Below, one piece after another: positions 1 to 64,000 of a stretch of 64,000 nt of DNA (position 1 is its first letter; each line of letters opens with the position of its first letter). Under the pieces are notes generated by a model that searched no databases, was not told the origin of the DNA, and was given only the letters and a program-made list of their open reading frames with translations. The stretch comes from Alistipes sp. (GTDB taxonomy: Bacteria; Bacteroidota; Bacteroidia; Bacteroidales; Rikenellaceae): NCBI GenBank assembly GCA_017474235.1, contig JAFVIB010000011.1, forward strand, positions 17,185-81,184, in the 5' to 3' direction. The position numbers and the translations under genes are program-made.

Positions 1-2
1 TC

Positions 3-362
3 GATGCAGTACAAAAAAGGAGAGATAAAAATATAGACTTTATCATAATAACCACCCTGATTATCAAATATTTACACCTCGAAAAACCACAAAATAAGTG
101 GATAAAAAGTGCCTATCTGCAAAGATATAAAACACCTATTTTCAAAGCGCCAAAAACGACATCCATAAAAAGTGGACTATCTTATGAAACATCACTAAAT
201 ACACAACTGATTATCAATCAATTACAAGTTTACTATATTATAAACAAGTGGCTATTCACACCTATTTCCACACTAAAAAAACTCCTCAAAAAGCCAAATT
301 CCTTAATAAATAGTCACTCTTGTCGTCTTTATCGTAGAGTTTTCGACAACATTCAAAAATAG
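3..362 (+). CDS. 3' end of an unknown AT-rich gene (5' end outside window)
   Basis: One frame is open from the window edge for 119 codons to a TAG at 360-362. It has no in-frame ATG, so the start lies upstream of the window. The stretch is very AT-rich, and by rough estimate an open frame this long by chance is unlikely there. The product is basic, rich in Lys, Ile, Leu and Asn, and has no motif I recognise. The stop codon coincides with the first bases of the hairpin at 360-379, which sits between this gene and the convergent small gene at 403-561. The base composition is unlike the rest of the window, as seen in acquired loci such as surface-polysaccharide genes, but that link is only a guess. 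Confidence 0.6.
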   Translation, partial: DAVQKRRDKNIDFIIITTLIIKYLHLEKPQNKWIKSAYLQRYKTPIFKAPKTTSIKSGLSYETSLNTQLIINQLQVYYIINKWLFTPISTLKKLLKKPNSLINSHSCRLYRRVFDNIQK

Positions 363-380
363 CCACCCGAAGGCGGCTAC
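354..380 (-). terminator. Intrinsic terminator with UUCG loop
   Basis: Read on the minus strand, TAGCCGCC-TTCG-GGTGGCTA forms an 8-bp stem (one G-T pair) closed by a stable UUCG loop and followed by five T. It lies about 20 bp past the stop of the minus-strand gene at 403-561 and begins at the stop codon of the plus-strand gene ending at 362, so it may serve both. Confidence 0.75.
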
Positions 381-402
381 AAAAGGACAGAGGTTGTGGC
401 GA

Positions 403-561
403 TTATTGGTCGTTGGAGTCGGCTTTTATTTTGTCAAATAGTGTCAAAATACCGCCGATGGTTGCCCCGAGGAAGCATAGTATGCCATAACCGACAAGCA
501 CAATCACTCCGAGAGCAATCAAAATCATTATTCCGTAACCTATAAAACTCCAGATCTCCAT
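403..561 (-). CDS. Small single-span membrane protein, 52 aa
   Basis: An ATG at 559-561 opens a 52-codon frame ending in TAA. The protein starts MEIWSFIGYG, has one long hydrophobic segment (about residues 5-42) containing several glycines, and ends in a charged tail (FDKIKADSNDQ). This fits a small inner-membrane protein with the tail on one face. A strong terminator follows, and a TAnnTTTG box lies 22 bp upstream of the ATG, so it has its own transcription unit signals. I do not recognise a family. The clean start, terminator and amphipathic layout argue that it is a real gene and not a chance frame. Confidence 0.65.
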   Translation of the reverse strand: MEIWSFIGYGIMILIALGVIVLVGYGILCFLGATIGGILTLFDKIKADSNDQ

Positions 562-583
562 AGTAAACTTGACTTTGTGAGTA

Positions 584-591
584 CAAATTTA
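584..591 (-). promoter_or_regulatory. Putative -7 box for the 52-aa membrane protein gene
   Basis: The minus strand reads TAAATTTG, a match to the Bacteroidetes -7 consensus TAnnTTTG, 22 bp upstream of the ATG at 561. No clear TTTG was seen at the expected -33 position. The rest of 562-801 is AT-rich and shows nothing else I can name. Confidence 0.4.
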
Positions 592-801
592 ACAAAAATT
601 ATTCAATTATCCGCTATACATAATTATTTGGAAGTGATTACGACAACTACAAATAAATGTATAATAAATAGTGTGTAATCAGTCTAAAAAATAATCTTTT
701 TATTAATAAGCAACACAAAAGGCAAGAAACGGAAATTTATATAATATTATCAATGGTAAATAATGCAAACGAAAAGAAAATGCAAGTTTTTCTTTAAGAA
801 A

Positions 802-833
802 TTTGCATAATATAGAATATTTACCTACCTTTG
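802..833 (+). promoter_or_regulatory. Promoter of the first SusC/SusD cluster
   Basis: TTTG at 802-805 and TACCTTTG at 826-833 are separated by 20 bp, the classic Bacteroidetes -33/-7 arrangement. The predicted start site is near 840, giving a leader of roughly 57 nt before the susC ATG at 897. No regulatory gene (anti-sigma/ECF or hybrid two-component) adjoins the cluster. Confidence 0.75.
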
Positions 834-896
834 TATATTAATTAGGAATTGCAGACGGACACAAAACCTATTTTATAAACTTAAAAAACTAATTGT

Positions 897-3800
897 ATGA
901 AAAAACTGCTACACAACTCAGCAAGATTGCTTCTTGTGATGCTTGCTTGCTGTTTCAGTTTGACCGCCATTGCGCAGAAGAGATCCATACAGGGTACTGT
1001 TGTGGATGAAACCGGCGCTCCAATGATTGGTGCTTCCGTAGTCGTAATGAGTGGCGAGAACATCGTGGGGGGGGGTACAACTACCGATATTTCAGGTAGT
1101 TACACCGTTTCTGTAGAAACCGGTCAATCTCTTGACATATCCTTTATCGGATATAAGTCAGCGAGAGTTGCCATCACAGCACAACAGACTGTCTATAAGA
1201 CCACATTGGTTATGGACAGTGAGGCTGTAGAAGAGGTCGTTGTCGTAGGTTACGGCACCGAGAAGAAGGTAAACCTTACCGGTTCGGTATCTTCAATCTC
1301 TACCGAGGAGTTTAATTCTCGACCAATCACCCAGCTCTCTACCGCATTGCAGGGTATCGCTCCGGGCGTTACAGTAACCACAGCAGGTGGTGCTCCGGGT
1401 GCTGATACAGGTAACATTCAGATTCGCGGTATCGGCTCTTTTGGTGGCTCTGATTGCGCACCACTTATCCTTATCGACGGCGTTGAGGGTGATATGAACT
1501 CCGTTGATGCTTCACAAATCGATCAAATCACAGTACTTAAGGACGCTGCTTCTGCTGCAATCTACGGTTCGCGTGCAGCAAATGGTGTTATCTTGATTAC
1601 AACAAAGCGTGCCGGCAAGGACAAGTTCGGTGTAACTTATCGTGGTTATGTTGGTTGGCAGGAGCCTGTTGTATATCCTGATGTTGTTGGTCCAGAGGAC
1701 TTTATGCGTCTGCAGAGTATTGCTGAGGCAAACGACGGTATCACTAAGCTCACTTACTCTCCTGAGTATATTGAGAACTACCGCAAGAACAACTTCCTTG
1801 ATCCTGATGCATACCCAATCATCGATTGGCAGAAGCGCCTGATGACCGGTAACGGTTTCACTCACAGCCATATTGTAACTATGTCCGCAGGCTCTGAGCG
1901 TATCCGCAACATTTCATCATTCGGTTATCTTGATCAGAACGGTATTATCAAGGATGCATCTTTCAGCCGTTTCAACTTGCGTAACAACCTCGATGTTCAG
2001 CTTCACAAAAAGTTCAAGCTCAGTCTCGACATCGCAGGTACTTACTCAAACCGCGAGATTAACCCTTATCAGAATGGTATCTTCCAGTTTATGAACGCAA
2101 AGGACCCTGTAATGCTTGCACAGTGGTCTGATGGCAGCTACGCTCCGTTCACAGGTGGTACAACAAACCCACTGCCAATGATTGAGACAGGTGTAGGTGG
2201 TAACCGCCACTATCAGAGACTCAACATCAAGGCTGCTGTTGCATTGGAGTACAAGCCTGTTAAGTGGCTCACTCTCGAGGTTAAGGCTGCTCCACAGCTT
2301 TCAGCAACAAAGAACCACACTTTCAAAGATCAGGTTGAGTATCACTCAGATCCATACGGTTCTATCTCTCCTATCACCAATGTTGAGTTCAACTCTTTGG
2401 ATGAGAGCATTGCAACTACATTCAACGGCTACTATCACGGTATGCTGACCTTGGCTCACAGCTTTGGTAAGCATAACCTCAAGCTGCTCCTCGGTGCATC
2501 TTACGAGAATACAGAGTACTCATCACTCTCTGCTTATCGTCAGGATTTTGCATATCCTCAGTATGATGTAATCGACGCAGGTGCTGATAACGAGTTCAAG
2601 CAGAATGGTGGTACTCGCACACAGCTTGCTTTGGCTTCATTCTTCGGTCGTTTCAACTACAACTATGACAACCGTTACCTGTTTGAGGCTAACCTCCGTT
2701 ATGACGGTTCTTCACGCTTCTCTAAGCGCAACCGTTGGGGTCTGTTCCCATCATTCTCTGCAGCTTGGCGTCTGAGCGAGGAGTCATTTATGGATAGCAC
2801 TCGCGATGTACTGACAGAGGCTAAGATTCGTCTCTCTTATGGTACTTTGGGTAACCAGAACATCGGTGGTAACTACCCTACTGCACAGATGCTCTCAATT
2901 TCATCTATTGCAGCTGCCGGCAGCATCTACCCTATCGTTGCACAGACTTCTCTTGCAAATGAGAATATCACTTGGGAGACTACATATATGGCAGATGCCG
3001 GTATCGACTTGACTTTGTGGGAGAAATTCACTTTGACAGCCGACTACTACTACAAGAAGACTGACGGTATCCTTATGAAGCTCGATATCCCTTCTACAAT
3101 CGGTCTTAACGCACCTTATCAGAACGCAGGTGTTGTAACTAACCACGGTTGGGAGGTAGCTTTGGGCTACAACAACCGTTGGGGCGATTGGTCATTCGGC
3201 GTACAGGGCAACATCTCTGATGTAATCAACGAAATTGTCGATATGAAGGGTACTTCAGGTTCAAGCGGCGTTATCCGCAACCAGGAGGGTTCATCTATCA
3301 ACTCTCTCTACTTGCTCAAGAGCCTCGGCATCGTTCAGACACAGGAGCAGGCAGACTGGATTAACGAGAACTGCCCTCAGTATGGTCAGGTAACTCATCC
3401 GGGAGACCTTGTTTATGAGGACTACAACCTCGATAACAAGATTGATGACAACGATAAGCAGATTGTAGGCTCACTTATCCCTCGTTACACTTACGGTCTT
3501 ACACTCAATGTAGGTTGGAAGGGTATCAACTTGAGCGCACAGTTCCAGGGCGTAGGTAAGGCAAACGCTTATATCAGTGGTTACTATACTCAGCCTTGCG
3601 TTAGTGGTGGTACATTCCAGAAGAGCCACATTGACAACTGGACTCCAGAGAATACCGACGCTAAGTATCCTCGTCTCTCTTATCAGGCAGACCTTAACAA
3701 GAAGTCTTCTACATTCTGGATGGCAAACGGTGCATACTGCCGTCTGAAGAACCTTCAGTTGAGCTACACCTTCCCTAAGAAGATAGTAAAGGCTATGAAG

Positions 3801-3980
3801 ATTAAGGGTCTTATGGTTTATGCAAATGCTACAAACCTCTTCACTATCAGTGACTACTATGATGGTTATGACCCTGAGACAGCTTACCAGAGTGGTTCAC
3901 AGGGTGCAACAACCGGTTCTATCGGTAACAACTACCCACTTTGTAGCACATACACATTCGGTGCAGAGATTAAATTCTAA
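897..3980 (+). CDS. SusC/RagA-family TonB-linked outer membrane transporter
   Basis: This is a 1027-aa outer-membrane barrel that imports ligands captured by its SusD partner, powered by TonB. A signal peptide ends at about residue 26 (AIA before Q). A carboxypeptidase-regulatory-like beta domain follows (about 29-110, QGTVVDETGAPMIGASV), then a TonB-box-like EEVVVVGYGT, a plug (about 125-235, with VLKDAASAAIYGSRAANGVI) and the barrel, ending in aromatic FGAEIKF. It lies 14 bp upstream of susD. Codons 57-60 hold a run of nine G (GTG GGG GGG GGT), although glycine is otherwise almost always GGT or GGC here. Slippage in this run would frameshift the gene. The substrate is unknown; the downstream genes are not sugar-degrading enzymes. 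Confidence 0.95.
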   Translation: MKKLLHNSARLLLVMLACCFSLTAIAQKRSIQGTVVDETGAPMIGASVVVMSGENIVGGGTTTDISGSYTVSVETGQSLDISFIGYKSARVAITAQQTVYKTTLVMDSEAVEEVVVVGYGTEKKVNLTGSVSSISTEEFNSRPITQLSTALQGIAPGVTVTTAGGAPGADTGNIQIRGIGSFGGSDCAPLILIDGVEGDMNSVDASQIDQITVLKDAASAAIYGSRAANGVILITTKRAGKDKFGVTYRGYVGWQEPVVYPDVVGPEDFMRLQSIAEANDGITKLTYSPEYIENYRKNNFLDPDAYPIIDWQKRLMTGNGFTHSHIVTMSAGSERIRNISSFGYLDQNGIIKDASFSRFNLRNNLDVQLHKKFKLSLDIAGTYSNREINPYQNGIFQFMNAKDPVMLAQWSDGSYAPFTGGTTNPLPMIETGVGGNRHYQRLNIKAAVALEYKPVKWLTLEVKAAPQLSATKNHTFKDQVEYHSDPYGSISPITNVEFNSLDESIATTFNGYYHGMLTLAHSFGKHNLKLLLGASYENTEYSSLSAYRQDFAYPQYDVIDAGADNEFKQNGGTRTQLALASFFGRFNYNYDNRYLFEANLRYDGSSRFSKRNRWGLFPSFSAAWRLSEESFMDSTRDVLTEAKIRLSYGTLGNQNIGGNYPTAQMLSISSIAAAGSIYPIVAQTSLANENITWETTYMADAGIDLTLWEKFTLTADYYYKKTDGILMKLDIPSTIGLNAPYQNAGVVTNHGWEVALGYNNRWGDWSFGVQGNISDVINEIVDMKGTSGSSGVIRNQEGSSINSLYLLKSLGIVQTQEQADWINENCPQYGQVTHPGDLVYEDYNLDNKIDDNDKQIVGSLIPRYTYGLTLNVGWKGINLSAQFQGVGKANAYISGYYTQPCVSGGTFQKSHIDNWTPENTDAKYPRLSYQADLNKKSSTFWMANGAYCRLKNLQLSYTFPKKIVKAMKIKGLMVYANATNLFTISDYYDGYDPETAYQSGSQGATTGSIGNNYPLCSTYTFGAEIKF
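1067..1075 (+). repeat. G9 homopolymer inside susC
   Basis: Nine consecutive G at codons 57-60 of the SusC gene encode V-G-G-G with GGG codons that the gene otherwise avoids. It is the only G run of this length I noticed in a coding region of the window. Gain or loss of one G would truncate SusC soon after the signal peptide and start of the N-terminal domain. Confidence 0.85.
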
Positions 3981-3994
3981 AACAGATTGCAATT

Positions 3995-5785
3995 ATGAAA
4001 AAGAATATTATAACTTTACTTCTGTCGGTAGTTCTTTTGAGCAGTTGCTCTCTTGATCGTGAGCCGCTTGACGGTCCATCTACCGGTACTTTCCCTGCAA
4101 CCGCAGAAGAGGCTGAGGCAGGTCTGCTTGCCGCTTATAAGAGCCTTTCAAATGATGTACACCAGTACAACCCAGCAGATCGTTGGTACGATCAGCTCTC
4201 TGATATTGGTGCTATGAGAACTACTATGTCAAGCTGGCCTAACTTCGGCTTGTCAACCGTTACCTCAGAACTCTCTCATGTAGAGAAGACATACACTCGT
4301 ATCTATAAGGCTATCGGTCGTGTACACCTTGTACTCGACAAACTCGATAATCTTCGTGGTGTAGTATCTGACGAGCAGTACTATCAGTTCAAGGCTGAGC
4401 TCCTCTGTCTTCGTGCTTATCAGTATGACAAGGGTTGTAAGATTTTTGGTGATATGCCGTGGATTGACCACGCACTCGACCTTGATGACTACGCATACGC
4501 TCGTACACCAAAGGCTGAGGTTATTGCCAATATTCTCAACGATTTGGATGATGAGTTGATAGACAACCTCCCTATTGCTTGGGACCGTGCTACTTGGGGA
4601 ACTTGCCGTATTGGTCGTGTAGCTGCATATGCACTCAAGGCTCGTATCTGTCTTGAGTGGGGTTTCTTCGAGGATGCTGCTAAGTATTCAAAGAAGGCTC
4701 TTGACCTTGCAGCCGGTGTTTATGACCTTACTCCACTGGATTGCACCTACTACCCTACACACGCAGATGGTGAGCCAGATCCAACCCCACTTTTCGGTTA
4801 CGATGCTGAGAGAAACTCTCGTGAGTGGATTTGGGCTATTCAGTTCGACCGTCTTGCTGCAAGTAACACACACCAGGGTGTATATAACCATGCTTCTCGT
4901 GTACACAATGGCTCTGCAGGTGCTGGTCCAGCTATGGCATTTATTGACACCTTCCAGTGTACTGACGGTCTTTCTATTGCTGAGTCTCCACTCTACAATT
5001 GGCAGGACCCTTGGAAGAATCGTGACCCACGCCTCGACCTGTTCTGCTTGCGTTCAGGCGCACGCTCTATGGGCGTTCAGTTCTCAACAGACCCTGCTGA
5101 CAAGACTGTCTTTGATTATAATATAGGTAAGGCAGTGCCTAATGGCGATGTTACAGGTAATAAGAGTGAGTATGGTCCTAACGGCACAAAGGGTCCTGGT
5201 GGCTACTTATGGCGTAAGTTCCTCAATATGGAGTACTATGCAAGCGTTACCGGTAACTCTTATGAGGATGAGTTGGATTTGCCTATTATTCGTCTTGCTG
5301 AGGTGCTTTTGGTTGATGCCGAGGCAAATATCGAGTGGGAGGGTGGTGACCTCTCTCGCGCAAAGGCAAATATCGACCGTATTCGTGCTCGTGTAAATAT
5401 GCCTCCTGTAAAGGCGACCGACCGTGAGGGTCTGCGTTCAGCTCTTCGTTACGAGCGTAAGGTAGAGCTCTGCTGCGAGGGCTTCCGTTGGTTTGACATC
5501 CGTCGTTGGAAGGACTCTACAGGTAAGCCGCTGGTATATAAGGCTATGAATGTTCAGCAGTTTGCACCGGGTTATGGTCGCACAACTTCAAATGCTAAGC
5601 CGACTATCGACGAGAACTGGATTGTCACTTACGACAAGAACAACACCTTTGACGGTAAGGCTTGCAATGCTCGTGTTCACACAACCTTCAAGTTTGTGGA
5701 TAAGGATATGCTTTGGCCATTCCCATATACCGAGATGGTTACCAACCCAATGATTGGTTTGGAGAATAACAACCCTGGTTATTAA
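3995..5785 (+). CDS. SusD/RagB-family surface lipoprotein
   Basis: This 596-aa lipoprotein binds ligand at the cell surface and caps the SusC barrel. The lipobox is LLSSC (Cys18), followed by the SusD-like N-terminal helices (about 25-330, including the ALKARICLEWG helix) and the C-terminal half with RYERKVELCCEGFRWFDIRRW, a hallmark of the family. It starts 14 bp after susC and runs into the next gene 17 bp later, so all three are probably one transcript. The ligand cannot be read from the sequence. Confidence 0.95.
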   Translation: MKKNIITLLLSVVLLSSCSLDREPLDGPSTGTFPATAEEAEAGLLAAYKSLSNDVHQYNPADRWYDQLSDIGAMRTTMSSWPNFGLSTVTSELSHVEKTYTRIYKAIGRVHLVLDKLDNLRGVVSDEQYYQFKAELLCLRAYQYDKGCKIFGDMPWIDHALDLDDYAYARTPKAEVIANILNDLDDELIDNLPIAWDRATWGTCRIGRVAAYALKARICLEWGFFEDAAKYSKKALDLAAGVYDLTPLDCTYYPTHADGEPDPTPLFGYDAERNSREWIWAIQFDRLAASNTHQGVYNHASRVHNGSAGAGPAMAFIDTFQCTDGLSIAESPLYNWQDPWKNRDPRLDLFCLRSGARSMGVQFSTDPADKTVFDYNIGKAVPNGDVTGNKSEYGPNGTKGPGGYLWRKFLNMEYYASVTGNSYEDELDLPIIRLAEVLLVDAEANIEWEGGDLSRAKANIDRIRARVNMPPVKATDREGLRSALRYERKVELCCEGFRWFDIRRWKDSTGKPLVYKAMNVQQFAPGYGRTTSNAKPTIDENWIVTYDKNNTFDGKACNARVHTTFKFVDKDMLWPFPYTEMVTNPMIGLENNNPGY

Positions 5786-5802
5786 TATTAAGAGCGTTCA
5801 CA

Positions 5803-8358
5803 ATGAAAAAGATTTGGAAATATTTAAGCTTCTGCCTGCCTGTTATGGCGTTGGCAGTGGGTTGTACCGAGGCTGACGGCATCTCTGAGTTCCAGCCCGA
5901 TACAAACAAGACCGGCGATGTAACAATCCTTGCCTCTATTGAGAATGCCGACTCTCGTGCATCTTTGGTTGCTACCGGAGAGGCTCGTTGGCAGCCTGAG
6001 GATGGCATTAAGGTTGTTTGCGATGACGGCTCTACAACTATATTTGAGTTGGACGGCACAGGCGAGACTCGTCGTGCGCTGTTCAAGGGCTCTCTGAGCG
6101 GAAACTCTGTTGGAGAGTATGCAATCTACCCTACAACTGCCGATTTTTCAAACAACAGCCTCTCTATCACACTTCCTTCAGTAGTTGAGGCATCGGCAAC
6201 CGGCACTTGTGCCTTTATGGCAGGTGTTATCGACGAGAAGAATGAGGTTGAGTTCAAGCAGCTTACAGCATACGCTACTGTTCAGCTTAACAACATTCCT
6301 GACAAGTCTGTAAAGATTGTTTTCTCTTCAGATAAGAACCTTTCAGGCAATGTTACAGTTACACTTCCTGATGCACTGACTGAGGGTGCAGCAGCAAAGG
6401 CTGGCAATGAGACTGTTACAGTAAACTTTGAGGGCAAAGCACCTTCAATGATCAATGTATTCCTCCCACTTGCTGTTGGCGAGTATTCACACATCACAGC
6501 TACTGCTTACAACGAGAAGGGAAATGTACTTAGCGAGGGTGTTGTTGCATCACTTGTAAGTGCATCACGCGGTCTGCTTCTGAGCTACAATGTTGATATG
6601 CCGGGTGCATCTAAGCCAACACCAATCCCTGGTACTGTAAATGTTGCAGGTATCTACTGGGCACTTGGTAACCTCGAGTATGAGGCTGGCGCAACAGCTA
6701 CTAACGGTTTTGCCGAGGGTTGGAGAATTGCACCAAGTCAGGAGCACCACTTCTATATGGATAAGCCGGGCGATATTAAGGATCTTAAGGATTACAACAA
6801 GGTTGCACACTTCAACTTTGGTGGTATTGCAGATTATGCATCTATCAATGCTGCTTCTGCTGTACACATTGCCGGCAGCCCTGCATTTGACTTCAGCGGT
6901 AAGATGTACTCTGACGCTGCTTGCAAGAACGAGACTACCGACTTCAACGCGGCACAGTTTGGTGATATTGCACACTGGGCATCACGCGGTCAGTTCCGTA
7001 TGCCTACATCAGAGGAGTTTGCAGCTCTCTATGAGAAGGCTTGCTACACTGCTGCTGTCTATAACTCAGTTAACGGTACATACTTCTTCGACCCTGAGAA
7101 TGGCGAGGACCCTGTATATGTAGAGGGTGTTAAGGAGCTTACCGCTGCTGATTTGACAGTAGGTCTGTTCCTCCCAGCTACAGGTCGCTGCTACAACAAC
7201 ACTGAGTATAACATCTATAAGGTTAACGATCAGGGCTTCTACCGTGCATCGACTGTAGATCCTAACTCTCAGGTTGGTAATGGTTACGGTGTTCTCTACC
7301 GTACTCTAACAGGTGGTGCTACGGCTTATGATGAGGCTACTACAGGCAAGCCATTCTTTAACGATGGTCTGCGCGGTAGCGGTAACAACGCCGGTACTTA
7401 CAACTATGGTGCTCTGTCACGCTACTCTATCCGTCCTGTATATGTAAGCGGAAACTTCGCACCTGTTACACCTGCTCCGGACCCAACACCGGACCCTGAT
7501 CCAACTCCGGGTCCTGATACAGATCCTGTTCCAACAACAGGTACTGTAACTGTTGCGGGCATTGAGTGGGCAATCGGTAACCTCCAGTTTGAGGAGGGTG
7601 GTGCTACAGGCGAGGGTTTTGCTACAGGCTGGAGCATCAGTGCAGGTCAGCACTTCCACTTCTATATGGGCAAGAGCGGTAATCAGACAGATCTTCCTGA
7701 GAACTTCTCAAAGATGGCACACTTCAACTTCGGAGGTATTACCAATCCATTTATCAACGATGTTACTCTGTCGGCTTCTATTGCAGGCACAAAGGACATC
7801 AGCGGTAAGATGTACACCGATCAGACCTGCGTTGCCGAGACAACAGATTTTGCTGCCGCTAAGTTTGGAGATATTGCATACTGGGCATCAAAGGGTGCAT
7901 ACCGTATGCCAACTGCAGAAGAGATGCAGAAACTCTATACAGACGCATGCCGTGTTAAGGCTACCTACACTACTGCCGATGGTGCTGAGATAAGTGGTAC
8001 ATACTTCTACGATCCTGCATCAGGAGAGACTCCTGGCGCAGTAGAGGTAGATGCTCCTCGCGTAGTTAAAAATGCTGATATGAAGAAGGGTCTGTTCCTT
8101 CCTTATACAGGTCGTGGACAGAGCGGTAATACATACGCAATCTATGCAGTAAATACTCAGGGTGTATATCGTTCATCTACAACTATCAGCGCATCTACCC
8201 TTGAGCAGACCTACGGTGCTATCTATCGTCCTCATGTTCTTAGCGAGGCTGATGGCAAGCATCCTACAGACTATATCTATACATATTGGGAGGCTAAGAA
8301 TCAGACTGCTTACGGTGTTATGGGTCGCTACGCTATCCGCCCTGTAAAGGTTAAGTAA
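5803..8358 (+). CDS. Lipoprotein: fimbrillin-like domain plus two FISUMP-like domains
   Basis: An 851-aa lipoprotein (lipobox ALAVGC, Cys21). Residues about 40-270 resemble the fimbrillin-like fold (TILASIENADSRASL, then YAIYPT and LPLAVGEY). Two homologous modules follow at about 278-553 and 580-851. Each starts T-V-x-VAGIxWAxGNLxxE, contains GKMYxDxxC, GDIAxWASxGxxRMPTxEE and LFLPxTGR, and ends YxIRPV. This layout resembles the FISUMP (Fibrobacter succinogenes major paralogous, TIGR02145) domain. A Pro/Asp-rich linker (about 554-579) joins them. FISUMP domains are common on Bacteroidetes and Fibrobacter surface proteins, but their activity is unknown. The gene is the third of the SusC/SusD cluster, so a role as an accessory surface ligand binder is an inference. 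Confidence 0.8.
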   Translation: MKKIWKYLSFCLPVMALAVGCTEADGISEFQPDTNKTGDVTILASIENADSRASLVATGEARWQPEDGIKVVCDDGSTTIFELDGTGETRRALFKGSLSGNSVGEYAIYPTTADFSNNSLSITLPSVVEASATGTCAFMAGVIDEKNEVEFKQLTAYATVQLNNIPDKSVKIVFSSDKNLSGNVTVTLPDALTEGAAAKAGNETVTVNFEGKAPSMINVFLPLAVGEYSHITATAYNEKGNVLSEGVVASLVSASRGLLLSYNVDMPGASKPTPIPGTVNVAGIYWALGNLEYEAGATATNGFAEGWRIAPSQEHHFYMDKPGDIKDLKDYNKVAHFNFGGIADYASINAASAVHIAGSPAFDFSGKMYSDAACKNETTDFNAAQFGDIAHWASRGQFRMPTSEEFAALYEKACYTAAVYNSVNGTYFFDPENGEDPVYVEGVKELTAADLTVGLFLPATGRCYNNTEYNIYKVNDQGFYRASTVDPNSQVGNGYGVLYRTLTGGATAYDEATTGKPFFNDGLRGSGNNAGTYNYGALSRYSIRPVYVSGNFAPVTPAPDPTPDPDPTPGPDTDPVPTTGTVTVAGIEWAIGNLQFEEGGATGEGFATGWSISAGQHFHFYMGKSGNQTDLPENFSKMAHFNFGGITNPFINDVTLSASIAGTKDISGKMYTDQTCVAETTDFAAAKFGDIAYWASKGAYRMPTAEEMQKLYTDACRVKATYTTADGAEISGTYFYDPASGETPGAVEVDAPRVVKNADMKKGLFLPYTGRGQSGNTYAIYAVNTQGVYRSSTTISASTLEQTYGAIYRPHVLSEADGKHPTDYIYTYWEAKNQTAYGVMGRYAIRPVKVK

Positions 8359-8378
8359 TATCTAAACTAACTCCATAA

Positions 8379-8411
8379 ACACTCCACGCCCGATTTTCGA
8401 GCGTGGAGTGT
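8379..8411 (+). terminator. Strong intercistronic hairpin
   Basis: ACACTCCACGC at 8379-8389 pairs perfectly with GCGTGGAGTGT at 8401-8411. The loop is 11 nt, and the sequence after it (ATAAACTTTTG) is only weakly T-rich. It lies 20 bp after the FISUMP gene and before the 45-aa peptide gene. It could end most transcripts, protect the upstream mRNA from decay, or give partial read-through to the peptide and downstream genes. Confidence 0.6.
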
Positions 8412-8457
8412 ATAAACTTTTGATAACATAACAAACCTAATTAAAAACTTTAACAAA

Positions 8458-8595
8458 ATGAGAACTTACACAAAACCTACTATCCTCGCTGAGGATGTAA
8501 AAGTAGAGGCTGGTTTTCAGACCTCAACTGTAGAATGGGAACTCGGCGCACCGGGTGGCGAGATTGATGTTAATGATTATGAAATCGAACTCTAA
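8458..8595 (+). CDS. 45-aa acidic peptide
   Basis: An ATG at 8458 opens a 45-codon frame ending in TAA at 8593-8595, preceded by an A-rich stretch (TTTAACAAA) typical of starts in this phylum. The product begins MRTYTKPTIL and is strongly acidic overall (10 Asp/Glu against 3 Lys/Arg). It has a GAPGG motif near residues 30-34 and an acidic end (DYEIEL). It has no signal peptide and no cysteine. It lies 13 bp before the next lipoprotein gene. From memory, short proteins starting M-[KR]-x-Y-x-KP occur next to fimbrillin-type genes in Bacteroidales; I cannot verify membership here. It could be a secreted or modified peptide, a small partner protein or a leader peptide. Confidence 0.6.
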   Translation: MRTYTKPTILAEDVKVEAGFQTSTVEWELGAPGGEIDVNDYEIEL

Positions 8596-8608
8596 AAAAT
8601 GTAGCACT

Positions 8609-10330
8609 ATGAGAAAGTTTATTACCACAATGCTTATCGCAGCGGCTGCATTTACCGCTTGCGTTCAGAACGACGAGGTTGTCGTTCCAAATAACAATGA
8701 CAAAATCACCTTTACCGCTACCGTAACTGCTCCTGAGACCCGTACAGTGCTTGTTGAGGAGGGTGGCAAGTTCCACGCTGAGTGGCAGAATGACGATGTA
8801 ATCGAGGTTTTTGAGGTTACAGATGTAGTACAGAGTGGTACTAAAAAATACCAATCAAATTTAACAACAGTTGTAGTCGATGGAACTAATAGCACTGCAA
8901 ATGTAGAACTGAATGTTTTTGATACTGCTACATCATACTCTTATGTTCTTACCACAACTAATGCCTCTATGAATGGAGGTGCAACATATCTTGGTTTGAC
9001 ACTCCCTTCTGCACAGGCTCCTGCTGCAATGAACACATTTGATGGAGCATCTGATATTATTGTATCAAAGCGTGTTCAGCGTACATCACAGCCTGCTGCT
9101 GGCGAAACTATTTCATTCGACAATATTCGTATCTCTGCTATTGTAAAGGTTACTATCAAGAATCTTGCTCTCGCTGCAGGTGATAAGGTTGAGAGTGTAA
9201 CATTCTCTTGCAATAAGGAGATTGCAGGTAAATTTACAAAGATTTACTTAGATGATATTGAGAACGGTACACCATTTGTTAACAGCTCTGGAGATGGTAC
9301 ATTTGGCAATGTAACCGTTACCCTTCCTGAGGCTCAGTCAGGTGATTTCAGCTACTATATGAATGTATGGCCCGCAACCCTTGAGGCGGGATCGGACTAC
9401 TCTGTAACCGTTATCACAACAAATAGCAAATTCATAAAGAAAGGTACTATCCCTGCAGACAAGCCGCTCACATTTGCAATGGGCGATATCACTACTCTTA
9501 CAGTTAATATGGCAACCGCAGAGGAGGATATTGTTGCAAGTAGCGACTATATAACCATTGCCGGTGTTAAGTGGGCAACAGGTAACTTGTGGTATGACGA
9601 GGATGGTACTACTGAAGATGGTTTTGTAAATGGTTGGTCCATCGCCCCAAATCAGCACTATTGTATTGTAAACTCTACAGATGGTCCTACTACACGCGAT
9701 ATATTCAACTTTGGTGGTATCACAGATCCAATGAGTCACTCTACATGTGTTAATATCACCACAATTCCTGATGAAGGATTCAATATCAGTGGTAAGATGT
9801 TTACAGATGCAACTTGTGCTACAACTACTACAAACTATGCAGAAGCTGTTTATGGAGATATTGCATACTATGCATCAAAGGGTAAGTATCGTATGCCAAC
9901 AGCACAAGAGTTTAAGGATATGATAGCAGCTACCAGCTCAACTCTTGCTACATTTAACGATATACCGGGTGTATATTTCTGGATTCCTGCCGCTGACGAA
10001 GAGCGCACTGTTGCAAACAATTCTACTTCTATAACCTTAACAAAAGATCAGTTAGCTACAGGTCTATTCTTCCCTGCAATTGGTCGTGGATTTAATAAGG
10101 AAGACTGGAGCATTAATGGCGTCGGATCAACATACATGTATCGCGCAGCAGATGTAGAATCTGAAGATAATTGGGGTGATAGTCCAGGGGAAACATGTTA
10201 TGGAGTTATTGCAAATCTCAAGCTTGCTGGATCTACTGACACTGCTGTTAATAAGAAGGATGTACACTATTGGAACAAGGCTATTGGAGCGAAAGCTCGT
10301 CTTCCAATTCGTCCTGTTGTAAATGAGTAA
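8609..10330 (+). CDS. Lipoprotein: fimbrillin-like domain plus one FISUMP-like domain
   Basis: I choose the ATG at 8609 (573 aa) because it gives a lipoprotein signal, MRKFITTMLIAAAAFTAC (Cys18). The frame is open upstream to 8555, but that would add 18 residues ahead of the signal and overlap the peptide gene. Residues about 30-300 look fimbrillin-like (ITFTATVTAPETRTVL, AEWQNDDVIEVFEV). From about 313 a FISUMP-like module follows (YITIAGVKWATGNLWYD, GKMFTDATC, GDIAYYASKGKYRMPTAQEF, ending LPIRPVVNE). It is the one-module version of the gene at 5803-8358 and lies 16 bp upstream of the first metallo-beta-lactamase-fold gene, so the two are probably co-transcribed. Confidence 0.8.
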   Translation: MRKFITTMLIAAAAFTACVQNDEVVVPNNNDKITFTATVTAPETRTVLVEEGGKFHAEWQNDDVIEVFEVTDVVQSGTKKYQSNLTTVVVDGTNSTANVELNVFDTATSYSYVLTTTNASMNGGATYLGLTLPSAQAPAAMNTFDGASDIIVSKRVQRTSQPAAGETISFDNIRISAIVKVTIKNLALAAGDKVESVTFSCNKEIAGKFTKIYLDDIENGTPFVNSSGDGTFGNVTVTLPEAQSGDFSYYMNVWPATLEAGSDYSVTVITTNSKFIKKGTIPADKPLTFAMGDITTLTVNMATAEEDIVASSDYITIAGVKWATGNLWYDEDGTTEDGFVNGWSIAPNQHYCIVNSTDGPTTRDIFNFGGITDPMSHSTCVNITTIPDEGFNISGKMFTDATCATTTTNYAEAVYGDIAYYASKGKYRMPTAQEFKDMIAATSSTLATFNDIPGVYFWIPAADEERTVANNSTSITLTKDQLATGLFFPAIGRGFNKEDWSINGVGSTYMYRAADVESEDNWGDSPGETCYGVIANLKLAGSTDTAVNKKDVHYWNKAIGAKARLPIRPVVNE

Positions 10331-10346
10331 TAACTAATAGTTTCTG

Positions 10347-11552
10347 ATGAGACGAAGTTTTATAATTTTTCTATCGATGTGTCTGGCGGTGATTGTTTTC
10401 ACCGCCGGATGCAACGGTAATACGGCTCGCGTAGGCAGTCCACTCCCTGCGTGGAGCGAGGGTCATCTTGACATTCACACGATAAGCACAGGTCGTGGAG
10501 AGTGTCTATTGGTTATTTTGCCCGACGGCACAACGATAGTAGTTGATGCGGGCGAGTTCAGCCGAGAGAGCAAGAGTTATGGCAATGTTGCACAGCGTCC
10601 TAATGCTCAGACACGCCCGACAAAGGCTTTTGGCGACTATATTCGCCACTTCCTTCCAAAGAGTGATAGTGTTGACTACTTCAACCTCTCGCACTTTCAT
10701 ATGGACCATATGGGTAATATAGAGCCTGAATATACAAAGTCTGCCGAGGGAGATTACATCCTCTCAGGCGTAATGGCTCTATATCATCAAGTACCATTTC
10801 GTGAGGTTATAGACCGTGCATACGGGGCTTATGACTCTTTGGCGGTACAGGCTATGAGCGTAAAGTCGCTTCCTGAGTACAAGAAGTTTATCTCTCATCA
10901 CACCGCTCACGGAACACTCAAGGCTACTCGCTTTGAGCTTGGCGCAGTAAATCAGTTTGCTATGCGCTACAATGCCGAGGCTTATCCAAACCTCACTATC
11001 GAGAATATCTGCTCAAACGGCTATGTTTGGGACAACGGCAAGGCGGTAGATGTCTATGAGAACAATCGCGAAAACATTCGCGAGAATGCGGCAAGTTGCG
11101 GTTTTGTAATCCGCTACGGAGCTTTTGACTTCTTTACTGCCGGCGATATTGGCGACTACTACGACCTTGAGTATCGTGTAGCACTTGCTGCGGGCGATGT
11201 TGATGCTGCAAAGGCAAACCATCACCTCTCTCCGCACTCTAACTGTCAAAAGGCTATGGGAGTTCTCAAGCCCGAGGTGCTTGTAGCGACAAGTTTCTAC
11301 CACCGTGAGATACAGCCCGATCAGAGCAAGTTCGGCTGGATAACCGACGGCGGTTGTCGTCTCTACTGCACAAGCGTAAGCGAGAAGTTGCTCGAGGCTC
11401 AGCCGGAGGTGTACTCTCTATGTAGTGCTACGAGCGGTCACAATGTTATCCGCGTAGCCCCGAATGGCGATTCATACACTGTCTATACCCTTGACGATAG
11501 CGACAGCGAGTATCGCGTAACTAAGATTGACGGACCTTTTACAAGCAAATAA
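10347..11552 (+). CDS. ComEC-like metallo-beta-lactamase-fold lipoprotein 1
   Basis: A 401-aa exported hydrolase candidate. The lipobox is FTAGC (Cys22). The core shows a complete set of metal-site motifs: GRGECLLVILPDGTTIVVDAGE (compare GQGD and LiDaG in the ComEC C-terminal domain), HFHMDH at about residue 115, AGDIGD at about 266 and NHHLSPHSNC at about 291. The two-zinc site is therefore probably intact. ComEC-type domains act on nucleic acids or phosphodiesters; the substrate here is unknown. It ends DGPFTSK, a tail shared by all four paralogs. It is followed after 3 bp by paralog 2, with which it forms one subfamily (the LSPHSNC type). Confidence 0.85.
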   Translation: MRRSFIIFLSMCLAVIVFTAGCNGNTARVGSPLPAWSEGHLDIHTISTGRGECLLVILPDGTTIVVDAGEFSRESKSYGNVAQRPNAQTRPTKAFGDYIRHFLPKSDSVDYFNLSHFHMDHMGNIEPEYTKSAEGDYILSGVMALYHQVPFREVIDRAYGAYDSLAVQAMSVKSLPEYKKFISHHTAHGTLKATRFELGAVNQFAMRYNAEAYPNLTIENICSNGYVWDNGKAVDVYENNRENIRENAASCGFVIRYGAFDFFTAGDIGDYYDLEYRVALAAGDVDAAKANHHLSPHSNCQKAMGVLKPEVLVATSFYHREIQPDQSKFGWITDGGCRLYCTSVSEKLLEAQPEVYSLCSATSGHNVIRVAPNGDSYTVYTLDDSDSEYRVTKIDGPFTSK

Positions 11553-11555
11553 TCT

Positions 11556-12875
11556 ATGAGGCGACTGATATATTGGCTATTACCTCTTACAATCCTACTT
11601 TCCGTATCGTGCGGAGAGCCGGATGTCAAGATGCCGTGGGAGGATGACTTAGGCAAGGGCGAGCAACAGCAGCCCGACAACCCGACGCCCGACAACCCAA
11701 CACCAGACAACCCGACACCCGACAACCCTACACCTCCGACAGAGGGCGTTTACAAGGTTGGCGAGGTGTTACCTCTATGGAGCGAGGGCGAGTTGGATAT
11801 TCACACCATAAGCACAGGTCGTGGCGAGTGTCTGTTGATAATTATGCCCGACGGTACTACTATGGTGGTTGATGCGGGCGAGTTCAGTCGCGAGACATCC
11901 GAGTACAAGAATGTTGCTCAGCGCCCGAATGCACAAACACGCCCTACACAGGTATATGCCGACTATATCAAGCATTTCTTGCCTTCAGGACGCACAATGA
12001 TAGACTATTTCCACCTCTCACACTTCCACATGGACCACATGGGAAACTTGGAGAAGGAGTACTCAAAGTTTGCCGAGGGCAACTATACCCTCGCAGGTAT
12101 TACGGCTCTATATCATCTTCTCCCTTTCCGCGAGGTTATAGACCGCGCATACGGAAAGTATGATGCACTGAAGGTTAATAGCATGAGTGAGGCTGCTCTG
12201 AAGAATTATCGCGTCTTCTTGGATTATCAGGTGGGCAAAGGCAATCTGCGTGCATCGCAATTCCAGTTAGGTGCTGTAAATCAGTTTGCTATGCGCTACA
12301 ATGCCAAAGACTACCCCAACTTCAAAATCGAAAATGTCTGCGCAAACTGCAATATTTGGGAGAACAACAAGGCTGTGGATATATATGCAGGCAAAAGCAA
12401 GGCTGAGAATGCTGCATCTTGCGGTTTTGTTATCCGCTATGGAGATTTCGACTTCCACTCTGCCGGCGACATTGGCGACTACGAGGACCTTGAGTATCGC
12501 GTAGCCAAAGTTGTAGGTCAAGTCGAGGCTGCAAAGGCTCATCACCACCTCTCACCACACTCCAACTGTAAGAAGGCGATGGATGTGCTTAAACCGCAGA
12601 CACTCGTGGCAACAAGTTTCTATGTGCGCGAGATTCAGCCCGACAAGAGCAAGTTTGACTACATAACAGCAGGCGGTTGCGATCTCTTCTGCACATCTGT
12701 CGGCGAGCCTCTGCTACTGCAATATCCTACAGATTACGCAAAGTGCAATGCTACAAGCGGGCATATCGTAATTCGCGTAGCTCCAAATGGCAGCGAATAT
12801 ATGGTTTACACTCTTGACGATAGCGACAATCTATATAAAATAAAACATATTGACGGACCTTATAAATGTAAGTAG
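11556..12875 (+). CDS. ComEC-like metallo-beta-lactamase-fold lipoprotein 2
   Basis: A 439-aa paralog of the preceding gene. The lipobox is LSVSC (Cys19), then an acidic stretch with KMPWEDD, then four perfect PDNPT repeats (residues 40-59) that make a flexible surface tether. The catalytic domain has DGTTMVVDAGE, HFHMDH (about residue 155), SAGDIGD and AHHHLSPHSNC, so all metal ligands appear present. It ends DGPYKCK. It starts 3 bp after paralog 1 and stops 1 bp before the ATG of paralog 3, which points to translational coupling. The long tether is the main difference from paralog 1. Confidence 0.85.
   Translation: MRRLIYWLLPLTILLSVSCGEPDVKMPWEDDLGKGEQQQPDNPTPDNPTPDNPTPDNPTPPTEGVYKVGEVLPLWSEGELDIHTISTGRGECLLIIMPDGTTMVVDAGEFSRETSEYKNVAQRPNAQTRPTQVYADYIKHFLPSGRTMIDYFHLSHFHMDHMGNLEKEYSKFAEGNYTLAGITALYHLLPFREVIDRAYGKYDALKVNSMSEAALKNYRVFLDYQVGKGNLRASQFQLGAVNQFAMRYNAKDYPNFKIENVCANCNIWENNKAVDIYAGKSKAENAASCGFVIRYGDFDFHSAGDIGDYEDLEYRVAKVVGQVEAAKAHHHLSPHSNCKKAMDVLKPQTLVATSFYVREIQPDKSKFDYITAGGCDLFCTSVGEPLLLQYPTDYAKCNATSGHIVIRVAPNGSEYMVYTLDDSDNLYKIKHIDGPYKCK
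11673..11732 (+). repeat. Four tandem 15-bp units encoding PDNPT
   Basis: Four copies of a 15-bp unit (such as CCCGACAACCCGACG) encode PDNPT four times in the linker after the lipidated cysteine. Copies differ only at third positions. Unit gain or loss would keep frame and change tether length. Confidence 0.9.
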
Positions 12876-12876
12876 T

Positions 12877-14133
12877 ATGAAAAAGTTTTGGTTTTTACCT
12901 CTTATCGCCCTATTTGCAATATCTTGTGGCGGAGACAACGAAGAGATGCCTTGGGATGATGATATTAACCCCGACAAGAACGAACAGACAACCGTAGAGA
13001 TTGGTAAGCCTCTGCCGCTTTGGAGCGAGGGTCATCTCGATATTCACTTTATCAACTCCGGTCGTGGCGAGTGTTGCTACTACATTCTGCCCGATGGCAC
13101 AACACTGCTTGTCGATGCCGGCGAGCTGCCACTGAATTATGGCGACGGACCTTGCCCACAGCGTCCAAATTCAGTAATTCGTCCATATGAGACCTATGCA
13201 AAGTATATCAAGCACTTTATGCCTCAGGGCAATAGCGCAATCGACTACTGCGCACCTTCTCACTTCCATATCGACCATATAGGTAGTAAGGATGCTGCAA
13301 CAGAGACCTCTCCTGTTGGTTATCGCAAGTCGGGTCTGCTCGCGCTGTTTGACCTTGTGGCTTACAAACATATCCTCGACAATGCCTATCCGGGATACAA
13401 GGAGGATAGTGTAACGCCTGCACTTGATGGCGAGCTTGCAGAGGACTGGGGCAAGTTCGTAACTTGGGGAGTTAAAGAGGGTAAGTTTACCGGAGCTCGC
13501 TTTACCCCGGGAGAGGAGCAGATTGTGCTGCTGAATAAGAGAGATAGTTACAAAAACTTCAAGGTCTTCAACATCTGCGCAAATGGCTTTGTATGGTCTA
13601 AAAATGGTCTTGCCGGCTCAAAATCGGATAAGGGAAACCCTGCTTGCTGCGGCTTCCATATCACATACGGCAAGTTTGACTATATCGCTTGTGGCGACCT
13701 TACAAGTAGCTCTCAGAACCGTTTTGCAACCTATTTCAAGGATTGTGTCGGCAGCGGTAAGCTTGAGGCTTTCAAGAGTCATCACCACCTCGGAGCAAAC
13801 AGTTGGGGTTCAAAGATGCAGGAGTACGAGTTCAATCCTCGCGTAATTTTGAACTGTAGTATGTATAAAGGTCAGCCAAATGTAGATATGCTCAACAATA
13901 TTCTCAATAATGTTGCCCCATTCCCATTCTGGGTTAAGGATTTCTTTACAACAAGTGCCCACTCTGAGGCTATAGCTGAGAATAGCGCACTCTACAACAA
14001 AGTTACAGGCTACAACGGACATATTGTACTGCGCGTAGCTCCGGGCGGTAGCGAGTTCTATGTCTATATGCTCGACGATACTAACTTTGACTACAATGTA
14101 AAGTCTGTCCACGGACCTTATACATCTAAATAA
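12877..14133 (+). CDS. ComEC-like metallo-beta-lactamase-fold lipoprotein 3
   Basis: I choose the ATG at 12877 (418 aa), one base after the previous stop, because it gives MKKFWFLPLIALFAISC (lipobox Cys17). A longer frame from 12850 would put nine residues ahead of the signal. An acidic tether with EMPWDDD follows the cysteine, as in paralog 2. The core has FINSGRGECCYYILPDGTTLLVDAGE (positions about 60-85), HFHIDH (about 129), ACGDLTS and SHHHLGANSWG. It therefore belongs with paralog 4, which has NSWG where paralogs 1 and 2 have PHSNC. It ends HGPYTSK. The likely role is a surface or periplasmic-face zinc hydrolase of unknown substrate. Confidence 0.85.
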   Translation: MKKFWFLPLIALFAISCGGDNEEMPWDDDINPDKNEQTTVEIGKPLPLWSEGHLDIHFINSGRGECCYYILPDGTTLLVDAGELPLNYGDGPCPQRPNSVIRPYETYAKYIKHFMPQGNSAIDYCAPSHFHIDHIGSKDAATETSPVGYRKSGLLALFDLVAYKHILDNAYPGYKEDSVTPALDGELAEDWGKFVTWGVKEGKFTGARFTPGEEQIVLLNKRDSYKNFKVFNICANGFVWSKNGLAGSKSDKGNPACCGFHITYGKFDYIACGDLTSSSQNRFATYFKDCVGSGKLEAFKSHHHLGANSWGSKMQEYEFNPRVILNCSMYKGQPNVDMLNNILNNVAPFPFWVKDFFTTSAHSEAIAENSALYNKVTGYNGHIVLRVAPGGSEFYVYMLDDTNFDYNVKSVHGPYTSK

Positions 14134-14140
14134 TCCAAAA

Positions 14141-16159
14141 ATGAAAAGATTTATTTACTTCCTCTCTGCTCTGCTGCTGACAGTAGGTTGTGCAGGATAT
14201 GAAGAGGTCGATATTGTTACTGATGCGCCCGAAGCCTTCACTGCCGATATTGAAGAGTCTTGTGTGCGCCTATATATAGATGATAATAAGCTCTATTGGC
14301 ACAATAGCGACGAGATTTCAATCTTTGCAGGCACTACAAAGAACCTCAAATACAAATTTGAGGGCGAGACAGGCAGTCGCACCGGAAAGTTCAGCTGTGT
14401 AACCTCAAATACATCGGGTGGCACTGCTCTTGACTGCAACTATGCCATCTATCCATACTCGGCACTTACAACAATGCTTGCAAGCGGCAATATCGAGTAC
14501 TCGCTCTCATCTTCACAGAAGTATGCAGAGAACTCTTTTGCCCCTAATGCTAATATTATGGTGGCTGCAACTGAGAACAGTGACAATACCCACTTCCAAT
14601 TCAAGAATGTTGTCGGCTATCTGAAGTTGCAATTGTATGGCAACAACACCTCTGTCAAGACAATCACCTTGACGGGCAATAAGAGCGAGAAACTTACAGG
14701 TAATGCCACTATCACAGCCTCTTTTGGCAAAGAGCCGACTTTGACTCTTGATGATAATGCAACAAACAAGGTTACGCTTAACTGCGAGTCGGCTGTAAAG
14801 CTGAGTAGCAACAGCGCGAAACCTACAGAGTTTTGGTTTGCTCTGCCTCCGATAACATTCTCAGAGGGCTTTACCATTACCGTTACAGACTCTGAGGGTA
14901 ACCAATTTAAGAAATCAACCTCTAAGAAGGTTGTAATTGCTCGTAATACCATACTGCCGATGCAGAGTATTGAGGTAGTGACAAAGGCTACAACGGGCTC
15001 TACCCTCCCTGCTTGGTCAGAGGGATATCTCGACATCCACTTTATCAATGCAGGTCGTGGCGAGTGCTGCTTCTACATACTTCCTGACGGTACAACTATG
15101 CTTGTTGATGCAGGCGAAGTAAAGACCAATAACATTAAAGAAGGTAATGAGAATTACCCTGATGACCTGAATGTAGAGCAGAAACCAAATGCAAGTGTAC
15201 GCCCATATATGGTCTATGCAAACTATATCAAGCACTTTATGCCTAACGGTCAGACAGCTATCAACTGGTGCGCACCGTCACACTTCCATATCGACCATAT
15301 CGGAGATCCTAATACTGCAACCGAAAGACACACCGAGGGAGGCTACCGCAAGACTGGTCTTATGGCTCTGTTTGATGAGGTGCCATTCTATCGCGTTATC
15401 GACCGTGCATATCCTGACTATGTAGAGGATGATACAACAGCTCCATTAGAGGGCGGTTTGGCTCAGGATTGGGCAAAGTTTGTCAAGTATCATATTGCAG
15501 AGGGTAATATTGCAGCCGGCTACCGCTTTACCCCGGGTGAGGAGCAGATAACTCTCCGATACAACAAAGCAGCCTATAGCAACTTCCGTATCTTCAACAT
15601 CTGCGCAAACGGTTTTGTGTGGAATAAGAAAAATGGTGCAGAATATTTGGCAGGTAGTAGAGCCAATGAAGGCAATCCTGCCTCATGCGGTTTCCATATC
15701 AGCTACGGAGACTTTGATTATGTTGCTTGCGGTGACCTTACCTCTACTCCGCAGAACTTGGCAGCATATTATGTCCGTGATTTTATTGGCGGAGACAAAC
15801 TCGATGCCTTTAAGACTCACCACCATTTGAGTGGTAATAGTTGGGGTACAAGAACTAAGGAAGTTCACCAGCCACAAGTGATTTTAAGCCATAGCTTCTA
15901 CAATAAGCAGCCTGACACGGGTCTATTAGATATGCTGTTCGGCTATACATGGCAGAAGAATTTCTTTGTAACAAACCTCCACTCTATGTGGAAGAGCAAT
16001 AATGGTACACTGCTGAACGATAGTGAGTTTACTGGCTCTGAGGGTCACATTGTTCTTCGCGTTGCCCCGGGCGGTAAGACATTCTATGTCTATATGCTTG
16101 ACGACACAAACTTTGAGTATAAGATTAAGTCTATTCACGGACCTTACACTTCAAAATAG
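14141..16159 (+). CDS. Lipoprotein fusing a fimbrillin-like domain to a ComEC-like metallo-beta-lactamase domain
   Basis: A 672-aa lipoprotein (MKRFIYFLSALLLTVGC, Cys17). Residues about 25-280 match the fimbrillin-like domain of the FISUMP proteins of this cluster (VRLYIDDNKLYWHNSDEISIF, YAIYPYSAL, WFALPPITF). Residues about 285-672 are the fourth metallo-beta-lactamase copy: GRGECCFYILPDGTTMLVDAGE, HFHIDH (about 380), ACGDLTS, THHHLSGNSWG, ending HGPYTSK. The fusion shows that the FISUMP and hydrolase modules of the cluster sit on the same N-terminal carrier domain. This supports their working in one surface assembly. It is the last gene before a terminator. Confidence 0.85.
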   Translation: MKRFIYFLSALLLTVGCAGYEEVDIVTDAPEAFTADIEESCVRLYIDDNKLYWHNSDEISIFAGTTKNLKYKFEGETGSRTGKFSCVTSNTSGGTALDCNYAIYPYSALTTMLASGNIEYSLSSSQKYAENSFAPNANIMVAATENSDNTHFQFKNVVGYLKLQLYGNNTSVKTITLTGNKSEKLTGNATITASFGKEPTLTLDDNATNKVTLNCESAVKLSSNSAKPTEFWFALPPITFSEGFTITVTDSEGNQFKKSTSKKVVIARNTILPMQSIEVVTKATTGSTLPAWSEGYLDIHFINAGRGECCFYILPDGTTMLVDAGEVKTNNIKEGNENYPDDLNVEQKPNASVRPYMVYANYIKHFMPNGQTAINWCAPSHFHIDHIGDPNTATERHTEGGYRKTGLMALFDEVPFYRVIDRAYPDYVEDDTTAPLEGGLAQDWAKFVKYHIAEGNIAAGYRFTPGEEQITLRYNKAAYSNFRIFNICANGFVWNKKNGAEYLAGSRANEGNPASCGFHISYGDFDYVACGDLTSTPQNLAAYYVRDFIGGDKLDAFKTHHHLSGNSWGTRTKEVHQPQVILSHSFYNKQPDTGLLDMLFGYTWQKNFFVTNLHSMWKSNNGTLLNDSEFTGSEGHIVLRVAPGGKTFYVYMLDDTNFEYKIKSIHGPYTSK

Positions 16160-16180
16160 GCTATTGGTTGATATACTATT

Positions 16181-16213
16181 AAAGGCAGTTAGAATACTAA
16201 CTGCCTTTAATTT
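16181..16213 (+). terminator. Intrinsic terminator of the SusCD/metallo-beta-lactamase cluster
   Basis: AAAGGCAGTTAG at 16181-16192 pairs perfectly with CTAACTGCCTTT at 16197-16208 across an AATA loop, followed by AATTTT. The arm sequence AAAGGCAG/CTGCCTTT is reused in the nested palindrome at 16297-16423. Confidence 0.8.
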
Positions 16214-16296
16214 TGCGCCCTCTGCGCTCGGTTTGGCGTCGGTTATCAAAAGTGCGTAATTAGCCGATGGAAATGCGCCGCTATCACGATAAAATC

Positions 16297-16423
16297 ATTT
16301 TGTTGTCAAAAGGCAGTAGTTGCAAGGCGTACAAAAAACCGAGCGCGCAGCATACTAAAGCATATGTGAGCAGCTCGGTTATCGAAGTGCAACGCAGCAA
16401 ATGCTGCCTTTTCACAACAAAAT
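16297..16423 (-). repeat. Nested palindrome A, at the rimM stop
   Basis: The outer arms, ATTTTGTTGTCAAAAGGCAG (16297-16316) and 16404-16423, pair at 19 of 20 positions. Inside are GTTGCA/TGCAAC (16319-16324, 16388-16393), AACCGAGC/GCTCGGTT (16337-16344, 16373-16380) and a small core hairpin around CATA...TATG (16351-16366). It starts 5 bp past the rimM stop codon in the minus direction. Fragments of it (GCGCTCGGTT at 16224-16233, TCGGTTATC at 16239-16247) recur just upstream, so an older copy may have decayed there. Confidence 0.8.
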
Positions 16424-16427
16424 AAGA

Positions 16428-16919
16428 CTACAATTCTAACAGTCCTTCAGGTAGCACCAACTTCATTACCTCCTCCTCAAAATCTATTGCAGCGATAAAC
16501 TCCTCGGCTGCGGGAATGAGGTGGGTGGTATTATCGGAGAGGGTGACTTCAAAGAGTGGATTTATATCGTTGTCGTAGAAGTCTGTGATAGTACCCTTTC
16601 GGCGACCGATTTTGACGGTAAAGCCTATAAGGTCATCAAAAGTAAACTCGTCATCGTCATTTTCGGGCTCCTCGATAAAGATTTCGTTGCCCATAATTAG
16701 CTCTGCGCGCTTGACGGTATCAATATCTGCAAAGCGGACAGTTGCGCTGCTATGACCACGACGCGAGAATGAATCACAAAAAAGAGGAACGACCAAGCTA
16801 TCTACAATAGTAAATAGTGGTTGTTCCTCTGTAAAGTTGTCGGGGAAGTCAGCATAGAGGTTAACATTAACCTCGCCCTCAGCTCCGAAGAGCTTTGTTA
16901 TACGACCTACCGCCAACAT
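16428..16919 (-). CDS. rimM: Ribosome maturation factor RimM
   Basis: A 163-aa protein that helps mature the head of the 30S subunit and binds S19. The N-terminal RimM barrel starts LAVGRITKLFGAEGEVNVNL. The C-terminal PRC-barrel part contains DLIGFTVKIGRRKGTITDFYD and LIPAAEEFI. It lies 6 bp after rpsP in the same operon, the standard pairing. The length is normal for the family. A long nested palindrome begins 5 bp after its stop. Confidence 0.92.
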   Translation of the reverse strand: MLAVGRITKLFGAEGEVNVNLYADFPDNFTEEQPLFTIVDSLVVPLFCDSFSRRGHSSATVRFADIDTVKRAELIMGNEIFIEEPENDDDEFTFDDLIGFTVKIGRRKGTITDFYDNDINPLFEVTLSDNTTHLIPAAEEFIAAIDFEEEVMKLVLPEGLLEL

Positions 16920-16925
16920 ACCTGC

Positions 16926-17453
16926 TTACTCGGCAGCCTCAGCTGATTCCTCTGTTGCCTGCTCTGCAGCAGCAGCGGCAGCCTCAGCCTCAGCAGCAGC
17001 CTTCTTCTCAGCGATAGCCTGTACGCGAGCTGCGTTTACAGCAGCCTCAGCAGTAAGACGAGCCTTCTTGTCTGCAGAAGCAGCAGAAGCGAGTGAGCTA
17101 ACCTTAGCAGCTACCTTACCCTCCTTCTCGCCGAGCCACTTATTGAAGCGAGCCTCAGCCTCAGCCTCAGTAAATGCACCCTTAGCTACACCACCAAGCA
17201 GGTGTTTCTTGTACAATACGCCCTTGTACGAAAGAATCGCACGAGCAGTATCTGTAGGTTGTGCGCCCTTCATTAACCAACCCAGCGCTTGCTCGAAGTT
17301 CAGGTCGATTGTAGCAGGATTCGTGTTAGGGTTGTAAGTACCCAGCTTCTCGATAAATTTACCATCACGTGGCGCTCTGCTATCTGCAACAACAATGTGA
17401 TAGAAAGCGTAAGCCTTCTTACCATGTCTTGCCAAACGAATTTTAACAGCCAT
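16926..17453 (-). CDS. rpsP: 30S ribosomal protein S16 with long Ala/Glu tail
   Basis: The first 80-odd residues are S16 ([42 protein letters not shown], with [11 protein letters not shown] and [12 protein letters not shown]). The protein is 175 aa, about twice the length of the E. coli protein. From about residue 110 a Lys/Ala then Ala/Glu-rich, probably helical tail follows, ending [12 protein letters not shown]. Such tails are known on Bacteroidetes S16 and their role is unclear. It is transcribed with rimM from the promoter at 17515-17545. Confidence 0.93.
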
Positions 17454-17514
17454 TTGCTATAAAATTTTTTTGTTAATAAATAAGTTACACTAACCCACTT
17501 AGGATTAATCGGCA

Positions 17515-17545
17515 CAAAGGTAGAAATAATTATTTGAAATTCAAA
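17515..17545 (-). promoter_or_regulatory. Promoter of rpsP-rimM
   Basis: On the minus strand TTTG (17542-17545) and TACCTTTG (17515-17522) are spaced 19 bp apart, matching the Bacteroidetes -33/-7 consensus. The predicted leader is about 55 nt, long enough for ribosomal-protein feedback, though I see no clear structure in it. Confidence 0.75.
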
Positions 17546-17552
17546 ATGTTGT

Positions 17553-17589
17553 GCAAAAAAAGAGGTTAGACTCAGTAGTCTAACCTCTT
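17553..17589 (-). terminator. Intrinsic terminator after the second SusCD cluster
   Basis: On the minus strand AAGAGGTTAGACT, a 4-nt loop and AGTCTAACCTCTT form a perfect 13-bp stem followed by a run of T. It ends the transcript of the 17609-25641 cluster just before the rpsP promoter. Confidence 0.88.
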
Positions 17590-17608
17590 GATATATAGTC
17601 TAAATTGA

Positions 17609-20600
17609 TTACTTAACCATCTCAACAATGCGTGAACGCTTTACCGGAGTCTGCTTGTTGTCGTTTGACTTCTTCACCTTTGTAGGATAGCTAGATAATT
17701 TAGCTACGCCAAGTTTCATAGGACTATACGCAGAGGCATTGCTGCTCTTCGCAAAGCTTTGCTGCTTGAGTGTAGCACCCTTAATACTTGATGTTACCTT
17801 AACATTAGCCTTATCAGCGCTTGATGTAGAAGCAGTCTGCTCTTGATCAAGTACGAAGTACTCTGTAAAGATGGTACCTCCACCAAGAGATACACTAGGA
17901 CCCAACTCTGGACATGCAAGAATTACATGGAATACAAACTCTCCAGCCTCTGCATCGAAGTAAGGCTGAGCGTCACCACCAATTTGTGCAGCAAGTTCCT
18001 CCCAAGTAATCTCACGACCATTCTCCTTATAGTATGTGCGCACATCACAAGCAAAGATATTCCCCTGACCACCCATTGGTGTAGAATCTACGCCGGTATC
18101 ATTGTAACCGATAATCTCACACTTGTTAGTAGTCTTATCCCAAGTGAAGTTGAGATCTGTACCAGCACCAGTAAAATCAACGATGCGATACTTATTCGTA
18201 TTCTCAAGGTTCATCAACTTACGACCAGTGAATGGAACATAGTAGTCCTCACTATCTGTGAAGAGTACTGAACAGTAGCTACCTGTATCAACCTCTACCC
18301 ACTGTGGCTCTGAAACTGCACCATCGAGAACGAATACCTCGTTAACGAAGTAAGTCTTATTGCCATCTGCATCTGCGAATGTCAGCATACTTTCAACATC
18401 TGGCAAGAAGTATGATACACGGAATACGAATGCATTCTCCTCAGGATCGAAGTAAGGCTGTACAGATCCGCCATAATCAGCCTCCAACGACTCCCAAGTA
18501 TCATCATAACCCAAGTAATTCCAAGAAGTCTTCTCATCAGCGAAGAAAATGTTACCAGGAGCGCCAACACCCAACGCCGAAGCGGCAATACCAGTATCAT
18601 TCATACCCTGAACCTCACAGAGGTTAGTCTCCTTATTCCAGCTAAATACGAAATGCTTATCTGTAGCGCCTAAGAAGTCAACTACACGGTAGAGGTTTGT
18701 ATCCTCTGCATGCTGGAGTGTCAGCTCGGTAACAGGGTCCTTCATAACATTGCAATACCAAGAACCGGTCGCTACATCAGTCCAAACATAAGTCTCCAAG
18801 CTCTCCTTGCAAGTACCCGGCATGAGCAGATTGCCCTCTGCATCGCAAATCTTTACAGATAATACTACGCCATTTGAAGCAACTGTACCGCTAAGAATCT
18901 GGAGATATACCTGCTGACCGTAGATAGACACACCTGTTGGCTGAAGCTCGTAACCTGCAGGAATGGTTACCTCTCCATCTGCATTACCTGCGAAGTAGAT
19001 ATCATAACCATTTGCATAAGCAGATGGAATACGATAAGCTGTACCGTACTGCTTCTCAAATGCAGCTGCACCACGACCTGTGCAAGCACCCTTCTCAAGA
19101 GTTGCAGTCCACTCGTTATCCTGGAATACAGACTTGAATGTATCTGTAAAGAGAGCTGTGTACTCAAAGTCTGCTCTCAAATCCATTGCAGGAACATAAG
19201 GGAAGTCAGGAGCCTCTGTTGAGATAACCTCATTGTAAACGCCGTAAGGGATAATATACTGACCCTGATATGTGTAGAACTCTGCAACGAGTGCAAGCTC
19301 ACCTGTCTCAGGATTGAACTTAGATGCCTTAGCGTCGATAGCCATATATACATCGTAGCCATTCTGAACAAGACCTGTTGCCTGCTCCTCAAAGCCTGCA
19401 GGAACGGTTACTGTACCGTCTGCCTTTGCACCGAAGTAGATTGGATAATCAACTGCATAGCACTCTGCAAGGCGATACATAAGACCATACTGAGCAACAA
19501 AGTTGCGGTCTGCATCGTCAGTGCTTTTATTTGGACGACCCTCCTCAAGGATAGGATACCAAGCAGCAGCCTGTGACTCAGAGTAGAAGAGTGCATTCTC
19601 GTCAAGCTCCATCTCAGTGAATGTGAAGTCGCCATCCTCATAACCCTCAGGAAGAATAAGTGAATACTTACCGAGCTTTGGAGCTACTGTAAGGGCAAAT
19701 GCACCGCTAGTATTTGCATAGTAAGTATTAGAACCTACATAAGTACCACCTGGGCAACCAAGAAGAGCCTGAACAGGGAATGTAAGAGTACCACCATTGA
19801 ATGAACCATACATATCCTCAGTTGGAGTAGCTCCGTTATCCAAACGGTAACCAACCATAGAGTAGATAGACGCCTCACCGCCATTGATTGAGATACCAAG
19901 TGGCTGAAGGTCGATATATGCTCTGTTGTAAGGTTTTGCATTGATAACGAGGTAAGTAGGGTCAGACTCAAGGGTTGTATCCTCAGGGTCAGCCCAAGGA
20001 CCTACACGGTAAGGGTTTAACAAACGGTAGATACCTGACAGACCTGCGTCAGAACCTGTACCATCGAGAGCAGCCTGGAATGCAGCCTCGTCGATAGAGT
20101 CAGCACGAACCTGTACCTTTACATTATATGTAGGGTGTGTCTGACCAGCCCACTCGCCTTCAAAACTGAAACCCCACCATGAGGTAATAACATCCTCTGT
20201 ATAAGCACACTCGCCTACATCAACCCACTTTACGCGGGTAACAGTAAGGCTGATAGAGTTTGCATTTGCGCTCTCATACTGCTTTACATACTGTGGATCG
20301 TTGATTGCGAAAGAGAGGGTGTAAGGAACACCAATCTCAGACTCGTTAAGAGAGACTGTAAACTCTGCAACATCGCTACCCTCCTCGAAAACAATCTCAG
20401 ATACGGTAAACTTCTCCTGAGTATTTGCAGTCACAACAACCGGAACAGTTACTGCACCCTCAGTATTGTTACGATATGCAGTATATTTAAACTCAGTTGC
20501 ATCAGCAGGATCGAGCTCTACAGCTCCTGTTGGACCCTGAGTCTCAAGAGTCGCTGCATCCGGGAAATAGACATCGTAGCAACTCTCAATCTCTGGCGCA

Positions 20601-20692
20601 CCTGGCTCATAGGTATCAGTCTCTGTACAAGCGACCATACCTACTGTTGCAAGTGCAAGCAGAGCATAGAAAAATTTATTTAATGTTTTCAT
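17609..20692 (-). CDS. Large modular surface lipoprotein of the second SusC/SusD cluster
   Basis: I choose the ATG at 20692 (1027 aa), giving MKTLNKFFYALLALATVGMVAC (Cys22). The protein is built of repeats. An N-terminal beta domain (about 35-170) holds YDVYFPDAATLETQGPTGAV. Two related segments read YPIYFGAKADGTVTVPAGFE and YDIYFAGNADGEVTIPAGYE. Two further segments near the C-terminus share YRxVDFxGAxxxxxFxW, NDTG and QPYFDxExxxFVF. The last 80 or so residues are Ser/Lys-rich and basic, unlike the rest. I do not recognise a named family. Its place after susC and susD suggests a SusE/F-like accessory surface binder, which is an inference from position. Confidence 0.75.
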   Translation of the reverse strand: MKTLNKFFYALLALATVGMVACTETDTYEPGAPEIESCYDVYFPDAATLETQGPTGAVELDPADATEFKYTAYRNNTEGAVTVPVVVTANTQEKFTVSEIVFEEGSDVAEFTVSLNESEIGVPYTLSFAINDPQYVKQYESANANSISLTVTRVKWVDVGECAYTEDVITSWWGFSFEGEWAGQTHPTYNVKVQVRADSIDEAAFQAALDGTGSDAGLSGIYRLLNPYRVGPWADPEDTTLESDPTYLVINAKPYNRAYIDLQPLGISINGGEASIYSMVGYRLDNGATPTEDMYGSFNGGTLTFPVQALLGCPGGTYVGSNTYYANTSGAFALTVAPKLGKYSLILPEGYEDGDFTFTEMELDENALFYSESQAAAWYPILEEGRPNKSTDDADRNFVAQYGLMYRLAECYAVDYPIYFGAKADGTVTVPAGFEEQATGLVQNGYDVYMAIDAKASKFNPETGELALVAEFYTYQGQYIIPYGVYNEVISTEAPDFPYVPAMDLRADFEYTALFTDTFKSVFQDNEWTATLEKGACTGRGAAAFEKQYGTAYRIPSAYANGYDIYFAGNADGEVTIPAGYELQPTGVSIYGQQVYLQILSGTVASNGVVLSVKICDAEGNLLMPGTCKESLETYVWTDVATGSWYCNVMKDPVTELTLQHAEDTNLYRVVDFLGATDKHFVFSWNKETNLCEVQGMNDTGIAASALGVGAPGNIFFADEKTSWNYLGYDDTWESLEADYGGSVQPYFDPEENAFVFRVSYFLPDVESMLTFADADGNKTYFVNEVFVLDGAVSEPQWVEVDTGSYCSVLFTDSEDYYVPFTGRKLMNLENTNKYRIVDFTGAGTDLNFTWDKTTNKCEIIGYNDTGVDSTPMGGQGNIFACDVRTYYKENGREITWEELAAQIGGDAQPYFDAEAGEFVFHVILACPELGPSVSLGGGTIFTEYFVLDQEQTASTSSADKANVKVTSSIKGATLKQQSFAKSSNASAYSPMKLGVAKLSSYPTKVKKSNDNKQTPVKRSRIVEMVK

Positions 20693-20734
20693 ATATATCG
20701 TGTTTTTCAATTTGACATATTATCCGTTGTTGGA

Positions 20735-22354
20735 CTACTCCATCCACAACTCTACGCTACCTGATGGGTCAGGGTTGTTAGTCTCTGTAAGAGCCTTATT
20801 ATCCTGAGCCTCATAGCCGTTGAGTGGGAAGTTGAACCAAGGAGCAAGACCATCGCAGTTGAAGCGCGCAAGCTCAGGGTGGTTAGTACCCTTATAACCG
20901 CGGTTGAGCTGGAGAAGCTCCGGACAACGCTTGTAGTCGAAGAATACAATACCCTCGCCCCAGAACTCAACTCGCTTCTGGAAGAATACCTCACGGAGAA
21001 GGTCATTACCAGTAAGAGTACAAGTGTACTGTGGGTTACGAGTCTTTACGATATCTACCAACGCTGTTGCATCGTTATTAAGACGAGCGTCGCACTCAGC
21101 GATGATAAACTTCATCTCCTCCATACGCATCATTGGGAAGTCGGTAGCTGAACCTGTCATATAGTCATCAGGATTTGCATCTCCCGGACGGAACTTGATG
21201 CCACCATACTCTGGAAGTGCTGATGAACCAGGATAGTTGTCTGTTGCAGGAACAAACTTAACCTTAGCCTCAAGCTCGTGACCGGCAGGAGCCTTCCAAG
21301 AGAGCTTACGGAAGTCTGTGTTAGGAATCTGATTGTAGAACTTAGAGTCCACCTCAACAAAAGCACCTGCACCCGGACCACCATAACCATATACATTCTC
21401 ATTTGACATGAATGATACGAAGTTGATGATACCTGTCTTAACTACAGATGACTCTGATGATGTACGAGTGCAGAGCATCCAAGATGTCTGACTGTCAGCA
21501 TCGTTAAAGCCTGTAGTTACAGATGTCCACTGCTCCTCTGTAAGTGGTGCGAAAGAACCTGCTGCAAGAGCCTTCTCTGCATACTCCTTTGCCAATGCAT
21601 ACTCGCCCTCATAGAGCTTTGCACGAGCATAGAGACCGTATGCTACTGCCAAATCAGGCAGGGTCTTGTCAGTTGTAGGAGCGTGACCGTCAAGAAGAGA
21701 TACTGCAACATCGAGTGACTCGTAAATCTTTGCAAGATAGTCAGCCTTTGGCAGACGAGGGTTGTTCTTTGCATAGTCAACAGTCATATTCTCGTGGAGA
21801 TATGGAACTGTAAGACCCTCGATACCATCCTTTGAAGTGTACTTATTCGCCTTGAACTCATAGAGCTGTGCCATATCGATCATAGCAAGCGCACGGTAAG
21901 CATAAGCTGCACCTACATAGCCCTTGTTTGAATCAACGATAGCCTCAAGATCAGGGTTCATACGAATAACATCATTTGCAAGAGCAATCAGCTTAGTGTA
22001 CATCAACCAAGGAATCTGCACGAATTTAGAGGTTGCACTAAGACCGAGGTTCTGCTGCTCAGTTGTGTACCAACCGTAAGGGTTGTCAGCAATAGTAAGG
22101 TCATTGCACATCACCTCACGCTGCACGCAGAGTGATGGATAGCCGTAGAATGAGTGTACACTACTGCTAGACCAGTTTGCATTTGCAGCATAGTTTGCAA
22201 TAGCACCTGACATAGACTTAAGTGCATCTGCAGAAGCGGTAGCCTGCTCTGCTGAGATCGAGCTGCCGGTAGGGTTAACCTCCTTGATACAGCCGGTAGT
22301 GACCACAGAAGCAAGAACGCTGAATATAGCTGTATATTTCAATATATTTTTCAT
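20735..22354 (-). CDS. SusD/RagB-family surface lipoprotein
   Basis: A 539-aa lipoprotein (MKNILKYTAIFSVLASVVTTGC, Cys22) that pairs with the SusC at 22378-25641. The SusD features are the N-terminal helical region with AYAYRALAMIDMAQLYEF and YARAKLYEGEYALAKEYAEKAL, and the C-terminal MRMEEMKFIIAECDARL and KRVEFWGEGIVFFDYKR. It starts 23 bp after susC and lies 42 bp before the large lipoprotein. The ligand is unknown. Confidence 0.93.
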   Translation of the reverse strand: MKNILKYTAIFSVLASVVTTGCIKEVNPTGSSISAEQATASADALKSMSGAIANYAANANWSSSSVHSFYGYPSLCVQREVMCNDLTIADNPYGWYTTEQQNLGLSATSKFVQIPWLMYTKLIALANDVIRMNPDLEAIVDSNKGYVGAAYAYRALAMIDMAQLYEFKANKYTSKDGIEGLTVPYLHENMTVDYAKNNPRLPKADYLAKIYESLDVAVSLLDGHAPTTDKTLPDLAVAYGLYARAKLYEGEYALAKEYAEKALAAGSFAPLTEEQWTSVTTGFNDADSQTSWMLCTRTSSESSVVKTGIINFVSFMSNENVYGYGGPGAGAFVEVDSKFYNQIPNTDFRKLSWKAPAGHELEAKVKFVPATDNYPGSSALPEYGGIKFRPGDANPDDYMTGSATDFPMMRMEEMKFIIAECDARLNNDATALVDIVKTRNPQYTCTLTGNDLLREVFFQKRVEFWGEGIVFFDYKRCPELLQLNRGYKGTNHPELARFNCDGLAPWFNFPLNGYEAQDNKALTETNNPDPSGSVELWME

Positions 22355-22377
22355 ATCTTTTCTCCTTTCTTTAATAA

Positions 22378-25300
22378 TTAGAAGGTAAGGTTAACACCAC
22401 CAGAGATGGTACGGATTGGTGAGTAGTATGCAGCTGAAGCACCACCTGTGAAGCTCTGGCGTGGGTCAAGACCCTTACGAGCAGAGATGTACCAAAGGTT
22501 CTCACCTGCTACATAGATACGGAGGCGTGCAACACCAATCTTAGACATCCACTTGCTTGGGAATGTATAACCAACATTTACATTCTGAAGGCTCAGATAT
22601 GATGCAGATGTCAAGAAACGATCTGAAGATGATGCTGTGTACTGATCACCATATACGAAGCGTGGGTAGTCTGAAGTGTTGTTCTCAGGAGTCCATGCGT
22701 TGTACATATCCTTGTGGATAGCACGACCTACGCTCTGTGCGCTTGGGCTAGCCATTGAACCTGCATAGTCACCATCATAAACCTTACCACCAATCTGATA
22801 TACGAAGTTTGCAGATACATCAACACCATAGAAGTCGAATGAAGTACCGAAACCACCATAGAGATCAGGCAGTGAAGTGTCAAATACGAAGTAGTCTGCA
22901 TCTGCAGAGTAGTCATCAGTCTTGTAGAGCTCGAATGATGGCTGACCGGTTGTCTTATCAACAAACTCGCGGCGTGCCCAATAGAGAGCCTTACCTGTCT
23001 GAGGATCTACACCTGCATAAGCCTTGTAGTTCTTAGTATAGATTGCAGAACCGATTGCATACATATTGCTACCGTCACGGTAACCGGTATATGCGTTACC
23101 CTCGAGGTCAAAGAGCTGATCCTTTACATTGTCCGGATCGAGGTCGAGAATCTGGTTCTTTACATAAGTTGCATTGAGGTTGATATTCCAGTTGAAGTTC
23201 TTCTTGCGAATAACATTTACATTGAGAGCAAGCTCAACACCCTGGTTAGACATATCACCAACATTCTTCCAGAAACCTGAGTAACCCATTGATGAAGGTA
23301 CTGAGTACCAAGAGAGCATATCGGTAGTGATACGGTTGAAGTACTCAACGCTACCGGCGAGGCGACCCTGCCAGAATGAGAACTCAACACCTGCGTTCAT
23401 ATTTGCGTTGGTCTCCCAAGTAAGCTCCTCGTTACCCTTTGAAGAGAATGCAACTGACCACTTATCTGTACCGTCATTTGCAATTGAGTAGCGGTCCATA
23501 TAGAGGAAGTCAGAAATCTGGTCGTTACCCTGTGAACCGTAAGAAGCCTTAATCTTGAGCTCATCAACCCAAGTTGCGTTAAACCAGCTCTCCTTATTGA
23601 TCAACCAAGCACCTGATACTGACCAGAAGTTACCCCAGCGGTGATCAGGGTGGAAGCGTGAAGATGCATCACGACGGAATGAAGCAGAGAAGAAGAAGCG
23701 ATTATCAAAATCATACTGACCACGGAAGAGGTAACCCTCATTGTTGTACTCAGAGAATGATGAAGATGTGCTTGAAACCTTCAGACCCTGTGTAAGCTCT
23801 GATGAATCTACAGAGTAGAGACCATTCTTGTAACCTACAAGTGAACGACCCATATCGTAGTTATTCTCGTGACCGAGCATAATATCTACATGGTGACGAT
23901 CTGCAAATGTGTAGTTCCAAGTCAAAATCTGCTGGAGAGTGTAGCTCCAATACATAGACTCCTGACGACCGATAGAACCACCTGATACTGCATACTGACC
24001 ATAGAGTGGGTTAGATGTAGAGATAGCAGTTGTCTGACGAGTTGATACACCACCGTTGAATGAGAACTTGAAGCCGAGTGGAAGGATAACATCTGCAAAA
24101 CCGTTGAATGAAGCGAGGTTTGAAGTAGAGTTATTCTTATCGAGCAACAGAGCTGCCATTGGGTTAGCATTCGAGAGGAATGCACGGTTCAGACCAGCGT
24201 TGCTACCTGCCTGAGTTGCAGTACCGTGGTCATAGATAATGTTACCATACTGGTCACGACGGATATTACCCTCACCATCACGAGTATAGAGTGGATAGAT
24301 AGGTGCAATCTGTGAAGTATAAGCAAAGATGTTAGCTGAAGAGCTTGATGAACCATCCTCAGAAGATGTCTGACTCTTAGAGTGTGTGTAAGATGCGTTA
24401 CCACCAACCTTGAGCCACTTCTTAGCCTGATAGTCAGCACGCAGACGAGCAGTATAACGCTCATAGCCTGTAGCATCAACGATACCCTCATTGTTGAGGT
24501 AACCGAATGAACCATAGAAGCTTGCACGCTCGTTACCGGCAGCAACATTTACATTGTACTCCTGACGGATACCCTGCATATAAACCTCATCAATCCAGTT
24601 ATCCGGAGTTACGAGATAGTCCTCGCCGTTGTGATTAATAACACGACCGAGAGTAGCGGCAGGGTTGAGCTTACCGTTACGACCGATAAGGGTCTGACCC
24701 TCTGGAACTGTATATACATTGTAACCAAGTGAGCCGTTAGCTGCAGATGGATCAATCATGGTCTGATTAGCCTTCACATGAGCATCGTGTGGAGACATCT
24801 TTGATACCTGAGTGTAGTAGTTGTTGAGCATCTTGTAGTGCATCTCATAGTACTCACCCGGATCGGTAATAAAGTCATAATCCTGCTGTGCGCGCTGGTT
24901 AACACCAACCTTGATATCTACAGATACGATAGCATCACGACCCTTAGCACGCTTGGTAGTAATCAAAATCACACCATTAGCACCACGAGAACCATAAAGA
25001 GCGGCTGCTGCAGCATCCTTAAGCACTGACATTGACTCGATATCTGCAGGGTTGATATCGTTCATAGAACCTGCGAAAGACATACCGTCAACGATAATCA
25101 GCGGCTCCTTACCTGCCTCAATAGAGGAGATACCACGGATAATCACAGTTGGAGATGCGCTACCTGGCTGACCTGTTGCATTCACAATCTGAAGACCAGG
25201 AACTTTACCGTTCAGAGCATCAATAGCGTTAGTGTGCTGGCTCTTAACAATCTCCTCAGTCTTTACCATTACAGCAGATCCTGAGAAAGCCTCACGCTTA

Positions 25301-25641
25301 GCCTCACCGTAAGCAGTTACGATGACATCATCCAAAGCGTGTGCAGCCTCTGCCAGTACTACATTTACGAGAGTCTTGCCGTTAATAGCAATCTTCTGCT
25401 CGTCATAACCGATTGAGGATACAGCAAGAACGCCGTCAGCCGGAGCTTCGAGAGTATACTGACCCTGTGCATCGGTAGATGTACCGATAGTGGTTCCATC
25501 AACCACAACAGTTGCACCGATTACCGGCGCACCCTTAGTATCGGTAACCGTACCCGAAACTTGCTTATTCTGCGCCATAGCCATACCGACTACCGACAGA
25601 ACAGCAGCTAATGAAAGTACAATTTTCCTTACCATAAGCAT
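22378..25641 (-). CDS. SusC/RagA-family TonB-linked outer membrane transporter
   Basis: A 1087-aa transporter and first gene of a three-gene operon. The signal peptide ends AMA-Q at about residue 23. The carboxypeptidase-regulatory-like domain (about 27-97, VSGTVTDTKGAPVIGATVVV) is followed by DDVIVTAYG, a plug with LKDAAAAALYGSRGANGVI, and a long barrel ending ISGGVNLTF. The start is uncertain by two codons: ATG at 25641 or ATG at 25635 both give good signal peptides. A well-formed promoter lies 36-67 bp upstream. No regulator gene adjoins it. Confidence 0.94.
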   Translation of the reverse strand: MLMVRKIVLSLAAVLSVVGMAMAQNKQVSGTVTDTKGAPVIGATVVVDGTTIGTSTDAQGQYTLEAPADGVLAVSSIGYDEQKIAINGKTLVNVVLAEAAHALDDVIVTAYGEAKREAFSGSAVMVKTEEIVKSQHTNAIDALNGKVPGLQIVNATGQPGSASPTVIIRGISSIEAGKEPLIIVDGMSFAGSMNDINPADIESMSVLKDAAAAALYGSRGANGVILITTKRAKGRDAIVSVDIKVGVNQRAQQDYDFITDPGEYYEMHYKMLNNYYTQVSKMSPHDAHVKANQTMIDPSAANGSLGYNVYTVPEGQTLIGRNGKLNPAATLGRVINHNGEDYLVTPDNWIDEVYMQGIRQEYNVNVAAGNERASFYGSFGYLNNEGIVDATGYERYTARLRADYQAKKWLKVGGNASYTHSKSQTSSEDGSSSSSANIFAYTSQIAPIYPLYTRDGEGNIRRDQYGNIIYDHGTATQAGSNAGLNRAFLSNANPMAALLLDKNNSTSNLASFNGFADVILPLGFKFSFNGGVSTRQTTAISTSNPLYGQYAVSGGSIGRQESMYWSYTLQQILTWNYTFADRHHVDIMLGHENNYDMGRSLVGYKNGLYSVDSSELTQGLKVSSTSSSFSEYNNEGYLFRGQYDFDNRFFFSASFRRDASSRFHPDHRWGNFWSVSGAWLINKESWFNATWVDELKIKASYGSQGNDQISDFLYMDRYSIANDGTDKWSVAFSSKGNEELTWETNANMNAGVEFSFWQGRLAGSVEYFNRITTDMLSWYSVPSSMGYSGFWKNVGDMSNQGVELALNVNVIRKKNFNWNINLNATYVKNQILDLDPDNVKDQLFDLEGNAYTGYRDGSNMYAIGSAIYTKNYKAYAGVDPQTGKALYWARREFVDKTTGQPSFELYKTDDYSADADYFVFDTSLPDLYGGFGTSFDFYGVDVSANFVYQIGGKVYDGDYAGSMASPSAQSVGRAIHKDMYNAWTPENNTSDYPRFVYGDQYTASSSDRFLTSASYLSLQNVNVGYTFPSKWMSKIGVARLRIYVAGENLWYISARKGLDPRQSFTGGASAAYYSPIRTISGGVNLTF

Positions 25642-25676
25642 TTAATATTAGTTAAAAAATAAAAATCTTTTCGTAG

Positions 25677-25708
25677 CAAAGTTAGTAATAAACAATAGAC
25701 CAACCAAA
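25677..25708 (-). promoter_or_regulatory. Promoter of the second SusC/SusD cluster
   Basis: On the minus strand TTTG (25705-25708) and TAACTTTG (25677-25684) are 20 bp apart, a full match to the Bacteroidetes consensus, 36 bp before the first candidate ATG. Confidence 0.78.
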
Positions 25709-25916
25709 TAATTTAATAACTATTTTGAGGCAAAGTAACAGACTTGTAGCATTTTGCATCAAATAATAGTCGATTGAAAGCATTTAATACTACAATAGTT
25801 ACAAAATGTAATTAAAATTTTTCAAAAAATTGTTCAATAAATATAAAAATGCAAATCGCAATCTTCAAAAAGCCCCTGCAATAGCGTTCAGAGCCTATTT
25901 TTAGATTATATTATCC

Positions 25917-25951
25917 AACTTACACTTTTTTTAACTTACACTTTGTAAGAT
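25917..25951. repeat. Direct repeat AACTTACACTTT with a small hairpin
   Basis: AACTTACACTTT occurs at 25917-25928 and again at 25933-25944, 16 bp apart, and the second copy runs into CTTACA-CTT-TGTAAG, a short inverted repeat. It lies in the AT-rich 384-bp space between the susC promoter and queA. It might be an operator; I see no other structure in that space apart from the terminator at 25967-26005. Confidence 0.35.
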
Positions 25952-25966
25952 ATAACTTTTAAAATG

Positions 25967-26005
25967 ATATAAGGGTGTTCAATAAGCTATGAAACACCCT
26001 TATAT
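25967..26005 (-). terminator. Terminator-like hairpin after queA
   Basis: ATATAAGGGTGTT (25967-25979) pairs perfectly with AACACCCTTATAT (25993-26005) across a 13-nt loop, 20 bp past the queA stop. The run of T after it on the minus strand is weak (CATTTTAAAAG). Confidence 0.65.
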
Positions 26006-26025
26006 ATAAATATAGGTATCCCTCT

Positions 26026-27237
26026 CTATTCAACTATCAGCAATGACGAATCGCCATAAGATAGAAAGCGAAAGTCGTGAGAGAGGGCATAGTCGTATAT
26101 CTTATGCCAATCATCGCCCACATAAGCCGACACAAGCAGCAGAAGTGTCGATTTAGGTTGATGAAAATTTGTAACTATGCGATTGACGATGCGGAACTTA
26201 TAACCCAGCGGAGTAATCATAATTTGCGTAGCCGCCTTAAGCCTATCTACGCCCTTACTATTCATATAATCGAGCAGTATTTCAACCGCCTCAGCACCCG
26301 AAAACTCTGCCGGAATATCATACAGTTCCCACTGCCCTATCACTCGCTCACACTCTGCATCTGCGCCACTCTTCACGCGCCAAGCGAGTGCCGAGAGCGA
26401 CTCAAGCGTTCTGACAGATGTCGTACCCACAGCGGTAACATTACCTATCTTCGAGCGCAATAGTTCAAGTGTCTGCCTTGTAATCTCAAAGTGTTCGGTG
26501 TGCATCGAGTGCTTTGTTGCATCCTCATCCTTAACAGGCAAAAATGTTCCCGCGCCCACATGGAGAGTAACCTCTCCAAACTCAAAACCGCGGTTTTTCA
26601 GGCTCTCTATAAGCTCGTTTGTAAAGTGTAAGCCCGCCGTAGGAGCCGCCACAGAGCCTTCAAAACGCGAATAGACCGTCTGATAGCGGGTATTGTCAAT
26701 CTCCTCGCTCTCTCGATTAAGATATGGAGGAATAGGTATTCTGCCCAGCCACTCCAATAGCTGACCAAAACTCATCGGAGCATCCCACACAAAGCGGACT
26801 ATATGCTCCCTTGTACCGCGCTCGGCAATATAAGCCTGCAACAGATAGTCACAACCCTCATAACTGAACGGAATCTGCACAGCACCATCTTTCCACTTCT
26901 TCAGATTACCTACAATGCAACTCCAACAACACTCCCCGCGCACTGCAAAGGCACGCTCATAATCTGCCGGAGCAGAAGGCTCAAGGCAAAATACCTCTAC
27001 CCTCGCACCCGAAGGCTTATGCATAACAAGGCGCGCGCGCACAACCTTCGTATTATTGAACACAAAGAGCGTATCCGAAGAGAGCTCACTGCCAATATCC
27101 GAAAATCTGCGCTCACTAATCTCCCCATTGCGATATACAAGTAACTTGGAACTATCTCTACGCTCCAACGGAAACTTGGCAATGCGCTCATCAGGTAGCG
27201 GATAGTCAAAGTCGTTGATGTTTATTGTTTTAGCCAT
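26026..27237 (-). CDS. queA: S-adenosylmethionine:tRNA ribosyltransferase-isomerase (QueA-like)
   Basis: A 403-aa enzyme that moves the ribosyl part of SAM onto 7-aminomethyl-7-deazaguanine in tRNA during queuosine synthesis. Visible family signatures are DYPLPDERIAKFPLERRDSSKLLV, FVFNNTKVVRARL, PPYLNRESEEIDNTRYQTVYSRFEGSVAAPTAGLHF, LHVGAGTFLPVK and TNFHQPKSTLLLLVSA. It is longer than the usual 340-360 aa because of a divergent middle segment (about 85-150), which contains several Cys and Trp. No other queuosine gene is nearby. It is separated from tpiA by 352 bp of palindromic DNA. Confidence 0.9.
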   Translation of the reverse strand: MAKTININDFDYPLPDERIAKFPLERRDSSKLLVYRNGEISERRFSDIGSELSSDTLFVFNNTKVVRARLVMHKPSGARVEVFCLEPSAPADYERAFAVRGECCWSCIVGNLKKWKDGAVQIPFSYEGCDYLLQAYIAERGTREHIVRFVWDAPMSFGQLLEWLGRIPIPPYLNRESEEIDNTRYQTVYSRFEGSVAAPTAGLHFTNELIESLKNRGFEFGEVTLHVGAGTFLPVKDEDATKHSMHTEHFEITRQTLELLRSKIGNVTAVGTTSVRTLESLSALAWRVKSGADAECERVIGQWELYDIPAEFSGAEAVEILLDYMNSKGVDRLKAATQIMITPLGYKFRIVNRIVTNFHQPKSTLLLLVSAYVGDDWHKIYDYALSHDFRFLSYGDSSLLIVE

Positions 27238-27322
27238 CCCTGATTACAGAACTGCCACTTTTTGAAAAAAAGCGGCACCAAAAACTTTCGGCGAAACTCC
27301 GTTTCGCTTATTACCGTTGCGA

Positions 27323-27438
27323 ATTTAGGATAACCAGCGAGCGGTTACTACGCTATAAAATTGAGCCCTTCACATCCAAGCAAGCTCGAGTGTCAGGCTC
27401 AATTTTCTATCGTACCATCTATGATGGTAGTCCTAAAT
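27323..27438 (-). repeat. Nested palindrome D1 between tpiA and queA
   Basis: Outer arms ATTTAGGA (27323-27330) and TCCTAAAT (27431-27438) enclose a perfect 11-bp pair, AAAATTGAGCC (27357-27367) with GGCTCAATTTT (27396-27406), and a separate hairpin TACCATC-TAT-GATGGTA (27413-27429). A further hairpin, GCGAAAC-TCC-GTTTCGC, lies just outside at 27291-27307. No gene or tRNA is visible. Confidence 0.7.
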
Positions 27439-27463
27439 CCGAGAATAATCTCTTTTGCACCCC

Positions 27464-27591
27464 AATTTAGCGTTAGAGTGCGGCATATGCAACGCTCGCC
27501 TTGATTGTTGCCGATGGGCTGTACTCCTCGTACTGCCCATTGGCAACATATTAAGGTAGCGGAAGCAGATACCGTGATATCACGCTAAATT
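27464..27591 (-). repeat. Nested palindrome D2, at the tpiA stop
   Basis: The outer arms AATTTAGCGT (27464-27473) and ACGCTAAATT (27582-27591) pair perfectly; the second overlaps the tpiA stop codon. The inner arms GTTGCCGATGGGCTGTAC (27507-27524) and 27530-27547 pair at 16 of 18 positions around a 5-nt loop. Patches between (CGG, TGC, CGCT, CCTT) also match in register, so almost the whole 128 bp can fold as one long interrupted hairpin. Confidence 0.8.
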
Positions 27592-28345
27592 AGAAGCCTT
27601 TACCGATAGCGAGGAAATCCTCTGCCTTAAGAGCTGCACCACCGATAAGACCACCATCTACATCCTCCTTAGCGAAGATTTCGGTAGCGTTTGATGGCTT
27701 GCAAGAACCGCCATAGAGGATTGGGCACTGAGCAGCTGCTGCGCCGAACTTTGCAGCGAGCACCTCGCGGATATATGCGTGAATCTCCTGTGCCTGCTCT
27801 GCGGTTGCAGTCTCGCCTGTACCGATAGCCCAAACAGGCTCATAAGCGATAACGAGGTTTGCGAACTGCTCCTCTGTAAGGTTATAAACAACCTCCTCAA
27901 TCTGAGCCTTGCAAACTGCAAAGTGGTTACCTGCCTTACGCTCCTCAAGGCTCTCACCTACGCAGTAGATTGGAGTCAGACCGTTTGCATAAGCCTGAGC
28001 CATCTTCTTATTGAGAGTCTCTGAAGTCTCACCATAGTACTGACGACGCTCAGAGTGACCGAGGATAACATACTTACAACCAAGAGCTGCAATCATTGAA
28101 GCTGCAACCTCGCCTGTGTAAGCACCCTTAGCCTCAGTTGCGCAATCCTGTGCGCCTACAGCGATATCAGAGCCCTTAACAGCCTCGATAACCTGTGAGA
28201 GGTGTGTAAATGGAGGGCAAACGATAAAGTTTACGCAATCGCAAACCTCGCCACGACCAGCAACAACATTCTTTGCCAGCTCAACACCCTCTGCAGGCAG
28301 AGTATTCATCTTCCAGTTACCTGCAACAATCTTCTTTCTTGCCAT
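27590..28345 (-). CDS. tpiA: Triosephosphate isomerase
   Basis: A 251-aa glycolytic enzyme interconverting dihydroxyacetone phosphate and glyceraldehyde 3-phosphate in the cytoplasm. The catalytic Lys is in GNWKMN (residues 10-15), the catalytic His in LGHSERR and the Glu in AYEPVWAIGTG; the phosphate-binding ILYGGSCKP and GGLIGGAAL are near the end. The length is normal. It lies between two nested palindromes: one overlaps its stop, the other lies upstream, between it and lysS. Confidence 0.97.
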   Translation of the reverse strand: MARKKIVAGNWKMNTLPAEGVELAKNVVAGRGEVCDCVNFIVCPPFTHLSQVIEAVKGSDIAVGAQDCATEAKGAYTGEVAASMIAALGCKYVILGHSERRQYYGETSETLNKKMAQAYANGLTPIYCVGESLEERKAGNHFAVCKAQIEEVVYNLTEEQFANLVIAYEPVWAIGTGETATAEQAQEIHAYIREVLAAKFGAAAAQCPILYGGSCKPSNATEIFAKEDVDGGLIGGAALKAEDFLAIGKGF

Positions 28346-28403
28346 AATGATTTAATTTTTATTTAAGTTTAACAATAATTTTTATTCCTTTATAAGAGGT
28401 GGT

Positions 28404-28549
28404 CTTGAATCTGTTTACAAAGCTATTTGACTATGATTTTGTGACTATTTCCTATTAAATTTTGCGGCGCATAGGGAGTCCTATGTAACAAGAAATTTAA
28501 TAGGAGAGAGTCGTAAAGCAAGTCAAAGAGCAAAGTAAACAGGTTTAAG
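28404..28549 (-). repeat. Nested palindrome C, at the lysS stop
   Basis: Four levels can be seen. The outermost arms, CTTGAATCTGTTTAC (28404-28418) and 28535-28549, match at 13 of 15; the second overlaps the lysS stop. Next come GCTATTTGACT with AGTCAAAGAGC (one mismatch), then a perfect 12-bp pair CCTATTAAATTT (28451-28462) with AAATTTAATAGG (28493-28504), and the core hairpin CATAGG-GAGT-CCTATG (28470-28485). Confidence 0.82.
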
Positions 28550-30272
28550 ACAAACTCTCAATCCACGCCTTAATTTCTGCTGTTGGCAGACCGAGCTTAT
28601 TCTTCTTATTGAAGCCGCAGAGGTCGTTAAAGAGTTTCATACCGCCACTCTTTGCAGTACCTGCGAATGCCTCAAGGGTAATATAACCCATCTTCTGAAT
28701 AGTCTCTACCCACTCTGCCGGCACGCCTGCCTCGGTATATACCGCTGCATCATCAGCAACGACCTTCTTCTCCGGACGCATAGTTGGGAAGAAGAGCACA
28801 TCCTGAATAGAGGTCTGACCGGTCATGAACATTGTCAGGCGGTCGATACCCATACCCATACCTGAGCAGTTAGGCATACCGTATTCAAGGGCGCGAACAA
28901 AGTCCATATCGATAAACATAGCCTCATCATCGCCACGCTCAGAGAGACGCATCTGCTCCTGGAAACGCTCAAGCTGGTCAATTGGGTCGTTAAGCTCCGA
29001 GTATGCGTTACAGAGCTCCTTGCCTGCAACGAAGAGCTCGAAACGCTCTGTCAAATCCTCATTATCGCGGTGACGCTTACAGAGTGGCGACATCTCGATA
29101 GGATAGTCACAGATAAATGTAGGCTGGATAAGGTCGCCCTCGCAATACTGACCAAAGATTGCATCGATAAGCTTACCCTTACCCATTGTATCATCAACCT
29201 CAACATTAAGGCGAGCGCAAGCCTCACGCAACTCTGCCTCGCTCTGACCCGTAATATCGTAACCGGTCTTCTCGCGGATAGCATCGGTCATTGTCAGGCG
29301 GCGGAACGGAGCCTTGAAAGAGATGGTCTTGCCGTCAATCTCGACATCGGTAGTACCATTCACTGCAAGTGCGATACGCTCAAGCATATTCTCTGTAAAC
29401 TCCATCATCCAGCGGTAGTCCTTGTAGGCGATATAAATCTCCATACAGGTAAACTCCGGATTATGGGTTCTATCCATACCCTCATTGCGGAAGTTCTTAC
29501 CAAACTCATAAACACCGTCAAAGCCACCAACGATAAGACGCTTCAAGTATAGCTCGGTAGCTATTCGCATATAGAAGTCAATATCAAGGGCATTGTGGTG
29601 AGTGATAAACGGACGAGCCGATGCACCACCCGGAATTGGCTGAAGAATAGGTGTCTCAACCTCAAGGCAGCCGTGCTCGTTGAAGTACTCACGCATAGTT
29701 GCAATAATCTTTGCTCGCTTAACAAAGACATCACGCACCTTTGGATTGACAACCAAATCTACATAACGCTGACGATAGCGCACCTCAGGGTCTGTAAGGG
29801 CATCAAACTGCTGACCATCCTTCTCCTTAACAACAGGCAGCGGACGGATAGACTTTGACAGAACTGTGAACTTGCGACAGTGTACAGAGAGCTCGCCCGT
29901 ATTTGTACGGAAAGCAAAACCCTCGACGCCGATAAAGTCACCGATATCGAGCAACTTCTTAAAGACGGTGTTGTAGAGCATCGGATCGCCCTCAGGACAT
30001 ACATCGTCACGACGAATATAGACCTGAATACGACCTGTATGGTCCTGCAACTCAAAGAATGATGCGCTACCCATAATGCGGCGGCTCATCATACGACCGG
30101 CAATAGTCACACTCTGAAAGCTCTCCGGAGCAGCATCAAAGCCCTCCGAAATAGATGCAGCTGTAGCGTTTACATCAAAACGCTCTGCCGGATATGGGTT
30201 AATACCTGCCTCACGCAGTGCGGTAAGAGACTTACGACGCAACTGCTCCTGTTCACTAAGATGTTCTATCAT
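28545..30272 (-). CDS. lysS: Lysyl-tRNA synthetase, class II
   Basis: A 575-aa class II enzyme charging tRNA-Lys. The N-terminal OB-fold anticodon-binding domain (about 55-160, [21 protein letters not shown]) is followed by the catalytic domain with motif 2 ([20 protein letters not shown]) and motif 3 ([15 protein letters not shown]). A C-terminal extension of about 75 residues past motif 3 (from [18 protein letters not shown]) makes it longer than the E. coli enzyme of about 505 aa; such an extension occurs in Bacteroidetes LysS. It has its own promoter inside the end of the upstream phosphatase gene. Confidence 0.95.
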
Positions 30273-30301
30273 AATATCTACATTTGTTTCAAAAAAGCGC
30301 G

Positions 30302-30333
30302 CAAATTTAGCTGTTTTTCAGCAGAATATCAAG
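30302..30333 (-). promoter_or_regulatory. Promoter of lysS
   Basis: The minus strand carries TAAATTTG (30302-30309), 29 bp before the lysS ATG, with CTTG (30330-30333) 20 bp further upstream as a near match to the -33 box. The -7 box overlaps the stop codon of the PAP2 gene. Confidence 0.55.
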
Positions 30334-30894
30334 TTTTCGCCACAAAAGATACATTGCCCAGCCCGAAATAGCTCCGACTGCAAGACCCAAAACTATATCC
30401 TGTGGAAAGTGGCAAGCCAAATAGATGCGCGAATAGCATATCAAAAGCACAATGGCAGAGACTATCCAACTGTATCTCTTACTGCCTATTGCAAGCGCAG
30501 AAATAAGTGCCATTGCTGCCGCTGTTGCAGCGTGTGCCGACACTGTTCCATAAGGACCGTGGTGCAGGGAGACAACATGCGCTAAATCTCTGATTTTCAC
30601 ATCAAACATCGGACGATTACGCACCGGAAAGTCTGCCCACACATCTTTCAGCAGACCCGTATGTTTAAATATTCCACAGAGCATATCTGAGATACCCATT
30701 GCCAACGCCAAGCAGACCACAAAGAGCAACAGACTCTTCCAGCCGTACTTTCGCTGCACCGCCCACGCGATAAAGAGGTAGAGCGGAATCCACATCAGCG
30801 TACCCGACACAGCACTCATTATCCAATCCATCACAGCCCCACCGTCAAAGTTGAGCCATAAGAACAGTCGTTCATCAAAGGTAAAATCTCCCAT
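30307..30894 (-). CDS. PAP2-family membrane phosphatase
   Basis: A 195-aa integral membrane protein with about five or six hydrophobic segments. It carries the three acid-phosphatase motifs: [13 protein letters not shown] (motif 1), [10 protein letters not shown] (motif 2, with the His of the usual PSGH) and [14 protein letters not shown] (motif 3). Likely substrates are lipid phosphates such as undecaprenyl pyrophosphate, phosphatidylglycerol phosphate or lipid A phosphates; sequence alone does not decide. It starts 9 bp after the alkaline phosphatase gene, so the two are probably one transcript. Confidence 0.88.
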
Positions 30895-30903
30895 AGTTCC
30901 TCG

Positions 30904-32295
30904 TTAATTTTCAAGTGTTGTACCCATAGCCTCTGCTATCGCCTTTGGCACATCTGTATTATCGTAACAGTCGCCAAAGTACTTAAGACCTGCACCCTTG
31001 ACATAGAGCGGCACCTGCATACCTGTATGGTCAAGGCTTACCCACTTGATTTTTGCCCGTTTATTAAGCACCTCGATAGCCACTGATGCAAGTTTCTCGT
31101 TGTGGTTATAGAGGCTGACAACCTCGGTGGCTGTATTTACAAAATCATTCTCAAAGCACTCCTTAATCAGTTTCTCATCCTCTGCCTCCAGCTCTACCTC
31201 ACTCCACAGACCCAGCTCCACTTTCAGCAACTCGACCATACTCTGCCAAGAGGTATCACCGCGATCACGCATCGCTCTCATCTTAGCTGTCAGCGCAACC
31301 ATAGAGCAACGCTGATATGCCAAAAGCTCCGGATACATAAAATAGTCCTTATATCCGAGGCTCAAGCCACTTGTCTCGTGGTCTGCCGTAACAATAATAA
31401 GGGTCTGCTTCGGATGCTTTGCATAGAAGTCGAGGGCAAGCTGCACAGACTCAGAGAGATGATTAACCTCCTCAAAAGTGGTCACAGCGTCGTTATCGTG
31501 AGCGCAGTAGTCTATATGACCCGCCTCAACCATAAGGAAAAATCCATTTTTATCCGATTCACGCTCAAGGTACTCTATCGCAGCGGCTGTGTAATCGACA
31601 ATAGTAGGGTCTGTCTCCTCACAATCAACGGCATATTTGAGTGCCTGCTCATCAAGAGTCGGCGAGAGCAGCATCACACGCTTATTCTCGACCTTTGCCG
31701 CACTCTGAGGATCTTGAACAACCTCAATACCCACCTCTCTTGCTACATCGGCAAGCTCTGCGGGAGTCTTTCCACTGCGCTTATGGAGAATAGTCGAGCC
31801 GGCTGCAAAATCGACATCAGATGCTATAAGTTGCTCAAAGAGTGACAAGTAGTTGCTACGAGATTTATCGTGAGCAAAAAAGGCACTCGGTGTGGCGTGA
31901 TTAACACCGACATTTGTCGCAACGCCAACCTTCATACCACGCTCGGCTGCAAGCTCGGCAATGGTCTTTGCGCTGTTTAGATTCTCATCCACACCCATAT
32001 AGCCATTCACAGTCTTTACGCCCGAAGCAAGAGCCGTACCGGCTGCCGAAGAGTCGGTAACGAGCGATGAAGAGGAGTGGTTTGTAATGTAAGTACGCAA
32101 CGGGAAGGTACTAAAACTCATACGCCCCTGATTCGGCATCTGAGGATGCACTGCGGCATTATAGAGTTCTGTGCCGTATATATGGTTGATACCCAAACCG
32201 TCACCAATAAAGTAGAATACATACTTTGCTCGCTGTGCAGTAGTAATGCCGACAACAAGCAGTAGCAGGGTTAGTGTTGTTATTAGTCTCTTCAT
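30904..32295 (-). CDS. Exported alkaline phosphatase
   Basis: A 463-aa enzyme with a signal peptide (MKRLITTLTLLLLVVGITTAQ). The alkaline phosphatase superfamily is clear: metal site YFIGDGLG, nucleophile Ser in VTDSSAAGTALASG, then VEAGHIDYCAHDND and VTADHETSG as later zinc ligands. It is expected to release phosphate from monoesters in the periplasm. It sits between a zinc peptidase gene and a PAP2 phosphatase gene on the same strand with gaps under 10 bp. Confidence 0.93.
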   Translation of the reverse strand: MKRLITTLTLLLLVVGITTAQRAKYVFYFIGDGLGINHIYGTELYNAAVHPQMPNQGRMSFSTFPLRTYITNHSSSSLVTDSSAAGTALASGVKTVNGYMGVDENLNSAKTIAELAAERGMKVGVATNVGVNHATPSAFFAHDKSRSNYLSLFEQLIASDVDFAAGSTILHKRSGKTPAELADVAREVGIEVVQDPQSAAKVENKRVMLLSPTLDEQALKYAVDCEETDPTIVDYTAAAIEYLERESDKNGFFLMVEAGHIDYCAHDNDAVTTFEEVNHLSESVQLALDFYAKHPKQTLIIVTADHETSGLSLGYKDYFMYPELLAYQRCSMVALTAKMRAMRDRGDTSWQSMVELLKVELGLWSEVELEAEDEKLIKECFENDFVNTATEVVSLYNHNEKLASVAIEVLNKRAKIKWVSLDHTGMQVPLYVKGAGLKYFGDCYDNTDVPKAIAEAMGTTLEN

Positions 32296-32299
32296 ATCT

Positions 32300-33046
32300 T
32301 TAATCTCTTCTATTGTTTATCAGCGCAATGTAATATAACAATGAAGCTATTGCCGAGAGTGCCGCAACAAGATATGTACGGGCAGCCCAACGCAGGGATG
32401 TCTTTGCTCCATCCATCTCCTCTGCACGAAGGGTTCTGCTACTCTCCAACCAAGCCAAAGCCCTATCAGAGGCGTTATACTCCACAGGCAGAGTTACTAT
32501 CGAGAAGAGGGCTGACATAGCAATCATACCCACGCCAATCCAGCAGACAAGTGCGCTACCCGACGAGCTCATCATAATAAGTCCTATAACGATAACCCAC
32601 TGAGCCATTCTTGACGAGAAGCTGACAATCGGCACAAGTGACGAGCGCAACTGCAAAGGCGCATAACCCTCGGCGTGCTGTATGGCGTGACCGCACTCGT
32701 GGCAAGCTACTGCCGCAGCGGCGATAGAGCGACTCGAATAGACCGACTTCGAGAGATTTACCGTAAGCGTTGCAGGGTTATAGTGGTCGGTAAGCTCTCC
32801 ATCGACCTGCGTAATACGGACATTGTGGATATTGTGGTCACGCAACATCTTAGCGGCAATCTCCGCGCCTGTCATACCGTTGCTTATCCACACATTGGAA
32901 TACTTATTGAACACTGAGCGCAGGCGCATCTGCACAATCATTCCCACAACGGCAATGATAATGATAAGGAAGAATGCCTCCGATGTTGTAAGATTGGTAA
33001 TAAATGACGATGAACCGTCGTAATAACTTTGAAGTAATGCAAACAT
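32300..33046 (-). CDS. Membrane zinc metallopeptidase (YugP-type)
   Basis: I choose the ATG at 33046 (248 aa); the frame also opens with TTG at 33052. One hydrophobic helix near the N-terminus (about 22-42) precedes a domain with the zincin motif HECGHAIQH (about residues 116-124), then two or three hydrophobic helices and a C-terminal LRWAARTYLVAALSAIASLLYYI. This is the layout of the neutral zinc metallopeptidase family once named DUF2265 (B. subtilis YugP). The substrate is unknown. It is the first gene of a run with the two phosphatases. Confidence 0.88.
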   Translation of the reverse strand: MFALLQSYYDGSSSFITNLTTSEAFFLIIIIAVVGMIVQMRLRSVFNKYSNVWISNGMTGAEIAAKMLRDHNIHNVRITQVDGELTDHYNPATLTVNLSKSVYSSRSIAAAAVACHECGHAIQHAEGYAPLQLRSSLVPIVSFSSRMAQWVIVIGLIMMSSSGSALVCWIGVGMIAMSALFSIVTLPVEYNASDRALAWLESSRTLRAEEMDGAKTSLRWAARTYLVAALSAIASLLYYIALINNRRD

Positions 33047-33199
33047 AATCAAACCTAATTTTTAACAGAGAACGGCAAAAATATACTTTTAGTATCACTC
33101 GCCCCCTCTCAAAAGTTCCTCTTTTAAGATGATTTTCTCGCAAAGAGCAGAAAATTATCTATAAAATTAAAAAACCGAGCAAAGATAAGAAATTTTGTG

Positions 33200-33207
33200 T
33201 AATTTTG
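33200..33207 (+). promoter_or_regulatory. -7 box four bases before the deaminase ATG
   Basis: TAATTTTG at 33200-33207 is followed by TACT and then the ATG at 33212. Bacteroidetes transcripts begin about five to seven bases after the box, so transcription should start at or next to the A of the ATG, giving a leaderless mRNA. No TTTG is present at the -33 position. Confidence 0.6.
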
Positions 33208-33211
33208 TACT

Positions 33212-33700
33212 ATGAACAGAGTGAAATTTACTTCGGAAGATGAAAAGTTTATGCAGCAGGCTATTGATTTATCAATAGAGAGTGTTGCAAACGGCGGTGG
33301 ACCATTCGGTGCAGTGATTGTTCGCAATGGCGAGGTCATAGCCACAGGAACAAACCGCGTAACAGCCACTTGCGACCCTACTGCGCACGCAGAGGTGAGT
33401 GCCATTCGTGCCGCCTGTGCAAAGTTAAAAGAGTTTAAGCTCTCAGGATGCACAATATACTCCTCCTGTGAGCCGTGCCCGATGTGTCTGAGCGCACTCT
33501 ATTGGGCTGGTGTGGAGCGTATATTTTATGGCAACACCAAGAGCGATGCAAAGGCTATTAACTTTGACGACTCTTTCATCTACGACCAGATAGCTCTCGA
33601 CTATTCAAAACGCTCTATACCGTGCATTAACATTATGCGTGACAAGGCTTTAGAGGGTTTTAGAGCGTGGAGCGAGAAAGAGGATAAAGTATTGTATTAA
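33212..33700 (+). CDS. Guanine deaminase-like nucleoside deaminase
   Basis: A 162-aa zinc hydrolase of the cytidine deaminase fold. The metal site is THAEVSAIRAA (His and catalytic Glu) and SSCEPCPMCLSALYWAG. The C-terminal part (FDDSFIYDQIALDYSKRSIP) matches the GuaD-type guanine deaminases more than the tRNA adenosine deaminases, so conversion of guanine to xanthine is the likely reaction. It heads a five-gene run reaching 36606, with the permease gene 6 bp downstream. Confidence 0.85.
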   Translation: MNRVKFTSEDEKFMQQAIDLSIESVANGGGPFGAVIVRNGEVIATGTNRVTATCDPTAHAEVSAIRAACAKLKEFKLSGCTIYSSCEPCPMCLSALYWAGVERIFYGNTKSDAKAINFDDSFIYDQIALDYSKRSIPCINIMRDKALEGFRAWSEKEDKVLY

Positions 33701-33706
33701 AGAGCG

Positions 33707-34939
33707 ATGAACCTACCACTACACATAGCGCGTCGTACTGCAAAGAGTGCCACCTCTACACAGAGTACTATGGTCCGTATTGCAACCATTGCCGTTGCAG
33801 TGAGTATTACCGTTATGTTGGTAACGATGGCTGTTGTCGAGGGTTTCCGTAAGCAGATTTATGCCACTATATCCGATATGTCGGCAGACATTACCGTTAC
33901 CGACCTCTCGACAATCTACGGCACGCAGTCAAAGCCGATAAAGTACAACTATTCGTTAGACAGCATCTTTCTTGCAACCGAGGGTATATCTACTATCGAC
34001 TGCTACGCTATGCGAGGTTGTATTGTCCGTTCACAGAGCGATGCTGCTGGTATTGTTATCAAGGGTGTTGAGGCTATCGAGCCGACAAGTATTACAGCCA
34101 AGTCTGTTATAGAGGGCTCACTACCAACCTTCGGCAAGCAGCGAAAAAGGGAGTTGCTACTACCGAAGCAGACCGCCGAGCAGTTGGGCGTAACAATCGG
34201 CGAGAGGGTTGAGGTACTGACTGTCGAGGGCGACAAACTACCTCATAGAGAGGTATTTAAGGTTTGTGGCATATACAGTACCGTTGGCGATTTGCCTACC
34301 GTTATTGCATTGGCAGATATTCGCAATGTGCAGAAGATAAACGGCTGGCAAAGTGACACCTACTCGGGCTTTGAGATAGAGACAGCAGAGGGCTATGATG
34401 CCGAGGCGATTACAGAGAGCCTTAACTGGAATATCTTTGAGAACTACAACGGCTTGGAGAGTATATCTGCCATATCTGCCAAAGAGTTGTATGCGCATAT
34501 CTTTGCGTGGCTCGAGACCCACAACATCAACGCAACGGTAATTATCGTGATAATGTTTATTGTCGCGCTCTTCAATATGGTCACAGCCCTGCTTATACTG
34601 CTCTTTGAGCGAACCCGAATGGTCGGTATCCTCAAGAGTTTAGGTATGAATAACAACACGGTACGCCAAATTTTCCTCTACCAAGCAGCACGAATTGTCG
34701 GTATAGGAATGGCTGTCGGCAATGTTTTGGCAGCGGTGCTGATTTTGGTGCAAAAATATACAGGGGTAGTAAAATTGGATGCTACTGCATACTATGTGTC
34801 GGAAGTTCCCGTTTCTATAGGTATAGTGGATATTTTGGCAATAAACACTATCTTTGCAGCAGCAATACTGCTTCTGCTCTTTGTTGCCACAGCCATTGTT
34901 TCGCGCATAGAGCCGTCAGAGGCGGTTAAATATGAGTAA
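33707..34939 (+). CDS. FtsX/LolE-type ABC transporter permease
   Basis: A 410-aa membrane protein. One transmembrane helix near the N-terminus (about 23-45) is followed by a large periplasmic domain (MacB-PCD-like, about 50-265). Three helices come at the C-terminus (about 275-300, 325-350, 370-400), within the FtsX domain with LFERTRMVGILKSLGMNNNTVRQIFLYQAARIVG. This is the layout of the lipoprotein-releasing LolC/LolE family, so extraction of lipoproteins from the inner membrane is likely. No ATPase gene is next to it; it must be encoded elsewhere. Its end overlaps the start of menG by 8 bp. Confidence 0.88.
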   Translation: MNLPLHIARRTAKSATSTQSTMVRIATIAVAVSITVMLVTMAVVEGFRKQIYATISDMSADITVTDLSTIYGTQSKPIKYNYSLDSIFLATEGISTIDCYAMRGCIVRSQSDAAGIVIKGVEAIEPTSITAKSVIEGSLPTFGKQRKRELLLPKQTAEQLGVTIGERVEVLTVEGDKLPHREVFKVCGIYSTVGDLPTVIALADIRNVQKINGWQSDTYSGFEIETAEGYDAEAITESLNWNIFENYNGLESISAISAKELYAHIFAWLETHNINATVIIVIMFIVALFNMVTALLILLFERTRMVGILKSLGMNNNTVRQIFLYQAARIVGIGMAVGNVLAAVLILVQKYTGVVKLDATAYYVSEVPVSIGIVDILAINTIFAAAILLLLFVATAIVSRIEPSEAVKYE

Positions 34940-35657
34940 AGGTATGAGTAGCAATATAAAACCACAAACAGAAGAGGTCAAGCAGATGTTTGATGACATC
35001 GCGCCGACATACGACCGATTGAACCATATTCTCTCACTCTCGATAGATAAGATATGGAGAAGAAGAGTTGTGCGCGCAGTGCGTCGTTTAGGGGCAAAGC
35101 AGATTTTAGACATCGCAACAGGTACGGGCGATTTGGCGATAGCTATGGCTCGAAAGATTAAGGATGCGACTATCTGCGGAGCCGACCTCTCGCCCGAGAT
35201 GTTGGCAGTAGCCAAAGCAAAGGTCGCAAAGGCAAATTTGGCGGAGCGAATATCACTAATGGAGGGTAATGCCGAGCATCTTCCGCTTGCAGATACGAGT
35301 GTCGATGCGGTAACTATCGCCTTTGGTATCCGCAACTTTGAGAATAAGGAGAACTGCCTTAGGGAGTTACGAAGAATTATCCGCGCAGATGGTCATTTGG
35401 TGATTCTCGAGTTCTCAAATCCTAAGAGCCGTCTTATCGGCTGGTGCTACCGTCTATACTCACACAATATTCTGCCGTGGATTGGCGGTCTTATATCGAG
35501 CAACCGCTCGGCATACGAGTATCTGCCGGCATCGGTAGATAGTTTTCCAAATCCGGACAAGTTCTCGCAGATGATTGAGAGTGCCGGCTTTAAGATGGTC
35601 AAGCGTCGCAGTCAGAGCTTCGGCATTGCGCAAATATATATTGCACAGAGAGTATGA
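34932..35657 (+). CDS. menG: Demethylmenaquinone methyltransferase
   Basis: A 241-aa SAM-dependent methyltransferase of the UbiE/MenG family, making menaquinone from demethylmenaquinone. Visible motifs are MFDDIAPTYDRLNHILSLSIDKIWRR, the SAM-binding ILDIATGTGDLAI, and later AFGIRNFENKENCLREL and LVILEFSNPKS. Bacteroidales make menaquinone and not ubiquinone, hence the name menG. The start is the ATG at 34932, overlapping the permease gene; an ATG at 34944 is also possible. Confidence 0.93.
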   Translation: MSKGMSSNIKPQTEEVKQMFDDIAPTYDRLNHILSLSIDKIWRRRVVRAVRRLGAKQILDIATGTGDLAIAMARKIKDATICGADLSPEMLAVAKAKVAKANLAERISLMEGNAEHLPLADTSVDAVTIAFGIRNFENKENCLRELRRIIRADGHLVILEFSNPKSRLIGWCYRLYSHNILPWIGGLISSNRSAYEYLPASVDSFPNPDKFSQMIESAGFKMVKRRSQSFGIAQIYIAQRV

Positions 35658-36148
35658 GAGGTCTTCTAAAGATAATAGTTACACTGTTTGCACTGTTGGC
35701 TCTATGCAGTTGTTCGGACCAGAAGCGCATAGAGCGTCTGCAAAAGAAGATTGCAGTAGAGGCTGTAGAGAATATATCTGGCTCACTCTCAGGTGGTTGG
35801 GTCGTCTCGCTGCGTATTCGCAACAACACCGGTTATGCGCCGACAATCAGCGCAGCCGATGCAGACATCTACTGCGACAACACGCATACTGTTCACGCCG
35901 AGCTTACTTCAAATATAACTATTCCGAAAAAGCAGGTTTCAATCGTAGATATACCGCTCAAAATAAAGATAGGCAACCCTCTGAAAGCTCTCTCGCTGCT
36001 TCTCAGGCTGAAAGATAAGAGATTTGACGGCACGGAGATTAGCTTTAATGCCGACTTTGAGGTTATGGGTGTCAAACGCACTATCGGCACCGAGAGAATT
36101 GCCACCACAACACTATTTGAAAAATTAGGATATACAACCGAACTATGA
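35654..36148 (+). CDS. LEA-like lipoprotein of unknown function
   Basis: A 164-aa lipoprotein with signal MRGLLKIIVTLFALLALCSC (Cys18 or Cys20). The mature part resembles the beta-sandwich LEA type 2 (WHy) fold: SLRIRNNTGYAPTISAADADIY, later VDIPLKIKIG and ISFNADFEVMG. Such proteins in Bacteroidetes lack a known task. It overlaps menG by 4 bp (ATGA) and the next gene by 4 bp, so translation is probably coupled. Confidence 0.65.
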   Translation: MRGLLKIIVTLFALLALCSCSDQKRIERLQKKIAVEAVENISGSLSGGWVVSLRIRNNTGYAPTISAADADIYCDNTHTVHAELTSNITIPKKQVSIVDIPLKIKIGNPLKALSLLLRLKDKRFDGTEISFNADFEVMGVKRTIGTERIATTTLFEKLGYTTEL

Positions 36149-36606
36149 AGAAGATAATCACAGCAGCAGCCGTTCTGCTCTTTTTTGCAGCCTCTGCACA
36201 AAACCTAACCACCTTTAAGAGCCGCCTTGGTGCGCCTGTGCAGATAGACTCTCTGACAACTGTTCGCTCGACCGTGCAGGTTACCGAGCATGGTGACGCA
36301 GCGCAAATAATAACCCGCGCAGCCTCTACAGTCCGTCCGCAGAGTGTCAATGGTTACCGCATAATGCTATTTATGAGCAACTCTCAGAGTGCCCGCACAG
36401 ATGCCTTTGCAGCCTGCGATTCACTTGCAGTGCGTATGCCAAGTCTGCCGACCTATGTGACCTACGACAATCCGTACTTCAAAGTCACAGCCGGAAATTG
36501 CACCTCGCAAGAGGAGGCTCTGATTTTGTTGGAGCGCATAAAGCCAACCTTCCCAAAGGCATTTATTATGCGCGAAAACATTCCGTTAGAGGAGCTAACC
36601 CGATAA
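36145..36606 (+). CDS. Exported SPOR-like protein
   Basis: A 153-aa protein with a cleavable signal (MKKIITAAAVLLFFAASAQ). The second half, from NGYRIMLFMSNSQSARTDAF to VTYDNPYFKVTAGNCTSQEEALILLERIK, follows the pattern of SPOR domains, which bind glycan strands lacking stem peptides at division sites. A periplasmic cell-envelope role is therefore likely. It is the last gene of the operon starting at 33212; a weak inverted repeat (GCACAAA/TTTGTGC, 36620-36652) follows. Confidence 0.75.
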   Translation: MKKIITAAAVLLFFAASAQNLTTFKSRLGAPVQIDSLTTVRSTVQVTEHGDAAQIITRAASTVRPQSVNGYRIMLFMSNSQSARTDAFAACDSLAVRMPSLPTYVTYDNPYFKVTAGNCTSQEEALILLERIKPTFPKAFIMRENIPLEELTR

Positions 36607-36641
36607 AATTGTATATACTGCACAAATTTCTCTCTCAAATA

Positions 36642-36673
36642 TTTGTTTGTGCGATAATAAATATTTAACTTTG
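36642..36673 (+). promoter_or_regulatory. Promoter of the cysteine-rich lipoprotein gene
   Basis: TTTG (36642-36645) and TAACTTTG (36666-36673) are 20 bp apart. A second TTTG overlaps at 36646-36649. The ATG follows at 36712, leaving a leader of about 33 nt. Confidence 0.75.
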
Positions 36674-36711
36674 TGTGACAATTATTGTTTAACCGTTAAT
36701 TTTTTAAGATT

Positions 36712-37080
36712 ATGAAGAAGATTTTAACAATGGTAGTATTGGTTGCAGCTATTGCAATGGTTGGCTGCGCAGGTAATAATAATAAGAAGAAGTCTGCAAC
36801 CTGTGAGAAGGCAGTTTGCGAGCAGTGCGAGAAGGCTGCTGCTTGTGAGAAGGCTGTTGAGTGTCAGAAGGCAGAGTGCCAGGGCGAGTGCGACAAGGCA
36901 GACTGCAAAGGCGGCGAGTGCAAGAGTGGCGAGTGCAAGAGCGATTGCGGTAAGGCTGACTGCAAGAAGGGCGATTGCAAGAAGGACGATTGCAAGAAGG
37001 ACGCTGAGTGCTGCAAGGATGCAAAGTGTGAGAAGGGTGGCGAGAACTGCAAGGCAGAGGGTTGCAAAGATTGCAAATAG
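36712..37080 (+). CDS. Cysteine- and lysine-rich repeat lipoprotein
   Basis: A 122-aa lipoprotein (MKKILTMVVLVAAIAMVGC, Cys19). The mature part has about 20 further cysteines spaced 3-6 residues apart among Lys, Glu, Asp and Gly, in units such as CEKA, CKSGE, CKKGD and CKKDD. It has no hydrophobic core, so a metal-coordinating or disulfide-linked envelope protein is likely. It has its own promoter and a strong terminator. Because of the repeated codons, all other frames are open here too, but the lipobox, promoter and terminator fix this frame as the real one. Confidence 0.8.
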   Translation: MKKILTMVVLVAAIAMVGCAGNNNKKKSATCEKAVCEQCEKAAACEKAVECQKAECQGECDKADCKGGECKSGECKSDCGKADCKKGDCKKDDCKKDAECCKDAKCEKGGENCKAEGCKDCK

Positions 37081-37100
37081 CCACACATCTTTATATTGCT

Positions 37101-37136
37101 AATGGAGTGTCCAACATTTTGGACACTCCATTTTTT
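37101..37136 (+). terminator. Intrinsic terminator of the cysteine-rich lipoprotein gene
   Basis: AATGGAGTGTCC (37101-37112) and GGACACTCCATT (37121-37132) form a perfect 12-bp stem with an 8-nt loop, followed by TTTT. The tail overlaps the stop codon of the convergent regulator gene (37135-37137). Confidence 0.9.
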
Positions 37137-38277
37137 AACAATATAGCTCAACATCATCCATACTGATACGCTCACCGCTGAGAATTATAAGCCGCTCGAT
37201 AACATTGCGCAGCTCGCGGATATTACCACTCCACTTCATTCTTGAGAGAGCCTCAACCGCTTGAGCCTCAATAGCTTTACGAGCCATACCATATTCGGCG
37301 CATATATTGCCGATAAAGTAATCTACAAGCATCGGAATATCCCCATGGCGCGACCTTAATGGAGGCACGCAGATAACAATAACGCTCAATCGGTGGTACA
37401 AATCCTCGCGGAAGTTGCCCTTTGCTATCTCATCCCTCAGATTTTTGTTTGTCGCTGCAATAACCCTCACATCTACATCTATATCTCGGTCACTACCCAC
37501 ACGCGAGATTTTGCGTTCTTGCAGAGCGCGGAGCACCTTTGCCTGTGCAGAGAGTGACATATCTCCAATCTCATCCATAAAGAGCGTTCCACCATCAGCC
37601 TGCTCAAACTTACCCTTGCGTTGCTTTACCGCCGAAGTAAATGCCCCTCTCTCGTGTCCAAACAACTCACTTTCAATCAACTCCGACGGTATCGCTGCAC
37701 AATTAACCTCAACAAATGGAGCGGCAGCTCGTGCCGACTTTGCGTGCATCCAGCGGGCAACAAGCTCCTTGCCTGTACCATTCTCTCCCGTGATAAGCAC
37801 TCGTGCCTGCGAGGGGGCAACTTTATCTATCAGATGCCGCACATGGACAATCTCCTCCGACTCCCCTATTATAGGCTCTATGCAACTCTCTGTATGCCCT
37901 TTTTTGCGACCTGCGCTCTTGCGAGCAGGTCGTACAGCAGTTTCTGACACAGATGAATCTCCAACACTGCTGCGAATTGCCGCCAGCAGACGGTTCATAT
38001 CTATCGGTTTGACAAGAAAATCGACCGCTCCGCGACGCATAGCCACCAAAGCCGACTCAAGAGTCGATGTGGCAGAGATTACAATAAATGGAGTCTCTGT
38101 CTGCGGAAGGGTTGCAGCATCGTCTGTAATAATAAGGTCTATATCGTCCTGCTCAATCGTTGCTGCAACCTGCTCGGCACACTCTGCCGATTGTGTGGCA
38201 TATCCCTCAAATTCAAGCCGCTCACAGAGATTATTTCGCACGCTTTTTGAATGTTCGATTATTAAAAGTTTTGTCAT
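37135..38277 (-). CDS. Sigma-54-dependent regulator with degenerate receiver and no DNA-binding domain
   Basis: A 380-aa protein. Residues about 1-105 are a receiver-like domain, but the acidic pair is reduced to EH (LLIIEHSK). The segment between the expected phospho-acceptor (Asp52 in DLIITDD) and PFIVISAT is only about 10 residues, around 15 short of normal, so phosphorylation is doubtful. Residues about 135-365 are the AAA+ domain: Walker A GENGTGKE, the sigma-54 loop GAFTSA, Walker B GGTLFMDEIGDM, REDLYHRLSVIVICVPPLR, and WSGNIRELRNVIERL. The protein stops at DDVELYC with no Fis-type helix-turn-helix, so it may act from solution or through a partner. Confidence 0.88.
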   Translation of the reverse strand: MTKLLIIEHSKSVRNNLCERLEFEGYATQSAECAEQVAATIEQDDIDLIITDDAATLPQTETPFIVISATSTLESALVAMRRGAVDFLVKPIDMNRLLAAIRSSVGDSSVSETAVRPARKSAGRKKGHTESCIEPIIGESEEIVHVRHLIDKVAPSQARVLITGENGTGKELVARWMHAKSARAAAPFVEVNCAAIPSELIESELFGHERGAFTSAVKQRKGKFEQADGGTLFMDEIGDMSLSAQAKVLRALQERKISRVGSDRDIDVDVRVIAATNKNLRDEIAKGNFREDLYHRLSVIVICVPPLRSRHGDIPMLVDYFIGNICAEYGMARKAIEAQAVEALSRMKWSGNIRELRNVIERLIILSGERISMDDVELYC

Positions 38278-38303
38278 TGCGTAAAATTTTACTATTTTTG
38301 CAT

Positions 38304-38311
38304 CAAATTTA
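38304..38311 (-). promoter_or_regulatory. Putative -7 box for the sigma-54 regulator gene
   Basis: The minus strand reads TAAATTTG, 26 bp before the ATG at 38277. No good TTTG was seen at -33. Confidence 0.4.
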
Positions 38312-38387
38312 AGGCATTACTTCTGTAATCCACAATTTTGTTACCCCCTGTCAGAGAGGGTATTTAGATTAAAATTTTTAGTTCAAA

Positions 38388-38428
38388 CGGGATATTATCC
38401 ACGCCCATACGGAGTATCGGATAACCCG
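38388..38428 (+). promoter_or_regulatory. Hairpin in the leader of the DUF4290 gene
   Basis: CGGG (38388-38391) with CCCG (38425-38428), and TTATCC (38395-38400) with GGATAA (38419-38424), form a two-part stem with a 3-nt bulge and an 18-nt loop, ending 8 bp before the ATG at 38437. A possible promoter is TTTG (38337-38340) with TATTTAGA (38361-38368). The structure might control translation. Confidence 0.4.
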
Positions 38429-38436
38429 AAACAGTT

Positions 38437-39129
38437 ATGAGACATAATTACAACTACACGCGTCGTAAACTCTATCTGCCTGAGTATGGTCGCCACATCC
38501 ACAAGATGGTTGATTCGCTGTTGCTTATCGAAGATCGCGCAGAGCGCACTCGTCAGGCAAAGGCTGTAATTGCGGTGATGGGAAATCTTAATCCGTTACT
38601 GCGAGACACTGCCGACTTTACCCATAAACTTTGGGACCATCTATTCTTAATGTCTGATTTTCAGTTAGATGTAGATAGTCCATACCCTCTTCCATCACGA
38701 GAGGAGTTGCAGCCTACTCCGCGCCGATTGGAGTATCCGCAGAGCCATATTCGCTTTAAGCACTACGGCAAGTATGTAGGCAAGATTCTCAAGAGTCTTG
38801 CCGAGTGTGACAACAAGCATGGTGTAGCCACAACGGTAGATAACATTGCCCGCTATATGCGCACCAAGAGCTACGAATACAACCAAGACCACCCTAACAA
38901 CGAGGTGATAATAAAAGACATAAAGATTTTGTCTAACCACGGCATCGAGATTGACGAAGAGTCACTAAATAATATCCGTAGCGACTATAAACACAACTTT
39001 TCGGCGCACCCTCAGCGAAACAAGGCTCGTCAGCAACAGCAGAAGGGCAAGAACCGCAACCAGCAACAGCATAAAAATCATCAAAAAACAGCAACTAAAC
39101 ATACAAATCAGCACAATACAACCAGATAG
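38437..39129 (+). CDS. DUF4290-family protein
   Basis: A 230-aa cytoplasmic protein matching the Bacteroidetes DUF4290 family: YNTRRK-like start (NYTRRKLYLPEYGRHIHKMV), then NLNPLLRDTADFTHKLWDHLF and FKHYGKYVGKI. The function is unknown. After about residue 195 the tail becomes low-complexity, rich in Gln, Lys, Asn and His, suggesting a disordered, possibly RNA-binding end. It is transcribed alone, with a hairpin just before the start codon. Confidence 0.82.
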   Translation: MRHNYNYTRRKLYLPEYGRHIHKMVDSLLLIEDRAERTRQAKAVIAVMGNLNPLLRDTADFTHKLWDHLFLMSDFQLDVDSPYPLPSREELQPTPRRLEYPQSHIRFKHYGKYVGKILKSLAECDNKHGVATTVDNIARYMRTKSYEYNQDHPNNEVIIKDIKILSNHGIEIDEESLNNIRSDYKHNFSAHPQRNKARQQQQKGKNRNQQQHKNHQKTATKHTNQHNTTR

Positions 39130-39154
39130 CTGTTCGTTTTAAGAAAAAAATTAT

Positions 39155-39162
39155 TACCTTTA
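39155..39162 (+). promoter_or_regulatory. Putative -7 box of the thioredoxin-fold lipoprotein gene
   Basis: TACCTTTA at 39155-39162 matches TAnnTTTG except at the last base and lies 25 bp before the ATG at 39188. The -33 region has TTCG near 39133. Confidence 0.35.
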
Positions 39163-39187
39163 CCCTGTTTTTTGAAACAAGTTATAT

Positions 39188-40315
39188 ATGAAGAAGACCC
39201 TTTTTGCACTACTTTGTGCAACCATACTCTGCTGCAGCTGCGGCAAAAATGAGGTTCGTATCTCTGGAAAGTTTTTCGGACTTAATGCCACAAGCGTATA
39301 TCTCGAGCAGATGACAGCCTCCGGTCAGACGGTTATCGACTCTGTTGAGTTGGCAAAAGATGGCTCTTACCGCTTCTTGGTCAAGAATGTTCCGCAGACG
39401 CCGTCTATCTACAACATCATCTACAACAACGAGCGTATTCCATTGCTACTCTCGGCAGGCGAGAATGTTACAGTAGGCTCATTAGGCTCTGTTTTGGCAA
39501 ACTACACTGTCAGCGGCTCAAAAGAGTCAGAGTTGCTGCGTGAGTTCAACCGCGAGTATATCGTCGGTATGCAGGAACTTAATGCACAGATTGCCAAGTA
39601 TGCAGAGGCTGGCGAGGCTGCTCGTCCGGAGATTGCCCGCCTCTACAATGCCAAGCAGCGCGAGCTGAAGAGAAATCAGATTTCATTTATCATTAAGAAC
39701 AAGAGCTCTATTGCCGCAGTATATGCACTCTATCAGCGTCTGCCCGATGAGCAGTATCTTGTAAACTCAGAGAGCGATTTGATATACTTCCGCACTGTTG
39801 CCGATGCTGTATGCAAGAGCTACCCTGATTCACCATTTGTAATCACTCTGCGAAATGATGTTGCCCGTATGGAGGCGCAGTCATCACTGCTCAACACTAT
39901 TGAGGAGCGTGATTATCCCGATATTGAGGCAGACGATATGTACGGCAACCCTACAAAGCTGTCAGACCTTGACGCATCTGTTATTCTTGTAGATTTCTGG
40001 GCTGCCGAGTTGGGTAACAGCAACGCCCTTAATGCAGACCTCAAGCAGATATACGAGAAGTATCACGATAGCGGTTTTGAGGTATATCAGGTCTCTTTCG
40101 ACACCTCTAAGGCAGCTTGGATTAAAGCAGTACAGGAGCAGAAGCTCCCGTGGGTCTCTGTGTGCGACTTCCGCGGTCAGGCTTCTCCGATTATGGGCGT
40201 GTATAATGTTCGCTCGCTCCCTGCAAACTACCTTATCGACCGCACAAATGGACATATCATCGCAAAGAATGTCTATAGCGACGCGCTGGAGAAGGAGCTT
40301 AAGAAGGTGCTATAA
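39188..40315 (+). CDS. TlpA-like thioredoxin-fold lipoprotein lacking CXXC
   Basis: A 375-aa lipoprotein (lipobox around LCCSC, Cys18). The N-terminal part (about 22-110) looks like the DUF4369 domain (VRISGKFFGLNATSVYLEQM, VIDSVELAKDGSYRF). The C-terminal part (about 240-375) is a thioredoxin fold of the TlpA/AhpC type (DMYGNPTKLSDLDASVILVDFWA, then GFEVYQVSFD and YNVRSLPANYLID with the cis-Pro). Where active members have WCxxC, this protein reads FWAAELGNSNAL, so it has no redox cysteines. It may bind partners or have lost activity. Confidence 0.82.
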   Translation: MKKTLFALLCATILCCSCGKNEVRISGKFFGLNATSVYLEQMTASGQTVIDSVELAKDGSYRFLVKNVPQTPSIYNIIYNNERIPLLLSAGENVTVGSLGSVLANYTVSGSKESELLREFNREYIVGMQELNAQIAKYAEAGEAARPEIARLYNAKQRELKRNQISFIIKNKSSIAAVYALYQRLPDEQYLVNSESDLIYFRTVADAVCKSYPDSPFVITLRNDVARMEAQSSLLNTIEERDYPDIEADDMYGNPTKLSDLDASVILVDFWAAELGNSNALNADLKQIYEKYHDSGFEVYQVSFDTSKAAWIKAVQEQKLPWVSVCDFRGQASPIMGVYNVRSLPANYLIDRTNGHIIAKNVYSDALEKELKKVL

Positions 40316-40330
40316 CAGCTTCGGCAATCA

Positions 40331-41044
40331 ATGATATATTTTGCATCAGACATACACCTCGGCAGTGGAGATATTGCTCGACAGAGGGCTACCGAACAGA
40401 GATTTGTAAAGTGGCTTGAGTCTATTGAGCCCACTGCCGAGGTGCTGTTTCTTTTAGGCGATATTTTCGATTTTTGGTTTGAATATAAGCGAGTTGTGCC
40501 TAAAGGCTTTGTAAGAACTCTCGGACAGTTGGCTAAAATGGCAGAGCGCGGCACTCGAATTGTTATGCTTACAGGCAACCACGATATGTGGGTGGGCAAA
40601 TACCTTACAGAGGAGTGCGGCATAGAGCTATATACGACACCGCAAACATTTGACATTAAGGGACTTAAACTCTATCTATCACACGGCGACAATACGAATA
40701 TCAAAGGTCAGCCGATGCTAAGAGTGATGAACCGCTTTTTCCGCTCAAAATCACTGCGAGTGCTTGCATCGTGGCTCATACACCCCGACCTGTTCTTGCG
40801 CTTTGGTCAGTGGTGGAGTGGCTCGTCAAGAAAGGCTCATACTGAGCAGACAGACCTCAAATATCTCGACCCACTCATTGAGTTTGCAAAGGGGTACTAT
40901 GAGCAGCCGATAGATCACTTCGTTTTTGGTCATATCCATATCCCGCACCAAAGAGATAATATCACATTCTTGGGCGAATGGAGCAAAGCTGCCTCATGGG
41001 CGGAGCTTGATGACAATGGAATAATCACACTGAAAACCAAATAG
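40331..41044 (+). CDS. lpxH: UDP-2,3-diacylglucosamine diphosphatase (LpxH-type)
   Basis: A 237-aa metallophosphoesterase. The metal motifs [31 protein letters not shown] and GHIHIPH are all present, and the DFWFEY version is typical of Bacteroidetes LpxH. It cleaves UDP-2,3-diacylglucosamine to lipid X in lipid A synthesis at the inner membrane. The gene lies 2 bp before thyA, so it probably shares a transcript with thyA and folA. Confidence 0.88.
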
Positions 41045-41046
41045 TT

Positions 41047-41946
41047 ATGAAACAATACCACGACCTACTCAATCGAATAATGACTCAGGGAGTCACAAAG
41101 AGCGACCGCACAGGTACAGGCACAAAGAGTGTCTTTGGTCATCAGATGCGTTTTGATTTGAGCGAGGGTTTTCCACTACTCACAACAAAGAAGGTCTTTC
41201 TGAAGGGTATTATCCATGAACTTCTTTGGTTTTTGAAGGGCGACACGAATATCAAATATTTGGTCGAAAATGGCGTACATATTTGGGATAATGACGCCTA
41301 TCGCCACTACAACGACTTGTGTATCAAACATAGCGTTCTGCCCGTAGATATGGATACCTTCCTTGCTGCGGCAGCAAAGGGCGTTATCTCACCTATTGAC
41401 GGCTACACTTTTGGCGACCTAAACCGCGTATATGGCTGTCAGTGGCGCAGTTGGGCTACACCTGACGGTGGTGCAATAGACCAAATAGAGCAGGTAGTAA
41501 ACACCATTAAGAACAATCCCGACTCACGCCGTATGATTGTTTCGGCGTGGAATGTTGCCGATATTGACAGTATGGCTCTGCCACCGTGCCATGTATTGTT
41601 CCAATTCTATGTAGCAGATGGCAAGTTGTCGTGTATGCTCTACCAGCGTAGTGCCGATACATTCCTCGGTGTGCCGTTCAATATCGCCTCGTATGCACTG
41701 CTGACAATGATGATTGCACAGGTTTGCGGTCTTAAGACGGGAGAGTTTATCCACACCCTCGGAGATACACACCTCTATCTCAACCACCTTGAGCAGGCTG
41801 CCGAGCAGTTATCCCGCACACCGCGCAAACTGCCAACTATGCACTTAAACCCTGATGTAAAGTCTATCTTTGACTTTAAGTTTGAGGACTTTACACTTGA
41901 GGGTTACGATCCATATCCAACCATTAAAGCTCCAATGTCGTTCTAA
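41047..41946 (+). CDS. thyA: Thymidylate synthase
   Basis: A 299-aa enzyme making dTMP from dUMP with methylene-tetrahydrofolate. Features are [34 protein letters not shown], the catalytic Cys in [12 protein letters not shown], and [24 protein letters not shown]. It is longer than the E. coli enzyme (264 aa) because of an insert at about residues 85-115, as in many Bacteroidetes. Its TAA overlaps the folA ATG by one base. Confidence 0.96.
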
Positions 41947-42428
41947 TGATATCAATTATTGTTGCTATCGCCAAAAATGGTGTTATCGGAGATAAAAACA
42001 CCCTTTTGTGGCATCTGCGCGAAGATATGATACACTTCCGCACAATCACCTCCGGTCATCCCGTAGTTATGGGTCGCAAAACCTATGACTCTATCGGTCG
42101 TCCACTGCCAAAGCGTACAAATGTCGTCATTACACGCGACACAGAGCTGCAAATCGAAGGGTGTACTATGGCTCACTCTCTTACCGAAGCCGTAGAGATG
42201 TTTGACAGCAGTGAAGAGGTATTTATTATCGGCGGAGCACAGATTTACAGTCAGGCAATGCCTATTGCCGACAGACTATATCTGACCATTATCGACAAAG
42301 AGTACGAGGGTGACAGTTCATTCCCCGAAATAGACTACAATAGTTGGCGACAAATCTCTTGCGAAAAGTTTGAGCGCGGAGAGGAGTTTGAGTATCCATT
42401 TTCATTTATAACACTCGAAAGAGTATAA
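41946..42428 (+). CDS. folA: Dihydrofolate reductase
   Basis: A 160-aa enzyme regenerating tetrahydrofolate, which the preceding thymidylate synthase oxidises. Motifs are ISIIVAIAKNGVIGDKNTLLWHLREDMIHF, VVMGRKTYDSIGRPLPKRTNVVITRD and VFIIGGAQIYSQAMPIADRLYLTII. The length is normal. The start codon overlaps the thyA stop (TAATG), so translation is coupled. Confidence 0.96.
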   Translation: MISIIVAIAKNGVIGDKNTLLWHLREDMIHFRTITSGHPVVMGRKTYDSIGRPLPKRTNVVITRDTELQIEGCTMAHSLTEAVEMFDSSEEVFIIGGAQIYSQAMPIADRLYLTIIDKEYEGDSSFPEIDYNSWRQISCEKFERGEEFEYPFSFITLERV

Positions 42429-42441
42429 CCCATAACAACCT

Positions 42442-43071
42442 ATGAAACAGATTATTATCACCGTCATTCTCTGTGCTACAGCACTTGTGGCACTTCGCAT
42501 TGCAGCACCCAAGCAGGAGTGCAACTCAAATGTCATTGAGGCTATATATGCCCGTCGCAGCATCCGTCAGTACACAGATTGTGCTGTTGAGCGCGAGAAA
42601 CTTATGGAGGTGGCACGCGCCGGCATTGCTGCTCCAAATGCAATGAATCGCCAGGCATGGGCAGTACGAATTGTAGATAGCAAGGAGTGGATAGATGCCT
42701 GCACAGCGGCATTTGTTCCGACAATCGAGGGTACTCCATTTGGCGAGCATCTGCTCACTGCCGACTTCAAGAATATGTTCCGTAATGCGCCGGCTGTAAT
42801 CTTTGTGGCAGCAGAGCCAAGTGTTTATGCAGGTGTAGATTGCGGTATTTTGGGTCAGAATATGATGCTGGCAGCCTATCAGTTGGGCTTAGGTACTTGC
42901 TGTTTAGGCAGCCCTGTAGGTTTTATGAACTCCGAGGCTGGTGCAAAGTTCCTTGCAGACCTTAATCTGCCGGAGGGTTATCAGCTTCAATATGCAATTG
43001 CAATAGGCTATGCCGATGAGGCTCCTGAGGCAAAGCCAAGAGATGAATCAAAAATCAGTTTTGTAGAGTAA
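42442..43071 (+). CDS. Nitroreductase-family protein with N-terminal membrane anchor or signal
   Basis: A 209-aa flavoprotein. The nitroreductase core starts at about residue 30 (VIEAIYARRSIRQYTDCAVEREKLMEVARAGIAAPNAMNRQAWAV) and includes GILGQNMMLAAYQLGLGTCCLG. Cytoplasmic members begin at this point; here a hydrophobic segment precedes it (residues 1-21, MKQIIITVILCATALVALRI), predicting export or membrane anchoring. The natural substrate is unknown. It is 13 bp downstream of folA. Confidence 0.83.
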   Translation: MKQIIITVILCATALVALRIAAPKQECNSNVIEAIYARRSIRQYTDCAVEREKLMEVARAGIAAPNAMNRQAWAVRIVDSKEWIDACTAAFVPTIEGTPFGEHLLTADFKNMFRNAPAVIFVAAEPSVYAGVDCGILGQNMMLAAYQLGLGTCCLGSPVGFMNSEAGAKFLADLNLPEGYQLQYAIAIGYADEAPEAKPRDESKISFVE

Positions 43072-43083
43072 TATTGCCTTAAT

Positions 43084-43114
43084 TTTGATTTTTAAAAATC
43101 AAAGCGTATCTTTG
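43084..43114 (+). promoter_or_regulatory. Promoter of the TonB receptor gene
   Basis: TTTG (43084-43087) and TATCTTTG (43107-43114) are 19 bp apart. The ATG is at 43122, only seven bases after the -7 box, so the mRNA has almost no leader. Confidence 0.7.
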
Positions 43115-43121
43115 TGCCCGT

Positions 43122-45431
43122 ATGTTAATGAGGGTATTGAGATACGCTTTTTTTGCGACTTTTGCAGTCGCAACTCTTGTCGCGCGCGCACACGGTGTAT
43201 GCGAGACTTCTGAGCGCGTAACCCTGCTTGAGTCTGACACCCTCTTTACGGTCGATCCTGTGGCTGTAACAGCCGTCAAGCACGAACATCAACTCAAGAA
43301 GAGTGCCGTAACATCTACTATTATCGACTACAAGACCATTGAGCAGCAGGGCATTGGCGGCATTAAGGATATTATTACCGCTGCACCAAACTTCTTTATG
43401 CCCGACTATGGCTCACGAATGACCTCTTCAATCTATGTCCGCGGTTTGGGTACTCGTATAGACCAGCCCGTTGTCGGTATGACTGTCGATAATGTCCCTA
43501 TTGCCGATAAGAATCTCTACGATACAACACTTCCGGATATTGAGCGTATAGAGGTGTTACGGGGTGCTCAATCTACGCTCTATGGTCGTAATACGATGTG
43601 CGGAATTATCAACATCTACACCCTCTCGCCACTGCGCTATCAGGGTGTAAAGATTCGTGCCGACTACGGCTCAAGAAACAGCTATCGTGTCGGAGCATCG
43701 GCATACTTCAAGCACAATGCCGGTATGGGCTCTTCAGTATCGGCTCAATTCTCGCATAATGACGGATATTTCCGTAATGGCTATAACAACTCTCTGCTCG
43801 ACCGACAGAATAGCGGCGATATACGCACAAAGTTCCAGTGGCGCAAAAACTTTCTGAGCCTTGACAACACCCTCGCCCTCTCTGTTTTGCGCCAATATGG
43901 CTATCCATACGCCTATATAGGTGCAGTGGATAGCAACAATGAGCATCATAGCGACCTTATCGGCACTATCAACTACAACGACCCCTCTTCATACCGCCGT
44001 ACAGGTATCACAGAGGGTCTTACCGCACGCCACGATTGGGAGAAGATAACCCTTACAAGCATAACGGCATACCAATACCTCGACGACCAGATGGTTATGG
44101 ATCAGGATTTTCTGCCGTGGAGCTACTTTACCCTCTCACAAGCAAAGCAGCAGCACGACATCTCTGAGGATATTATCATTCGCTCACGCAAAGCGGGTCG
44201 CTACAAGTGGATGGTCGGTGCTTTCGGCTTTTTCAAGCATCAGGCTATGCAGGCTCCTGTAACATTCCTTGCAGACGGCATTGAGAATTTGATACTCAAG
44301 AATGTGAACCAATATAGCGGTTATCCGGGTGAGTATCGTTGGGGTAAGGCTGACGGTACACTCTCAGACACACTCTTGTTGGGCAGCAACTTCCGCACAT
44401 CAACTCTCGGTTGGGCTCTCTACCACGAATCGACACTCAATGCAGGCAGATGGCTCTTTACACTCGGTCTGCGCCTTGATAGTGAGCATATCTCGATGCG
44501 CTATCACAACTTTACAGATAGCTACTACACCGCCTTCCCGAGCGATACAAGCAAACCGGCACAGCAGGTGGCTCTGATTATTGATGATAGTGACAGACTG
44601 AAGAAGAACTTTATGGAGCTGTTGCCTAAATTTACGGCGACATACAACATCAACAGCAGCAACACCCTCTACCTCTCTGCCGCGAAGGGATATAAGGCAG
44701 GAGGTTTTAATACACAGATGTTCTCCGAGGTGTTGCAGCGCAAGATTAAGCACTATATGGGTATGTATCAGCAGTTGGATGTAGAGGAGCTGATTACATA
44801 CGACCCTGAAAAGAGTTGGAATTTTGAGTTAGGCGGTCATTTTTCCACAAACGACACACGATTTACCGCAGATGTTGCGTTATTTTGGATAGAGTGCTTT
44901 GACCAGCAGCTCACAGTCTTCCCCGAGGGGCAGACTACGGGCAGAATGATGACAAATGCCGGCAGAACGCGCAGCTTTGGAGCAGAACTCTCATTCAATG
45001 CACGCCTTGCCGAGGGGCTCTACCTCAACGGTGCATACGGATATACAAATGCCCGATTTAGGGAGCTTAAGGATGGAGTAAACGACTATGCAGGCAAGTA
45101 TATACCTTATGCTCCGCAAAATACAGCCTCGGCAACGCTGAGCTATCGACTCGATATTGAGAGTAGTTGGCTGAACAGCATAACCATCAGTGCTACGGGC
45201 AGAGGTGCGGGCAGAATATATTGGAACGAGAGGAATGACATATATCAGCCCTTCTATGCGACACTTGATGGCTCACTGCGCTTTGATGGCAATATTTGGG
45301 CGGTCGATTTTTGGGCAAAGAATATTACCAACACCCACTATGACCTCTTCTACTTCGAGAGTATGGGTAACGCCTTTCTGCAACGAGCAAGAGGTGCTGC
45401 GGTGGGCGTAAGATTTGTTTTAGAGTTATAA
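43122..45431 (+). CDS. TonB-dependent outer membrane receptor
   Basis: A 769-aa receptor without the carboxypeptidase-regulatory-like domain of the SusC proteins. A signal peptide (to about residue 24, ARAHG) is followed by VDPVAVTAVK (TonB-box region), a plug (about 55-165) with YVRGLGTRIDQPVVGMTVDNVPIADK and IEVLRGAQSTLYGRNTMCGIINIYT, and a barrel ending AAVGVRFVLEL. This is the layout of siderophore, heme or cobalamin-type receptors; the ligand is not evident. The start could also be the ATG at 43128. The next gene, a small lipoprotein 31 bp downstream, may be its partner. Confidence 0.92.
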   Translation: MLMRVLRYAFFATFAVATLVARAHGVCETSERVTLLESDTLFTVDPVAVTAVKHEHQLKKSAVTSTIIDYKTIEQQGIGGIKDIITAAPNFFMPDYGSRMTSSIYVRGLGTRIDQPVVGMTVDNVPIADKNLYDTTLPDIERIEVLRGAQSTLYGRNTMCGIINIYTLSPLRYQGVKIRADYGSRNSYRVGASAYFKHNAGMGSSVSAQFSHNDGYFRNGYNNSLLDRQNSGDIRTKFQWRKNFLSLDNTLALSVLRQYGYPYAYIGAVDSNNEHHSDLIGTINYNDPSSYRRTGITEGLTARHDWEKITLTSITAYQYLDDQMVMDQDFLPWSYFTLSQAKQQHDISEDIIIRSRKAGRYKWMVGAFGFFKHQAMQAPVTFLADGIENLILKNVNQYSGYPGEYRWGKADGTLSDTLLLGSNFRTSTLGWALYHESTLNAGRWLFTLGLRLDSEHISMRYHNFTDSYYTAFPSDTSKPAQQVALIIDDSDRLKKNFMELLPKFTATYNINSSNTLYLSAAKGYKAGGFNTQMFSEVLQRKIKHYMGMYQQLDVEELITYDPEKSWNFELGGHFSTNDTRFTADVALFWIECFDQQLTVFPEGQTTGRMMTNAGRTRSFGAELSFNARLAEGLYLNGAYGYTNARFRELKDGVNDYAGKYIPYAPQNTASATLSYRLDIESSWLNSITISATGRGAGRIYWNERNDIYQPFYATLDGSLRFDGNIWAVDFWAKNITNTHYDLFYFESMGNAFLQRARGAAVGVRFVLEL

Positions 45432-45462
45432 AAATATATAAACGATTAATTATCAAGCATTT

Positions 45463-46335
45463 ATGAAAAAATTTATCTTTATGGCAGTTGCGCTTCTTAT
45501 GGCGACTGCGTGTGAGCCAGAGCGTGATCAAAAGGACTCTTGGTCAAAGAGCATTGCTGACAATATGGTCACTGTAAATACCGTGAGCGGTGTTGAATAT
45601 ACCGACAATGCCACTGTGGTTGTTGAGATTAAGGATATTACAAAGCCTTATGTAAACCTCACTATCGAGGGTGTTAAGTTTGTGCCGATGATGCCGGATG
45701 TAAACTTTACCCTTTCAGATGTCCCTTTTACAATCTATGCCTCTGATGATACCAACGACCCACTCTACGGCTCTTGGACATTCAATGAGAGTTCAATAGT
45801 TCCATCTGTCGGTGGCGTATCACGCGAGGAGTACACAATGCACAACTTCAAGGGTAACATCTCTGACTACGGTGTAGTGCTTGAGTTTGATGTAAACTTC
45901 GGCGGCGTTATCTATCACGCAGTATTTGGCAAGAATCAGGCTCTTCAGAGTTGGGATGCCGACTTTAAGGCAAACGCAACTGTTGTAATAAACCCGGGCG
46001 AGAGTGCTTCGACATCTACTGACGAACTGACCGTATCTTTCGTGCAGGAGAACCTCTCAAAGCAGATTGTAGATATCACATTCAAGGATTTTCGTTTCGT
46101 ACCACAGATGCCGGAGGTGACTATTACACTCAAGGCAGTTCCTTTCTCATACTCTGAGGATGGCTCACAGCGTCTGTTTAATGTAGCCACTATCACTCCG
46201 TATGTAGGCGAGGAGGAGTATAAGCAGTTTGTCCTTACAAGCTTCACAGGCAGTGTATCAAAGAGTGAGCTTATTCTTGACTGCGACATCGCCTCTATGA
46301 ATGCACACGCATCAATTTCAGGAACATCTAAGTAA
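45463..46335 (+). CDS. Lipoprotein with two calycin-like repeats
   Basis: A 290-aa lipoprotein (MKKFIFMAVALLMATAC, Cys17). Two homologous beta-rich repeats are visible, at about residues 45-165 and 175-290. Each contains a run of the type V-[ND]-[LI]-T-[IF]-[EK]-x-[VF]-[KR]-F-V-P-x-MP-[DE]-V, a VPF strand and a T-x-F-x-G-x-[IV]-S turn. This is reminiscent of the Bacteroidetes calycin-like (lipocalin-related) domains. A ligand-binding surface role next to the TonB receptor is an inference. Confidence 0.68.
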   Translation: MKKFIFMAVALLMATACEPERDQKDSWSKSIADNMVTVNTVSGVEYTDNATVVVEIKDITKPYVNLTIEGVKFVPMMPDVNFTLSDVPFTIYASDDTNDPLYGSWTFNESSIVPSVGGVSREEYTMHNFKGNISDYGVVLEFDVNFGGVIYHAVFGKNQALQSWDADFKANATVVINPGESASTSTDELTVSFVQENLSKQIVDITFKDFRFVPQMPEVTITLKAVPFSYSEDGSQRLFNVATITPYVGEEEYKQFVLTSFTGSVSKSELILDCDIASMNAHASISGTSK

Positions 46336-46345
46336 TCAAAAAGAT

Positions 46346-47200
46346 ATGAAAGCCGAGTACAAACCCTATGTAGATGCTCTTATTGAGCTTGCCATAAGCG
46401 AAGATTTAGGCGATGGCGACCACACCTCTCTCTGCTGTATTCCCGCCGATGAGCGCGGACGAATGAAGCTACTCTGCAAGCAGGATGGTATTATTGCAGG
46501 TATAGAGATTGCACAGATGATTCTCTCTCGTCTTGACCCTGAGATGAAAATGGAGCAGATTTTAAGCGATGGCGACCGCGTCAAGGTTGGAGATATTGCC
46601 TTCTATGTAGAGGGCAGACTTCAGTCACTCCTTCAGGCAGAGCGCATCCTGCTCAACATTATGCAGCGTATGAGCGGCGTTGCAACACAGACCGCTGTAT
46701 ATGCAGACCGCATTGCCGACCTCCATACAAAGGTGCTTGACACACGCAAGACTACCCCGGGTATGCGCGTGCTTGACAAGATGGCTGTAAAGATTGGCGG
46801 TGGCGAGAATCACCGTATCGGTCTTTTCGATATGATTCTGCTCAAAGATAACCACATTGACTTTGCAGGCGGTGTTCGCAAGGCAGTCTTGGGTGCAAAA
46901 GAGTATTTGGCAGCCAAAGGTAAGAATATCCCTATCGAGTGCGAGGTTCGCACGCTTGAGGATATTGACGAGGTCTTTGCTGCCGGTGGTGTAGATCGCA
47001 TTATGTTTGACAACTTCTCTGTTGAGATGACAGCCGAGGCTGTTCGTAAGGTTGCAGGTCGTTGTCAGACCGAGTCGAGTGGCGGTATTACCCTCGATAC
47101 TCTGCGTGACTATGCCGCTACAGGTGTCGATTTTATCTCTGTGGGCGCATTGACACACCAAATCAAGTCGCTCGATATGTCACTCAAGGCTTGTGAATAG
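46346..47200 (+). CDS. nadC: Nicotinate-nucleotide pyrophosphorylase (quinolinate phosphoribosyltransferase)
   Basis: I choose the ATG at 46346 (284 aa); the frame is open from 46301 but that would overlap the lipoprotein gene. It converts quinolinate and PRPP to nicotinate mononucleotide in NAD synthesis. Motifs are EDLGDGDHTS, LLQAERILLNIMQRMSGVAT, the active-site TRKTTPGMRVLDKMAVKIGGGENHRIGLFDMILLKDNHI, and SSGGITLDTLRDYAATGVDFISVGALTH. No nadA or nadB is in the window. Its end overlaps the next gene by 8 bp if that gene starts at GTG. Confidence 0.94.
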   Translation: MKAEYKPYVDALIELAISEDLGDGDHTSLCCIPADERGRMKLLCKQDGIIAGIEIAQMILSRLDPEMKMEQILSDGDRVKVGDIAFYVEGRLQSLLQAERILLNIMQRMSGVATQTAVYADRIADLHTKVLDTRKTTPGMRVLDKMAVKIGGGENHRIGLFDMILLKDNHIDFAGGVRKAVLGAKEYLAAKGKNIPIECEVRTLEDIDEVFAAGGVDRIMFDNFSVEMTAEAVRKVAGRCQTESSGGITLDTLRDYAATGVDFISVGALTHQIKSLDMSLKACE

Positions 47201-49145
47201 GCTGTTAAGAACATATCCGATGCTTACCCTATGGCGCACAGCACTGCTTTTTGTGGTGCTGATGCTCTGTAGGGTTATCTTTACACTCTACAATGCCGAT
47301 ATATTCGGCACAATAGAGTGGAGCGAAGTTCCTATGCTCTTCTATGGAGGTGTAAGATTTGATATTATATCTATCTGCTACGCCTTTGGTGTTTGGATAG
47401 TTCTATCACTTCTGCCGTTGCATACCCGCGAGAAGAGTTGGTACTGCACTGCACTCTATTGGTACTATACCGTTGTCGGAGCTATTTGCGTAGCGATAAA
47501 TCTTGCCGATGCTATCTATTTTCGCTATACGCAGAAGCGATTTACTGCTGAGGAGATACTATTTGCCGACAACTCCAACTCCGCGCAACTTATACTTAAG
47601 TTCGCAGCCGAAAATCTCCACCTTGTTGTTATTGGTTTTGCCCTTATTGCGCTCTTGGCGTGGGGTTATCGCCGCAAAATGAAGGTCGCAGTGCTACTTG
47701 AGCGTTGGTATTTCTATGCAGTCAATACCGTTGTGCTATGCCTTACAATTGTAGCCTGCATTGCCGGTATTCGCGGAGGCTTAAGCCGTATGGCTCGCCC
47801 GACAGCGATACCATACTCACTAAAGTTTGCAAAGAGTAGCGATAAGGCAAATATAGTACTCTCAAATCCGTTTTGCATACTGCGCACCTCGGGAAACACA
47901 GCACTTACAGTGCCTCACTACTTCGACTCTGAGGAGCTTGCAACAATCTATACACCATATCACACGCCCGATAGCAATTCCGAGTTCAAGGCTCGCAATG
48001 TTGTGATATTTGTCACCGAGAGCATCTCTGCCGAGAACTCTGCCTACCTCTCACCGGACCTCTATCAGGGAGAGAATAGGCGTGGCTACACCCCATTTCT
48101 CGACTCTCTGATGAAGAGCGGATATACAATGAAGAGGATGTATGCCAACGGCAAACGCTCAATACAGGCACTGCCCTCTGTGTGGGGCTCTATACCTTCA
48201 CTTGTCGAGCCGTTTGTGCTTATGCCGCAATCTTTAGGCGAGAGCCGTCCTCTGCCGATGTTGCTGAAGGAGGAGGGTTACTCGACGGCATTCTTCTGCG
48301 GCTCGGAGCGTGGCTCGATGGGTTTTGACGCCTACGCTATATCTGCCGGCTTTGAGAGATGTATCAGTAAAGAGGAGTACGAGCGAGCGCACGGCAATAA
48401 TGACTTTGACGGTTATTGGGGTATTTGGGACGATAAGTTCCTCTCATTTATGGGTGAGCAGATAGACACTCTGCAAGAGCCGTTCCTCGCCTCTGTCTTT
48501 ACCATCTCCTCGCACCACCCATTTGTACTGCCGGAGCAGTGGAGAGAGCGATTACCAAAGAGCGACTGCCCTATACAGCCTTGTGCAGCATATTTAGACG
48601 GTGCTGTCGAGAAGTTCTTTAGAGAGAATAGAGATAAGAGTTGGTTTGATAGCACGATATTTGTGTTTGTGGCAGACCATGTATCGAGTGAGCACTACGC
48701 AGAGCGAACAAACTCCTCTCCGGGCGATTTTCATATTGTCGGGCTATTCTATACGCCTGACGGCTCCCTGCAAGGAGAGTTTGCTGAGCCTGCGTCGCAG
48801 ATAGACATTATGCCGACTCTGCTTACCGCTCTTGGCTATAACAAGCCATATTTTGCCTACGGCAGAGACCTGTTTGACAGTAACGCACTGCCTCTTACCG
48901 TGGTCTATGACAATGGAGCATACAAGGCTTTCTCTGAGGATAGGGTCTATATATTTACCGAAGATGCTCTGCGCGAGGTTTACGATACAGCCGATATAAA
49001 TAGAGAGAATAACCTGATAGAGAGTGAGTATAGTGCAACCGTTGAAAGACATATCAAAGCATACATCCAACAGTACTATGAACACGCAGAGCGCAAGAGC
49101 TACATCGTCCCCGATAGCCTTTCGACAGGTAACGCTCGCCGATAG
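47193..49145 (+). CDS. LTA synthase-like membrane sulfatase-fold transferase
   Basis: A 650-aa protein. About five transmembrane helices (residues about 10-205) precede a periplasmic alkaline-phosphatase/sulfatase fold domain (about 255-610). Metal-site pieces are VVIFVTESISAEN, YANGKRSIQALPSVW (Ser in the nucleophile region), SSHHPFVLPEQW and FVFVADHVSSEH. Relatives transfer phosphoglycerol or phosphoethanolamine from phospholipids; a Gram-negative bacterium has no lipoteichoic acid, so the acceptor is probably an envelope glycan or lipid. The start is GTG at 47193 or ATG at 47220. Confidence 0.85.
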   Translation: MNRLLRTYPMLTLWRTALLFVVLMLCRVIFTLYNADIFGTIEWSEVPMLFYGGVRFDIISICYAFGVWIVLSLLPLHTREKSWYCTALYWYYTVVGAICVAINLADAIYFRYTQKRFTAEEILFADNSNSAQLILKFAAENLHLVVIGFALIALLAWGYRRKMKVAVLLERWYFYAVNTVVLCLTIVACIAGIRGGLSRMARPTAIPYSLKFAKSSDKANIVLSNPFCILRTSGNTALTVPHYFDSEELATIYTPYHTPDSNSEFKARNVVIFVTESISAENSAYLSPDLYQGENRRGYTPFLDSLMKSGYTMKRMYANGKRSIQALPSVWGSIPSLVEPFVLMPQSLGESRPLPMLLKEEGYSTAFFCGSERGSMGFDAYAISAGFERCISKEEYERAHGNNDFDGYWGIWDDKFLSFMGEQIDTLQEPFLASVFTISSHHPFVLPEQWRERLPKSDCPIQPCAAYLDGAVEKFFRENRDKSWFDSTIFVFVADHVSSEHYAERTNSSPGDFHIVGLFYTPDGSLQGEFAEPASQIDIMPTLLTALGYNKPYFAYGRDLFDSNALPLTVVYDNGAYKAFSEDRVYIFTEDALREVYDTADINRENNLIESEYSATVERHIKAYIQQYYEHAERKSYIVPDSLSTGNARR

Positions 49146-50442
49146 AGATATTTTTGAGCGGTTTGTCCAAAGTTCGGAGTGTCGCAACTGCGATATGAGT
49201 TTTGCCAATATATTCTGCTGGCAGGATAGCTACCATAGTCAGATAGCCGTTTGGAACGATTTTCTGCTTATTCGTTTTACTACTGACAACGGATATACCG
49301 CGTATATGCAGCCTGTTGGCAGTGGCAACAGAGCAGAGGTTATAGAGGCTCTTGCTGCCGATGCAACCTCTTTGGCAGTTCCACTACGACTTTTTGGGCT
49401 TAATAGCGAGTGGCGAGATAGTCTGTACACGCTTTTCGGACAAAAAGTCGCTATCAGCAACCTTGCTGCCAATGCAGATTATATCTATCGTTCATCTGAT
49501 TTGGCAGAGCTTGCCGGTCGCAAATATCAGCCTAAGCGCAACTTTATAAACCGCTTTACCTCTCGCTACAACTACCGCTTCGAGCCTATCACGGAGTGCA
49601 ATATCGACACCTGCCGAGCCCTAAATGCTCTGTGGTGCAGCCAAAAGGGTTGCAGTTGTACAGATAGCGAGCAGCGCGCAGTCCTTACCGCTTTGGACAA
49701 CTTCACGCGCCTGCCTCTTGAGGGTTGGATACTCTCTGTCGAGGGGCAAGCATGCGCCTTTGCCATCGGCTCGGCTGTAAATCACGACACATTCTGCATA
49801 CATATCGAAAAGATTGACACCTCTTTCGATGGTGCAGGTGCGATGATAAACAATCTTGTAGCGGTAGAGTTGCAGCACCGTTTCAAATATATCAACCGAG
49901 AGGATGACTTGGGCATAGAGGGTCTGCGTCGCGCAAAGATGAGCTACTATCCTGAATATCTGCTCTCAAAGCACTCAGCACTTATTCTTAATCAGGACGA
50001 GGAGCAGATGGCAGAGCTGTGGCAAAAGGTCTTTGGCGATGACCGCAAGACGATAGATGACTTCTTTGTTCGGGTATATGACCCCGCGCTATGCTTTACC
50101 CACAGAGCCAATAATCGCGTAGTGGCAATGCTACACATTGTTCCGCTTAAGGAGAACGGACAACTCTCGGCTTATATATATGCCGTAGCCACTGCACCGC
50201 AATATCGCAGACAAGGCATAGCCCACTCGCTTATCTCAAGAGCGATAACGACTATCCAAAAAGCGGGTATTTATAGCCGAATACTACTTGTTCCGGCTGA
50301 TAGAGATGCCGAGAGATTATACTCTAAGTTCGATTTTGTGATGACAGACGAGCTTCTTGACCAAAGTGAATCAGAGTTAGACTACGACTTGGGTAGCGGA
50401 AATAAAGATGCCGATTTTGTGATGGTACGAAAAATTTACTAA
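49078..50442 (+). CDS. DUF2156 domain fused to a GNAT acetyltransferase
   Basis: I choose the ATG at 49078 (454 aa); it overlaps the previous gene by 68 bp. Residues about 10-290 match the DUF2156 type (phosphatidylglycerol lysyltransferase-like C-terminal fold: FRQVTLADRDIFERFV, CDMSFANIFCWQD, YIYRSSDLAELAGRKYQPKRNFINRF, INREDDLGIEGLRRAKMSYYPEYLL). From about 300 a GNAT domain follows, with YAVATAPQYRRQGIAHSLI as acetyl-CoA loop. DUF2156 proteins transfer aminoacyl groups to lipids in MprF; cytoplasmic stand-alone versions have unclear roles. Coupling to the preceding transferase hints at an envelope-lipid role. Confidence 0.8.
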   Translation: MNTQSARATSSPIAFRQVTLADRDIFERFVQSSECRNCDMSFANIFCWQDSYHSQIAVWNDFLLIRFTTDNGYTAYMQPVGSGNRAEVIEALAADATSLAVPLRLFGLNSEWRDSLYTLFGQKVAISNLAANADYIYRSSDLAELAGRKYQPKRNFINRFTSRYNYRFEPITECNIDTCRALNALWCSQKGCSCTDSEQRAVLTALDNFTRLPLEGWILSVEGQACAFAIGSAVNHDTFCIHIEKIDTSFDGAGAMINNLVAVELQHRFKYINREDDLGIEGLRRAKMSYYPEYLLSKHSALILNQDEEQMAELWQKVFGDDRKTIDDFFVRVYDPALCFTHRANNRVVAMLHIVPLKENGQLSAYIYAVATAPQYRRQGIAHSLISRAITTIQKAGIYSRILLVPADRDAERLYSKFDFVMTDELLDQSESELDYDLGSGNKDADFVMVRKIY

Positions 50443-50447
50443 CTTTG
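50416..50447 (+). promoter_or_regulatory. Leaderless promoter of trkH
   Basis: TTTG (50416-50419) and TAACTTTG (50440-50447) are 20 bp apart, a full consensus match. Only TACT separates the -7 box from the ATG at 50452, so transcription should start at the ATG. The -7 box overlaps the stop codon of the previous gene (50440-50442). Confidence 0.8.
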
Positions 50448-50451
50448 TACT

Positions 50452-52266
50452 ATGAGGCTTATATCCAAATATATATCGCAACGCTGGCAGAATAGGGTCG
50501 GAAGGTCTATCCAACTGCTCTCGTTTATTGTTGCACTGCTCTTTGTCGCAGCGACAATAATCGACTACGGCTTTAATCTGACAGCGGTAGAGATGGGTTA
50601 TCTTGACAAGGTATATCGCTTTGTTCAGCACTTCTTTGCGGTTATATTCACCCTTAGACTCTTTACCAATTGGGGGCATATTTGGAGACATAACTTTATC
50701 TCGACCATTGTCTTAGGAACGCTGCTATATATCTCCGTGCTGCCTGATATACTTCCGGCAGCCAATGTTCCGAGCTGGTTTGCGCAGTTCTACCACGCCT
50801 TTTCGAACAAAATATATATGCTTGTAGTGGTCGGTGTCTTCTCTCTGATGGAGATTTCGCGCGACTTTGTCAGCATTATGCGCCGCAAGACCAATCCGGC
50901 ACTGCTCCTTGCCTCTGCCTTTGTGATTATAATATTCTTCGGCACAGTGCTACTTATGGTCCCTCGCTCAACACTCGACGGGGTTACAATATCCCTTGTA
51001 GATGCACTCTTCACATCTACAAGTGCTGTCTGTGTTACAGGACTCTCGACGGTCGATATAGCAACTACATTCTCTACCGAGGGTCTTGTAATCATCGCCC
51101 TGCTGATACAGATTGGAGGCTTGGGTGTGATGACAATCACAAGTTTCTTTGCGCTCTTCTTTATGGGCAATACAGGGCTTTATGACCAATTTGCCCTGCG
51201 CGATATGGTCTCTTCTGATACCTTTACCTCGCTTATGTCCACCCTGCTCTATATCCTCGGCTTTACACTCGGCATCGAGGCTATCGGCGCAGTAGCGATA
51301 TGGACAAGCATCCACGGAACGCTGGGTATGACACTTGCCGACGAGATATTTTTCTCGGTTTTCCACTCTATATCAGCCTTCTGCAATGCAGGTTTCTCTA
51401 CGCTGAGTGGTAATCTGGGCAATACGATGATTATCAGCCAGCATAATTGGTTCTATCTTTCAATCTCGCTGCTGATTATCCTCGGAGGTATCGGTTTCCC
51501 TGTCTTGGTAAACTTCAAAAATGTAATCTCGTACTATCTGCGTTACGGCTTTACAAAACTTATCCACCACAAGACTCCTCCAAAATATCCACATCTGACA
51601 CGCCTTAATACAAAGATTGCTATTCGTGTAACGCTGCTACTGCTTATCTTCGGCAGTTGCGCCATAGCACTTACAGAGTGGAATGGAGCCTTTGCCGGAA
51701 TGAGTACAACCGACAAACTTGTACAGAGTCTGTTTAATGCATCAGCATCAAGAACAGCCGGCTTTAATAGTGTTAATTTGAGCAGTTTCTCCCTACTCGC
51801 ACTTATTATATATTTAATCTTAATGTGGATTGGCGGTGCATCACAATCTACAGCAGGCGGTATTAAGGTTAATACTATCGGTGTAGCCTTTGCATCATTT
51901 ATCTCTGTTGTGCGTGGAGAGAGAAGTGTGAGAATGTTCAATCGTGAGATTACCGACTCGTCAGTACGACGAGCCTATGCAACAATCTTCGGCTCTGTGA
52001 TTACAATTATCTGCTGCTTTATTGTTCTGATGATTTTAGAGCCTGCGATAGATCCTTTTGCACTCTTTTTTGAGACAATATCGGCACTAAGCACAGTAGG
52101 TTCCTCGCTTGGCATTACGGCAGAGCTAAATGATGCAAGTAAGATATTGGTATCTGTGATGATGTTTATCGGTCGTGTAGGACTTATTACTGTGGCAATG
52201 AGTCTCTTTAAGCGCAAACAGAACACAAATTATCGACTACCTGAAGAGAATGTAATAATAAACTAA
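50452..52266 (+). CDS. trkH: TrkH/KtrB-family potassium transporter
   Basis: A 604-aa inner-membrane protein. An N-terminal region with several helices (about 1-140) precedes the four pore repeats of the family. The first selectivity filter is visible as TSTSAVCVTGLSTVD; later filters include SISAFCNAGFSTL, SASRTAGFNSVNLSSF and ISALSTVGSSLG. It takes up K+ with a Na+ or H+ gradient, controlled by the TrkA protein encoded 1 bp downstream. Its extended N-terminus is common in Bacteroidetes members. Confidence 0.93.
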   Translation: MRLISKYISQRWQNRVGRSIQLLSFIVALLFVAATIIDYGFNLTAVEMGYLDKVYRFVQHFFAVIFTLRLFTNWGHIWRHNFISTIVLGTLLYISVLPDILPAANVPSWFAQFYHAFSNKIYMLVVVGVFSLMEISRDFVSIMRRKTNPALLLASAFVIIIFFGTVLLMVPRSTLDGVTISLVDALFTSTSAVCVTGLSTVDIATTFSTEGLVIIALLIQIGGLGVMTITSFFALFFMGNTGLYDQFALRDMVSSDTFTSLMSTLLYILGFTLGIEAIGAVAIWTSIHGTLGMTLADEIFFSVFHSISAFCNAGFSTLSGNLGNTMIISQHNWFYLSISLLIILGGIGFPVLVNFKNVISYYLRYGFTKLIHHKTPPKYPHLTRLNTKIAIRVTLLLLIFGSCAIALTEWNGAFAGMSTTDKLVQSLFNASASRTAGFNSVNLSSFSLLALIIYLILMWIGGASQSTAGGIKVNTIGVAFASFISVVRGERSVRMFNREITDSSVRRAYATIFGSVITIICCFIVLMILEPAIDPFALFFETISALSTVGSSLGITAELNDASKILVSVMMFIGRVGLITVAMSLFKRKQNTNYRLPEENVIIN

Positions 52267-52267
52267 T

Positions 52268-52687
52268 ATGAAGTACTTGATTATCGGTCTGGGTAATTTT
52301 GGAAGTACCCTCGCCCAGACACTTACAGACAACGGTCACGAGGTTATTGGCATCGACCACGACAGCCATAAGGTCGAGATTATAAAGGACCGCATCGCCT
52401 TTGCATATATTATGGATGCAACAAACTCGCTGGCACTGCGCTCTCTGCCACTGACCGATATCGACTGCACGGTCGTAGCCATCGGTCAGAGCATGGACCA
52501 CTCCCTTAGAGCTGTGGCAGCACTAAAGCAACTCAAAGTAGAGAATATCTACGCTCGTGCGTTAGACACTACACATAAGAGCATCCTTGAGGCGATGAAT
52601 ATCAGCAAGATTTTTATCCCTGAGAGCTATGCAGCAAAGCTCTTTGCCGAGATGTTTAACAGCAATAGTGCCGAGGAGTTACTCTGA
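52268..52687 (+). CDS. TrkA N-terminal-domain (RCK) regulator of potassium uptake
   Basis: A 139-aa Rossmann-fold protein: GLGNFGSTLAQTL at residues 7-19, IDHD as the nucleotide-binding acid, and DIDCTVVAIGQSMDHSLRAVAALK. It should gate the TrkH encoded just upstream according to NAD(H) or ATP/ADP. It stops after the N-domain and lacks the TrkA-C domain of the usual KtrA (about 220 aa). The stop overlaps the comF start (TGATG), and the following frame is a clear ComF, so the short form is not an obvious frameshift. Confidence 0.88.
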   Translation: MKYLIIGLGNFGSTLAQTLTDNGHEVIGIDHDSHKVEIIKDRIAFAYIMDATNSLALRSLPLTDIDCTVVAIGQSMDHSLRAVAALKQLKVENIYARALDTTHKSILEAMNISKIFIPESYAAKLFAEMFNSNSAEELL

Positions 52688-53403
52688 TGCTTTTCCGCTC
52701 TGCACTCTCTGCCCTTAAAAGGCTACTCTTTCCGGCTATATGCCCCGTATGCGGGAAGAGCCTGATTGAGGCTGAAAGTTTTCTCTGCATCGAATGTACT
52801 ATATCGGCTCCTTTTACAAATATGTGGAGGCAGAGAGATAATGCTCTTGAGCAACGCTTTTGGGGTCAAATCTCTATTGAGCGCGCAGCAGCCTTTATGT
52901 GGTTTATAGATGGCAGTCAGTGGAGAGAGCTGATACACAGCTTCAAATACCACGACCATTGGTATTATGCCGAGAATATCGGCTATTGGCTCGCTACGGA
53001 GTTCTCGCGCAGTGACTTTTTTGAGGGTATCGAGCTGATTATCCCCGTACCGCTCCATTGGCGTCGCAAGTTAAGCCGTGGTTATAATCAGACCGAGCAT
53101 ATCGCTGCCGGCATCTCTCGCCACACCTCTATACCTTACTCATTCTCTACTGTAAAACGCCGAGTAAACAACCCGCCACAAGTACACACATCCTATGTAA
53201 ACCGTTGGGGAAACAGCTCCGACATCTTCGAAGTTATAAAACCCAAAGAGCTGCGAGGCAGGCATATTCTGCTTGTAGATGATGTCTGCACCACAGGCTC
53301 TACACTCATATCTCTTGCCAAAACGATAACCAAAGCCTGCGATGGAGATGTAAAAATATCTGTTGCTACCGTCGCCGCCTCACGACACATCGCAAAGATA
53401 TAG
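52687..53403 (+). CDS. ComF-family phosphoribosyltransferase-like protein
   Basis: A 238-aa protein. An N-terminal zinc-ribbon (CPVCGKSLIEAESFLCIEC) and a C-terminal PRTase fold with VPLHWRRKLSRGYNQTEHIA and the PRPP-loop LLVDDVCTTGSTL are present. ComF takes part in DNA uptake in naturally competent bacteria, by contact with PriA in some; it is conserved in many non-competent species too. Here priA lies two genes downstream. It overlaps the trkA-type gene by 1 bp. Confidence 0.9.
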   Translation: MLFRSALSALKRLLFPAICPVCGKSLIEAESFLCIECTISAPFTNMWRQRDNALEQRFWGQISIERAAAFMWFIDGSQWRELIHSFKYHDHWYYAENIGYWLATEFSRSDFFEGIELIIPVPLHWRRKLSRGYNQTEHIAAGISRHTSIPYSFSTVKRRVNNPPQVHTSYVNRWGNSSDIFEVIKPKELRGRHILLVDDVCTTGSTLISLAKTITKACDGDVKISVATVAASRHIAKI

Positions 53404-53404
53404 C

Positions 53405-53435
53405 TTTGGCATTTCAAAATATTGTATTACCTTTG
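53405..53435 (+). promoter_or_regulatory. Promoter of dnaB
   Basis: TTTG (53405-53408) and TACCTTTG (53428-53435) are 19 bp apart, and the ATG is at 53456. It starts right after the comF stop codon. Confidence 0.75.
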
Positions 53436-53455
53436 CATAAAGAACAATTGTAGCT

Positions 53456-55042
53456 ATGGCAAAGGATTTCAAACAGTCGCAGAAAAATAGAGAGGCATTT
53501 ACAGCACTTGTGCCCGAGGCTGAGTTGGGTGGTCTTGTTCCACCACAGGCTGTCGAGCTTGAGGAGGCTGTGTTAGGTGCGCTGATGCTTGAGAGTGACA
53601 CGGTAACTACTGTACAGGAGTATATTAGTGAGGAGTCATTCTACACCGAGGAGCATCGCATCATATACCACGCCATCAACGAGCTCTCTACTGTCGGCAA
53701 GCCTGTCGATATATATACCGTTACGGAGTATCTGAAGGCAAACCGTCAGCTGACAAAGGTTGGTGGTGCGGCATACCTTGCCAAGCTGACGCAGAAGATT
53801 GGTGCTGCGGCAAATGTCGAGTTTCACGCCCGCATTATTGCCCAGAAGTATGTTCAGCGTGAGCTTATATCCTCTGCCGTAGAGATTCAGCGTCGCTCAT
53901 ACGATAGTGCTACCGATGTTACAGACCTTATCGGTTTTGCAGAGTCATCAATTCTCAGAGTTACCGAGGGTCATATCAAGCGTAGCGTGCAGGACTCTGC
54001 ATCTATCCTTGACAAGGCTATCAAGCAGATTGAGGAGGCGGGCAAGAATGACTCCAAATATAGCGGAATCTGTACCGGATTTACAGACCTTGACAATGTC
54101 ACACTCGGCTGGCAGCCGTCCGACCTTATTATTGTTGCAGCGCGACCATCTATGGGTAAGACAGCCTTTGTGCTCTCTATGGCACGAAATATTGCTATCG
54201 ACTACCAATGTCCTGTGGCATTTTTCTCTCTTGAGATGTCGGCAATACAGCTTATGACACGACTTATCGTTGCCGAGACAGGTCTTGACAGCAAGCTTAT
54301 CCGCAGTGGTCGTCTCACTCCGGAAGATTGGAATCATCTGATGGTTGCAAGTAAGCCTTTGGGTCACGCAAAGCTGTTTATCGACGACACTCCGTCACTC
54401 TCTGTCTTTGAGTTCCGCTCTAAGGTGCGCCGACTCCATACACACCACGGCATAAAGATTATTATTGTCGATTATCTCCAGCTGATGACCGCCGGCAATA
54501 TGAGTGGCGGTGCAAATGGTAACCGTGAGCAGGAGGTTGCATTTATCTCCCGAACACTCAAGGCTATTGCCAAGGAGCTTAATGTACCAATCATAGCCCT
54601 CTCGCAGCTCTCTCGAAATACCGAGTCACGAGGTGGTACAAAGCGTCCACAGCTCTCTGACCTTCGTGAGTCGGGTGCAATCGAGCAGGATGCTGATGTT
54701 GTAGCATTTATCCACCGTCCGGAGTACTACGGTTTTACCGAGACTGAGGACCATAAGAGCACAGACGGTATTGCTGAGATTATCATCGCCAAGCATCGTA
54801 ACGGTGAGGTTACAGATGTGCGTATGCGATTTATCAAGGAGCAGGCTCGTTTTGCTAACCTTGAGATGATGGCTCAGGGCGAGCAGTACAGCAATTTCGA
54901 CTCCTCTATGAACTCTACAGGAGCAGGTGGAGGTATGGGCATTTCGCCTCTGCAAGGCATGACGGGGGCAGATGAGTTCTCGATAGGTGCCCCTACGCCG
55001 AGAGTTCCCGTAGCACCTATTGATGACGAGGCTCCTTTTTAG
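53456..55042 (+). CDS. dnaB: Replicative DNA helicase DnaB
   Basis: A 528-aa hexameric helicase moving 5' to 3' at the fork. The N-terminal domain starts VPPQAVELEEAVLGALMLES (about residues 25-130), then the linker and the RecA-like domain with Walker A ARPSMGKTAFVLSMA, Walker B IIIVDYLQLM, LSQLSRNTESRGGTKRPQLSDLRESGAIEQDADVVAFIHR and KHRNGEVTDVRMRF. A Gly/Met-rich, probably flexible tail of about 50 residues ends it. No intein or insertion is visible. priA follows after 22 bp. Confidence 0.97.
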   Translation: MAKDFKQSQKNREAFTALVPEAELGGLVPPQAVELEEAVLGALMLESDTVTTVQEYISEESFYTEEHRIIYHAINELSTVGKPVDIYTVTEYLKANRQLTKVGGAAYLAKLTQKIGAAANVEFHARIIAQKYVQRELISSAVEIQRRSYDSATDVTDLIGFAESSILRVTEGHIKRSVQDSASILDKAIKQIEEAGKNDSKYSGICTGFTDLDNVTLGWQPSDLIIVAARPSMGKTAFVLSMARNIAIDYQCPVAFFSLEMSAIQLMTRLIVAETGLDSKLIRSGRLTPEDWNHLMVASKPLGHAKLFIDDTPSLSVFEFRSKVRRLHTHHGIKIIIVDYLQLMTAGNMSGGANGNREQEVAFISRTLKAIAKELNVPIIALSQLSRNTESRGGTKRPQLSDLRESGAIEQDADVVAFIHRPEYYGFTETEDHKSTDGIAEIIIAKHRNGEVTDVRMRFIKEQARFANLEMMAQGEQYSNFDSSMNSTGAGGGMGISPLQGMTGADEFSIGAPTPRVPVAPIDDEAPF

Positions 55043-55064
55043 TCGATAATAGGAGAGCGAGAAT

Positions 55065-57278
55065 ATGAACTTTGCCGACATCATACTTCCGTTGGCGCAA
55101 CCCTGTTATACCTTTGCAGTGAGCCATATTGCTGACCTGAAGGTCGGCGAGGCTGTTGCTGTGCAGTTTGGCAAAAGCAGCATCTATACGGGTATTGTTC
55201 TCAATCTACACAATAACCCGCCCAAGAGTGGCAGTATAAAGCCTGTTCTTAAGCGTCTTTATGATTTCCCGCTGCTCTCTCCTCTGCAGATAGAGTTTTG
55301 GCGTTGGCTGTCGGAGTACTACATATCCACTATTGGCGAGGTTATGCGAATTGCTCTGCCGTCGCTCGTTAAGCCACACGCAGCAACCGAAGAGCTATAT
55401 ACACCCTACTCCATTCCGCAACAACGAGTATTGCGCCTTAAAGGCGATATTACTGATGAGCAGTTGCAGAAGATCATTCGTCGCGCCCCTCGCCGTGCAG
55501 CCCTTATAAATAAGATTCAAGAGGCAGGTGGCGAGATTGCCAGAAGCGATACCAAAGCCGATGCTGCGACCATATCGGCACTTGTCAAGGCTGATGTTAT
55601 AGAGATTTTCGAGCGCGATGCAACTCCGCAATTGGGTGCTATTACACAATCACTCCTTCCGACTCTATCCGCAGAGCAGAGTGCTGCATTAGAGAGGATA
55701 AATAGTGGTTTTCAGAGCCGTAATGTTGTACTTCTTCACGGAGTGACAAGCTCGGGCAAGACAGAGATATACACCCACCCGATTGCTAAGGCTTTGGAGA
55801 AGGGAGAGGATGTACTGCTTCTTGTCCCCGAGATATCGCTCACCTCTCAGCTTGTAGAGCGTATGCAGCGTATGTTTGGCGAGAGAGTTATCTCATACCA
55901 CTCTAAGCTTACCCCTGCACGCCGCACGCAGATATATATGGATATGCTCCGCTCGCCTTCGGGTAATTTTATTATCGGAGCGCGCTCTGCACTCTTCTTG
56001 CCTTACAAGAAGTTAGGGCTTGTAGTTGTCGATGAGGAGCACGATACAAGTTACAAGCAGAGTGAGCCAAATCCTCGCTATCACGGACGCGATGCAGCAA
56101 TTATGCTCGCTTCGCTCCACAACGCAAAGACTATTCTTGGCAGTGCCACACCGTCACTTGAGAGCTTTAACAACGCTATGGCTGCAAAGTACTATGGCGT
56201 AAGCCTCACTTCGCGCTACGGAGGCTCTCAACCACCAAAGATTATTATATCCGACACTCTTCGTGCTGTTAAGCGAGGCGAGCGAAAGAGCCACTTCAAC
56301 AAGGAGCTGCTTGACCGCATTGCAGAGCGACTTGCGGCAGGCGAACAGGTTATTCTCTTCCAAAATCGTCGCGGATATGCCCCTTATGTAGAGTGTCCAC
56401 GCTGTGGCTGGAAGGCTCGCTGCCCGAAGTGCAATGTAACCCTTACCCGTCATCTAAAAAATGGCACTCTATCCTGCCACTACTGCGGCTATACTATCGC
56501 CGACCCGCGCTTCTGCCCCGACTGCAAGAGTTCAGAGCTGCAAGCAATGGGTTTTGGCACAGAGAGAGTAGAGGAGCAGATTGCATCGCTCTTCCCTACC
56601 GCCCGCGTTCTGAGGCTTGATGGCGACAGCGCAAACAGCAGTGGTGCCTATAACCGTATCATATCGCAGTTTGCCGCAGGCGAGGCAGATATACTCGTCG
56701 GTACACAAATCGTAGCTAAAGGTCTTGATTTCAAGGGAGTTACCCTTATCGGAATACTCAATGCCGACAATCTCACCTCTGCCCCCGACTTTCGCGCTGC
56801 CGAGCGTGCTTGGCAGACCATTTTGCAGGTGGCAGGTCGCTGTGGCAGACGAGAGCGCGCCGGCGAGGTGGTTGTTCAGACTGCCGACCCATCACACCCA
56901 CTCTTTGCAGCATTAGACGAGCAGGGCTATCAGCACTTTGCAGCTGAGCAACTGCGTGAACGACAGCTATTTAACTATCCGCCATTCTGCCGCCTTATCC
57001 GCATCACACTGCGCCATAGAGAGGGCAGCCGACTCTCTGCAGCAGCCGCAATGCTCAGTCAGAGGCTCAAAAAAGAGTTTGGCAGCCGTGTTTTAGGACC
57101 TGTAACTCCACTTATTGACCGTATTCGCGGTGAGCATATAGTAGAGATACTCATAAAAATCGAGAGTGGTCTCTCCTTTGCCCGCTCTCGCGCCATAGTT
57201 GCCGAGACGGTGAGCGAGGTGCGAAAAAAAGCAGATAACCGTACTGTGACGATTATCTGCGATGTAGATCCTCTATAG
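55065..57278 (+). CDS. priA: Primosomal protein N' (PriA helicase)
   Basis: A 737-aa 3' to 5' helicase that reloads DnaB at stalled forks. The N-terminal DNA-binding domain (about 1-100, FADIILPLAQPCYTFAV) is followed by helicase motifs: Walker A HGVTSSGKTEIY, DEEHDTSYKQ, GSATPS and QVAGRCGRRERAGEV. The two zinc sites are complete: CPRCGWKARCPKC and CHYCGYTIADPRFCPDC. It follows dnaB, with which it acts, and probably shares its promoter. Confidence 0.96.
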   Translation: MNFADIILPLAQPCYTFAVSHIADLKVGEAVAVQFGKSSIYTGIVLNLHNNPPKSGSIKPVLKRLYDFPLLSPLQIEFWRWLSEYYISTIGEVMRIALPSLVKPHAATEELYTPYSIPQQRVLRLKGDITDEQLQKIIRRAPRRAALINKIQEAGGEIARSDTKADAATISALVKADVIEIFERDATPQLGAITQSLLPTLSAEQSAALERINSGFQSRNVVLLHGVTSSGKTEIYTHPIAKALEKGEDVLLLVPEISLTSQLVERMQRMFGERVISYHSKLTPARRTQIYMDMLRSPSGNFIIGARSALFLPYKKLGLVVVDEEHDTSYKQSEPNPRYHGRDAAIMLASLHNAKTILGSATPSLESFNNAMAAKYYGVSLTSRYGGSQPPKIIISDTLRAVKRGERKSHFNKELLDRIAERLAAGEQVILFQNRRGYAPYVECPRCGWKARCPKCNVTLTRHLKNGTLSCHYCGYTIADPRFCPDCKSSELQAMGFGTERVEEQIASLFPTARVLRLDGDSANSSGAYNRIISQFAAGEADILVGTQIVAKGLDFKGVTLIGILNADNLTSAPDFRAAERAWQTILQVAGRCGRRERAGEVVVQTADPSHPLFAALDEQGYQHFAAEQLRERQLFNYPPFCRLIRITLRHREGSRLSAAAAMLSQRLKKEFGSRVLGPVTPLIDRIRGEHIVEILIKIESGLSFARSRAIVAETVSEVRKKADNRTVTIICDVDPL

Positions 57279-57279
57279 T

Positions 57280-57483
57280 TTATCGTTTGCTCCAGCTACC
57301 ATCTGCACCATTCCATCCGGTAATTGTGTACAAGTCACTACCGTTAGGTATCTTCAGATCGTCAGTCTTATTCCAACGCTGATTATCATCCCAAGAGCCA
57401 CTTGTATGTTCCGGAGCACGACGAACAAAGATTATATTATCCTTGTCAGCAGGAATGAGAACTTGATATAATCCTTCGTTATT
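57280..57483 (-). pseudogene. C-terminal remnant of a carbohydrate-binding-like surface protein
   Basis: The minus strand is open for 67 codons to a TAA at 57280-57282, with an in-frame stop at 57484-57486 and no ATG. The remnant reads IIFVRRAPEHTSGSWDDNQR, then WNKTDDLKIPNG and ITGWNGADGSWS. This FVR-x-P...W..W..T.DL pattern resembles the starch-binding-type modules found at the ends of Bacteroidetes glycan-binding proteins. The upstream part is gone. It lies between convergent-facing priA and the EamA gene, and nothing else is visible in 57279-57557 except a 6-bp hairpin at 57494-57512. Confidence 0.55.
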
Positions 57484-57557
57484 TTATGGATGAATAGTCA
57501 GAAAAAGACTATGAACGGCAACTCTCTTGGCTCAGAAGTTGTTAATGTAGATAAGGT

Positions 57558-58481
57558 ATGGGGCAGAAAGTGAAGTACAATATGGCGTTGGTGATTGCGA
57601 ATATACTATTCGGAGCTAACTTCTCTTTCTATGTCTCGCTGACGGAGTACTATCTGAATTTTCAGCAGATTTTTATGTTACAGGTCACCGTAGCGGCAGC
57701 CTTTTTTATCCCATTTGCGATATTCTCAAAGCGGTCGTACAAGATTACAGTTGAGGATTTTGGCTCGATTTTTATCGTGGCGATACTTGTCATATACGGT
57801 TGGATGTATATGTTGCTTTGGGGAGCGTCAGAGACAAGCCCGATAGATGCCTCGACAATAGCCACTCTCGGACCCGTATTTACCCTTATTGTTGCCCACA
57901 TCGTGCAGCCTCAGAGGCTCTCAAAGGTAAAGACCGCAGGTGCAGTGGTGGCTATGTGTGGTGCGATAGTTCTCCTTGCCGACAGAAACAACCACGCAAT
58001 AAGCTCGACAAACGAGGCTTTCGGCAATGCGTTAGTACTCTGTGCAGTGGTTGCCATAGCCGCAAATACGGTGTTGATAAACAGGCAGTTAAAGAGATAT
58101 GGCGAGCTGACGATTATGGGTTGGTATTACATTATCGGCTTTGTGATGGTTGCTCCATTTTTTTGGAGCGAGATTGAGGGTTTTAATCCGCTGGGCTTAC
58201 CCCTACTGCCGATGTTAGAGCTTTTTTATGTAATCTTTTTGGGTACTGTATTGCCAATGTGGCTACTCTATGTAGGCTCTTCGCATCTGACTGCTGTACA
58301 CACAGCACTCTACCGCTACATACAGCCCGTAGTTGCGGCAATGCTGACGCTTCTGCGAGGTCAGAATATAATAGACCGCGCCAATATTATCGGCGCGGTG
58401 ATGATATTCTCCGGAGTAATATTTGTTGTTGCAGGAAATATGATAGGTCGAAGGGCTACTCGCGGTTCTTCGTATCAATAA
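57558..58481 (+). CDS. EamA-family (DMT) transporter
   Basis: A 307-aa inner-membrane protein with ten predicted hydrophobic helices in two EamA repeats (about residues 8-140 and 155-295). Sequence pieces are NILFGANFSFYVSL, EtSPIDASTIATLGPVFTLIVAHI, and SSHLTAVHTALYRYIQPVVAAMLTLL with IIGAVMIFSGVIFVV. It is probably an exporter of metabolites or amino acids. The substrate is unknown. Its 3' end overlaps the convergent dtd gene by 26 bp. The ATG at 57582 is an alternative start. Confidence 0.9.
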   Translation: MGQKVKYNMALVIANILFGANFSFYVSLTEYYLNFQQIFMLQVTVAAAFFIPFAIFSKRSYKITVEDFGSIFIVAILVIYGWMYMLLWGASETSPIDASTIATLGPVFTLIVAHIVQPQRLSKVKTAGAVVAMCGAIVLLADRNNHAISSTNEAFGNALVLCAVVAIAANTVLINRQLKRYGELTIMGWYYIIGFVMVAPFFWSEIEGFNPLGLPLLPMLELFYVIFLGTVLPMWLLYVGSSHLTAVHTALYRYIQPVVAAMLTLLRGQNIIDRANIIGAVMIFSGVIFVVAGNMIGRRATRGSSYQ

Positions 58482-58908
58482 TGATAGTTACCGGTCCGTC
58501 ATTGACAAGGCTTACCTGCATATCTGCGCCAAACTCCCCCGTCTCGACTTTTGTGCCGAGCAGACCCTCCAGATAGGTCACAAACTGCTCATACAGAGGG
58601 CGCGACACAGGCTCAGGAGCGGAGCGGATATAGGATGGGCGGTTACCCTTCTTGGTCGAGGCGTAGAGGGTAAATTGGCTCACAACAAGAGCCTTACCAC
58701 CCACTTGGTTGATATCCAAATTCATAACACCCTGCTCGTCATCAAATACTCTTAAGCGGGAGATTTTACCAGCAAGCCACTCGATATCCTCCTTTGTATC
58801 GGCAGCCTCCACGCCCAAAAGGACGAGCAGACCACTGCCAATCTCGCCGACACTCTGCCCTGCAATATCTACACGGCAGCTCTTTACTCGTTGAATTACT
58901 GCTCTCAT
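58456..58908 (-). CDS. dtd: D-aminoacyl-tRNA deacylase
   Basis: I choose the ATG at 58908 (150 aa), because the family begins MRAVIQRVKSCRV; the frame runs 11 codons further upstream but these do not match. It removes D-amino acids (and glycine from tRNA-Ala) from mischarged tRNA. Motifs are LLVLLGVEAADT, LVVSQFTLYASTKKGNRPSY (the SQFTL catalytic segment) and SLVNDGPVTIIIDT, with the Gly-cis-Pro-like NDGPVT. It overlaps the upstream pseudouridine synthase gene by 4 bp and the convergent EamA gene by 26 bp. Confidence 0.95.
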   Translation of the reverse strand: MRAVIQRVKSCRVDIAGQSVGEIGSGLLVLLGVEAADTKEDIEWLAGKISRLRVFDDEQGVMNLDINQVGGKALVVSQFTLYASTKKGNRPSYIRSAPEPVSRPLYEQFVTYLEGLLGTKVETGEFGADMQVSLVNDGPVTIIIDTKNRE

Positions 58909-59603
58909 AGTCCGGCTTGTGATTGTGCAAAGAAGAGCCAAAGATTATCATCTGTCGGCACGGGTGCCTCGATTGTAACACTCTCTTTACGCACAGGGTG
59001 GATAAATGTCATACTGCGAGAGTGAAGCGATATACCTCCATTAGGATTTGAGCGCTTTGCACCGTACTTCAAATCGCCCTTTATCGGACAACCAATCTTT
59101 GAGAGCTGTGCGCGAATCTGATGATGACGACCCGTAAGCAGCTCCACCTCAACAAGCGTATAACGGTCAGAGCATCCTAACACAGCATATCTCAACACAG
59201 CCCGCTTTGCATCTCCCTTCGGAGTATTATAGCAGTAAGAGCGATTACTCTTACCGTCGCGCTGTATATAGTGTACCAACTCGCCACTCTCACTCTGCGG
59301 ACGGTTTTCGACAACAGCCCAATAGCGTTTTGAAATCTCACCTCGGCGAATCATCTCGTTCATACGGCTCAGAGCCTTTGAGGTCTTGGCAAACAGCACC
59401 ACACCACTCACAGGGCGGTCTATACGATGCACAACGCCAAAAAAGACATCAAAGGGCTTATTGTCACGCACCTTGATAAATGCCTTAATCTCATTCTCGA
59501 GTGCCGAATCGCCATTCGGATCGGGCTGCACAAGGTCGCCGCAGCGTTTATTTACCACAATAAGGTGGTTATCTTCAAAAAGTATATCGTTGGGTTGAAA
59601 CAT
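58905..59603 (-). CDS. RluA-family RNA pseudouridine synthase
   Basis: A 232-aa enzyme converting uridine to pseudouridine in rRNA or tRNA. The catalytic Asp is in VHRIDRPVSGVVLFAKTSKA. Other family motifs are ILFEDNHLIVVNKRCGDLVQPD at the start and LLTGRHHQIRAQLSKIGCPIKGDLKYG. There is no S4 domain. The target position cannot be predicted. It lies 15 bp after cdd and its end overlaps dtd by 4 bp. Confidence 0.93.
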   Translation of the reverse strand: MFQPNDILFEDNHLIVVNKRCGDLVQPDPNGDSALENEIKAFIKVRDNKPFDVFFGVVHRIDRPVSGVVLFAKTSKALSRMNEMIRRGEISKRYWAVVENRPQSESGELVHYIQRDGKSNRSYCYNTPKGDAKRAVLRYAVLGCSDRYTLVEVELLTGRHHQIRAQLSKIGCPIKGDLKYGAKRSNPNGGISLHSRSMTFIHPVRKESVTIEAPVPTDDNLWLFFAQSQAGL

Positions 59604-59618
59604 TGCTATACGGTTATT

Positions 59619-60074
59619 CTATAATTGGAATGTAAACGGCAGTAGAGCCTCGGCATTATCGACAATAGATGCTGTGCCGCCACCGCTCATTATCAGGCGG
59701 ATATGTCTGCCCTGACGACGCTGCACATCGAGAATAACCTGACGGCAAGCACCACAAGGATAGCACTCCCTCTCCGATGGATTAGAGGCTATTGCAAGCG
59801 CAACAACGGGGTCTGAGGCGTGGTTAGCTTCAGCGTAATACAGAACACTTCTCTCGGCGCAGATACCCGACGGAAAGACCTCACTCTCCGAATTTGCACC
59901 GTGGAGAATCTTTCCACTTGCCAACCTCACAGCCGCGCCAACGCTAAAGCCAGAGTATTTTGGATAAGCCTTCTTCAAAGCCGCTTGAGCCTCGACGACC
60001 AGCACTCTGTCGTCGGCAGGCAACTCCTCTAAAGTGGAGTAGTGTGAATAACCGATTTCGAGTTTTTTCTCCAT
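59619..60074 (-). CDS. cdd: Cytidine deaminase
   Basis: A 151-aa zinc enzyme making uridine from cytidine. Motifs are YSGFSVGAAVRLASGKILHGANSE, the catalytic GICAERSVLYYA (Cys and Glu) and YPCGACRQVILD (two Cys). This is the short homotetrameric type. Its promoter overlaps that of the divergent radical SAM gene. Confidence 0.95.
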   Translation of the reverse strand: MEKKLEIGYSHYSTLEELPADDRVLVVEAQAALKKAYPKYSGFSVGAAVRLASGKILHGANSESEVFPSGICAERSVLYYAEANHASDPVVALAIASNPSERECYPCGACRQVILDVQRRQGRHIRLIMSGGGTASIVDNAEALLPFTFQL

Positions 60075-60103
60075 AATAGTTCTCAGAATTAAGTTTTAGT
60101 TTA

Positions 60104-60135
60104 CAAATATACAAATTTGTTGCAAAATGTCCAAA
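60104..60135 (-). promoter_or_regulatory. Promoter of cdd
   Basis: On the minus strand TTTG (60132-60135) and TATATTTG (60104-60111) are 20 bp apart. It interlocks with the plus-strand promoter at 60119-60151. Confidence 0.7.
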
Positions 60136-60151
60136 AATGTAACTACTTTTG
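60119..60151 (+). promoter_or_regulatory. Leaderless promoter of the radical SAM gene
   Basis: TACTTTTG (60144-60151) is followed by CACT and then the ATG at 60156. A near -33 match, GTTG, lies at 60119-60122, 21 bp upstream. Transcription should start at the ATG. Confidence 0.6.
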
Positions 60152-60155
60152 CACT

Positions 60156-61112
60156 ATGCACATTTGGGGAGATAACAGACCGTACAACAGCTATGCAGCC
60201 TACTTTCGAAGGCTGTTCGGCAGTCGTGTGCAGAAAGTTGCCGTCAATGCGGGCTTTACCTGCCCAAATCGAGACGGGAAAATATCTACAGGTGGCTGCA
60301 CATTCTGCAACAACGCCGCATTTACCCCATCATACTGCCAACCGGCAAAGAGCGTGGCGCAACAGATTGAGGAGGGCATTGAGTTTCATCGCCGCAGATA
60401 CCGCACAGCAACACGCTATCTTGCGTATTTTCAATCGTTTACGAATACTTATGCACCGATCGACACTCTGCGCCGGCTCTATGATGAGGCTTTAGAAAAT
60501 CCTCTTGTTGCCGGTATTGTAGTAGGCACTCGCCCCGATTGTGTGGATAGTCAAACGCTCGACTACTTTGCTTCACTTGCAAAGAGCCATTATGTAGCTT
60601 TGGAGTATGGAATTGAGAGTTGCAGTGATGCTGTTCTTGCCTCGGTCAATCGCGGACACGACTACGCAACAGCCGTGCGAGCTGTCGAGATGACTGCCGA
60701 GAGGGGCATACACTGCGGCGCGCACTTTATCCTCGGCTTGCCCGGGCAGAGTGATGAGGAGCTTATCGAGCAGACCGATAAGATTAATGCCCTACCGCTT
60801 ACAACAGTCAAGTTCCACCAATTGCAGGTTTTTCGTGGTACAATTATGGCAGAGCAGTACGATAAATATCCGGAGCAATTTCGTTTTTGGAGCGTTGAAG
60901 AGTATATCGACCTCTTCTCAGAGATACTTTCACGACTCAGACCCGACATTGTCGTCGAGCGTTTCGCCAGCGAGGCACCACCGCGATACCACTACGGCAG
61001 GAATTGGGGTTTGGTGCGCAATGAGACTCTTTGGGCAATGCTCGAAAAAAGATTGTTAGAAAAAAATACATATCAAGGCAAAAAATTTATACCTTTGCAC
61101 TCTGAAAGATAA
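60156..61112 (+). CDS. TIGR01212-type radical SAM protein
   Basis: I choose the ATG at 60156 (318 aa), because the family starts near WGDNRPYNSYAAYFRRLFGSRVQKV and the -7 box lies directly before it; the frame is open from 60117. The Fe-S cluster cysteines are in GFTCPNRDGKISTGGCTFCNN. Also visible are YFQSFTNTYAPIDTLRRLYDEAL, GIVVGTRPDCVD and HFILGLPGQSDEEL. Relatives (E. coli YhcC) have no firm reaction. A YitT-type gene follows on the same strand. Confidence 0.88.
   Translation: MHIWGDNRPYNSYAAYFRRLFGSRVQKVAVNAGFTCPNRDGKISTGGCTFCNNAAFTPSYCQPAKSVAQQIEEGIEFHRRRYRTATRYLAYFQSFTNTYAPIDTLRRLYDEALENPLVAGIVVGTRPDCVDSQTLDYFASLAKSHYVALEYGIESCSDAVLASVNRGHDYATAVRAVEMTAERGIHCGAHFILGLPGQSDEELIEQTDKINALPLTTVKFHQLQVFRGTIMAEQYDKYPEQFRFWSVEEYIDLFSEILSRLRPDIVVERFASEAPPRYHYGRNWGLVRNETLWAMLEKRLLEKNTYQGKKFIPLHSER
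61090..61097 (+). promoter_or_regulatory. Putative -7 box of the YitT-family gene
   Basis: TACCTTTG at 61090-61097, within the end of the radical SAM gene and 35 bp before the ATG at 61133. No TTTG was seen at -33. Confidence 0.45.
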
Positions 61113-61132
61113 TCGAATATAAATTGAGCAAA

Positions 61133-62047
61133 ATGTTACAGTTGGGTAAATCGAGAATTTTCACAACCGTCAAGGAGTATTTCCTTATGACGGTCGGTAT
61201 GTTCTGCTACGCCTTTGGTTGGATTGGCTGTATTCTTCCTGCAAAGTGTATGGGTGGCGGCGCATCGGGTTTGTCACTGCTTATCTACTACGCTACGGGC
61301 GAGACTATCAGTATTGGTGTCATGGTCTTTATCATCAACGCAATACTGCTACTTATCGCAGGTTTTATCGTAGGCTGGAAGTTCGGCATCAAGACCATCT
61401 TCTGCGTCTGTATGCTCTCTTTTGCCATGTCCACAATGCAGGAGATTTTCACACTACCTGACGGTACAATTATGGATATTTTCCATCTTAACGACCGCCT
61501 GCTCTCTACAATGCTCGGTGCTATATTCTCCGGTGTGGGTGTTGCAATGAGCTTTGCTCAGGGTGGTTCGACAGGAGGTGTGGACATTGTTGCGATGATT
61601 ATAAATAAGTATCGCACAATCTCTTATGGAAAAATTGTCCGCACTATTGACTCAACAATTATCGCAGCCGCACTGCTTCTGCCAGCCTCTGCACAGATAG
61701 GTATTGACGGTGTTATCTACGGTTTTGTTATGACCGCAGCGTTCAGCTATGTTGTTGATATGCTTATGACAGGTAATCAGCAGTCAAATCAGATAATGAT
61801 TGTCTGTCAAGACTATAAAGCGATGGCTGATGCGATGAATAATACTGCACATCGTGGCGCGACTGTTATCGATGCAAAGGGTTGGTACACCAAAAATCAA
61901 CATAATATTGTTATGGTAGTCTGCCGCAAGCGCGACACGCCAACAATCCTCAAGATTGCACAATCTGTCGATCCCGATGCCTTTATTACTATCGGCTCTG
62001 TAATGGGCGTCTATGGCAAGGGGTTTGATGCACTCAATAAGATTTAA
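61133..62047 (+). CDS. YitT-family membrane protein
   Basis: I choose the ATG at 61133 (304 aa); the frame also opens with TTG at 61124. Six or so hydrophobic helices (about residues 15-215), with CYAFGWIGCILPAKCMGGGASGLSLLIYY and FAQGGSTGGVDIVAMIINKYR, precede a cytoplasmic DUF2179 domain (about 220-304, NQIMIVCQDYKAMADAMN). This is the standard layout of the YitT family, whose transported substrate is unknown. A 19-bp perfect hairpin follows the stop. Confidence 0.9.
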   Translation: MLQLGKSRIFTTVKEYFLMTVGMFCYAFGWIGCILPAKCMGGGASGLSLLIYYATGETISIGVMVFIINAILLLIAGFIVGWKFGIKTIFCVCMLSFAMSTMQEIFTLPDGTIMDIFHLNDRLLSTMLGAIFSGVGVAMSFAQGGSTGGVDIVAMIINKYRTISYGKIVRTIDSTIIAAALLLPASAQIGIDGVIYGFVMTAAFSYVVDMLMTGNQQSNQIMIVCQDYKAMADAMNNTAHRGATVIDAKGWYTKNQHNIVMVVCRKRDTPTILKIAQSVDPDAFITIGSVMGVYGKGFDALNKI

Positions 62048-62051
62048 TGCC

Positions 62052-62099
62052 TACCAAAAGGAGATGACTAAAAAAGCAAATAGTCATCTCCTTTTGGTA
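62052..62099 (+). terminator. Long hairpin after the YitT-family gene
   Basis: TACCAAAAGGAGATGACTA (62052-62070) and its exact complement (62081-62099) form a 19-bp stem around a 10-nt A-rich loop. The run after it (TGAGGTT) has no T tract, so it may be a stability hairpin or a terminator without U tail. Confidence 0.65.
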
Positions 62100-62100
62100 T

Positions 62101-62219
62101 GAGGTTGAATAAAAAGATGTAGTTTTAGGCTTGCGAAGCGCGAAAAAGCGGAGTTTACAGTAGTAAATGAGCATTTTGAGCGCGAGCGTCACGACAAAAT
62201 ACACTTTTTATTCAGCCTC
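62101..62219 (-). repeat. Nested palindrome B, at the tsaC stop
   Basis: The outer arms GAGGTTGAATAAAAAG (62101-62116) and 62204-62219 pair at 15 of 16 positions; the second touches the tsaC stop codon (62219-62221). Further in, GCTTGCG/CGCGAGC can pair with one mismatch, and the core is TTTAC-AGTA-GTAAA (62154-62167). The core strand AGTTTAC...GTAAATGAGCA resembles AGCATAC...CATATGTGAGCA in palindrome A. Confidence 0.78.
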
Positions 62220-62779
62220 TATCGTATAATGGTCACCTCTCCATTAGGACCGAAGGCAATAATCGAACTTGGCTTGCCGGTCGGGCGACCTTGAAAGCGT
62301 GGGTTTACCACAAAATCTACGCCGTCGATAATCGGCTTTGCAACCTCGGCGAGATTTTTCGGAGTTTTGGCTCCCGAAATATTGGCTGAGGTAGAGACTA
62401 TCGGTTTACCGAACTTGTAGAGCAACTTTTGGCAGAACTCGTGCTCAGGGACTCTGACACCGAGTGTACCCTCCTCCGGAATAAGATTGGCAGCCAAGCC
62501 CGTTGCGCCCGGGAGAATAAGGGTCAGCGGAGAGGTTGCCATCTCCATAACTTCAAAAGCGATGCCGGGTGCTTTATCAACATAGCGAACAACCATATCG
62601 GCATCCTTACAGAGTACAAGCATAGACTTTTTATCGGCACTCTGTTTAAGGTCGTAGATACGCTGCACAGCATCGGCATTTGTGGCATCACAGCCTATAC
62701 CCCAAACGGTATCTGTTGGGTAAAGTATTATACCTCCACGGCGAAGAGTCTCTAATGCGAGAGCGATTTCTCTATCCAT
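62219..62779 (-). CDS. tsaC: L-threonylcarbamoyladenylate synthase
   Basis: I choose the ATG at 62779 (186 aa). The frame stays open another 123 codons upstream, but that part runs antisense through the YebC gene and does not look like protein. The enzyme (Sua5/YciO/YrdC family) makes the precursor of the t6A base in tRNA from threonine, bicarbonate and ATP. Motifs are LRRGGIILYPTDTVWGIGCDAT, KQSADKKSMLVLCKD, the LTLILPGATGLA strand and KPIVSTSANISGAKTPKN. It lacks the extra C-terminal domain of Sua5, so it is the TsaC type. Confidence 0.92.
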   Translation of the reverse strand: MDREIALALETLRRGGIILYPTDTVWGIGCDATNADAVQRIYDLKQSADKKSMLVLCKDADMVVRYVDKAPGIAFEVMEMATSPLTLILPGATGLAANLIPEEGTLGVRVPEHEFCQKLLYKFGKPIVSTSANISGAKTPKNLAEVAKPIIDGVDFVVNPRFQGRPTGKPSSIIAFGPNGEVTIIR

Positions 62780-62806
62780 ATTTGAAAAATTATTACTATT
62801 TTGCCA

Positions 62807-62814
62807 CAAAATTA
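62807..62814 (-). promoter_or_regulatory. Putative -7 box of tsaC
   Basis: The minus strand reads TAATTTTG, 27 bp before the tsaC ATG at 62779. It lies 21 bp from the divergent -7 box of the YebC gene. No -33 match is clear. Confidence 0.45.
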
Positions 62815-62835
62815 AGAAAAATATCAAGTTTTTTA

Positions 62836-62843
62836 TAACTTTG
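62836..62843 (+). promoter_or_regulatory. Putative -7 box of the YebC gene
   Basis: TAACTTTG at 62836-62843, 35 bp before the ATG at 62879. The -33 region is A-rich without a TTTG. Confidence 0.5.
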
Positions 62844-62878
62844 CAGTTCAGAAAAGTAACAATAAAACAAAAAATATT

Positions 62879-63598
62879 ATGGGAAGAGCATTTGAGTATC
62901 GCAAAGCGCGTAAAATGAAGCGTTGGGGTCACATGGCTCGCGTCTTCACAAAGATTGGTAAGGAGATTGAGATTGCTGTTAAGGCTGGTGGTCCCGATCC
63001 TTCTGCAAATACTCGTCTGCGTATCCTTATGCAGAATGCAAAGGCAGAGAATATGCCTAAGGAGAATGTTGAGCGTGCCATCAAGCGTGCAACAGATAAG
63101 GATGCGGCAGACTATAAGGAGGTTGTATATGAGGGATATGGTCCTCACGGTGTAGCATTCCTCGTTGAGACTGCTACTGATAACACAAACCGTACTGTTG
63201 CAAGTGTTCGTATGTACTTCAACAAGTGTGGCGGTAGCCTCGGTAACTCAGGTAGCGTTGCATTTATGTTTGAGCACAAGTGTGTCTTCAAGTTTAAGGC
63301 AGAGGGTGTTGATCCTGAGGAGCTGGAGCTTGAGATGATTGACCTCGGTGTAGATGAGTTCTATGCAGAGGAGGATGGCATTACAGTATATGCTGCATAC
63401 GAGTCATTCGGTGCTATTCAGAAGTGGCTTGATGATCAGGGCTATGAGATTGTATCAGGAGAGGGTGTTCGTATTCCTACAGACACTAAGGAGCTTGATG
63501 CAGAGGCTCGTGAGGCTGTTGAGAAGCTCGTTGAGAAGCTCGAGGAGGATGACGATGTGGTTAATGTTTACCACACTATGGCTGAGGTAGAGGAGTAA
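62879..63598 (+). CDS. YebC/PmpR-family protein
   Basis: A 239-aa cytoplasmic protein of the conserved YebC family. Landmarks are the basic start GRAFEYRKARKMKRWGHMARVFTKIGKEI, then GPDPSANTRLRILMQNAKAENMPKENVERAIKRA and YEGYGPHGVAFLVETATDNTNRT, and an acidic tail (EKLEEDDDVVNVYHTMAEVEE). Members have been described as transcription regulators and, more recently, as factors that help ribosomes through difficult peptide stretches. The start GRAFEYRK in place of the usual GHSKW is typical of Bacteroidetes copies. Confidence 0.94.
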   Translation: MGRAFEYRKARKMKRWGHMARVFTKIGKEIEIAVKAGGPDPSANTRLRILMQNAKAENMPKENVERAIKRATDKDAADYKEVVYEGYGPHGVAFLVETATDNTNRTVASVRMYFNKCGGSLGNSGSVAFMFEHKCVFKFKAEGVDPEELELEMIDLGVDEFYAEEDGITVYAAYESFGAIQKWLDDQGYEIVSGEGVRIPTDTKELDAEAREAVEKLVEKLEEDDDVVNVYHTMAEVEE

Positions 63599-63667
63599 AA
63601 ATCCCTAACGGATTGGCTGGTAAATCACTAGATGAATTTGTTGTACATCTGTGATATATTAATTAAA

Positions 63668-63710
63668 AAAGTGTATTCAGATTGATTTTTCTGAATACAC
63701 TTTATTTTTG
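63668..63710 (+). terminator. Intrinsic terminator between convergent genes
   Basis: AAAGTGTATTCAG (63668-63680) and CTGAATACACTTT (63691-63703) form a perfect 13-bp stem, followed by ATTTTTG. An A run precedes the stem on the plus strand, so it can serve the YebC gene and the convergent acetyltransferase gene. Confidence 0.85.
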
Positions 63711-63732
63711 AATACATTAGTTAAATTCGAAT

Positions 63733-64000
63733 TTACTTACTTGTTAACCATTCCATCTTTGTTAGGCAAGTAATGTGTTCCGTCCGCAACTCACCAACCA
63801 ATTGTGATGACACATTGCATTTCGTGAACATATACTTAAAACCGCATTTTTCTTGCACTCGTTTTGACTTCTCGTTGCCATCGAAGTAACCAGCCCACAT
63901 TTTCTGCATTCCCAGGACCTCAAAGGCTCGATGTTGCAACTCACGAACAGCCTCGGGTATCAGCCCCTGTCCCCAATAGGGCACGCCAATCCAGTAGCCC
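63733..64000 (-). CDS. GNAT-family acetyltransferase, 5' end outside window
   Basis: The C-terminal 89 or so codons of a RimJ/RimL-type acetyltransferase, continuing past the window edge. GYWIGVPYWGQGLIPEAVRE is the acetyl-CoA-binding region (motif A), then FEVLGMQKMWAGYFDGNEKS and KRVQEKCGFKY (motif B). The substrate could be a protein N-terminus, an amino sugar or an antibiotic; it cannot be told from this part. It converges on the YebC gene. Confidence 0.88.
   Translation of the reverse strand, partial: GYWIGVPYWGQGLIPEAVRELQHRAFEVLGMQKMWAGYFDGNEKSKRVQEKCGFKYMFTKCNVSSQLVGELRTEHITCLTKMEWLTSK

Follow-up and report, generated by a model that had tools for sequence, protein, structure and literature searches.

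SusC/D systems are mostly taken as sugar importers, and the locus considered here raises the question of what such a system would handle when the genes linked to it encode lipoproteins with a metallo-beta-lactamase (MBL) fold and no sugar enzyme. In the window, i.e., the whole 64,000-nucleotide stretch of Alistipes sp. DNA that was analysed, ORF calls place susC-susD-FIS1-pep45-FIS2-L1-L2-L3-L4 on the + strand at 897-16159, with the following features (other loci bear three-digit numbers, e.g., L053):

802-833, + strand: promoter pattern of the Bacteroidetes type, TTTG-N20-TAnnTTTG, 63 nt 5' of the susC start codon (pattern only)
897-3980, + strand: susC, TonB-dependent SusC/RagA-family outer-membrane transporter, 1027 aa (TIGR04056, 924 bits)
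3995-5785, + strand: susD, SusD/RagB substrate-capture lipoprotein, 596 aa (PF07980, 151 bits)
5803-8358, + strand: FIS1, 851-aa lipoprotein, fimbrillin-like in its N-terminal part and bearing two FISUMP/Lcl-like domains (weak labels)
8379-8411, + strand: strong intercistronic hairpin between FIS1 and pep45 (z -6.8)
8458-8595, + strand: pep45, gene of a 45-aa peptide
8609-10330, + strand: FIS2, lipoprotein, fimbrillin-like in its N-terminal part and bearing one FISUMP-like domain (weak label)
10347-11552, + strand: L1, MBL-fold lipoprotein with SHFHMDH, GD and HH motifs
11556-12875, + strand: L2, MBL-fold lipoprotein, 65% identity with L1
12877-14133, + strand: L3, MBL-fold lipoprotein of a second subfamily, 36% identity to L1
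14141-16159, + strand: L4, lipoprotein, a fusion of a fimbrillin-like N-terminal part with an MBL domain of the L3 type
16178-16211, + strand: terminator hairpin of the rho-independent type, 15-bp stem, GGCAGTTAG/CTAACTGCC core (-20.1 kcal/mol, z -6.2)

The gene set, strand and tight packing of the preliminary description are all borne out, genes being 1-17 nt apart with the sole exception of FIS1 and pep45 (99 nt); the starts chosen for FIS2 (8609 versus 8555) and L3 (12877 versus 12850) lie downstream of the longest-ORF starts. The identities of susC and susD are certain from their family matches, and inspection of the sequences reveals a lipobox-type signal peptide at the N-terminus of L1-L4, FIS1 and FIS2. 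Single-protein scans with Pfam and NCBIfam (Pfam only for pep45) left seven of the nine cluster products unnamed or below cut-off, hence the need for profile searches. As previously claimed, no sugar enzyme lies inside the cluster, i.e., Pfam gave no glycosidase or CAZyme match within the operon, and the operon holds no phosphoester genes besides the MBLs.

At both ends, the boundaries formerly proposed were retrieved, namely the promoter at 802-833 and the terminator, now placed at 16178-16211 in lieu of 16181-16213. Over the 64-kb window, the + strand has nine occurrences of TTTG-N18-22-TAnnTTTG; a similar pattern stands 5' of susC in L053 and L048 and is absent in L049 and L057 (L050 was left out, its susC start being called too late). 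The intercistronic hairpin is an element that the preliminary description did not contain. A strong hairpin occurs at the FIS1-pep45 position in 8 of 10 orthologous loci, and both-side changes affect five pairs of the 11-pair outer stem (three from L051, two from the window); Rfam gave nothing at gathering score over window positions 1-18000. Found in 10 of 10 loci, pep45 has conserved motifs (YxxPxLxxxxVKxExGFAxS and a C-terminal TPGGxIxxNxYxxEL) and belongs to a multi-copy peptide family, the copies of which precede lipoprotein genes in 33 of 34 testable cases, a membership and linkage previously overlooked.

The MBL fold attributed to the four lipoproteins is firm by profile and weak by single-sequence Pfam, where only L2 scored (18 bits, under cut-off); PF00753 was matched singly at E<=0.001 by 33 of 70 aligned relatives, window L1 not being one of the 33. 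Among solved structures, the profile found nearest Pce/CbpE, the teichoic acid phosphorylcholine esterase of Streptococcus pneumoniae (1wra, E 4.4e-14; 2bib, E 2.8e-13), followed by the competence protein ComEC (9ic4, E 1.2e-11; 30bt, E 3e-10). The alignment of 1wra to the profile, from which a full metal site and phosphocholine pocket of the Pce kind would have to be judged, comprises two stretches only, which together hold both motif sets; HxHxDH, GD and HH align. Of note, the Pce and ComEC scores lie near each other, which weighs against the reading preferred below. In motif II, 122 of 128 family members have HxHxDH, the window's L1-L4 included, and six have HxDxDH (L089, L102, L040, L143, L150, and L151); GD..HH motifs are present in 127 of the 128, and L1-L4 all carry the dimetal motifs. 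In ComEC, an Asp is reported to replace a motif-II His, and the MBL domain to act both as a nuclease and as a general phosphodiesterase (PMC8579336). As to the label "ComEC-like" given to the four proteins, ComEC is their second-best profile relative, with which they have the fold of the C-terminal MBL domain in common, but the nuclease parallel is not supported, motif II having the Pce form, and the window MBLs are lipobox proteins in which neither Pfam nor NCBIfam found a competence membrane domain. They differ from Pce/CbpE as well, being lipoproteins roughly 400 residues long that contain extended additional segments, encoded in multiple copies in SusC/D operons; Pfam found no choline-binding repeats in them, and as such they are not CbpE orthologues. 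In the MBL tree, L1/L2 and L3/L4 form two subfamilies, each with Alistipes orthologues, and a single recent tandem expansion of the four was for that reason dropped. The best reading is that these proteins constitute a new phosphodiesterase family, catalysis being predicted.

For the FIS proteins, the FISUMP label formerly given is weak: the two lipoproteins are indeed present, but neither FIS1 nor FIS2 matches the FISUMP models PF09603 and TIGR02145 in Pfam and NCBIfam scans. FIS1 reaches 17.5 bits with Lcl_C in Pfam, under cut-off, and one of 16 chosen FIS-type proteins matches PF09603 (E 5.8e-4). By its position, FIS1 occupies the place of a surface binding protein, binding being putative. 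Fused FIS-MBL proteins provide a functional hint that FISUMP-like domains are partners of the esterase-like domain; the fusion in L4 had been omitted from the preliminary description.

The SusC/D pair is conserved together with the MBL lipoproteins as one unit, the order susC-susD-FIS-peptide-FIS-MBL-MBL-MBL being kept in all nine contigs that match L1 at >=70% (L046-L054). These nine operons are made up only of susC, susD, FIS, peptide and MBL genes, one having an additional FIS-type gene, and each has three MBLs, the fourth being particular to the window. Further afield, neighbourhood of susCD and MBL genes, the lack of which in all homologous loci would have refuted the preliminary description, does occur but is not general: of 28 lineages, 14 have susD and 11 have susC in the same-strand run that contains the MBL, and by the same run rule they are missing in 14 and 17, respectively, some contigs being cut. 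An invariable pairing was dropped in view of MBL loci without SusC/D, namely L055 (a short contig), L093, L095, L066, L067, and the Alistipes E1 and E2 groups. Across the order the family itself is rare, 7 of the 393 genomes drawn having a match at E<=1e-20, the window's own counted; in a family-wide draw, 42 of 268 genomes had a match at E<=0.001.

The hydrolases met repeatedly beside the MBLs, in lineages unrelated to each other, are phosphoesterases (GDPD, PhoD, calcineurin-type). A sister Alistipes operon has a GDPD gene after the MBLs in each of its four loci (L057, L058, L059, and L099), PF03009 being matched by the L059 copy and, by position, in G013, G016, and G153. In each of the two MBL subfamilies, these loci branch next to the window's clade with a local support of 99, and in L099 susC and susD are 73% and 72% identical to the window's, FIS and MBL types being alike. 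When 240 MBL neighbours from 28 lineages were clustered, without preselected families, the clusters comprised susD (14 lineages), susC (11), FIS (7), FecR-like (5), and FAD oxidoreductase (4), as well as GDPD (3, or 4 if L133 is counted, where a 434-nt gap exceeds the run rule), OPA antiporter (2), PhoD (2), and calcineurin-type phosphoesterase (2); among those of the 16 clusters common to at least two lineages that could be named, there was no nuclease. A GDPD on the same strand within four genes of an MBL was found in 3 of 23 lineages versus 0.22 expected (P 0.0011), a value computed once the neighbours were known and uncorrected for other families, with gene numbers roughly estimated from genome size and 31 genomes collapsed to 23 lineages. 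Fuller arrangements exist, e.g., susC-susD-MBL-TIG/NHL lipoprotein-GlpT/PgtP-like MFS-GDPD in L133, and MBL-G1P-dehydrogenase-like-GlpT/PgtP-like MFS-HAD-IIA phosphatase in L063, L078, and L079 (abutting or overlapping genes in L063), while L155 has a G1PDH-OPA-HAD-GDPD set with susC/susD and without MBL. In the window's genome itself, an OPA gene lies 3 kb from a susC-susD-GDPD cluster that also comprises sigma- and FecR-like genes.

Other partners are of a different nature and, like the lineages without SusC/D beside the MBL and the lack of further phosphoester genes in the window operon, speak against an organophosphate role. FAD oxidoreductases recur beside the MBL in 4 of 28 lineages, in L068 with a Na symporter and an alcohol dehydrogenase; two Prolixibacteraceae have four non-phosphoester families in common beside it; GH92 (L074 and L077), GDSL and sialidase-like genes and, by eye, NagA-like (L134 and L135), nucleoside-hydrolase-like and GH43-like genes (L136) were also encountered. 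In L093, a second MBL locus of the window's genome, a calcineurin-phosphoesterase/beta-propeller gene lies two genes 5' of three MBLs; it was not counted as evidence because a Glu/Leu/Phe/Val-dehydrogenase gene intervenes.

Altogether, with moderate confidence, the cluster may be viewed as a SusC/D organophosphate-use system, similar to PUS, built on Pce-type MBL phosphodiesterases. What the sequences themselves reveal is the identity of the genes, the metal motifs, the conservation of the operon, fused FIS-MBL proteins, the sister-operon GDPD and recurring phosphoester partners; catalysis, substrate, transport direction and surface exposure are predictions. As such, (i) FIS1, FIS2 and SusD would bind, at the outer membrane, a substrate that contains a phosphodiester, (ii) the four MBL lipoproteins, as Pce-type dimetal phosphodiesterases of two subfamilies, would cut it, (iii) SusC would take up the cleavage product using TonB energy, and (iv) the process would be completed by products of genes outside the operon, namely phosphatases, GDPDs and an organophosphate antiporter. 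Glycerophosphodiesters would be the most likely class of substrate, either as head groups of lipids or as polymers of glycerol phosphate, e.g., teichoic acids. Of the cargoes formerly envisaged, nucleic acid is a weaker candidate; the GDPD, PhoD and organophosphate-antiporter genes linked in relatives are in keeping with "another phosphodiester".

Alternatively, the MBLs could strip phosphodiester-linked phosphocholine, phosphoethanolamine or phosphoglycerol from a polysaccharide then imported for carbon, which is how Pce acts on teichoic acid and would suit both the glycosidase genes beside the MBL in L074 and L077 and a divergent GH16/GH3/GH30 cluster upstream of the window operon. This appears unlikely, the window operon having no glycosidase and its nine orthologues nothing beyond the gene types listed above; furthermore, in the two orthologous loci where upstream genes are readable (L049, and L050 with L108), thin as this sample is, neither set resembles the window's upstream glycan cluster. 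Considering that the MBL superfamily is catalytically diverse, that half of the lineages are without a SusD link and that some have unrelated neighbours, the MBLs might instead act on a non-phosphodiester bond (lactone, thioester or lipid amide), the phosphoester neighbours being incidental; it seems quite improbable, since the relatives retrieved by profile are phosphoesterases, as are three of the gene families that recur beside the MBLs of separate lineages. Least probable is nucleic-acid or nucleotide scavenging, with exported ComEC-like nucleases and import of nucleotides by SusC/D, for which the rank and known activities of ComEC, the HxDxDH minority and the nucleoside-hydrolase-like neighbour in L136 speak, but against which stand the prevailing HxHxDH, the window's four MBLs included, and nameable recurrent neighbours that comprise GDPD and PhoD and no nuclease.

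A narrower proposal, tentative and rather doubtful, is that the MBLs are new surface phosphodiesterases for sn-glycerol-1-phosphate compounds, relatives with G1P-dehydrogenase-like, antiporter and HAD-IIA genes exhibiting the pathway in full, with the Alistipes operon as its specialised surface half. The sources would then be the lipoteichoic acid of Gram-positive neighbours, phosphatidylglycerol-derived groups or, going further, the head groups of archaeal lipids in the guts of herbivores and termites. The G1PDH-like genes score under the NCBIfam G1PDH cut-off and, by eye, adjoin AraD-like ones in L153, L157, and L158, so that the label may mean AraM-like.

Returning to the organophosphate-use reading, related GDPD-bearing SusC/D loci are L155, L162, and L185 (the last in the window's genome), in which glycerophosphodiester enzymes accompany SusC/D, as do, in L155 and L162, an organophosphate antiporter and a G1P-dehydrogenase-like gene; unlike the window, these loci show no MBL of its family in the stretch read, and the SusC of L155 and L185 is distant (29% and 26% identity to the window's, respectively). 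The domain pf13653, which bears on the comparison with PUS, we take to be GDPD-like. SusC/D systems for organic phosphorus (PUS/PusCD) are described in Flavobacterium johnsoniae (PMC8115612), and the former statement that no described system has this set was too strong as to kind, although the MBL family is not met in the available text of that account. As far as this text goes, the likeness lies in a SusC/SusD pair, linked phosphoesterases (predicted in the window) replacing CAZymes, and lipoproteins in the clusters, the F. johnsoniae systems having inner-membrane organophosphate transporters as well and an established phosphate control (PMC8115612). The difference lies in the enzymes, since PhoA, PF00149 and others are named there and no MBL-fold family, the main text containing "metallo" and "GDPD" zero times though pf13653 is named; FIS-type proteins, peptide gene and hairpin are window features likewise not met in the PUS description (PMC8115612, available text). 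The window has the SusC/SusD pair in an operon without CAZyme match, the GDPD being in the sister operon and not in the window's. Among the papers that the literature searches listed, none showed a SusC/D system with the window's MBL family.

The window locus and its relatives provide a concrete, testable case of SusC/D systems centred on a phosphodiesterase-like family, in the setting of herbivore gut bacteria and beyond phosphate-starved soil flavobacteria. If the cargo were lipid head groups or teichoic acids, gut Bacteroidota would feed on parts of the envelopes of other microbes.

The operon consists of nine genes on the forward strand, namely susC-susD-FIS1-pep45-FIS2-L1-L2-L3-L4, where the SusC and SusD identities are, from their sequences, certain. 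FIS1 and FIS2 are lipoproteins combining a fimbrillin-like N-terminal part with FISUMP/Lcl-like domains, a label with weak library support, while the metallo-beta-lactamase (MBL)-fold lipoproteins L1-L4 have in common a domain of about 380 residues (identity to L1 of 65% for L2, 36% for L3 and 40% for L4), preceded in L4 by a fimbrillin-like N-terminal part. The promoter and terminator with which the preliminary description had bounded the operon were both borne out in the sequence:

802-833: promoter pattern
897-16159, forward strand: nine-gene operon
8379-8411: hairpin between FIS1 and pep45
8458-8595, forward strand: pep45, 45-aa peptide gene
16178-16211: terminator

Upstream of the window, a divergent locus (L009, 375-17082) carries susC-susD, a DUF5121/5125 protein, GH16, GH3, GH30 and CotH, and looks like a conventional glycan locus for beta-glucan use. 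The window's reverse strand carries another susC (22378-25641) within 17609-25641; susD (20735-22354) comes next, and then a gene (17609-20710) for a 1033-aa protein without Pfam match.

A pattern scan with a four-member MBL profile, covering one genome per species (stated total 84,980), detecting only relatives that retain one of two short peptides and possibly omitting the window's own genome, returned 47 loci. Nine of them (L046-L054), on Alistipes or Rikenellaceae contigs and with 70-75% identity to L1, all keep the order susC-susD-FIS-FIS-MBL-MBL-MBL with exactly three MBLs each, L051 having one additional short FIS-type gene; the co-occurrence in the same order envisaged in the preliminary description is thus found in 9/9. 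The next-best matches, L055 (58% to L1) and L056 (56%), lack the operon, but both are short contigs, and the remaining Alistipes loci have a different gene arrangement. The distribution of the MBL family is rare and patchy, i.e., 42 of 268 genomes of the taxonomic family (E<=0.001) and 7 of 393 in an even draw across the order (E<=1e-20, own genome counted), with further members in Dysgonomonadaceae, Prolixibacteraceae, Flavobacteriaceae, Saprospiraceae, Opitutaceae, Altererythrobacter and Luteimonas. Bacteroidales, rumen members included, also encode FIS-MBL fusion proteins of 950-970 aa (L062 and L063, two contigs from one assembly, and L075, L081, L084, L086, L087), which argue that the FIS and MBL domains act together.

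The intercistronic hairpin (region -23.7 kcal/mol, z -6.8, 0/200 shuffles equally stable) has counterparts in relatives: strong hairpins, partly differing in sequence, occupy this position in eight of the ten orthologous loci (the window, L046-L048 and L051-L054), and none is present in L049 and L050. For seven of the 13 consensus pairs, some sequence has both sides changed with pairing retained, five within the 11-pair outer stem and two in the poorly paired inner part; as three of the outer-stem double changes come from L051 and two from the window, where one consensus pair is also disrupted, they represent few independent events. Because the hairpin is without a proper T run, a full terminator appears less likely than a stabilising or processing element, which would set unequal expression of the operon halves.

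The gene pep45 is kept in all 10 loci and belongs to a multi-copy peptide family of Alistipes-type genomes (about 34-56 aa, motif YxxP....V..E.GFA.S, acidic end), e.g., L154 11329-11475, L172 2054-2182 and 3861-3998, and L049 15385-15552; at a loose E<=0.1, its profile matches in 35 of 61 related genomes, up to 19 times per genome. The DNA retrieved encodes 43 distinct peptides of this kind, and for 34 of them an ORF on the same strand begins between -30 and 400 nt after the peptide gene; in 33 of these ORFs, mostly fimbrillin-like by eye, a loose pattern recognises a lipobox-like signal at the start, against a background of 344/1267. The peptide often lies 10-30 nt 5' of the lipoprotein gene. 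As for the other nine, four (L046, L048, L053, L054) do precede FIS2, the start of which was called earlier, and no downstream ORF was found for five. In L049, L050 and L051, a FIS-type protein ends in residues similar to the peptide C-terminus. A limited literature search met no description of this family; our guess would be that the peptide serves fimbrillin-type lipoproteins as a translational leader or as a partner.

With a 70-member profile, the closest solved relatives of the MBLs are Pce/CbpE (1wra, E 4.4e-14; 12qj, 7.3e-14; 2bib, 2.8e-13), followed by the MBL domains of competence proteins (9ic4, 1.2e-11; 30bt, 3e-10). Out of 195 hits, 188 were full length and 128 distinct once copies sharing the last 250 residues were removed; motif II reads HxHxDH in 122 of these 128 (118 by pattern and four by eye) and HxDxDH in six, while GD..HH is found in 127. 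In the available part of PMC8579336, the ComEC domain is described with Asp replacing one motif-II His and Asn replacing the motif-III His, and with phosphodiesterase and nuclease activity. The parallel with a ComEC-type nuclease drawn in the preliminary description is not supported at motif II, the one of these two differences compared, where HxHxDH, versus Asp in ComEC, places the window MBLs on the Pce side. Given that activity of the ComEC domain, both solved neighbours of the MBL family therefore act on phosphodiesters.

Loci were sorted by hand into 28 lineages, with related contigs pooled and L092 excluded, and the 240 proteins encoded in same-strand runs, at most five genes from an MBL and with gaps of at most 350 nt, were clustered without family preselection.

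Neighbour clusters common to at least two of the 28 lineages (16 clusters)
susD: 14 lineages
susC: 11 lineages
FIS: 7 lineages
FecR-like (FecR via Pfam for the L071 member): 5 lineages
FAD oxidoreductase: 4 lineages
Glycerophosphodiester phosphodiesterase (GDPD): 3 lineages by the rule
Small gene 5' of susC (sigma-factor-like in L089, by eye): 3 lineages
Organophosphate antiporter (OPA)-type MFS: 2 lineages
Proteobacterial TonB receptor: 2 lineages
PhoD: 2 lineages
Calcineurin-type phosphoesterase: 2 lineages
One family (ribokinase-like protein in L068, by eye): lineages E2 and J
Four families, GH92 included: confined to the two Prolixibacteraceae

L133 is a fourth GDPD lineage, its 434-nt gap to the antiporter exceeding the rule, and an sn-glycerol-1-phosphate (G1P)-dehydrogenase-like gene of Ereboglobus was missed through a spurious ORF breaking the run. 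Same-strand GDPD genes within four genes of an MBL occur in 3 of 23 lineages (G013, G327, G663) versus 0.22 expected (P 0.0011), with counts from 31 genomes, without that of L088, collapsed by hand and gene totals estimated from genome length; as the family was picked after neighbours were inspected, this is supportive only. PF12831-type FAD oxidoreductases adjoin MBL genes in L062, L063, L068, L076, L079 and L086 (4/28 lineages; identity by Pfam for L062, L068 and L076). A calcineurin-phosphoesterase/PQQ-propeller fusion (L093 4933-6771, with equivalents in L095, L066 and L070) lies 5' of a second Alistipes MBL set, two genes from the MBLs in L093 and adjoining in L070.

A sister Alistipes operon reads susC-susD-FIS-MBL(L1 type)-MBL(L3 type)-GDPD, its complete order being visible in L099; an overlapping ORF from the gene picker covered the susD place in L057 and L059, and genes upstream were not resolved in L058. 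GDPD is present in all four loci (PF03009 matched in the L059 copy and, by position, in those of G013, G016 and G153). The L099 proteins are 73% (SusC) and 72% (SusD) identical to those of the window, against 22-33% for SusCs outside the group, and the MBLs of both subfamilies branch beside the window clades (FastTree, local support 99). Other informative loci are (i) L133, susC-susD-MBL-TIG/NHL lipoprotein-GlpT/PgtP-like MFS-GDPD, the MFS matching GlpT structure 1pw4 (E 3.5e-48) with NCBIfam matches below cut-off, (ii) L063, L078 and L079, MBL-FAD oxidoreductase-MBL-G1P-dehydrogenase-like-GlpT/PgtP-like MFS-HAD-IIA, the dehydrogenase-like protein of L063 scoring 151 bits with NF002022 (cut-off 413) and E 4.4e-33 with structure 9h4x, (iii) L076, with a G1P-dehydrogenase-like gene (9h4x, E 1.8e-42) and five MBLs, (iv) L074 (Pfam) and L088 (by similarity, E 1e-11), with GDPD immediately 5' of an MBL, (v) L071 and L073, TonB receptor-MBL-PhoD, where the L073 protein between MBL and PhoD has no Pfam match and is metallophosphoesterase-like by eye, (vi) L082, TonB receptor-PhoD-MBL, whose PhoD shares 63% identity with the L071 protein, and (vii) L101/L163, MBL-susD-susC with an OPA gene close by on the opposite strand.

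L155 reads GDPD-G1P-dehydrogenase-like-OPA-HAD-IIA-lipoprotein-susC-susD, with MBL absent from the stretch read, so this set forms a SusC/D locus on its own. SusC/D and GDPD occur together in L155, L162 and L185, the first two also with OPA and a G1P-dehydrogenase-like gene (the L162 GDPD piece by eye); in the parts read, none contains an MBL, and all three may serve the use of glycerophosphodiesters. Eight GDPD matches, two strong Fe-ADH_2 (G1P-dehydrogenase-like) genes and OPA genes occur in the genome of the window itself, which also carries a susC-susD-GDPD cluster where sigma- and FecR-like genes were recognised by eye.

Against a phosphodiester reading, susD is missing from the MBL run in half of the lineages, Prolixibacteraceae MBLs neighbour GH92, GDSL and sialidase-like genes, and other neighbours are NagA-like (L134/L135) or nucleoside-hydrolase- and GH43-like (L136), all by eye, while in L068 the FAD oxidoreductase stands with a sodium symporter and a zinc dehydrogenase. 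Moreover, G1P-dehydrogenase-like genes adjoin AraD-like genes (by eye) in L153, L157 and L158, so the G1P label may mean AraM-like.

The preliminary description had known of no described system with this gene set. In the available part of PMC8115612, SusC/D systems for organic phosphorus (PUS) are described in Flavobacterium, with phosphomonoesterases, phosphodiesterases and inner-membrane transporters co-located and low phosphate as inducer; as to the kind of system, the claim is therefore too strong. The window operon would function like PUS but with a different enzyme family. As judged from the sequences, its mechanism probably concerns phosphodiesters as a class. In B. subtilis, the lipoteichoic acid polymer is built of sn-glycerol-1-phosphate and that of wall teichoic acid of sn-glycerol-3-phosphate, as stated in the available part of PMC7086022; because relatives of the operon have a G1P-dehydrogenase-like gene, lipoteichoic acid is a candidate cargo.
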